Shown piece by piece: positions 1 to 36,301 of a stretch of 36,301 nt of DNA. Below the pieces are notes generated by a model. That model saw nothing but the letters and a program-made list of their open reading frames with translations. It was not told the origin of the DNA and did not search any database. The DNA lies in NCBI GenBank assembly GCA_023231475.1, contig JALJEE010000325.1:1-36301 (forward strand), in the 5' to 3' direction. Source of the DNA: Seison nebaliae. Its lineage: Eukaryota > Rotifera > Pararotatoria > Seisonacea > Seisonidae. Both the position numbers and the translations under genes were made by a program. Every line of letters begins with the position of its first letter. The stretch's first letter is position 1.

Positions 1-635
1 GTATATTTATAAGTTAAATAATAAAAATAATTCTTACATGGACAAATTATAAACATGGACAACATGTTTGGTGTTGAGAATGAGAATAGGAATATTTATT
101 TTACATAAAAAATTATTAGAAAATTATTAAACGAAAGTTGATTTCGCACATCGGTAATGTGTTTTTCATGATTTGTACGTCTTCTGATGGTGGTATATCT
201 GATCCTCTATTATTAATACGTCTTTTTTCTTCATAGATTTGATAAAATAGAAGAATGAAGAAGTTTGTTCGTAAAACTCAATCGGAGGCGCCAATGTATT
301 CGAATTCATCGTGTTAAAATTAACTGGCTGATAATTTAAAAGATGGTGTTGCCAATTATTTTAATTGAAGTTAATTTATACATATAAACTATTGTAAGTT
401 CCTATTTATGTTTTCTCATTTATATTTTGTCCATTTTAAGATTATTACTGTATAATCTACCGTGTAATAGTTAAAAGAGATCTTTGTCCATTTCGTTAAA
501 AGTCCCCCTATTATTATCATTCTCATTATATTTATATAAATGAAATTTATTAACAAAGTTTTTTTTGAAATAAAAAATAGGTTTACTTCATTCTTTTTCT
601 ACCAAAAACTAGGAATTTTGTTTTTTAAAGCAAAT
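1..635. other. AT-rich stretch without a supported gene
   Basis: No protein family or RNA gene is recognisable here. Short open stretches on the minus strand around 120-309 look slightly coding-like, but two overlapping frames compete and no intron joins them in phase. I therefore leave the stretch unassigned. Confidence 0.5.
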
Positions 636-785
636 GGGTTAACTTCTTTCTTTTTTGGGAAAAGAGGGTTAACTTCTTTCTTCTTTGGGAAAAGAGGGTT
701 AACATCTTTCTTTTTGGCAAGGTTAACATCTTTCTTTTTCGATGAGTATGGGTTAACTACTCCTTAAAGGTTAACTCCTTTCACC
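636..785 (+). repeat. 30-bp minisatellite with GGGTTAAC in each unit
   Basis: Units start at about 636, 666, 696, 721 and 750. Each begins with GGGTTAAC or GGTTAAC, followed by a T/C-rich run and a G/A-rich tail. The first units are exactly 30 bp and later ones are shortened. Because 30 is divisible by three, a frame from 540 to 767 stays open and reads a repeated decapeptide (GLTSFFFGKR). I see no sign that it is a real gene: the frame is low complexity and there is no conserved sequence outside the repeat. Confidence 0.75.
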
Positions 786-1637
786 AATTCGCTATAAACT
801 GCACGAAAATTATTACCTCACTATGTACTAAATCATTAAAAGTTTGATAAAAAGATAAAATGATAAGTGGTTCGTCTCCCAAAAGACATGAACTCAGTTC
901 ATTGAATTGAGTTTAAACAACTTCTTGTTTTTATTGTTCCAACTTGATTGTCCAAATTTGTCTTACTAGTTAGTAGTTAGTTAAATACAATGCTTAACAT
1001 TTACTAAATACTTAGTTAGAAATATCTGCAATCAATCAGGAATTTTGGAGCATTATTAATTTTTCTTCATTTTCCCTTATGATTATCCATTATCATCATA
1101 TTCCATTTAAATAACAAATTATAATAATAATGTATGTCTAAAGATATCTTATAAATACCTTATAAGATTAATATATACATAAGTAAATTTCTTTAAAAGA
1201 TTTTCTCAAGGAGCAATTGTAACCGATTCAAAGTGGATATATGAGTATTGAAATTAGATATTAACCTAATATAAAAGTCAAACATTTCAACATAGAATAA
1301 TTATATTTATCATTATTATTAGTCAGATGTTTTAAACGTAAAATAATGTAAGAAATAGAGAAAGAGAACGATTATGAGAAGATGACGAATAAAATAATGT
1401 TTATTCCAAATTTCTTTTTGCTTCCTCAAACCACAACTTCAAGAAAGCAGATTGCTAGGTAACGAGCAACAAACAATTAAAATTTTTAGTTGAATTAATA
1501 GTAAGAATTTATGAAATAAAGTAAAGCAATACGAGAGTTGCTTCCTTCTCCATCGTCATGTTACCAAATTGTAGTAAGAGTTAGAGAGAAAGATTTGATC
1601 GATTAATCCAATTCTTTAGTTATGACTCACTAATTCG
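786..1637. other. AT-rich upstream region of the orphan ORF
   Basis: No gene, RNA or element is recognisable. It probably holds the promoter and 5' leader of the ORF that starts at 1638. Confidence 0.4.
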
Positions 1638-2201
1638 ATGAAATCAAATGTTAAAGAAAGAAACAATAACTACTTAGAACCATTAACGTACAAACGAGAT
1701 AATCAATTTCTATCAATGCAATCGAAACATAATAAACTGTATGATTCAATGGAATTGTTTACTAAACCAAAATCGGTGTTGAAGAATCATTATGTCACGT
1801 CATCTCATCGGACTAAACAATATACCAAATCTGAAGTATTAGAATACTATGATCGTTACTATGGGAACGATGAGTTTATAATGAACAAGAACCGAAACCG
1901 AATTGTAATGAATTATAATTATGATATAATTAATTCCAATAATGTTAATGAAGAACCTCGACAGAATATCATTAATTTACATTTTAAACTATCAAACAAA
2001 TTACTCTCAGAACCATCAAATAAGACGTTTAATCAATCAACTAAATCAGAAGAATCAAATTTAACGGAAATATCCTCGTTAAACACTTGTCGTACTTGTG
2101 GATCAGTTTGTCGTTGTTGTCGAATTTACATGAAGAAATTACGACAATATTCGAAGCAATTACATGAATCATTTCATTCATCAAATGTAAATGAAGATTA
2201 A
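1638..2201 (+). CDS. Orphan protein, 187 aa, with a C-terminal cysteine cluster
   Basis: A single uninterrupted frame runs from ATG to TAA. I do not recognise the family. The protein is hydrophilic and rich in Asn, Ser and Lys, with no signal peptide or membrane segment. A tight cysteine cluster, CRTCGSVCRCC, lies at residues 151-161 and could bind a metal; a basic helix-like tail follows. Codon use (many AAT, TCA, CGA codons) resembles the neighbouring genes, which supports coding. The gene converges on the beta-tubulin gene with only 41 bp between stop codons, so the two 3' ends probably overlap. It could be a complete small gene or the last exon of a longer one. Confidence 0.55.
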   Translation: MKSNVKERNNNYLEPLTYKRDNQFLSMQSKHNKLYDSMELFTKPKSVLKNHYVTSSHRTKQYTKSEVLEYYDRYYGNDEFIMNKNRNRIVMNYNYDIINSNNVNEEPRQNIINLHFKLSNKLLSEPSNKTFNQSTKSEESNLTEISSLNTCRTCGSVCRCCRIYMKKLRQYSKQLHESFHSSNVNED

Positions 2202-2242
2202 ATTAAAATGAATATTCAACAAAATATTTTTATAAACAATCT

Positions 2243-3721
2243 TCAAGAGTAATCAGAATAATCAGAAATAGAACCATCATCTCTTTCATAAGTTTTGTAT
2301 TCATCTACCAAATTATTGGCACTTTGTTCTGCCGAAAGAAATTCGTCTTCTGTCATTCCTTCCCCAGTATACCAATGGAGGAAAGCGCGTCGTCTAAACA
2401 TTTTCGTATATTGGTCAAGAATTTTGCGGAAAACCGATTGTACAGCGGTCGTATTAGCAATGAATGTCGAAGTTATTTTCGCTCCTCGTGGTGGAATGTC
2501 ACAGATGACGGTTTTCAACTACAAAAAAGAAATTTTCAATTTTTTCACAAAACTCTTCAAAATTTAACATTGTTTGGAATGAATTGGGCGAAATATCTGG
2601 AATTGGATCTTTGGACCATTGCCATTTCTGTGTCAACTTCTCTCGTACTAAGTCGTCCACGAAATACACCAGCCGCTGTCAAATATTTTCCATTTGTCGG
2701 TTCGATATTTGCCATAATATTCTTAGCATCAAACATTTGAGTAACTAATTGATGGATATTAATTGCACGATACGGTTGATCAGATCGTGCAGTTAATGGT
2801 GCATAACCCGTCACCAAGAAATGGAGACGAGGAAACGGAATCATATTCGTTTGAATTTTCCTTAAATCGGCATTCAATTGTCCAGGAAATCGCATGGATG
2901 ATGACACGCCGGTCATTACAAGTGAAATGAGACGATTCAAATCACTATAAGATGGTTTTGTTAATTTGAGAGTTCTAGTACAAACATCATAAATTCCTTC
3001 GTTATCTAAAATGAATGTCTCATCAGAGAATTCCAATAATTTCTCGATAGTCAAAACTGAATTATATGGCTCGACAACTGTATCACTGACTTTGGGCGAT
3101 GGATAAACACTATACGTACACAATACACGATCAGGATATTCATCTTTAAAATAAGACATTAATAATGAACCTAATCCTGCACCAGTTCCTCCAGCAACCG
3201 CATGACAAAGTTGAATTCCTTGAAAACAGTCACAATTTTCGATCTCCTTCCTCACAATATCCAACATAGGATCTAAAATTTCAAGACCATCAGTGAGGAA
3301 ACCTTTCGCCCAATTATTACCAGTGCCACCTTGACCTTTGAAACAATTATCAGGTCGAAATAACATGCCCATCGGTTCTGCTCTAATCTGATCGATTTGC
3401 TGTGTGTCTAAATCAACTAATATTGATCGCGGAACATATTTACCTCCTTTTACAGATTAATTTTTCAATTTTTTTTTATTTAAAATTAATATAAACCAGC
3501 TGCTTCTGTAAAATAAACATTTAGACGTTCTAATTGTAAATCGGATGTTCCATGAAATCTTCCCGTTGGATCGATTGCATGTTCATCACAAACCGACTCC
3601 CAAAACTTAAAATTATTTCAAAATTTTTATAGAGAACGTTTTATTGAATTATTGAGGAAACTCTATGGCCGATTTGCAATCCAGCGTTTCCCAATTGAAC
3701 AACTAATAATTCACGAACCAT
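2243..3721 (-). CDS. TUBB: Divergent beta-tubulin, 440 aa, four exons
   Basis: Exons on the minus strand: 3662-3721, 3497-3605, 2569-3446, 2243-2518. Introns are 56, 50 and 50 nt, and all join in phase. The rebuilt protein covers beta-tubulin end to end: GGKYVPR and GNNWAKG, the glycine-rich T4 loop (AGGTGAGLG), [37 protein letters not shown] and [13 protein letters not shown]. Tubulin heterodimers bind GTP and build microtubules. Several usually invariant sites differ. The start reads MVREL instead of MREI, and the N-terminal GTP loop GQCGNQIG reads GNAGLQIG. The C-terminal tail ends DYSDYS rather than in a glutamate-rich tail. This looks like a fast-evolving, probably specialised isotype. 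I see no frameshift or stop, so a pseudogene is less likely. Confidence 0.9.
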
Positions 3722-4281
3722 ATCAGAAATGAAAATGAAAAGGAAAAAGAAAGAAAGAAAATTAATATTTCGTATTAATTTTAACTAGATTATCAAATTG
3801 AATATGTAACAAACGTAAAGAAATTGTATGTTAAAATCGATGATAAAATCTCCATCAAATTCTTTTCATATCATCTTCCATCTATTCACAATGGAATAAC
3901 AGATTAAAATTCATATTCTTTTCTATAAACAATTTTGCTAAATTGAAAAAAATTATTTTAATCCTTAGAAATTATTTAAATAATTGAAATAACTCTAATT
4001 ATTTGATGTTTGTTGATAAAAAAGATAAGTAATGATAAAATCATCTTTTATTCTAGCTAGATAACTTTCCTCAAATTTTCAATTATTTGAAATTTCTCAA
4101 CTAATAATTTAACTCAAATAGAGTAGAAAGAAGATGGTAACACAAGTTGTAAGATTTGCTTTATTTTTTTTTTGAATATATTCTAAATATTTGTCGAAAT
4201 GTTTTAAGAATATTGACAACAGAACGAATTTGAGTGAATATTGACAACTAAGCGAATTTCAATGAATAGTGTTCGAATAAT
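3722..4281. other. Spacer between the tubulin and coiled-coil genes
   Basis: AT-rich sequence between two genes that both read on the minus strand. It should contain the tubulin promoter and the 3' end of the coiled-coil gene. Apart from the tandem duplication at 4209-4264 I see no structure. Confidence 0.4.
4209..4264. repeat. 28-bp tandem duplication
   Basis: Two adjacent 28-bp units, both beginning AATATTGACAAC and continuing to a GCGAATTT/ACGAATTT core, differ at only a few positions. They lie just downstream of the stop codon of the coiled-coil gene. Confidence 0.7.
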
Positions 4282-6730
4282 TTATGAGGCTGATAAGGAA
4301 ATATTATTATTATTATTGATTTCTGATAATAATAATAACTCGTCACTTATTGCATCATCATCAAAATCGGCGAAATCAAATAATGATTCATAAGATCGTC
4401 GAATTTGATTAATATAATTTTTATAAGACGAATTTTCGGAGGTTAGTTGTTGAACTTTCTTCAAATAATCCAATCGTTCATCCTCCAATTTATCTATCGA
4501 TGTCCGTTGTAATTCCTTCTCTTTATTCAATGTCATTTGCAATTTATCTAATTCGAATTGGAGTTGAGCTACTCGATTTCTATTTATCTCGTCTACATAT
4601 AACGTCGCATCCTCATTAAGACGTTGCTGATAATTGGAACGATGAGAGTATTCCTGATTTTCGGATCGACCTGATCTTTTTGAATGTCGATTGGATGATA
4701 AGGGTGTACGATTTCTATAAGACGTTTGTTGATCTTTTGTTTGAGGAGAATCCTTATCAAATAAATAATCATTCTCATTCTTCTCCTGTTTAAGGTGGTT
4801 GATCTCATTCAACATTTGTTTCATTTCATGCCGATATTCCATATTGATCCCATTCAATTCTTCGATCTCATTCGAAAGATTCTCATTCTTTTTATTCAGT
4901 TTTCTTATTTCATTTTGTTCTATGTCGATTGGAGGATAACGATCAAATTTCCGATAAGAATCATTTGTCGTTCTCTTCAATTCACTTAACTTTAACATTT
5001 CTATTTCATCCTTTAATACATCAATCTCTCGATAAGTATTATCTAATTCATTATTCAATTGATCATTAGTAGAATGTTTCATTTCATTTATCTCATTTCT
5101 CAATGAAACATTCTCTCTCTTCAACATTTGTAATTGCACATCATTCTCTATTAATTTAGTGGAAAGATTCGCTTTCAATTTACCTCGTTCAACACTGAAT
5201 AAATGAAAATAATGAAAGAATTAGTAATGTTAACCATTTATCTTTATTAGTAAGAAGTTCAGTTATTTGATTAGTATTGATGAAACTTCCATCAATTAAA
5301 CGATGAAACACTTCATTCTCCTTTCTCAATATGTCGCTCTCATTATTCGCGTTAGATGATTGATTCGAAGTCTCTTTCAATCTCTCCTCCAATTCCACTG
5401 CACGATTCTTATGCATTCGAGCAGCATTCTTCAATTTAGAGAAACGTTCAACAACCGTCCTCTTCTCCTCATTACACGATTCGAATGCTGAAAGTTTCGT
5501 CTCTAAATCTTTCGCTTTCTTTTGTAACGACTAATAAAGAAATGTTTAACAAGAATTTTGAAATTTGAGAGAAAAGAAAATTAACGGAATTTGATGCTTT
5601 CAATCGATTAATTTGTGCAGTTTGTGAAGTGTTTTGACGTAAATGTTGTTGTTGTAAATCATTCTCCGATTTCTTCCATTTCTGACATTGCTCTTCTAAT
5701 TGTTTCAAACGATTCTCTAATTGTCGTTTCGATTCGGTTGGGAGGACGTCGTTCAATGGATAATTCTCTTGTTCAGAATGAATTGGCTCATACTTCCTCT
5801 CATCATTCTCCATCAATCGATGATAAGATTTTAAATCTTTTAAAAATTTCTGTAATAAATCTTCATAATTCATTAATTCTTCTCTCGTCACATTGGGCAT
5901 GAGACGAATTGGTTTTTTATTTTTTTTAAGAAATGTTTCGGAGAATTCTCGAAGTTGTTCCTCATATTTCTCTCGAAACTTTCTCGTTTGTCTTATTAAA
6001 CTCTCAATGAGTTGCTTCTCCGTCAATGTCTCATCCATCGAGATGTTAGTGAAAGCATTACTGATAATGGGTGACGAATTGAATTTTTTAATGTTTGGAA
6101 TATCTTCTGGTTGTAAATTGAATGATCTTGGCGATGTTAATTCGATGGGCATAATTGATGAATAATCTATAAATTTCTTACATTTTCTCAAATTGTCATC
6201 GCCTCGAATATTCTCGTTGGAGAAACAAAGATTCTTTAATTTGTCATCCGTCAATTTACTTTCCTCGACAGAAACATCTCTCATCATTTCCTTTTTCTTC
6301 CAATTCCTCTCCTCCATCGACGATAAGAGTGATGCTTTTAAGAATTTATCATTTATCTCTTCTATTCGTTTCTGTAAATTACAATTGGATTTATTTGTCA
6401 AATAATTCTCTTTCATCGGTAAGGAATTAGATCGTTTCAATGAATCACAACCCATCATCATCATCATCTGTTTCTTCTTCTTCTTGAGATCTGGTGTAGA
6501 AGTTAATTGTTTCGAATTCGAATTACTTCTATTCATTCTCATTACTGGTACGCTAGCACCGGATTTTTTATGGAAAGAAACTGAATTGACTTGTGAGTTT
6601 AATTTTCTTTTCACATTTCGATCTCTCTAAATGAAATTGATATTAATGGAATGAGTAATTGGAAGAAGGAAAAGGAAACTTCCCAGGAAACATTTGGTTT
6701 CGTTTTCGATAGATAATTCTTCATTCTCAT
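4282..6730 (-). CDS. Coiled-coil protein of unknown family, about 766 aa
   Basis: Exons on the minus strand: 6680-6730 (inferred), 5586-6626, 5235-5530, 4282-5194. Introns are 53, 55 and 40 nt and the frame is continuous. The first exon (17 codons starting MRMKNYL) was chosen because it supplies an ATG and a phase-0 join at an acceptor before residue RDRN; without it the frame has only a GTG. The N-terminal third is basic and serine-rich and carries a run of Lys and Met. From about residue 215 onward the protein is dominated by heptad-like Leu/Glu/Lys/Gln/Asn stretches, broken by a Ser/Arg-rich segment, and it ends in a short acidic and Asn run. No enzyme motif or membrane segment is visible. 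Its composition suits a cytoskeletal, centrosomal or cilium-related scaffold, but that is inference. Further 5' exons cannot be excluded. Confidence 0.75.
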
Positions 6731-8681
6731 GACACTTCGTCTATTAACGATATTCCCGTTCCGATGTCACATCAATCGTCACGGTTACCAATCATTAATG
6801 TTCATTGATTATTTTAAGAGGATAAGTAAAGAATTATTTTTTTTAATTTGAAGCTTTCTCTAACGTATCAAATAAATGATTTGATTGGAAACGGAAACTA
6901 TGGAAAAGAAGAAAAATGAACATTCTTCATATTCTCGAAGCGAAAAATTTTTATTTAAAAGGAAATTTCTTCTTCCTTTCAAACGAGCGATCGATTGTTC
7001 GCTTGTTCGTTCGTTTTATGAATCAACAACGAAAACTTTTCATGTCAATTATTTAGTGGGATAATTGGAAGAAATTAAATTGACTTACCATTCTAACAAT
7101 TCACCTAGGAAGTCGCCTTCGGGGAATTTCTAATTAAAATTCTTTTTCTCTCTCTTTTCCTCTAAAATTGTCTGTTAATTCATTCTTTTCTCACCTCCGA
7201 ATACTCAACTGGGAAATTGTTGAGGAGCGATAAAGATTTCTCTTCAAAATATTTCAAGATAAGTTTACAGGAAGTCCATCGTTACGGAATTTCATTTAAC
7301 GAGAATTAGTTATGTCATCAATTGAAATGATGATACTCGACGTCCATTTTGGAGAATGTTAATGACTTTTATATCAAATCGTCCCTCAACTATTTATCTG
7401 ACATTGTCTATCGAATGTTTACCTAAATCATTCGTAATGATGTCCATCTTATCTTGTCTCTCTCATCAATCTTTTCAAAGTCACATAATTTATTTAATTA
7501 TTTATTATATTCCCAATTTAATTCAATTCACTTTTTCAATTATTCCATTTCTTACAATTTCTTCTAAAGATGGAATATTTATCGTTTTCTTTCTATTCTT
7601 TTATCATTCATTCTTCCATCACCTCATCGTTAAATAAAGAGGAACGACATTTAAATAACGATATTGTTGGAAAGGAAATTTTTTTATAATTATTCAAAAT
7701 TCTTTCCATTTTCTTCTCCATTCCCGCAATCCGTTGGAGAAGGAAATGTTTATCATCGTCACGATGATAAATTATATGATTGTTGTCGGTCATTTATTTG
7801 CGTGCTTAAGAAAAGGGAAATGATGAAGGTGATTACGAATTCAAATAATTGTTTAGGTGAAAAGAAATATAAATATGTATTAGTCATCTTTATTATTTGT
7901 ATTAATGAAGGAATGTAATGTCAAAGTAATTCTCTCTCTTATCATTCCCTCCTTCTGATTTCCACTCAATGTTTTCAATCATTTTTTAGGTGAAACATTT
8001 TTTTCTTACAGACAATTATTTATGTATGATAGGAAAGATGATTAGATGAATAAGGAAAATATTTCGAATGATATCAAATAAAAAGAAAAGAAAATTAAGA
8101 ATGATTATTAAGTAAGAAAATGAAGATAGATGTTATGTTGGAGAATAAATGAATTTTAATGAAGAGATAATAATTTGCATAAGAAGATTGCGTTCCGATT
8201 GATGAGGGTCATTTGATATAATGTCCAAAAAAAACAAGATAATTTAAAGTTGCGCGGATGAGTTGAGGAATCTATTAGAATCTATTCGTGAGATTTCTCC
8301 CTACTCTCACATCAATTTCAATTCAACCAGAATAATTGAATACATGAGATTTTTGAATAATATTGTTTGGAGAGATTGTTAGATATGTTTAAATGAAAAG
8401 AAATTTACGATACTACTTTCATTGTATTAAGAAAGTTTGGAAGGAAGAAGAATTCATCGTTTTCGAAAGAATTTTTTGGATAAAATGATAGTGCATTTAA
8501 AGGGGAAATGATAAAGAAAAATAGATTAAGATATGAATTTATAAAATTACTTACACGTTCCCATATTGGAATGATGATCAATAACGAATATGATGATGGA
8601 ACAGTATTGGAATTGTAATGCAATGAATGAAAAGAACTCGTAAAATAATGTAGGAGGACGTATCAAAGAGGAGAAATATCT

Positions 8682-8715
8682 ACACGCACACACATACACA
8701 CACAAACACACCCCC
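8682..8715. repeat. CA-type microsatellite
   Basis: Imperfect CA dinucleotide run ending in a C tract. It is followed at once by a short TGTGTGTG stretch, so the two could fold back on each other. Confidence 0.8.
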
Positions 8716-9980
8716 ATAAATGTGTGTGAAGAATGTGGAGGGAGTGAGAGAGCGAGCATTTCAACTAATTTACACATCATCTTCCATGTATAGGACTCAT
8801 GGAAAGTAACTGATCCTGTGGATGATTAAGGCGTGACTAGCGCCGTCTGCAATAAGAGACGTGAATGAACGGATTTCAATTGTTCAGCTTGTGCCTTCTC
8901 CTATTTTCCACTCTTTTTTTTGTGTTCATTCGAATTAGAAACTATTCGAGAAACGATCAAGCAAATTGTTGAGAAAGAAATGAATAAGAATATGGAAAAT
9001 TTTCCTTCAATTTTATTTTGCAGAATTATTAAAATCTTTCATGTCCTTCTCATCTCTTATGTTTCGTTCTGATTTTTATGAAATTGATAAAGTAAATTAT
9101 TCGAGTTGTCCGTGTGCCAAACAAAAGAAACATTTATTTGTTTATAAGTCTATTACTGTCCGTGAGAGTTTGGATGAAGGAAATATCTTTCGATATTTTT
9201 CTCGCGAATGAATTACTTTGATTATAGAAACGATTGTTCTATAAGAAAATTATCAATTTCCTTCAAATTACCTTCAGCTATTGAATAATTTGTGTGGATT
9301 GTTAATGTGGTAACGTTTTGATAGGGCAGAGAATACATTATGTGTGGAAAAGAATAATAAGTGTGAGTTGTTTAGTCGTAGAATTTGTATAATGTGAATT
9401 CCATCTCTCTTCCCACGTCTTACTCACTGAATGGAAGATAGAAGATAGAAGATGAAATTCCAGTACATCACTCTTATCATAATCGATGGAATATATTGTT
9501 AGATCATCAATAAGTGGATGTGAGTGGGAATTGATTGAACTAGTAAACTTTTCTTGATGAGAATGAGAAAGAGTTTGAATGAGAATTTAAATTTCATGAA
9601 AAGTCTCAGTTCAAATAACCGGCTCGATTTTATAATTAGTCCATTAATTTTTATTTGTTTTCTTTCGTCTTTACCGTTTGCTGATCGATCTTGATTTCTC
9701 TCAATCATCTACATAATATTTATCGATTTCCGTTATCTATTAATTGCAATGTGTCGATTATATGATCTGTTCTTTCCGTTTGCAAACGGAACATGCGGTT
9801 ATGTTGGAGACGATTGTAAATTGGTAAAACAGAATGAATAATTTCGATTTGGAAGAATATAAGTTAAGAGAAATGGATAGAAGATGAATTGAATTAATAA
9901 TTTGTGTTTCATTCTAATTTTTTTCTTCTACTTATCTATCAAATTCATCATCATTTGTCATTATTTTATTACAATCTTTT

Positions 9981-10006
9981 TCTTTCTCTCTCTCTCTCTC
10001 TCTTTT
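9981..10006. repeat. CT microsatellite upstream of IP6K
   Basis: A run of about ten CT units in a pyrimidine-rich context, some 360 bp upstream of the IP6K start codon. It may lie in the promoter or the 5' leader. Confidence 0.75.
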
Positions 10007-10363
10007 TATTTTATTTTTCTAAATCTTCATAATTTATCATTATAAGAAATTTCTTATATCTTATTATTGAAACAAAACATAATTTTTCTTTGATTAACTG
10101 AATTTAGAATTTTAAATTATTTTTGTTGATCATGTCGAATGAAGAATGAGAAGATTGTCTTAATATTCTCAGACACGATCCGACGTGTAATTCTCTTCTA
10201 ATTCTTCCTGTTGTTCACATAGAAATTCTTCTAATTTGTTTGTTGATTTTATTGTTTGTTAGACGGAAATTATATTTTTCAGTTTAAAAGAATATTTCGA
10301 AGATCAGAGGAAAAATTGAGAACTATATTATAAATATTCAATTAATTATTACTCAAAAGCCGA

Positions 10364-13087
10364 ATGATAACAACTTCATCTATCTCATCTTCATTATCGT
10401 CAATTGATGATAATCGATCATCATGTAATTTAATTTTATCATCATCATCGTCGTCGTCGTTATCTTCATCATCATCATCATCATCATTATTATGTCCTAC
10501 ACCAAAATCATCATCTTCTACATCATCACCAGCAACAACAACAGTGACAACAACAACAACATCGATATCACAAACGGATATTCCAATGAATAATAAGAAG
10601 AAATCTCATGAAACTTTTCAATTATATCCATTCATTCATCAAGTTGGAGGACATACGAGTGTGTTCATGTATGATGAGAAGACGATTTGTAAACCGTTGA
10701 ATGATCGGGAATGTCTCCTTTATAACGATTTGCCATCATCTTTATCGAAATATGTGCCACGATATAAAGGCGAGACAAATGTCCATTGGTTCGAAGATGA
10801 TAATTTTGTTTATTTATTGGGAGGATTAAATGGAAAGACAGATGAATCAATACAACAATTATTGAATGAATTAAATGATAAGAAAGGACGACGATTAACG
10901 TTGAAATTGAGAAGATCATTATCAGGAAATGTTGATGGTTTTGTATTGAGTGGAAAGACGGAATATATTTATGAATCTCTTATTTATCCCCAATCATCAT
11001 CATCGACTACTCCATTAACATTGACACCGTCAACGATGAGTGATACAAATTCCAATTCATCTTTGTCATCATCATCATCATCGTCATCATCATCATCATC
11101 ATATTCACCTGTGACATCCAATACGAGAAAGCGAACATTAAACAATCAGTTTAATTCCCATCAGAACTATCATCAAAAATATCATCATATTAATCATAAC
11201 AATCAAATTCTGACAACGACATCTACACTTCATTATTCGGATGGCACCACAAGTTCCAATGAGAATAATTTGACCAATTTCCACAAAGATTCATCCAACC
11301 AAAAATTTATGAGTTCTCTCTCACAAGACATGAAACGTCGTCGTACAACATCGTTGAATCCATGGTGTTCATTGGTGACGATTTGTTGGATGTCTAAAAC
11401 GCGATTACAATTGTTACGTGGTTCGAGTAATCGAAAGAAATTTATGAAACGTGTTTCATATTGTCCACAAACTTCGAAATTTAGAGGAGGAATGACCAAT
11501 TCGATGAATGGGAAACAATTGAAAAGGAATCGTATTAGGAGATCAATTTCATTTTCTCCTTCATCTAATTCAGATGATTTTCCATTGAAATCATCGAGAT
11601 GTCTAGTCCAAATGATTTGTAAGGAATCGATTATTGATGAGATGATCAATAATCGATATAAAAAATTGGAGCATGAACATTTGCATAAGAATCGGAAGGA
11701 GAATATCGAACGACGATCTACACTCGTCTTCCTTCAAAATTGTCAACGTTATATGATGAGAAAATATATGATAAAGAATCATCATAAAATCAACAACAAC
11801 AAGAGTGTGAATAATGATAATGATAATGGTTCGATGGAGAATTCGAAGGAGAATATATCGAAGAAATTAGAAGAAGATGATAATGTAGTAAAATTGGTTG
11901 GATGTCAGAAATTTATGTTGATGGAGAATGTGGTAGCATATTATAAGCGTCCATGTATTCTTGATTTGAAAATGGGAACGAAACATTATGGAGATGATGC
12001 GACAAAAAGGAAGCGTGAATCACAATCACAGAAAGCGGCAATATCCACATCAGCACGTTTAGGTGTACGTGTATGTGGAATGCAAGTTTATCAAAATGAC
12101 AGAAATTTATTTTTATGTCTTGATAAATATCAGGGACTCTCATTATCTATTGAAGGTTTCCGTCACAATCTCTTACAATTTCTTCATGATGGTTATCGAA
12201 TCCGTTTAAGTATTATCCCAATACTGTTGGAGAAATTGTCTCAATTGTATTTGTTGATACATTCGTTAGATACGTGGCGATTCTATTCGGGTTCCATTCT
12301 CTTAGTTTATGACGGTCATCCTGACAAGATTAGTGAAGAGATGAAGAAACGATTTTCATCATCCGATAATTATTTGTTAAAGAATGCTTTGAATTCTTTA
12401 AAGAAATATTTCCAAACTAAATTTACCGACAATCTTCATTATACAACTAATACTCAATATCTCATTTATAAGAAATTATGTCTTCTCTTCAAATGTCGAA
12501 GTGATGGCAATTTTAATCAGATATCTCAGGAACAACTCAAACATTTCTCTCAGAATGATTCATCGACATTCGATCAATTACTCGGTAAATCATTCAAATA
12601 TTATTTGAAGAAATCGCTCGTACTTCTTCCTTCGCCTTCATCTTCTGCCACTTCATCCAATAATTCGTGGCCGGTAGCGGATGTTCGAATGATCGATTTC
12701 GCACATTCAACTCATAAGAATATGAATAAATTGAAAGAACACAAAGGACCAGACAAAGGTTATTTAACTGGACTGGCCAATTTGATTCGAATGTTATTCG
12801 AGATACTCATCGAATACTCTCCTACTTTACCAAAGTCATTTTTCTCACCATCATCACGATCAAATGACAACGATACGGAAACGTCGAATTCGTCAACTCT
12901 CCAATCATCATCGTCGTCGCATCATGACACGAAAATCAATGACGATGATATTAGTGACGGTCCGAACGTCATTTATGTGGAGGATGTGGAAGCTAAATTA
13001 CCAGATGCACCTAATCGCGTACCTCATCGTTTACCTAATAAACCATCTGATATCACATGTATGGATGCATTCCGTTCACATCATTGA
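10364..13087 (+). CDS. IP6K: Inositol hexakisphosphate kinase, 907 aa, intronless
   Basis: Members of this family (inositol polyphosphate kinase fold) phosphorylate IP6 to the pyrophosphate 5-IP7 using ATP. Seen in order: the N-terminal block [20 protein letters not shown] (near residue 92), the substrate-binding signature PCILDLKMG (about 530-538, matching PxxxDxKxG), [22 protein letters not shown] (near 642), the metal-binding VRMIDFAHS (near 774-782), and [14 protein letters not shown] toward the end. All key blocks are intact. Long low-complexity inserts rich in Ser, Asn and His separate the N-terminal block from the kinase core, which explains the length; vertebrate enzymes are about 400-450 aa and insect ones are longer. 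The whole reading frame is one exon, unusual beside the intron-rich neighbours. The ATG at 10364 begins the frame. Confidence 0.95.
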
Positions 13088-13152
13088 CACCATCAATCAT
13101 TTATATTTTATATTTTTAATTCAATTTTCAGATTCGTTTCTAAACCAACTCC

Positions 13153-13158
13153 AATAAA
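13153..13158 (+). other. Likely polyadenylation signal of IP6K
   Basis: An AATAAA hexamer 66 bp after the IP6K stop codon, in an AT-rich context. Confidence 0.5.
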
Positions 13159-13189
13159 TACTTTTTCTATTTTCTATTTCATTCATTTC

Positions 13190-13223
13190 CGCGCGCGTAC
13201 ACACATACACACACACACACACA
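13190..13223. repeat. GC/AC microsatellite
   Basis: A short CGCGCGCG run passes directly into an imperfect ACAC run. Confidence 0.8.
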
Positions 13224-13302
13224 AAACTTTCTTATACTATTCTTATATTCATATACGTATATACCATATTTATATTATTTATACTTATAACATATATTTT
13301 TA

Positions 13303-13360
13303 TTCACACACACACACATACACACACAAATACACACAAATACACACAAATACACACACA

Positions 13361-13392
<32 letters not shown>

Positions 13393-13395
13393 CGC
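13303..13395. repeat. Compound CA / CACAAATA / TA microsatellite
   Basis: A CA run changes into three repeats of an octamer with ACACAAAT and then into a perfect TA run of about 14 units. This is a typical compound slippage locus. Confidence 0.9.
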
Positions 13396-13940
13396 ATACA
13401 TAACAATACATTATGCATCTTTATAGTTTCCTTTTCTATTAGTCTTTTTTTTTCTTTTTATAAATTCTCATTTAAAATCTTTTAAAAATTTATTCCTTTC
13501 TTATCTCCTCTTATTATCCGACAAACTAACTACTCATACTAGTTACGACACAACGTAATCTTCATTTTTACAGTTCTTTTAATAGAAATCAGATAATTGA
13601 ACAATCAATTTCTTTCATTCGTTTTTTCATTCTCCCACATCCCCTCCCCATCTTCACGGGACACATGGACGATCTGTGTAATGGTGGAATATGATCTCCC
13701 TTTGAATTATCTGATTTCTATCATTTTTTTCGCTTCCTTTTTTTCTTCTCGTCGTTAAAACTCTAGTAACTCGACTAACAACCGAAGATTAATCTATGGA
13801 AATTTTATTGTTTTTCTTTTTATTTCGAGAAATATTTTAAATATTCGATCCATTCTCTCATTCCACATTCTCATTTTTTTCCGCTGGTTCTTTCTCTTCC
13901 ATTTATTTTTTATACTGTCGTTGCACAAAACTTTTTTTCT

Positions 13941-13970
13941 CTCCCCTCTCTCTCTCTCTCTCTCTCTCTT
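13941..13970. repeat. CT microsatellite
   Basis: A near-perfect CT run of about 12 units within a pyrimidine-rich stretch. Confidence 0.8.
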
Positions 13971-14286
13971 CCTGTCTATGATTCGATTATAAATTCTTTT
14001 GAAAAAAAAAAGAAATTCTCATTAAAATAAAGTTGAAATTAGGTGAAATTTATTATTCCAATTTACATTCTGTAACTCAATTTCAATTTTGTATACATTC
14101 ATCAGTAGTGGAAGAGGAAGAGATGACGATTATAAAAATTCTTGAACATATAGATCGATTACTTTGTGAGTTTTTGTAGAAAATAAATAAATTTGAGCAC
14201 CTGTCAACTTGGTGACATGTCGATCTTCTCGGCAGGTGATGATGATCTTATGAAACAGATGTCTTTCGAAACGCTTCTCAAATCGT

Positions 14287-14559
14287 TTAATTTGTCGTGA
14301 AGATGAGAGAAGTTCCTTTTCCAGTCAATCCTTCTTCGAATTTGATCCAATCTCCATTGATGTTCCAAGAGAATTTTAATCGCGCCTTCCCATTAACATT
14401 CCAATATTTGACATGATTCTTTCTGTTTGTTTTCACTGAATCTTTTTTATTTTATTCCATTCTAATTTGCTTCCATCGATCGAGATATTGATATTGAAAA
14501 TCTTCGTAACTACTTTCTTCATCGAAAATGAGATGGAAATGAGAAAGAACACTGTTCAT
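14287..14559 (-). CDS. Possible small gene or gene fragment, 65 aa if spliced
   Basis: On the minus strand a frame from an ATG at 14559 to a TAA at 14287 is open except for one TAA (14452-14454). Both halves have the codon habits of the neighbours (GGA, CGA, GAT, AAA) and a varied composition, for example KYWNVNGKARLKFSW and GDWIKFEEGL. A 75-nt intron from GTTACG (14510) to CAG (14436) removes the stop in phase and leaves exons of 49 and 149 nt. I do not recognise the product. It could be a small gene, the last exons of a longer gene, or a decayed copy. Confidence 0.3.
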
Positions 14560-16032
14560 CACAAATGGAAATCGAATGAATTTGATACGAAGATGAAACG
14601 TTATGATATATTCGCATATCACATTTCAGTCTAAACAATACTTAATTTCATTTATCTTTTAATCATTTATCATCATCCTCCTCACTCCCTATCAATTCAC
14701 TTCCACTTCTCTTCTCCTTGTTATTGTTGTTCGTTCCTTTTAATTAGTTCGTCATCATTTTCCCCATCTTACCATATTCCAGTTGTTAATTCTATCCCAG
14801 ATTTATATTATTTCTCTTTTTCGTCGATGATGACCATTTGTTGAACTCTTATAATTCATCAATTATATTTTCATATTAAGAAGACTACTAATTGTTTCGA
14901 TGGAAGAACAACCTAATACAGAGATCAGTCCTCTTTTACCTCGACTCACTTTCTTCACTTGTTTTCCGATACATCTTTTCCACTTCTTTTCTTCTCACTC
15001 AAATTCTCAATTCTTTTCGTCTATTCTATCGATTGTCTGTACAAATCGTGGAGTTCAAGTTGAAGGAGTAGGTGAAAAATGATGAGTCATGACATTCCTC
15101 ATTTGAGATTGGGAGGAGAAAAAGAAGATTTAGTTAAAAGAATAATCATCTTTAATAATTTGTAATAATGAGAAAATGAATGATTTGGATAAAACAATAG
15201 TTTTAAAAGGAAAATTGTGAACTAAAAAACAATAGGATATGTTAAGATTACATGAGAATAATCGATGGAGATAAGAATATAATATCCTAAAAGTTAATCC
15301 GAATCCTGTCTCTATTATTTATGGAAATATGAGTGTCATTCATCGACAATTTAATAATAAAATTTTCAAATAGTTTTCTCCTCTCATTTTCTTCACATGC
15401 CAATCTGATCCATAAACTATTAATGGTTTTCGTGATCCCTTCCTGATGAACATAATATGAAGTGGATGAATAATCGTTTCCTTTTTTTTTATTCGATGTA
15501 AATCTTTTATTTTCATAGTTTAGTTACTCATTGAATCAAATGCCACAAGCATCCATTTACTGTGTCGAAAAGAAGGAAAAGAAGATTATTCGGTTTTATT
15601 ATTGACGAATAGATCTCACATAAACCGACAAGTATTCATTCGATCTTTTCTCGTTAATAGACAGGCGAATAAAGAAATACAATTGATCTTTATCATCATT
15701 AATATGAAGTGCACATTGTTTGCATTTGAATAGAGATTCGAAAAGATAATAATTCCATTTTTTTATAGAATTGTTTTTACTTCTAATTGTTCCATTCTCT
15801 CCTTACTCCCTTCCAACTATCTCTTTCGAAAGTTTTTGTAAGAATTTCTATAGTTCAACATTTCCTTTTCTTTGATACTATTCTTCATATTCCTTTTCAT
15901 ACCGAAACTAATTCTCTTGCTACTAAATCAATTCTCCTAATCTTTCTCATATGTCAACGAAAGAATTTTATGAAAAATAAATTTTCTATCTTCTCTATAG
16001 TCTCCCACTTAGAATAATAAACCAATCAAAAT
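14560..16032. other. Upstream region of the DMRT gene
   Basis: About 1.5 kb of AT-rich, pyrimidine-rich sequence. Short open frames (for example 14900-15082 and 15787-16017) show neither family resemblance nor splice signals tying them to the DMRT exon. It probably contains promoter and 5' leader. Confidence 0.45.
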
Positions 16033-17068
16033 ATGAGTCAACCATCATCCGATCGATCAAGAAAACGAAACTTGTATGCCAGATGTGATCAGACCACATC
16101 TCCCTGCATCAATGACGAGGAAGAAGATTGTCGAAATATCATTTCCAGTACACCAATCGATACATCGGATGTTCAAACAACTTCTTCAACACTTCAATCA
16201 ATTTTACGTGATCGAATTCCACCTCGCACACCCAAATGTGCTCGATGTCGTAATCATGGTGTTGTATCTGCATTGAAAGGTCATAAACGATTTTGCAAAT
16301 GGCGTGATTGTAACTGTGCCAAATGTACATTGATTGCCGAACGACAACGTGTCATGGCTGCACAAGTAGCATTACGTCGACAACAAGCTCAAGAGGAAAC
16401 AGAAATTCGAGAAATTAGTAAAATTCTTGGGACTCCCGCCGAATTGGTTCTCTCATTACAACGGACCATTGGCAATGATAATTTACCTACATCTCAATCA
16501 CCTTCTGATCAGACATTCAACGAAGAACAGAGTAACATACCGAGTGATGATGAATGCCAGGAACAATATTCTCCTGATACACCATCATCATCATCTAACG
16601 GCTTTTCCAGTAATTCACCAGAATATTCCGCTGAAATTAATTCGAATTTACATTCCGGTTAATATTCTCCAATTAAATTATCTTCCTCTTTTTAATTTGT
16701 TTGTTTTTTGTTTGTTTGTAGCAATGACGAAACTCTTCCCTCAATATGATAATCAATTCCTCTTGCAATTTATTCGCCGTTCAAATGGACAATTATTAGA
16801 CACGTTGAGGAACATGTGCACAATTCAGAAGCAGAACGAAATGAATGACAATCAACCGTCTGATATTAAGCGGAGAAATTGTGCATCGTCAGAAACCCAA
16901 TTCATCAATAACATTCTTCACATAATGTCCAACTGGCCAGGAAACAATAATTTCGATTTGCTCCAAACTACTTTAACCACGTCAGATATGGAGAATAAAT
17001 CGGAGAATAACAAGAGCAAATTTGACAACAAGTTCTCAATTGAATCCTTATCGAACAATGATAAATAA
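16033..17068 (+). CDS. DMRTA: DMRTA-type DM-domain transcription factor, 323 aa
   Basis: Exons 16033-16657 and 16722-17068, with a 64-nt phase-1 intron. The DM domain (about residues 65-115) begins [20 protein letters not shown] and has all cysteines and histidines of the intertwined CCHC/HCCC zinc sites, ending [19 protein letters not shown]. The block [13 protein letters not shown]...[12 protein letters not shown] points to the DMRTA group (vertebrate DMRT4/5, fly Dmrt99B). Exon 2 opens with [18 protein letters not shown], matching the small CUE-like DMA domain of that group, although diverged. DM factors bind DNA through the minor groove and act in sex-specific and neural development; DMRTA members are usually neural. 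The rest is polar and Ser/Asn-rich. The ATG at 16033 is the first in frame before the DM domain; extra 5' exons remain possible. Confidence 0.92.
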
Positions 17069-17131
17069 ATCATAATAATTTAGAAGTTGATTAATACATT
17101 TACAAACTCCATCTTCCTATATTTCTGAAAT

Positions 17132-17137
17132 AATAAA
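17132..17137 (+). other. Likely polyadenylation signal of the DMRT gene
   Basis: AATAAA 63 bp after the DMRT stop codon. Confidence 0.5.
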
Positions 17138-17274
17138 CTTTTCATGTTTCTTTTTCTTTCATTCATTTATATCCACTTTTCAACAACTTTACTAATAGTT
17201 TATAGTATTGCTAGTATTTTTTTTTAAATATGAAAAAACTACTTTTAAATTTTTGTACATATACATACATATTT

Positions 17275-17416
17275 GTACTTCAAATCCTTCCGAATGATCA
17301 TGCAAATTACCTTAGAAAATTGTTATAGTTAACATATAAAAAATCACTATTTTAAGCTGGGAATTTTTTGTTTCCCATTTTGCCCCTGATTCCCACATTA
17401 CCCCAATTGACGGTAT
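17275..17416 (+). repeat. Dispersed repeat family, copy 1
   Basis: This copy shares its order of blocks with two others in the window: TTCAAAT, AATGATCAT, AAATTGTTA, TTAACATATAAA, CAGCTTG-like, CCATTTTGCCCCTGAT, TGACGGTA. It faces copy 2 in the opposite direction, about 290 bp away, so the pair forms long imperfect inverted arms. Confidence 0.75.
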
Positions 17417-17710
17417 TAAATAAAAAATGAAATGATAAAACGATAAAATATGATAAAAAGGAAAAAAGTTCCGAAAACGAGAAACGATTCTCTAATAAGG
17501 TAATTCTGTAATAATATTCGTTTTTGTGTGTAATTATCCATATGGACAATTTTTTCAGCTCTAATATAATGATGCTCTGCAAATGTTAAACTAGTAGTAA
17601 ACTTTTTTTTCTCATAATTTCCCATCACAATATACTGAAAAAAGCGTATAATAAAAATTATTAGACTGTTATCGTCCATTTTCTCGAATCCTTATGTTCT
17701 CGATCAGCGC

Positions 17711-17931
17711 GCTTCCTCCTCTTCCTCTATTGTTAGGCAACAGATTTATTGCTTTCATCCAAAACATAAAATTGTCCGATTTCCGATCTCCTACCTACCG
17801 TCATCAGGGGCAAAATGGAAAACGAAAAATCTCAAGCTGAAAATGATGATTGTTTATATGTTAACTCGTATACATGTAACAATTTTTAACGGCAATTTAA
17901 ATGATCATTTGCAAATATTTGAAGTACCTAT
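17711..17931 (-). repeat. Dispersed repeat family, copy 2 (inverted)
   Basis: The reverse complement carries the same blocks as copies 1 and 3, including TTAACATATAAACAATCA, CATTTTCAGCTTGA and CATTTTGCCCCTGATGACGG. It then runs past the end of copy 1 into a GTTGCCTAACA...GAGGAAGA block also present in copy 3. Copies 1 and 2 could be the ends of one non-autonomous element of about 0.65 kb. Confidence 0.75.
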
Positions 17932-18263
17932 ATAAATTTTAAAAGGTTGTTTTATCATCACAACAACAATTTGTCTTGCTATCTTTGTCTGATATAAAAC
18001 CATTAATGGAAAAGCTAAACTTTTTCGAAAAAAATCTTGGTTAAGAATGCTCAGTAGTTTTCACTATGAATTTATTTTTTTGCACTACCTTGTCGCCGAT
18101 ATGTTTTTAAACTTCTTTGCCGCTTTTCATAATTATTAGTCTTATATTAGTTGAGATACTGATGAAGATACTGAGATACGTAATCAATAGAGTAATATGG
18201 GAAATTTTCTTTACTACAAATTAAATCATGGAACGATCAAAAATTAAATGTTATTCATCGTCC

Positions 18264-18521
18264 TAATTGAAATCAAGCAGAGTAACTTCTTTTCCTGGTT
18301 CTTTGGTGATTCTTTTTCTTTTCTTCAGTGTTGAATTTTCTTTATTCATGTCCTGAAAGAAACTCTTTTACTGAATCCGCAATTAAAAAATAATCTTCAG
18401 TTTCCGTCGGAAATTTATTCATCTCAACCTTTTTATCCAAAGTGGAAATATTCCAATTGTCTTCCAATTCATACCCAATGTAGGGGTTTTCCAACATTTT
18501 TTTGATTGCAAAATGTTGAAT
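18264..18521 (-). pseudogene. Decayed coding fragment, probably from a mobile element
   Basis: A 59-codon minus-strand frame (18521 to a TAA at 18342) reads a varied, coding-like peptide including MLENPYIGYELEDNW and MNKFPTETEDYFLIADSVKE. After that stop the same frame continues for about 21 basic codons, ending RTRKRSYSA and a stop. I do not recognise the family. Part of it (MNKFPTETEDYFLIAD) recurs as a damaged plus-strand copy at 18582-18640, with an internal stop. Two opposite copies next to repeat-family DNA suggest remains of a repeated gene such as a transposase or other element protein. Confidence 0.4.
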
Positions 18522-18631
18522 TTAATAATATTCCATGAGTCTTTTATGCTCTTAGAAACTGCCACATCTACCGTTTGAAGAAGATGAATAAATTTCCGAC
18601 TAAAACTTAAAATTATTCTTTAATTGCGGAT
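18375..18631. repeat. Inverted repeat with 50-bp arms
   Basis: Arm 18375-18424 (begins near ATCCGCAATTAAA) is the imperfect reverse complement of 18582-18631 (AGATGAATAAATTTCCGAC). About 157 bp separate them. Read outward from the spacer, both arms encode the same peptide (MNKFPT...LIAD), so they are opposite copies of a coding sequence rather than ordinary transposon ends. Confidence 0.7.
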
Positions 18632-18845
18632 ATTTCCAAATCATCATTCAAGTTGCCGTTAAAAATTGTTAGACTTAACATATAAACAATCACCATTTTC
18701 AGCTTGAAAATTTTCATTTCTCATTTGACCCAGACTCTCACATTGCCCCAGATGACAGTACGAACAATATCAACAGTTCACTACTCCTATCATTTGTTTC
18801 TCTAATTATTACGATATTCCACTGCCTAACACCGAGGAAGAAGCT
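18622..18845 (+). repeat. Dispersed repeat family, copy 3
   Basis: Same orientation as copy 1. It shares GTTAAAAATTGTTA, TTAACATATAAACAATCA, CATTTTCAGCTTG, CACATTGCCCCAGATGACAG and CTGCCTAACACCGAGGAAG with copy 2. From 18756 to 18899 a 47-codon plus-strand frame stays open (LPNTEEEAESLISNFSID near its end). This again suggests coding ancestry. Confidence 0.7.
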
Positions 18846-19151
18846 GAATCCTTAATATCTAACTTTTCGATCGACAACCATGTTCCCGATATCAAGTAGA
18901 ATCGATTAATAGTCGTTATTCGATTAGTCTAGTAGGACCTAATGAATAAGAATAATAGTAGCAAGTCTTATTTTCTCTAAACATTGTCATTTTATCTACT
19001 GCTGCTGAAATTCGAGTAGAAAATTAACTTCATTAGAAACATGTTCCGGAACAAAATAGGGACATTGTTAGGAACAGCATGGATCATAACAAATAACCAG
19101 GTATCATAATTTTGACCCGGAAACATTAAATTTTCTTCCCGTTCCTTTTTA

Positions 19152-19345
19152 TCCTTAGTCGAAGTATTACACCAGAATTTTGGCCTTTTTCTATTCCGTA
19201 TGTAGATGTAGGTATGTATTTTCTATATACAATTCTGTATAAAAAATTATTAAATATATATAGAATTGTAGATAAAAAATACATATCTACATCTACATAT
19301 AGAGTAAAAAAGGCCAAAAACCGGCTGTAATACTTCGACTAAGGA
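19152..19345. mobile_element. MITE, 194 bp, with about 90-bp inverted arms and TA flanks
   Basis: The element is almost entirely an imperfect palindrome. The left end TCCTTAGTCGAAGTATTACA is matched by the right end TGTAATACTTCGACTAAGGA, and homology continues inward through GGCC(A/T) runs and a GTAGATGTA/TACATCTAC region to a short AT-rich loop. A TA dinucleotide sits just outside each end (19150-19151 and 19346-19347), as expected for a target-site duplication of the Tc1/mariner superfamily. It has no coding capacity and would depend on a transposase elsewhere. Confidence 0.8.
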
Positions 19346-19668
19346 TAAAAAAATTTACACATCTCTTTAGGTTTATTTTTCCTATCTCCATGATTTTTTT
19401 GGAGTCAAACGGCGGATGCGAACGCGTACCATTCCCTTGTTAGTTATTTTTAAAATTTATTGACGTAAAATAGGATTTTCGATAATGAAAAATAGAGAAA
19501 AATGAAGTTTGTTAATTAATCGATTATTTGAGGACGATTTTTAAACTTATTTTTCTCGAAGTTAGAACTATTGGAAAGAGCTTCAATTGGGCTATCTAAC
19601 AGTATGCTCCTTTAAGCATATAATGCTATTTGAAGAAAGTTATGAGCATTTAAAATATATCGAATTTT

Positions 19669-19695
19669 GTCCAATTACTTTTGAATACAGCTGTA
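19669..19695 (-). mobile_element. Tc1/mariner-like terminal sequence, solo or decayed
   Basis: The sequence GTCCAATTACTTTTGAATAC followed by AGCTGTA resembles the terminal repeats of many Tc1-like elements, whose outer ends carry AAAAGTAATTGGAC-type words. The word TACAGCTGTA is palindromic and ends in a TA target. I found no matching opposite end within the window, so this is probably the remnant of a longer insertion whose interior (about 19380-19668) no longer encodes anything. Confidence 0.4.
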
Positions 19696-19843
19696 TAATG
19701 ATAGTAGAGAAAATTGTTTTTATGAATATTTACAGGAAAAAATTTGAAATTTTATTATGGTAAAATGAAAGTAATGAATTCGTGGCATCATCGGAGGGAG
19801 AATTAATTGAGAATTAAGGAGGGCTTACTGTTAGTCTTAATTG

Positions 19844-21110
19844 ATGACGATTGCTAAATATCCCAATATGTCGTTCCTAAATAATTATTTTCTAGTTGTT
19901 TTAGAGACATATAAGAATATGAAGAAATTTGATCGTTGGAGTTTAAGAAATGTATTCGATTTGAAATGTTAGTTGAGAAACTCACGTGTAAGGAGGGAGA
20001 GGACGTTAATTAGCAAAGTGTTTGTATACTTAAGAGAGTTGGTTAGCGCACTTTCGGATATGAATGAAAAAAAGATATTTATCAATTTTGCAACAAGTGC
20101 CGCGAATAATCGAATAATATATATGGATCATCGAGAATTGTGTGAACAAATGTTCCAAATTTTACCGGCAATGACCGAGTGTATAATGGAGAAAGATGTT
20201 ATGATAAAATTCATAGAATTCATCATTTATAATCTACATCGAATGGATGACCGAGATGAGACGGCTTGTCTCGAATATTTAGTTCGAATTCTCACACCTC
20301 AACTCATCGGTCAAGTGGACGTTGAGCAAAGTATAAAAATTCTACTTATCAAATACATTTCCGCTGCGAATAAAGTGGACAAATATGACCGATCAGTATT
20401 GTTGACATTGCGATGTGATTTCGCTGCCAACTTATTGGCGATGTTACCAGAATTAATCGAATCGACGAACAAACTGATAAATATCCGTCATCTCCTCGAA
20501 ACGTTGTATGTGGTGGAAGAAACGACAATGCCATTCGCCTCACTTCTTTGCAGTTATTCGAAGAATGAGGAATGTGCCAAAATTATTTGTCGATATCTAC
20601 CGGAAAAGAAGTTGATTTCTTGGTTGAATAAGATCGATAATGAAATTGTCTTTTCTGGAATTTTTGGAATGTTGAGAAATTTATCATTTTTTCCAAGTTT
20701 TTTTTTTTTTAATTCTCTAAAAAATTCTTCAATTATTAGTGTCTCATTCTCGACTTTTACAATTGGTACGACCAATTATATTCGAATTGGCGGAAGAGTA
20801 CAAGATGGACTTGGAAGAATTGACGACATGGACGATGGACGGTCGAATGGAGAAAGTTCGATTGAAATGTAAATTCGATTGGAAAATTTTTATTTTCGAT
20901 TTATTGTCACAAATCAGTTCGACTGGCGCTTGTCGCAAATTGATGAGAGACGTCTCACTCTACCAATTAGCACGACAAGTCGATATGGAAAATACTGACG
21001 AAGCATTAAAGGAATCCGTTCAACGATTAATTGCCATTCTCATCAGTGAAGAGAAAGACGACACGCTCAATTATCATGAAGTGTCATTGAAGCCGAACGA
21101 AAAAATTTGA
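19844..21110 (+). CDS. Helical protein of unknown family, about 381 aa
   Basis: Exons 19844-19894 (inferred), 19973-20696 and 20740-21110; introns are 78 and 43 nt. The second join (phase 1) is forced by the loss of an open frame in a T-rich stretch and restores a good frame. The protein is a chain of amphipathic helices rich in Leu and Ile, for example IKFIEFIIYNLHRM, SIKILLIKYISAANK and FSGIFGMLRNLSFF. This pattern resembles armadillo/HEAT folds, but I cannot name a family. The N-terminus is uncertain. The frame is open from an ATG at 19844 except for a TAG at 19970-19972. That TAG is the last triplet of the proposed 78-nt intron. An ATG at 20061 is an alternative start. Confidence 0.75.
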
Positions 21111-21681
21111 ATAAATTTAATCTTGTCATGACAACAACAAATTAAGTATTAGTTGTCATGACAACTGCAAACAAAACAAGAATATGTACATGTCTTAATG
21201 GAGACGAATTGAACAGAATAATATTTTTATTTCCACCCTGATACCGGACGTAATTGGTGTCGATATTTTTTGAAAGTCAATAAAAATTTTATTTAAAATA
21301 TTTCCATTCTTTCTAATTCGCGAAATAATCATTGTGAGAGACGAAATAATTGTTCTTTTTCGTTTGTTGTTGAAAAAAAAAAAAGGATATATATAAAAAA
21401 AAGAAGAATAATAATATTTGTCCCATTAGGAGAAAAAAGATGGAGAGTGAACGAGAATGATGGAATAGAAAATGAAAGTTGTTTGGAAAGAAAAAAGTTC
21501 CTCTGTAAAATGAATTTGTTTCGGACAAATTATAGATGATAGAGTTGATGATACACACCGATGGGAATTTAGGAGTAGATGTACAAATTGGCGTTTATAA
21601 GAAAAATAAAATACCATTTGAAAAAAGAAAAAAACGGAAATAAAATCTACAAATTTAAAAGTAACACAAAAAGTAAAATAA
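21111..21681. other. Convergent 3' regions of the helical-protein gene and the FOXN gene
   Basis: The two genes end 571 bp apart, tail to tail. AATAAA for the plus-strand gene lies at 21279-21284. The reverse complement of AATAAA, usable by the minus-strand FOXN gene, lies at 21288-21293. If both are used, the two transcripts end within about 40 bp of each other and may overlap. No other gene is seen. Confidence 0.5.
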
Positions 21682-22164
21682 TTAAATGAATTGATCTTTC
21701 TTCTTCGGTTTGATGACGACACGCGGAATTTTAATATTCTCTTCTCCTTCTTCTACTTCTTTCAATTCGTCCGCTGTCAAATTGAAATGTAATGGCAAAA
21801 GATGTTTCTCATGTTGCACTGCCAATTTCTGCACATTCAATGACTGTGGATGTTGTTGTTTCTTTTTCAATGTTCTCCTTCCCACACAGTCGCTATTTGG
21901 CGATAAATTAGATGGGGCATTATTAACATTGAGAATGGGACGAAGATAATTGATAATATTCTTATTCACTTCATTCACATCTCTCTCATATTTCCGTTTT
22001 CTATTTCGTTTATCGATTTTCTCTTCCAAACATTCTTTCTTCGTCATATGTTTCATATATTCATTCGCATCCACAAATTTCTTTCGATCATTCTCCATCG
22101 AACATCGTTTCAATGGAATCACTTCACCATCTTCAATTTCGTCATCATCTTCCTCCGAATTCCA

Positions 22165-22205
<41 letters not shown>

Positions 22206-23579
22206 TCTCAATTTTATTTGGAGTGGTCGAATTATTTGAAAAATTAACTCCAAATAATTTTTTGTAATTATTTTCATCCTCATGATCATCTTCATCATCA
22301 TCATCTTCTTCTTCTTCTTCTATCACATTTTCAATTTCTTCTTCTTCACTTTCACTCTCCGAATTATTCGTATAATTCTCATCTTGACGAATGAGACGTC
22401 TCAATAATTGTTCGGTCATTCGTTTCGGTTTTAATGATTTTTCATTATCTCCTGAATCATTCGATTTATTTCCATCATTCTTTACCGTCTCGACGGTTTT
22501 ATTTGGAGTTGGACGATTCGTCTCGAAATATGGCGTCAATAATTGAGCGACGGCCATGACAAGATTGCCCACCGTTTCTTGTGGTTGAACGAGATCATTT
22601 TTCGATAAATTTCTTTTTCCAATTTTCGTCGTCGACGATGAATTTTTTTGGACGACGATCGATCTCTTCGTTTTTCCCCGTTTATTTTTCTGAAATATAT
22701 CATCTTTTTTGATGGTTGGACTGATGGTGGTGGTGGTGGTATTGGTGATGGTTTGTTCATCTTCTTTTTTCATCGATTTATTTTCCACATCTTTCTTTTT
22801 AGAATTTGAAATTGAATTTGAATTTAAATTTAAATTTGTTGGATTCATCCAACTATTTGAATATAAAATATCGAACGGTGAAGTTTTCCTCAAAGTTTGA
22901 AGAAGATTTTGACGTGATTCATCATTGATCGTCCAAAGTGAACCACGTCCTTTACCCACCTTTCTCACGAAACATTTGTTGAGACTGAGATTATGTCGAA
23001 CGGAATTCTTCCACGAATTATCTCGTTTGGCATAATATGGAAATCTCATTCGAATCCATTCATAAATATTTTTGACTGGTAATCGTTTTTCTTTCGATTC
23101 TTCGATCGCCATAAAAATGAGAGAAGAAAAAGAGAATGGTGGTTTAATATCCGAATGCATTAACGGATCATAAAGACTTGCGTCCTCTACTCCATTTTCC
23201 ATTTTGGCCGTTTTGAGATGAATGAAATTTTTCGATTTTCTCGAATGTTTCCGAGTGGGCATTGGCAGACAAATATTCTCTGACATATCATCCTCATATT
23301 CCATCAATTCCATCTTCATTTTATGCGAATCGTTCATTGAAGAAATGTTGAGATTTGACAAGAATTTCGATGGAACATTCCGATCACTACCACCATCAAT
23401 GATGATTCCATGATTATTTAAAAGATGTCGTTTCGTCTCACTGTTGGTACAATTGAGTGGTATTTCAGATCGATTGGCATTCGTCGAAAAAATGGAAATG
23501 GCACGTGGCGAATAATCCGCCACATCTCCACAATTTCCTGTCGAATTCATCAATCGAACATCCGATTTCTCTTTTAAAA

Positions 23580-23619
<40 letters not shown>

Positions 23620-24174
23620 GTTGTTATTTTTGGGTGAAATATCAATGGAAGAATCTAAACATGGTAACATGTCAGGAACGAGCCATGACAATTCAGTTAA
23701 AGAACCGTCGTCAGTTGACGTTGGTGAGACATTTCCATTTGATGATTCTAAATCGTTGAATGATGATGAAATATTCACATCTTTATCATTCTTATTATTG
23801 TCGATGGAAGTGTCTAAAGAGATTACTTCATCCATTTTTTTTCCTTTATCATCATCACATATTTTCATTTTACTAATCGTCGATATCGGCATACCGATTA
23901 TGGAATTGGTTAATTTCGTCTCATTATTTCCTCCCAAATTATTTTTATCATCCTCATCAAACAACGGAATTATCTTCTTCTTCTTCTCATCTCGTTTCTC
24001 AACGACAATTCTCTTAATCGTCTCCAAATTATTCTTCTTCTCCTCCTCTTCATATTCTCCAATCGACCGTTTGATGTTGAAAGCGGACGGTTTTATTCGT
24101 AATATATTTGAATCACACTCATCATTAATCGATGATGAATGATCCGATGTCATATCATTCAGTTCGCGTGTCAT
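21682..24174 (-). CDS. FOXN3: FOXN2/FOXN3-type forkhead transcription factor, about 830 aa
   Basis: The coding region is one exon. The forkhead domain lies at about genomic 23151-22869 (about residues 342-435). It starts [19 protein letters not shown] and contains [26 protein letters not shown] and [25 protein letters not shown] and KRLPVK are hallmarks of the FOXN2/3 (CHES1) group, as is the upstream acidic segment [16 protein letters not shown]. Group members are DNA-binding repressors linked to cell-cycle checkpoint control. The long flanks are low complexity: a poly-Asn run (DNA near 23580-23620), a C-terminal acidic block with poly-Asp (DNA near 22167-22205), and Lys/Arg-rich clusters. 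The frame stays open upstream to a splice-acceptor-like CAG at 24267, so the leader probably contains an intron. I start at the first in-frame ATG (24174). Confidence 0.92.
22167..22205. repeat. Trinucleotide ATC/GAT repeat in the FOXN coding region
   Basis: About 13 units that encode poly-Asp on the minus strand. Length variation between individuals is likely. Confidence 0.85.
23578..23621. repeat. Trinucleotide ATT repeat in the FOXN coding region
   Basis: A run of ATT units that encode poly-Asn on the minus strand, upstream of the forkhead domain. Confidence 0.85.
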
Positions 24175-26456
24175 CCCAATTACTCGCGAATTTCTATCGG
24201 AAATTATTTCTCTCCTACTCTCCCCCCCTCCAAACTGTTGCTGTTGTTGAGCAGATGAGCTCAACACTGACAAACGGAAAGGAAATAAAATTTAACGAAA
24301 AAAAAAACGAATTCTAAAAAAAAAAATTTTTTAATTTTTCAAAAAATTAATTGGAAAAATAATAATTATAATAATGAGAAATTATAGAGAATATTTTCAT
24401 TATTTATTTTTAGAAATTCTCGCTTTCTCTCTCTCTCAATGAAGAATGAGAGAGAAAAAATTTAATGATAAATCAAAAGAGAAGAGAAGTTATGAAAAAT
24501 ATTATTGAACTATCTTTCTTCTCGAAACATGTAAGACTACTAATAGAAGAAGAATAAGATTGAAATAATTTGAAAGTTTCATTGGGAAAATCTGTTTCAG
24601 AATGATCTCTCTTTAGGATAAGTTGGAGGAGATAATAGAAAAGGAAAATAAACAGATAGTGAATCTGAAAGAATAAGCTCAAAATTTCATTTTAATTAAC
24701 AACAACGATTACGGACGCATAGAATAAAATTGGATAATAATCGAAAAAGAAATATCAAATTAAGCCGGAAGAGACGCTGATGATGGAATTGAAATAAGAT
24801 GATTCTGATCAATTTCCAGGAAATAGTGTCAATCACCATCTCTTGAAGGCGACGACATGTCGACGTCGAGAGTTCACATTGGAGAGGAGAATTGGTAAGA
24901 AAAATGGGAAATGATGGAAATCGAATAAAATATGTCGATGATTGGAAGATATTAGTCAGCGTTGTCATGGAGATGAAATCGTTCTTTTACTTATTTTCCT
25001 TTCATTACCTTTCTGCTTGAAGAGAAAAGTCTATTTCTAAACAATAATCACTCGATTATTGTCATTTTCCCATTTAGTTATTTCCCAACTCATTACTCTC
25101 ATCAATCGAACATCAGTCAACAGTCTCTGACCACAATTGGAATTGAAGAAAAAGTTAAATTGTCATTCGTCGACTTGACAACGAAGTGACATCGATAAAT
25201 GATACAAATTATTATGATTTGATGGAAGACGTAATAAATTGTGAATGAGTTTCAATGATGAGAAAGAATAGAATGTCCGAAATTCGAACGAGAGACAGAG
25301 AAAGAAATGTGACGAGTGTCGATTAATTTTTTCAGCATTTCCTAATTAATTGGAGGGAAACATGTCGTTCGGGAAGGTGATGAAATGGAGGAAACATAAT
25401 GAGAAATATGATAATCATAATTATCGATGGTAACGAAAAGAACGTCAAGTAATGAAAAGAGAAATCATTTTTTCCTGATTAACTATTCTCGATTATTCCG
25501 TCAAACATTATCATTCCTCTTGTTTTCTATTGACAAATATTTATTTGTGTTGATACCTCCATCTCATTCCACATCTCATCGACCACACGACACGTGTGAG
25601 TGTGGGAGAAGAAGACACGAGTGGAGAACGACAGAAATGATGATTGTGATGCAGATAAAATAGATGAACATTTGAACGAGAATGAAAGATAAATTTTGGA
25701 GAAGAATCATTCATCGAACGGTTGCCATGACGACGAATGAGAGCGCGAACTGAATAAAATACAGAAGTGCGTTGAGGGGAGGGAAGAGATAGCATTCTAA
25801 TTTCAATTTCTATCACTCCAATATTTCGATGATTAGTCACCGATGTAGAGAGCATAAGAAGAAAATACGTATAATACGGGAGGGATAAGATACAATATAA
25901 TTGGAATGATAATAGGAACATCTAAGGGAGACCAATAACTCTTCCTGCACCTCGATATATTTATCTATTTCGTATTATACTGTTGTTTTCTGTGCGATGC
26001 TGAAGACATTCGATTCTCCCTTCTCTATCATCATATAAATATCTCGCAATTATTGATGCTATAGTAACCGATTAATGGGCAGATAATTTATCTCTATCAC
26101 ATCTCTCCCCTACTCTCTCTCTCACTACTCTTACCAATGCTACACATATGTATGTCATATATATTCCTTCAAATCATTCATATCACATATTACTCATCAT
26201 CTCATGTGCACTCAATATCTCCTCACAAACTACTGTACGAATTAAACTAGAACTAGTATGACACATCGAAAATTATTGTAACAAGAAAGTTCGTTTGGTA
26301 AAACTAAAATTATTCAATCAATAAATTCATAAACTTATTTAAATGTTTAAAAAATTTAATTTAATTAATTAATTTTAATAGATTGATGAAAATTAAAAGA
26401 AAAAAACATCAAAAAATTAAAGTGGATGATTTGATCGTGTCGTTTGGAGTGTGTTG

Positions 26457-26663
26457 ATGGTGAGTTTGGAAGAAATGAAGAATGACTCCAATGTAACGAA
26501 ATACTTCTTTAAAACAAACATAATAAAGAAAAGAAGAACTATCCTTCAATTGTTCGAAAGAGAATTGAATGCAACTGAAATGAACATAAAACGGGAGGAT
26601 AGTGGAAGTCATTTACCAAATGAAGAAAACTTTCTTTCCAACTCCTATTTAAAAGACGTTTAG
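26457..26663 (+). CDS. Possible small ORF, 68 aa, unknown
   Basis: An ATG-to-TAG frame with a varied, charged composition (KNDSNVTKYFFKT, LFERELNATEMNIKRED). It lacks the low-complexity look of most spurious frames nearby. I do not recognise it. It has no neighbour-based support and could be a chance frame or an isolated exon. Confidence 0.22.
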   Translation: MVSLEEMKNDSNVTKYFFKTNIIKKRRTILQLFERELNATEMNIKREDSGSHLPNEENFLSNSYLKDV

Positions 26664-27661
26664 GTACATATACAGTTTCATTTTAACGAATCTCCACATT
26701 GCTTCATTTCTTTTTTTTATGAGAAGTTTTTTCTTCTTCAATCCGAACAATTTTCCACTAATTTTTCTCATGAGCAAAATGGGAAAATTAATCTAATTTG
26801 GAACAAGTGTACCATTTTTTCGTGCACTTCATTCGTTCCATTCGAAAATAATTCTCACAAAACCAACTTTAATTTTTCTGACGAATGAATTAGATTTTAA
26901 AGTTGTAAGAAGTTAAGTGTCTAATATGAAGAAGTGGGAGAAATGAAAGTTGAGAGATAATGAAGTGGAGACGTCCAGAAAACATGTTTGAAAGTTGATG
27001 ACAGGTAACAGGAAATTGAAAAGAAAATTAGTTTGGCGGTTTAACATTTAATCTTAAGTTGAAAATGTGTTTTTGATAGTTTTAATTTGATAGTTATATG
27101 CTCTTCATAACTTCTCATCCTTTTCATATTGGAAGTGACATTGAAATTGATGAAATCGGATCGTTCCGTTTGCAGATCATTATCAGACCATTCCCATCAT
27201 CTTCAGACGAAGAATGAAATTGATAACTCTTCAATGGCGATGATGAGGAATAATTAAGTGGAGGATGAAAATTAATCAAACTAGACCGCCGTTTGGTACA
27301 TTTTCAAACGTCCCAACAACAACAACGACTGTTCGTTGAAGTGATAAGTGTCTGAACTACAATTCGTAGTGAGACGTACATATTAACTGTTCTATTGCCA
27401 CACTTCCTTCCCATATGGAAATATATGAATAATAATGATGATGATAATCATGATTCATATCCATTCATTCAATAAGAAGTGAACGCTTCTAATTATATAA
27501 TGTTCATTTCTTCTTCTTCTTTTAACAAAGTTCGATGCGTTAACTTCTTCTTCAGTTTATACTTATTTTCCTTTTGTGCATATCTCTCTATATTCCAATT
27601 TGCACATTCATTCATCTATATGTCCGAATAGTCAACTCTCTATGTTATATTCCTTCGTGTT

Positions 27662-27677
27662 TATCTATCTCTATCTA

Positions 27678-27708
<31 letters not shown>

Positions 27709-27709
27709 T
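27662..27709. repeat. CT / CTAT microsatellite
   Basis: Short CTAT units pass into a long CT run, interrupted once by TT. Confidence 0.8.
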
Positions 27710-27979
27710 ACCTGTGTGTATATGGAAAATATGTGGAAAGAAGAAAAATTTTTACTTATTCATTCCAAGTTCAACAACATCATCATCATCCTTTCTTTTT
27801 CCTGATTCAATGTCACTTTTCTATTACAATTCTATCTAATCCATCATCAGTTCATGATGAAAAATCGTCGGCATTTTCAAATGACAATTTCATTGAAGAA
27901 GATAATTTGAAAAGAATCCATTAATCTTCGAAAACTGTCCAAACATATTAATGAAACTTTATCTTTTTTTCAAAACTTT

Positions 27980-28200
27980 TCAATGGAAAATTCTTTTTGG
28001 AAATTTCAGTTTTTTTTCAATGAAATTTCTTTTCTTTCTGAACATTTCAGTTTTTTTCCATCAAATTTCTTTTCTTTCTGAACATTTCAGTTTTTTTACA
28101 TCAAATTTCTTTTGTCGTTGAAAATTTCAATTTTTTCTACTTCTTTCTTAAATTTCAATTTTTTTTGTCATTTCTAAATTTTTTTTAAAATTTCTAATTT
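27980..28200 (+). repeat. 40-bp minisatellite upstream of Flightless-I
   Basis: Units repeat with a 40-41 bp period. The word ATTTCAG ends at 28009, 28050 and 28090, and the variant ATTTCAA ends at 28130, each followed by a T run and then a TCAAATTTCTTTT-like block. The array decays toward 28200. Each unit contains a pyrimidine tract plus CAG, so it looks like a repeated 3' splice site on the sense strand of the gene that starts 127 bp later. Confidence 0.8.
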
Positions 28201-28326
28201 TTCCCATCAGATGATTTTGATTATGGTTCAGGTTAAAGTAAGTAAGTAGTCAATGTTGAGGATGGTAATGCGTTCGTGAATTATCAATCGTTCGAATCAT
28301 AATCACCATTCTTCCTGGCGGTTATT

Positions 28327-31300
28327 ATGGCGCAAACGGGCGTTCTCGCTTTCCTCCGAAATGTCAATTTGGATGGGAACAATTTCTCCGTTCGATTTTC
28401 TTTTTATATTCAATTTTATTCTTGTAATTTTAGTTACCGCAATATATTCCTGAAGATCTGGAACATATGGGCAATTTGCGATCGTTGTCATTGAATGGGA
28501 CACGATTGAAAAGTATTCCATTGAAGCATTTGATTATGTTGGAGAAATTGGTTAGATAATAAATGAGATAATTTTTTCATTTCTCAATTTCATTCTTTAG
28601 GAGAGTCTCAGTTTGAACAATAATAATTTTACAGAAATTCATTCGAAACACAAATCCATTTTTCCCACATTCTCCAATCTGAAAGAATTGTATGTTCGTC
28701 ACAATCAATTGACAGACGACGGATCTCTTCCACAACAATTATTCGAAGAGTCTCATATTGAAATTTTGGTTTTGAATTAATTTTCCATTTTTTTTTCCAT
28801 TTTATGATAATAATTCAGGATTTGAGTTATAATCGTTTAACGGATTTATCCAATTCGTTGGAATATGCGACACATCTCGTCTCTCTCAACATCTCTCACA
28901 ATCAGTTAGTTTCGTTTATTAATTAGAATTTGTTATGAAAAAAAAAACGATCAGAATTCAAACGATTTCCAACAATCTCTTCTCCGCATTGACACAACTT
29001 CGCTTTTTTGACATTTCTCACAACAATATCGGTTAATTAGTTTTTTCTTAATCGATTTTTGAATTTTCTATCTAGAAACTCTCTCGTTACAATTCCGTCG
29101 TTTGACGGAATTGCAGGAATTGAATATCGGAAATAATCCACTTCAAATCCACTCACAAATGAGACAATTGAAAAGTTTGACGAAATTGACCGTTCTCAAG
29201 ATGAGATGTTGTCAACGAACGAAAGATAATTGTCCAATCTTCGACGAATCGATAATGAATATCGAAGGTTCAATTTTACTTTACCGTTTCTGATGGAAAT
29301 AATTTTTAATTTGAAAGAACTGGATTTGAGTGGAAATGATTTAGAAGAGATTCCAAATTTCGTATTCGAATTGAAAAAATTAAAACGACTTTATTTGAAC
29401 GATAATCGATTGACGACAATTCCATCAGAAATCGATCAATTGAATCAATTGGTCATTCTTCAATTATCGCGCAATCAATTGAGGAGTTTGCCGGTTTCAT
29501 TTGTCTATTTGTTCCTTACCGATGAGATGAATGGTTGAAGTTTTGTAGAATAATCTCATAAAATTAGATCGATTGGAACGATTATATTTGAATTCGAATC
29601 AATTGACATTTGATCATATTCCTACAGGAATGGGAAAATTGAGAGAGTTGCGACTCCTCTCATTGAACGACAATCAATTAGAAATGATACCAGAATCGAT
29701 TTGTCGGTTATTTTCCATCATTTCCATCATTTTTATGATTTCCGTCAAATTTTCCATTTTTTCCATTTTTTTTCTTTTTAGTTGTGGGAAATTGAAGAAA
29801 TTATTATTGGAGAAGAATAAATTATTGACGTTACCAGATTCGATTTATGCACTCAAATTGAATATTTTGAATATTAATGATAATTATGAAATTATTTTAC
29901 CCTCGAAAGCGCAAAAGATTCAGAAAGGTGCCGGCGACATGTTCTACAACATCAACTTCGAGTTATCACATCAGTTGATGAAGTTGGCGGAGAAGAATAA
30001 ATTAGATTTCGATTGGCCATCAACACACAATCTTCGCGGTGGTAAAGATCGAGTGGCTCGAAAACGTCGTTTGAAAAATATTTGTCGAATTGGAAAAAGA
30101 TCGACGGAAAATGATTCAAATAAAGCGTTAAATGAAGATGATGATATCGCATCGTCACAAGTCCTTCGAGGTATGAGAGATGTGGCGATAACGAACAATA
30201 AGAAGAATTTGAACGAAAACCATCAAAACGGTATTGATTCGTCGATTAATAAGCGATTGTTGGCGGATGAGGTGTTGGCAAAACAGAAACCAGATACTGA
30301 TTATCGTGATTTATTCGATGACGATATTGGAACGGAGACGGGATTGATTGTTTGGGAGATGGAACATTTCCTGCCGAATCGTCTCGATCGAGAATTAAAC
30401 GGTTCATTCTATGATGGTGATTGTTATATCATTCTTCATACATATATGGATGAGAATGAATCATTGAATTGGCAGATTTATTATTGGATTGGATGTGAAA
30501 CAACATTAGATAAACAAGCTTGTGCAGCAATTCATGCAGTTAATTTACGAAATGCACTAAATTCTCAACGACGAACAATTCGAGAAGAATGTGGAATAGA
30601 ATCATCAGAATTTCTCTCACTCTTCCCCAACAATTATATCACCACATTACATGGAGCAAATACAGCGAGTGGTTTCTATAATATTCCTGGGGAAGGTGAA
30701 GTAATTAAACGTCTTTATCGATTGTCAGAAATGGGACCAAATGCCAACGAATTGACACGACCGAGTAATTTGTGGGCAGAAGCGATGCCACTCCATTATG
30801 GCGCATTAGATCGTCGTCATTGTTTCATTCTACATACAAATGATGTTGTCATCGTATGGAATGGAGAGAGATGTTCACCTGTCATTAGGAGCAAAGCGAG
30901 ATTATTCGCTGAACAAATTAACAAAATGCCAAATCGATTGACGAATAAAAAAGGAGATCGATACGTTTTTGTCGTCTCACAAGAAGCGTCTTTATCTCAG
31001 AAATATTGTGAGGAGAAAAAAGAAATGGAAATATTCTGGTCGGTGTTGAAAGGACCGCCCGAACCAAATTATCTCGTTCCAATGAGCGAAATGATGGGAA
31101 ATGAATCGTCACATCTTCAAGGAAGTGGCGATTGTCCTTCAAATATGAGAGAAGAAGAAATTTGTGAGGAAGTGTTCAATATTCGACAACATCTTTATCA
31201 ATCACTCGTTCTTGCTTATCGTCCTCCCATCATCTATCGTGTCTCGCTGGGACATGGATATCTAGATTTGACTCAAGTCACATCAACAGATGCCGCTCTC

Positions 31301-33476
31301 ATTACACTCGAACGACAATTGTCACAAGCGAAAAATTATCATCGAACAAAATTGAAAAATTCAAAAAAATTTAATAAAGAAAATAAGAAAAAAATAAATA
31401 ATGATGATAATAATGATAATAATGATGATAATGATAATGATGATGTTAATGATGATGATGATGATGATGATTATTCGTTACAGAATGTGTTGAATGAGAA
31501 AGATCTTCCCAAATTGAATGATGTCACACTCACCACATATCGAACACTTAGATCAGATTTATTAGAGTCCAATTCCGTCTACATCATCGATGGATGGAGT
31601 GACGTGTTCGTCTGGTTTGGGAAGACGTCCAATCGAATTCTCCGTACAGCCGCAGTTAAATTGGCGAAGGAATTGAATCTCATGTTCAAACAACGTCCAC
31701 TCTATTCCATTGTTCTGCGAGAGGTGGAAGGAACGGAATCACCAGTTTTCCAATCGAAATTCACCGAGTCAAATTGGCGAAATGAGAAGAGACATCGATC
31801 AAAATCTAATGACAATCAGAAGAAATTGAAAAAGAATAAAAAGAAAGTTTCAGACGAACCGAAATTACATGTCGATCTCTCCGCTCTTTTACGTCCACGA
31901 TATTCTCCCTTATCATATATGGAAGCGATAAATCATTGGAATATTTGTAATGACGCTTTAATCGAAAAGACTCCTGATGCCTTCGTATTAGAGAACAAAC
32001 AATTCGTTCGTCTACCTGAACATGAACGAGGTTTTAATTACAATTGTTTATATTATATTTTAATTGATTAATTTATTTAAATTTTAATTATCATTATTCT
32101 CTCAATTAATTTCAAAATAATCATTTTCTCTAATGATATTTTTAAATTTACAGGAATTTTTTACGCGGGAAATTGTTACGTCTATTTCTGCCAATATTCA
32201 TCAGAATTTCTCACGAATATCATCGGGGAAAATGAATCGGAATCATCAGATTATGAATCCAATTTAAATAGTCATCGAAGTGTCGTTTATTTTTGGCAGG
32301 GTAGAAATGCGACGAATGTCGGCTGGCTCAATTTCTCATTCACGTTAACTTTATTCAATTTTTTCATTTGTGTTTCATTTCCGTTTCAGATTGAGAAAGA
32401 AATTAGAAATGGTCGTGGGAGATAGTTTGGAGATCTATAAAGAATATCAAGTTCTATTAATTCGTCTTTTTAAAAAAATTCATTTTTTATTTATTCACAA
32501 AAATTTCAAATGGAATTTATCATGGAAAAATTAGCAAAAAGAAAGTTCCGTTTTTCTTTCACATTTCCAAGGGCGATTCGTTATAAGACGAGGTCGTCGA
32601 GAGAGTTTTCTAGCGAAGAATGGACAATGTTATCCCGACGAACCGGAACTACTTCAACTTCGTGCCAATTGTGGATGGCAATCGATTCGATGTATTCAAA
32701 TCGATTCATTATCATCAAATTTATGTTCTGCTTTCTGTTTCATATTCTGTGTTCCATTTACTAATGCTTCCAAATCCAATAACAACAACAACAATAATAA
32801 TAATAATAATAATAATAACGAAAGTTTTTTTCATGACGAAAAATCATCGTCATTATCATCATCGTCATCATATCAGATGGGTAATGTGATAGAAGATGAT
32901 GAAGAAGATCGAGGAATAGTTTATGTTTGGATTGGTTCGAACGCCGATCCTCATGAAGCACATTTGGCGGAAGAGATTGCTAATTATATTTATGATGATA
33001 CATATTCCATTCAAGTGATCAATGAGGGACATGAGCCAAAGAATTTCTTTTGGGATTCAATGTCGAGAGGTCGACAAACTTATTCGAACGACGCCGATTA
33101 TTTACGTTCTGTCCGATTATTTCGATGTTCCTGCTCTCCCGGTTATTTCGAGATAACAGAAAAATTAGATTTCTGTCAAGATGATCTCATCGATCACGAT
33201 GTCATGATTCTCGATAATGGAACTAAAGTCTATTTATGGATCGGTCCTTGTAGTTCAGATATCGAGAAGAAGTTGAGTTATAAGAGTGGGGAAATGTACG
33301 TGAATAGTCTGCGACAGAAAGGCGAGAAAAGAAAGATAATTTTCGTGACGAAAACTCACGAATCTCTCGAGTTCACCAAAGCTTTCCATGGATGGACCAG
33401 TCATATCAAATCACCCAAATCGTTAGAGAAGAATATCATTCTTCAAGAGATGTATCAAACGGGCAATATGAATTGA
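28327..33476 (+). CDS. FLII: Flightless-I homolog (LRR plus gelsolin repeats), 1492 aa
   Basis: Twelve exons: 28327-28389, 28434-28550, 28601-28768, 28819-28904, 28955-29031, 29076-29267, 29318-29493, 29549-29706, 29782-32030, 32154-32343, 32390-32450, 32535-33476. All joins keep phase and follow the known protein from start (MAQTGVLAFLRNVNLDGNNF) to end. Residues 1 to about 430 are leucine-rich repeats (for example LNISHNQIQ, LDLSGNDLEEIP). From about residue 530 come six gelsolin-like segments: DGDCYIILHTY, LNWQIYYWIG, SVYIIDGWSDVFVWFG, NCYVYFCQY, GIVYVWIG, TKVYLWIG. The family remodels actin and acts as a coactivator in the nucleus. The length exceeds the human 1269 aa because of Asp/Asn-rich inserts between gelsolin segments 3 and 4 and an Asn/Ser insert before segment 6. 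Intron 8 (29707-29781) is 75 nt and stop-free in frame, so retention would add 25 residues. Confidence 0.96.
31390..31472. repeat. GAT/AAT trinucleotide repeat in the Flightless-I coding region
   Basis: It encodes an Asp/Asn-rich linker between gelsolin segments 3 and 4. The frame is kept. Confidence 0.85.
32778..32820. repeat. AAC/AAT trinucleotide repeat in the Flightless-I coding region
   Basis: It encodes about 14 consecutive Asn residues just before the final gelsolin segments. A Ser-rich TCA/TCG run follows. Confidence 0.85.
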
Positions 33477-33963
33477 CTATGAATTTCGAATTCCATCAAA
33501 ATCCGTCAAATTATCATCAACCGTTTTTTTGACGTTGTCAATTGGCATTTAAACGTATTAACAACATATCTCTCTCTTATTATTATTATCGTAAAGAGAA
33601 ATCATCTTTTCTTTACCATCCTACTTTCCACCTTCTCAAACGCTCTTCTCCTCCACTTCTTGTTTGTCATTCAATTTTTCTTCTAAATAAAAATTAAACG
33701 GCTATTAATCAAATCAATTCTTATCATCACATTTCCATTAAATACTTAAATAAAAATAGAATTTCAAAAAATTTTTTCTCGTCTAACAATTATTTAAAAA
33801 AAAATCATTTATATGATATATATTATGATATATTGATAATGGAGTTTAATTAAATTTCTAAAATTCTCCAATATAGAATAGATGTCGTTATTTATCTAAC
33901 TAATTCTTCTTTTCGTAGTAGTTGAAGGAGTTGAAAGAAATGAAGATGAAAAAATGGAAATTC
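33477..33963. other. Convergent 3' regions of Flightless-I and choline dehydrogenase
   Basis: 487 bp between two stop codons on opposite strands. AATAAA at 33686-33691 suits the plus-strand gene. I found no clear minus-strand signal. Nothing else is recognisable. Confidence 0.5.
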
Positions 33964-35716
33964 TCATTTTCTTCCATCGATCAACTTCTCTGCCATCATA
34001 ACAACGGTTGCATTTAAGTTAGTTGAAGTGATGGAAGGCATGATGGAAGCATCGATGATTTGTACGTTCTAAAAAAGGAAAAATTGCAAGAAAAAAATTT
34101 TAGAGAATTAACTTCAATTCCATGAAGGAAACCAGATGAATTGACGACACTGTCACTCTCATCAATTCCCATTCGACATGATGATGATAAATGATGAACG
34201 GTGCCGCCCGTCTCTCGAATATATTTATATAGATCATTATCGTTCTGATATTGGAAACCTGTAAATTGAAATTTTTGATGGAAATGAAAAAAGTGATTGA
34301 ACCTGGAAAGAATTCATCTTTAATCTCATCTCGTAAAGGTGATTCGTGACAAATGAGTCTTGCTTGACGAATTGCTTCTAATGTCATCCATTGGTCATAT
34401 TGAGTGGAGAGATAATTTGGATTGATTAATGGAAGAAGAGAATTGGAACGATTATCTGAATGAATTGAACCGACTGATGTTGGTTTTGTGAGATTTGAAT
34501 ATAATTGAAATCCATCAATTTTATAAAAAGAAGTTTCGTTATCTCGAAGCATAGCAGGAAGAAAATGAATTTGAATATCACTTCTATCATTTCTTTGCTT
34601 AGTTTGAGATGAATTAATAAATGCTCCCATTTCCATATGATTGGAAGCAGAAAATCCATCACCATTAATCAACCATCGAAATATCGATGCTGATTTCCTC
34701 CAATTCGAATATGACATTCTCATCAATTTCGATTTGATTCGTCTCATTCGATATTTGAGTTGAACGGCGAAATGATCTTGAACATTCTCTCCAACATTTT
34801 CCAGACGTTTTTTCAACGGAATTTTCAAAGAATTTTCAATAACATCTTTTCTACCAATTCCACTTCGTTCAAGGAATAAAGGCGATTCGATCGATCCGAG
34901 ACAAATGATGATATTTTCTCCTTTCACTCGGAAACTTGTCGGACTATTGGGATATGTTAATTCGATGGAATTACACCGTTTATTATTCTCATCTAAAATC
35001 ATTCGATGACATTTGACATTTTGAAGAATAGAAATATTTCTCCGAATGGGAAAGAGATAATCGAAGGCTAATGATCGACGAACACCTTCATTAATGGCTG
35101 TATCAAAATATCCATAACCGTTTGATGAATATGAATTAATATCGGGAAGGAAAATCTTTCCGTTATTTTTACAACTTTCCAGAAATAAATCTCCATAACG
35201 ATTACGAGTTAACGGTCCTTTTGACAAGTAGAGTGGACCGGAAGAACCACGTTCATTATAATCACATTTCTCATTTAAAATCGTTTCACTTTTTTTAAAA
35301 TATTTCACACAATTCTCATACGACCACGAATCATCAGCGATACGTTTCGACCATTCATCCAGATCGAACGGATGAGCTCTCAAATGAACCATTCCATTAA
35401 TTTGGGAACAACCACCTAATATCATCCCTCTCGGATATGTAATGATACGATCGTTCAAATTCGTTTGTGGTAACGACTCATAATAAGTTGTGTGTTTGGG
35501 CGAAGTTATGGCATTAGAAATACCGATAGGTATGTGGAACTTCCAAGCATCTTTCAACCAATTAATCTCCTTTCCAACATCCACTACCAAAATATTGGCA
35601 TTCTTATCCTTCTCGTATAATCGACGAGCGACAACACTACCCGCTGATCCACATCCACACACAATATAATCATAAGATAACTTTCTCAAATTAGATAACT
35701 TTCTCAATTGGAACAT
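33964..35716 (-). CDS. CHDH: Choline dehydrogenase (GMC oxidoreductase), 554 aa
   Basis: Exons on the minus strand: 34303-35716, 34113-34258, 33964-34068; both introns are 44 nt. The enzyme oxidises choline to betaine aldehyde, feeding betaine synthesis in mitochondria. Seen: an Arg/Lys/Ser-rich N-terminus suited to mitochondrial import; the FAD Rossmann motif YDYIVCGCGSAGS; GMC signature 1 as GGCSQINGMVHLRAHPF; signature 2 as GSIESPLFLERSGIG; the catalytic-His block VHHLSSSCRMG, which lies in exon 2; and the final block IDASIMPSITSTNLNAT, with the conserved Asn in NLNA, in exon 3. Without the two small exons the frame drifts into nonsense, so they are essential. One oddity is VVDVGKE where GMC enzymes usually have Glu (LLEAG) contacting the FAD ribose; Asp may replace it. 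Other GMC enzymes are possible, but the C-terminus fits CHDH best. Confidence 0.92.
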
Positions 35717-36301
35717 TCTTCTTTTTTAAATCTCCTCTACATTCACTCAATCACTCACCTTAAGTAAATACAGGAAATACGATATAATGTTACATTATAT
35801 TCCGAGTTGAAATAAGCTATGCGTTAGAAGAAAATTCAGTCGGATAAAAAGACAATACAACTCAACACATCTCAAATCAGAAAAATCTCTAATAGTTTTA
35901 ACTTAAACTCTAATTTAAATGTAAGAATTTTAAGAAGAAAATTCAGTTGAACAATTTCGACATGCTTATTATTTTACAACTTTATCTTGTTTAATATAAA
36001 TTTCGTTAATTAGATTATTTAAGAGAATGAAATATTGAAACATCTCATGAGAAGAAGTTGTGAAAGAAAATAAATTTTATTTGAAATTTTTCAATGAACA
36101 TTCATCAATTGATCATAACTGAAAAATAATATTTAAATTTTTCACTATATATCCATTTTTATGTGAATCAATTTCCTTCCAATGTCTTTAATTGTTGTGT
36201 CGGAGTAATATTTATAACTACCAAACGGCTCGTTGTGTAGTTAAAAATAAGAGGAAATTCATGAAAGAATTTGTACGACATCGATCTCGAATAATATTTA
36301 A
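35717..36301. other. Upstream region of choline dehydrogenase
   Basis: AT-rich, without a recognisable gene or repeat. It presumably includes the promoter of the minus-strand gene. Confidence 0.4.

Follow-up and report, generated by a model that had tools for sequence, protein, structure and literature searches.

An earlier note on a stretch of DNA from Seison nebaliae, a seisonid rotifer, placed twenty introns in it, all of them beginning with GTT. The question raised by this locus is whether the genome as a whole spells its donors in this way and, if it does, what kind of U1 snRNA reads them. Few RNA pairings are as conserved as the helix between U1 and the donor. Its importance in vivo was demonstrated with engineered compensatory mutations (excerpts of PMC11732430). 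Here the whole stretch of 36,301 nucleotides (the window, contig C130) was re-analysed, and the work was extended to the full assembly (36.03 Mb, 846 contigs).

Introns in the window

Introns were placed with a custom spliced protein-to-DNA aligner, in which all GT donors were scored equally and AG acceptors likewise, or from reading frames read by eye. Eighteen of the twenty introns were re-placed and every one carried GTT; the two coiled-coil introns of the earlier note are outside these 18 (Table 1).

Table 1. Introns re-placed in the window, with strand, donor and basis of placement
Intron	Position	Strand	Donor	Basis and remarks
Tubulin intron 3	2519..2568	-	GTTAAA	donor-neutral spliced alignment
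Tubulin intron 2	3447..3496	-	GTTTAT	spliced alignment; phase 1 at codon 56
Tubulin intron 1	3606..3661	-	GTTTCC	spliced alignment; phase 0 after residue 19
DMRT	16658..16721	+	GTTAAT	by-eye reading frames, join checked
NCKAP1/HEM-like helical gene	20697..20739	+	GTTTTT	by-eye reading frames, join checked
Flightless-I	28390..28433	+	GTTCGA	profile spliced alignment
Flightless-I	28551..28600	+	GTTAGA	profile spliced alignment
Flightless-I	28769..28818	+	GTTTTG	profile spliced alignment
Flightless-I	28905..28954	+	GTTAGT	profile spliced alignment
Flightless-I	29032..29075	+	GTTAAT	profile spliced alignment
Flightless-I	29268..29317	+	GTTCAA	profile spliced alignment; different, non-AG site picked if all dinucleotides allowed
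Flightless-I	29494..29548	+	GTTTCA	profile spliced alignment
Flightless-I	29707..29781	+	GTTATT	profile spliced alignment; 75 nt, in-frame open
Flightless-I	32031..32153	+	GTTTTA	profile spliced alignment
Flightless-I	32344..32389	+	GTTAAC	profile spliced alignment
Flightless-I	32451..32534	+	GTTCTA	profile spliced alignment
Choline-dehydrogenase-like intron 2	34069..34112	-	GTTAAT	by-eye reading frames, join checked
Choline-dehydrogenase-like intron 1	34259..34302	-	GTTCAA	by-eye reading frames, join checked

All three tubulin introns were GTT, and the identical three were returned when any dinucleotide was allowed. For Flightless-I, 17 gaps came out of the alignment to a profile of seven homologues, in which no GT or AG was favoured over another; 11 were accepted, all GTT, and 10 of these break the reading frame. 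The eleventh (29707-29781) falls outside the strict count given below because it is 75 nt long and open in frame; its removal gives back the conserved ..CRCGKLKKL and it is probably a real intron. The six other gaps (3 GTC, 1 GTA, 1 GTG and 1 GTT), five in a frame of 840 aa and one in a frame of 313 aa, were rejected as artefacts in which weakly conserved inserts within long open frames had been skipped.

The Flightless-I alignment scored 2351 when any GT was permitted and 2300 with GTT alone, against 1761 for GTC, 1387 for GTG and 1269 for GTA; the tubulin score likewise collapsed when donors were restricted to GTA, GTG or GTC. In the choline dehydrogenase (two introns), NCKAP1-like and DMRT genes (one each), removal of the GTT introns left joins in frame. 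Neither the Flightless-I nor the tubulin model published for Seison was among the 120 matches listed for each.

Donors across the assembly

For the genome-wide count, alignments were required to start introns with GT or GC and to end them with AG. From the 79 Ras-family matches listed, 20 interrupted-looking and 14 uninterrupted-looking places were taken, and the profile was built from 12 of the latter; from 25 listed matches to ubiquitin-conjugating enzymes, eight regions were taken, five for testing and three for the profile. With Flightless-I, 26 genes were aligned, and 64 strict introns fell in 25 of them (Flightless-I, 19 Ras and 5 ubiquitin-enzyme genes). The strict count leaves out 14 gaps whose lengths are multiples of 3 and which are open in frame.

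The 64 strict introns comprised 61 GTT, 2 GCT and 1 GTA, figures that presuppose GT or GC donors; once this requirement was lifted, non-GT joins were equal or better in score at some introns. Adding the 14 left-out gaps (6 GTT, 3 GTC, 3 GTA and 2 GCT) brings GTT to 67 of 78. The start was GT in 62 introns and GC in two, with clean joins to AG, as in U2-type GT-AG introns; U12-type (minor) introns have RTATCC donors, which the GTT donors with weak flanks of these 64 introns do not resemble. The animal donor consensus has R at +3; here T occupied this position in 63 of 64. The introns are short (median 49 nt, range 41-185) and acceptor position -3 was C or T in 89% of them. No clear branch-point motif was found in the introns.

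GTT, which every placed donor carried in the earlier note, accounts for 61 of these 64 donors and is not absolute. Two of the three exceptions, GCTTAG and GTACAA, lie in a single gene (L048, on the 11.7-kb contig C337) and were both nearly forced by the alignment; this gene may be foreign DNA or belong to a genuine minority class. At the remaining GCT donor (L053), a GTT alternative 15 nt away was preferred when the GT/GC requirement was lifted.

The same note had described +3 as always T and +5 as rarely G. The first part is borne out at the 63 of 64 donors already given, with 1.88 bits of information at +3, far above the other U1-paired positions. The second needs amendment: G was present at +5 in 17 of 64 donors, and its frequency among GTT donors (17/61) exceeds the intron background of 0.064 (p = 2e-7), so that +5 G is weakened, not lost. 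G at -1 (26 of 64 donors; 26/61 among GTT donors) was also above background (p = 6e-7).

Two further genes agreed. All four introns of G6PD were GTT when GT/GC and AG were required, three of them unchanged with any dinucleotide allowed, and removal of a GTT intron from the U1C gene restored a stretch of 24 residues. A homology-free scan of 236,301 bases, 40-52 nt upstream of YYNYAG, gave 451 GTT against 371.5 expected (z 4.1), the sole clearly enriched one of the 64 trinucleotides (runner-up CCC, z 1.8); GTA (207 against 217.6), GTG (170 against 188.0) and GTC (191 against 187.8) showed nothing of the kind.

Other scans were set aside. A codon-usage scan for introns without homology was too weak (31 candidates, 17 with T at +3), and an open-frame scan, which placed ATA first (46 against 28.9) and GTT second (30 against 18.5), was not used as support. 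The pattern CTGAAAN{28,42}ACTWAC had 198 matches genome-wide against 228 in the reversed control, and is thus without power; among the 47 matches listed with their letters, 37 read GTTAGT and 10 GTAAGT (background fraction 0.63, p = 0.014).

The Rab1 gene L043 has five GTT introns, and its alignment to the intronless paralogue L054 (77-82% DNA identity in the main segments) showed five gaps of 46-50 nt exactly at the predicted introns. This fits L054 being a copy made from spliced RNA; the alternative would be intron gain in L043. The tubulin introns that follow residue 19 and interrupt codon 56 (phase 1) appear to share their positions with introns of vertebrate TUBB; if so, the donors of old introns were converted, and the introns were not replaced by new ones.

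U1 snRNA genes and their fit to the donors

From 293 first-look candidates for U1, 41 were scored with the Rfam covariance model RF00003 (cut-off 69.5 bits). Four genes exceeded the cut-off, with 112.9, 112.4, 108.0 and 97.4 bits. Three of them (L001, L003 and L004) start with AUACUAAC; the fourth (L002, 112.4 bits) starts with the canonical AUACUUAC and is the only one of the four to retain the canonical 5' end AUACUUACCUG. Nucleotide 6 of U1, which lies opposite donor +3, is accordingly A in three of the four genes found (hereafter A6). The earlier note had predicted a compensating U1 change, and the expected base swap is present in these three genes; the canonical end of the fourth was unforeseen. 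A second change in L004 puts U at nucleotide 9, where it would form a pair with A at -1.

When the assembly was scanned for exact copies of ATACTWACYTGG, five matches came up, the four U1 genes and one locus (L028) without Rfam match. The assembly is smaller than the published size estimate of 46 Mb, so additional U1 genes may be missing from the count. The four copies are 65-70% identical, and the Sm site AAUUUNU is present in all. The AUUGCAC loop motif, which is bound by U1A, was found in the three A6 genes and is absent from L002.

The 3' box ATTAAACT lies exactly 10 nt downstream of all three A6 genes; the chance of an exact occurrence is about 0.0013 per 40-nt window. L002 has a 3' box with one mismatch to ATTAAACT (random-window chance 0.042). 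Of three U2 genes, one has ATTAAACT at 20 nt, the second has it with one mismatch and the third is without it. No upstream element common to the U1 genes was found. Contamination is an unlikely source of these genes: they span three contigs, and G6PD with its four GTT introns lies on a contig with two of them.

The A6 end AUACUAACCUG forms 11 of 11 pairs with CAGGUUAGUAU at -14.0 kcal/mol, as compared with -10.1 for the canonical end. Across the 64 donors, the A6 U1 paired better than the canonical U1 with 52, equally with 3 and worse with 9, largely because +3 is T. The mean dG was -3.65 at real donors, compared with -2.10 at 372 GTT sites elsewhere on these strands; as the two U1 forms differ at nucleotide 6 alone, this excess supports U1-type recognition generally, and the support specific to A6 consists of the base swap itself and the fact that 52 of 64 donors pair better with it. 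Weaker dependence on U1 had been offered in the earlier note as the other possible outcome. The G at -1 and +5, although weak, stays above background, and U1-type recognition of donors looks to have been kept, not abandoned.

Among the other spliceosome parts, the single U6 found was canonical, including ACAGAGA, so the later steps of splicing look unchanged. U1C and U1-70K were present, as were pieces of LUC7 at one place, and Prp8 (contig C431) is an uninterrupted frame of 2395 aa. Over 98% of a 1867-aa query, this Prp8 is 100% identical to the S. nebaliae protein SNEBB_004371, which agrees with the source of the window; a COX1 search gave no match.

It is very probable that in S. nebaliae the donors of U2-type GT-AG introns changed their spelling from GTR to GTT and that the 5' end of U1 changed with them. 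In the mechanism that we propose, U1 was duplicated, and paralogues with A for U at nucleotide 6 would pair with U at +3 and not with A or G. Judged from sequence, these paralogues would now be the main readers of donors, so that +3 would have become roughly as invariant as +1 and +2. Their RNAs are presumably made, bind GTT and are needed. A bolder reading goes further and seems to us reasonably likely: a matched, genome-wide swap in which U1 was duplicated and its nucleotide 6 went from U to A, ancestral GTR donors became GTT in place, GTT-AG replaced GTRAGT, and the canonical U1 lost AUUGCAC and was retired or re-tasked. That old donors were converted in place, and in what order U1 duplication and the donor shift came, is what we infer from these patterns.

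The fate of L002 is the point at which a second reading enters, that of two parallel codes, the A6 U1 reading a GTT majority and L002 reading a GTR minority or serving another task (suppression of early polyadenylation, or trans-splicing). L002 folds as U1 with a score like that of the best A6 gene, its 5' end is still AUACUUACCUG and a near-match to the 3' box follows it, so that the canonical U1 may be live; the GTACAA donor of L048 also pairs slightly better with it (-3.0 against -2.1). We nevertheless regard two codes as a tentative possibility, given that GTR occurs in just 1 of 64 donors, that the homology-free scan shows no GTR excess, and that L002 is without the AUUGCAC motif.

The strength of the constraint at +3 may instead be sought downstream of U1. 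Since -1 and +5 are lax, +3 is more constrained than pairing alone suggests, far exceeding the other U1-paired positions, and the literature on donor choice stresses the handover to U6/U5 above U1 (PMC11732430, in excerpts). T at +3 could then be enforced mainly after U1, through transfer to U6/U5, Prp8, LUC7 or another protein, in a genome whose introns are short and AT-rich; the change in U1 would be secondary or tolerated, with U1 not the driver. This is improbable: the U6 found is canonical, GTA, GTG and GTC are not in excess at the distance of an intron despite an AT-rich genome, and in U1 precisely the expected base has changed at precisely the expected position, for which we put the random odds at 1 in 27 over nine pairing positions.

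That the three A6 genes are non-functional, that the canonical U1 does the work and that the match to T at +3 is a coincidence is very improbable. The copies are only 65-70% identical, one has the second change at nucleotide 9, and the assembly may be missing genes; however, all three exceed the Rfam cut-off, share AUUGCAC and are followed at +10 by the exact 3' box, and it would be left unexplained why both the base and its position fit. An artefact of reading or AT-richness, with gaps fitted to the commonest GT trinucleotide (GTT is 8361 of 20,936 GTN in the 236,301-base sample), is scarcely credible in view of 61 of 64 GTT donors under a GT/GC-neutral score, the collapse of alignment scores with GTA, GTG or GTC alone, and five introns exactly absent from the Rab1 paralogue.

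Relation to known splicing systems

Seison introns share with ordinary metazoan U2-type introns, which are read by a AUACUUACCUG U1, the GT start, the AG end after pyrimidines and the enrichment of G at -1 and +5, and with ordinary splicing the U1 fold and the canonical U6 ACAGAGA; they differ in T in place of R at +3 and in the A at nucleotide 6 of three of four U1 genes.

In the literature covered, mostly open-access titles, abstracts and excerpts, no report was found of GTT donors in Seison or of any U1 that starts with AUACUAAC; this covers PMC10599564, PMC10125929 and PMC12690905, as well as PMC7310846, whose available text held no mention of splice or intron. In three papers on splicing or RNA binding in which such letters occur, they are branch-site probes. 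The S. nebaliae genome has been used to study gene loss and the phylogeny of rotifers and acanthocephalans; in the main text of the genome paper, as available, "intron" occurs twice, "splice" once, and "donor" and "snRNA" never (PMC8351084).

In lineages with changed donors, the excerpts report U1 5' ends as conserved (PMC13326754, PMC10581693, PMC5714493). The larvacean Fritillaria borealis is, like Seison, an animal with a genome-wide departure from the standard donor, but its U1 5' end is reported as strictly unchanged and as the same in both versions of U1, whereas in Seison U1 is altered and GT-AG kept (excerpts of PMC13326754). Saccharomycotina have likewise switched one donor position by lineage (A/U at +4), with U1 ACUUACC invariant wherever U1 was found, in contrast to the compensatory U1 change of Seison (excerpts of PMC10581693). 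The copepod Eurytemora also has unusual donors (GA/GG), which, unlike those of Seison, concern about 12% of introns, with a conserved U1 5' end and A almost obligate at +3 (excerpts of PMC5714493). The diplonemid Sulcionema specki resembles Seison in that a U1 paralogue with a changed 5' end exists next to a conserved U1, but the changed end is a C run that pairs comparably with the canonical donor, not a single-base swap that fits a shift of donors across the genome (excerpts of PMC12621601).

A natural compensatory swap on the scale of a genome, if true, would amount to the engineered-compensation experiment performed by evolution, and would mean that a donor code can change via U1 duplication, a route that the Fritillaria authors called likely but that was not taken in Fritillaria (excerpts of PMC13326754). 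Many Seison introns are likely to be misplaced by gene finders built around GTRAGT.

Donor exceptions and intronless Ras-family genes

The only solid-looking donors other than GTT were GCTTAG and GTACAA, both located in the Rab32/38-like gene. These two donors may represent a minority class, or the contig that carries them, C337, may be foreign.

The Rab1 pair consists of a gene with five introns (L043, contig C536) and an intronless near-copy (L054, contig C457), which is probably a retrogene. Introns are also absent from several further Ras genes.

Spliceosomal components

LUC7 pieces were found at a single place in the assembly, which bears on the donor classes because animals usually have more than one LUC7 subfamily.

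Contig C208 carries two U1 genes, one with the canonical 5' end and one with A at nucleotide 6 (A6), on opposite strands and separated by 1.5 kb. The A6 gene L004 is also altered at nucleotide 9, where the U would pair with A at donor position -1; this A occurs in 27% of donors.

The divergent U2 copy, L075, scored 78.7 bits, versus 139.1 and 135.4 for the other copies, and was found to lack the 3' box, the motif downstream of the A6 U1 genes and one U2 gene.

Other genes

Two open frames of the window resemble, as judged by eye, an inositol trisphosphate 3-kinase and a protein with a forkhead domain. The CATSPERG match in L006 is to a subunit of sperm CatSper, here in a rotifer relative. The RVT_1 match in L009 is a retroelement within the assembly.

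Coordinates of the features (G000, whole assembly)
Feature	Location	Strand	Detail
LUC7 pieces	G000:C540:21603-22771
U1 genes (L005)	G000:C208:6576-6739 and 8280-8439
U1 gene (L004)	G000:C762:47440-47598
Rab32/38-like gene (L048)	G000:C337:6340-6960
U2 copy (L075)	G000:C796:78598-78799
Putative inositol trisphosphate 3-kinase	window 10346-13087		913-aa open frame
Putative forkhead domain	window 21682-24291	minus	869-aa open frame
CATSPERG N-terminal domain	L006:948-1634		E 5.9e-13
RVT_1, reverse transcriptase domain	L009:553-1536		E 7.7e-21
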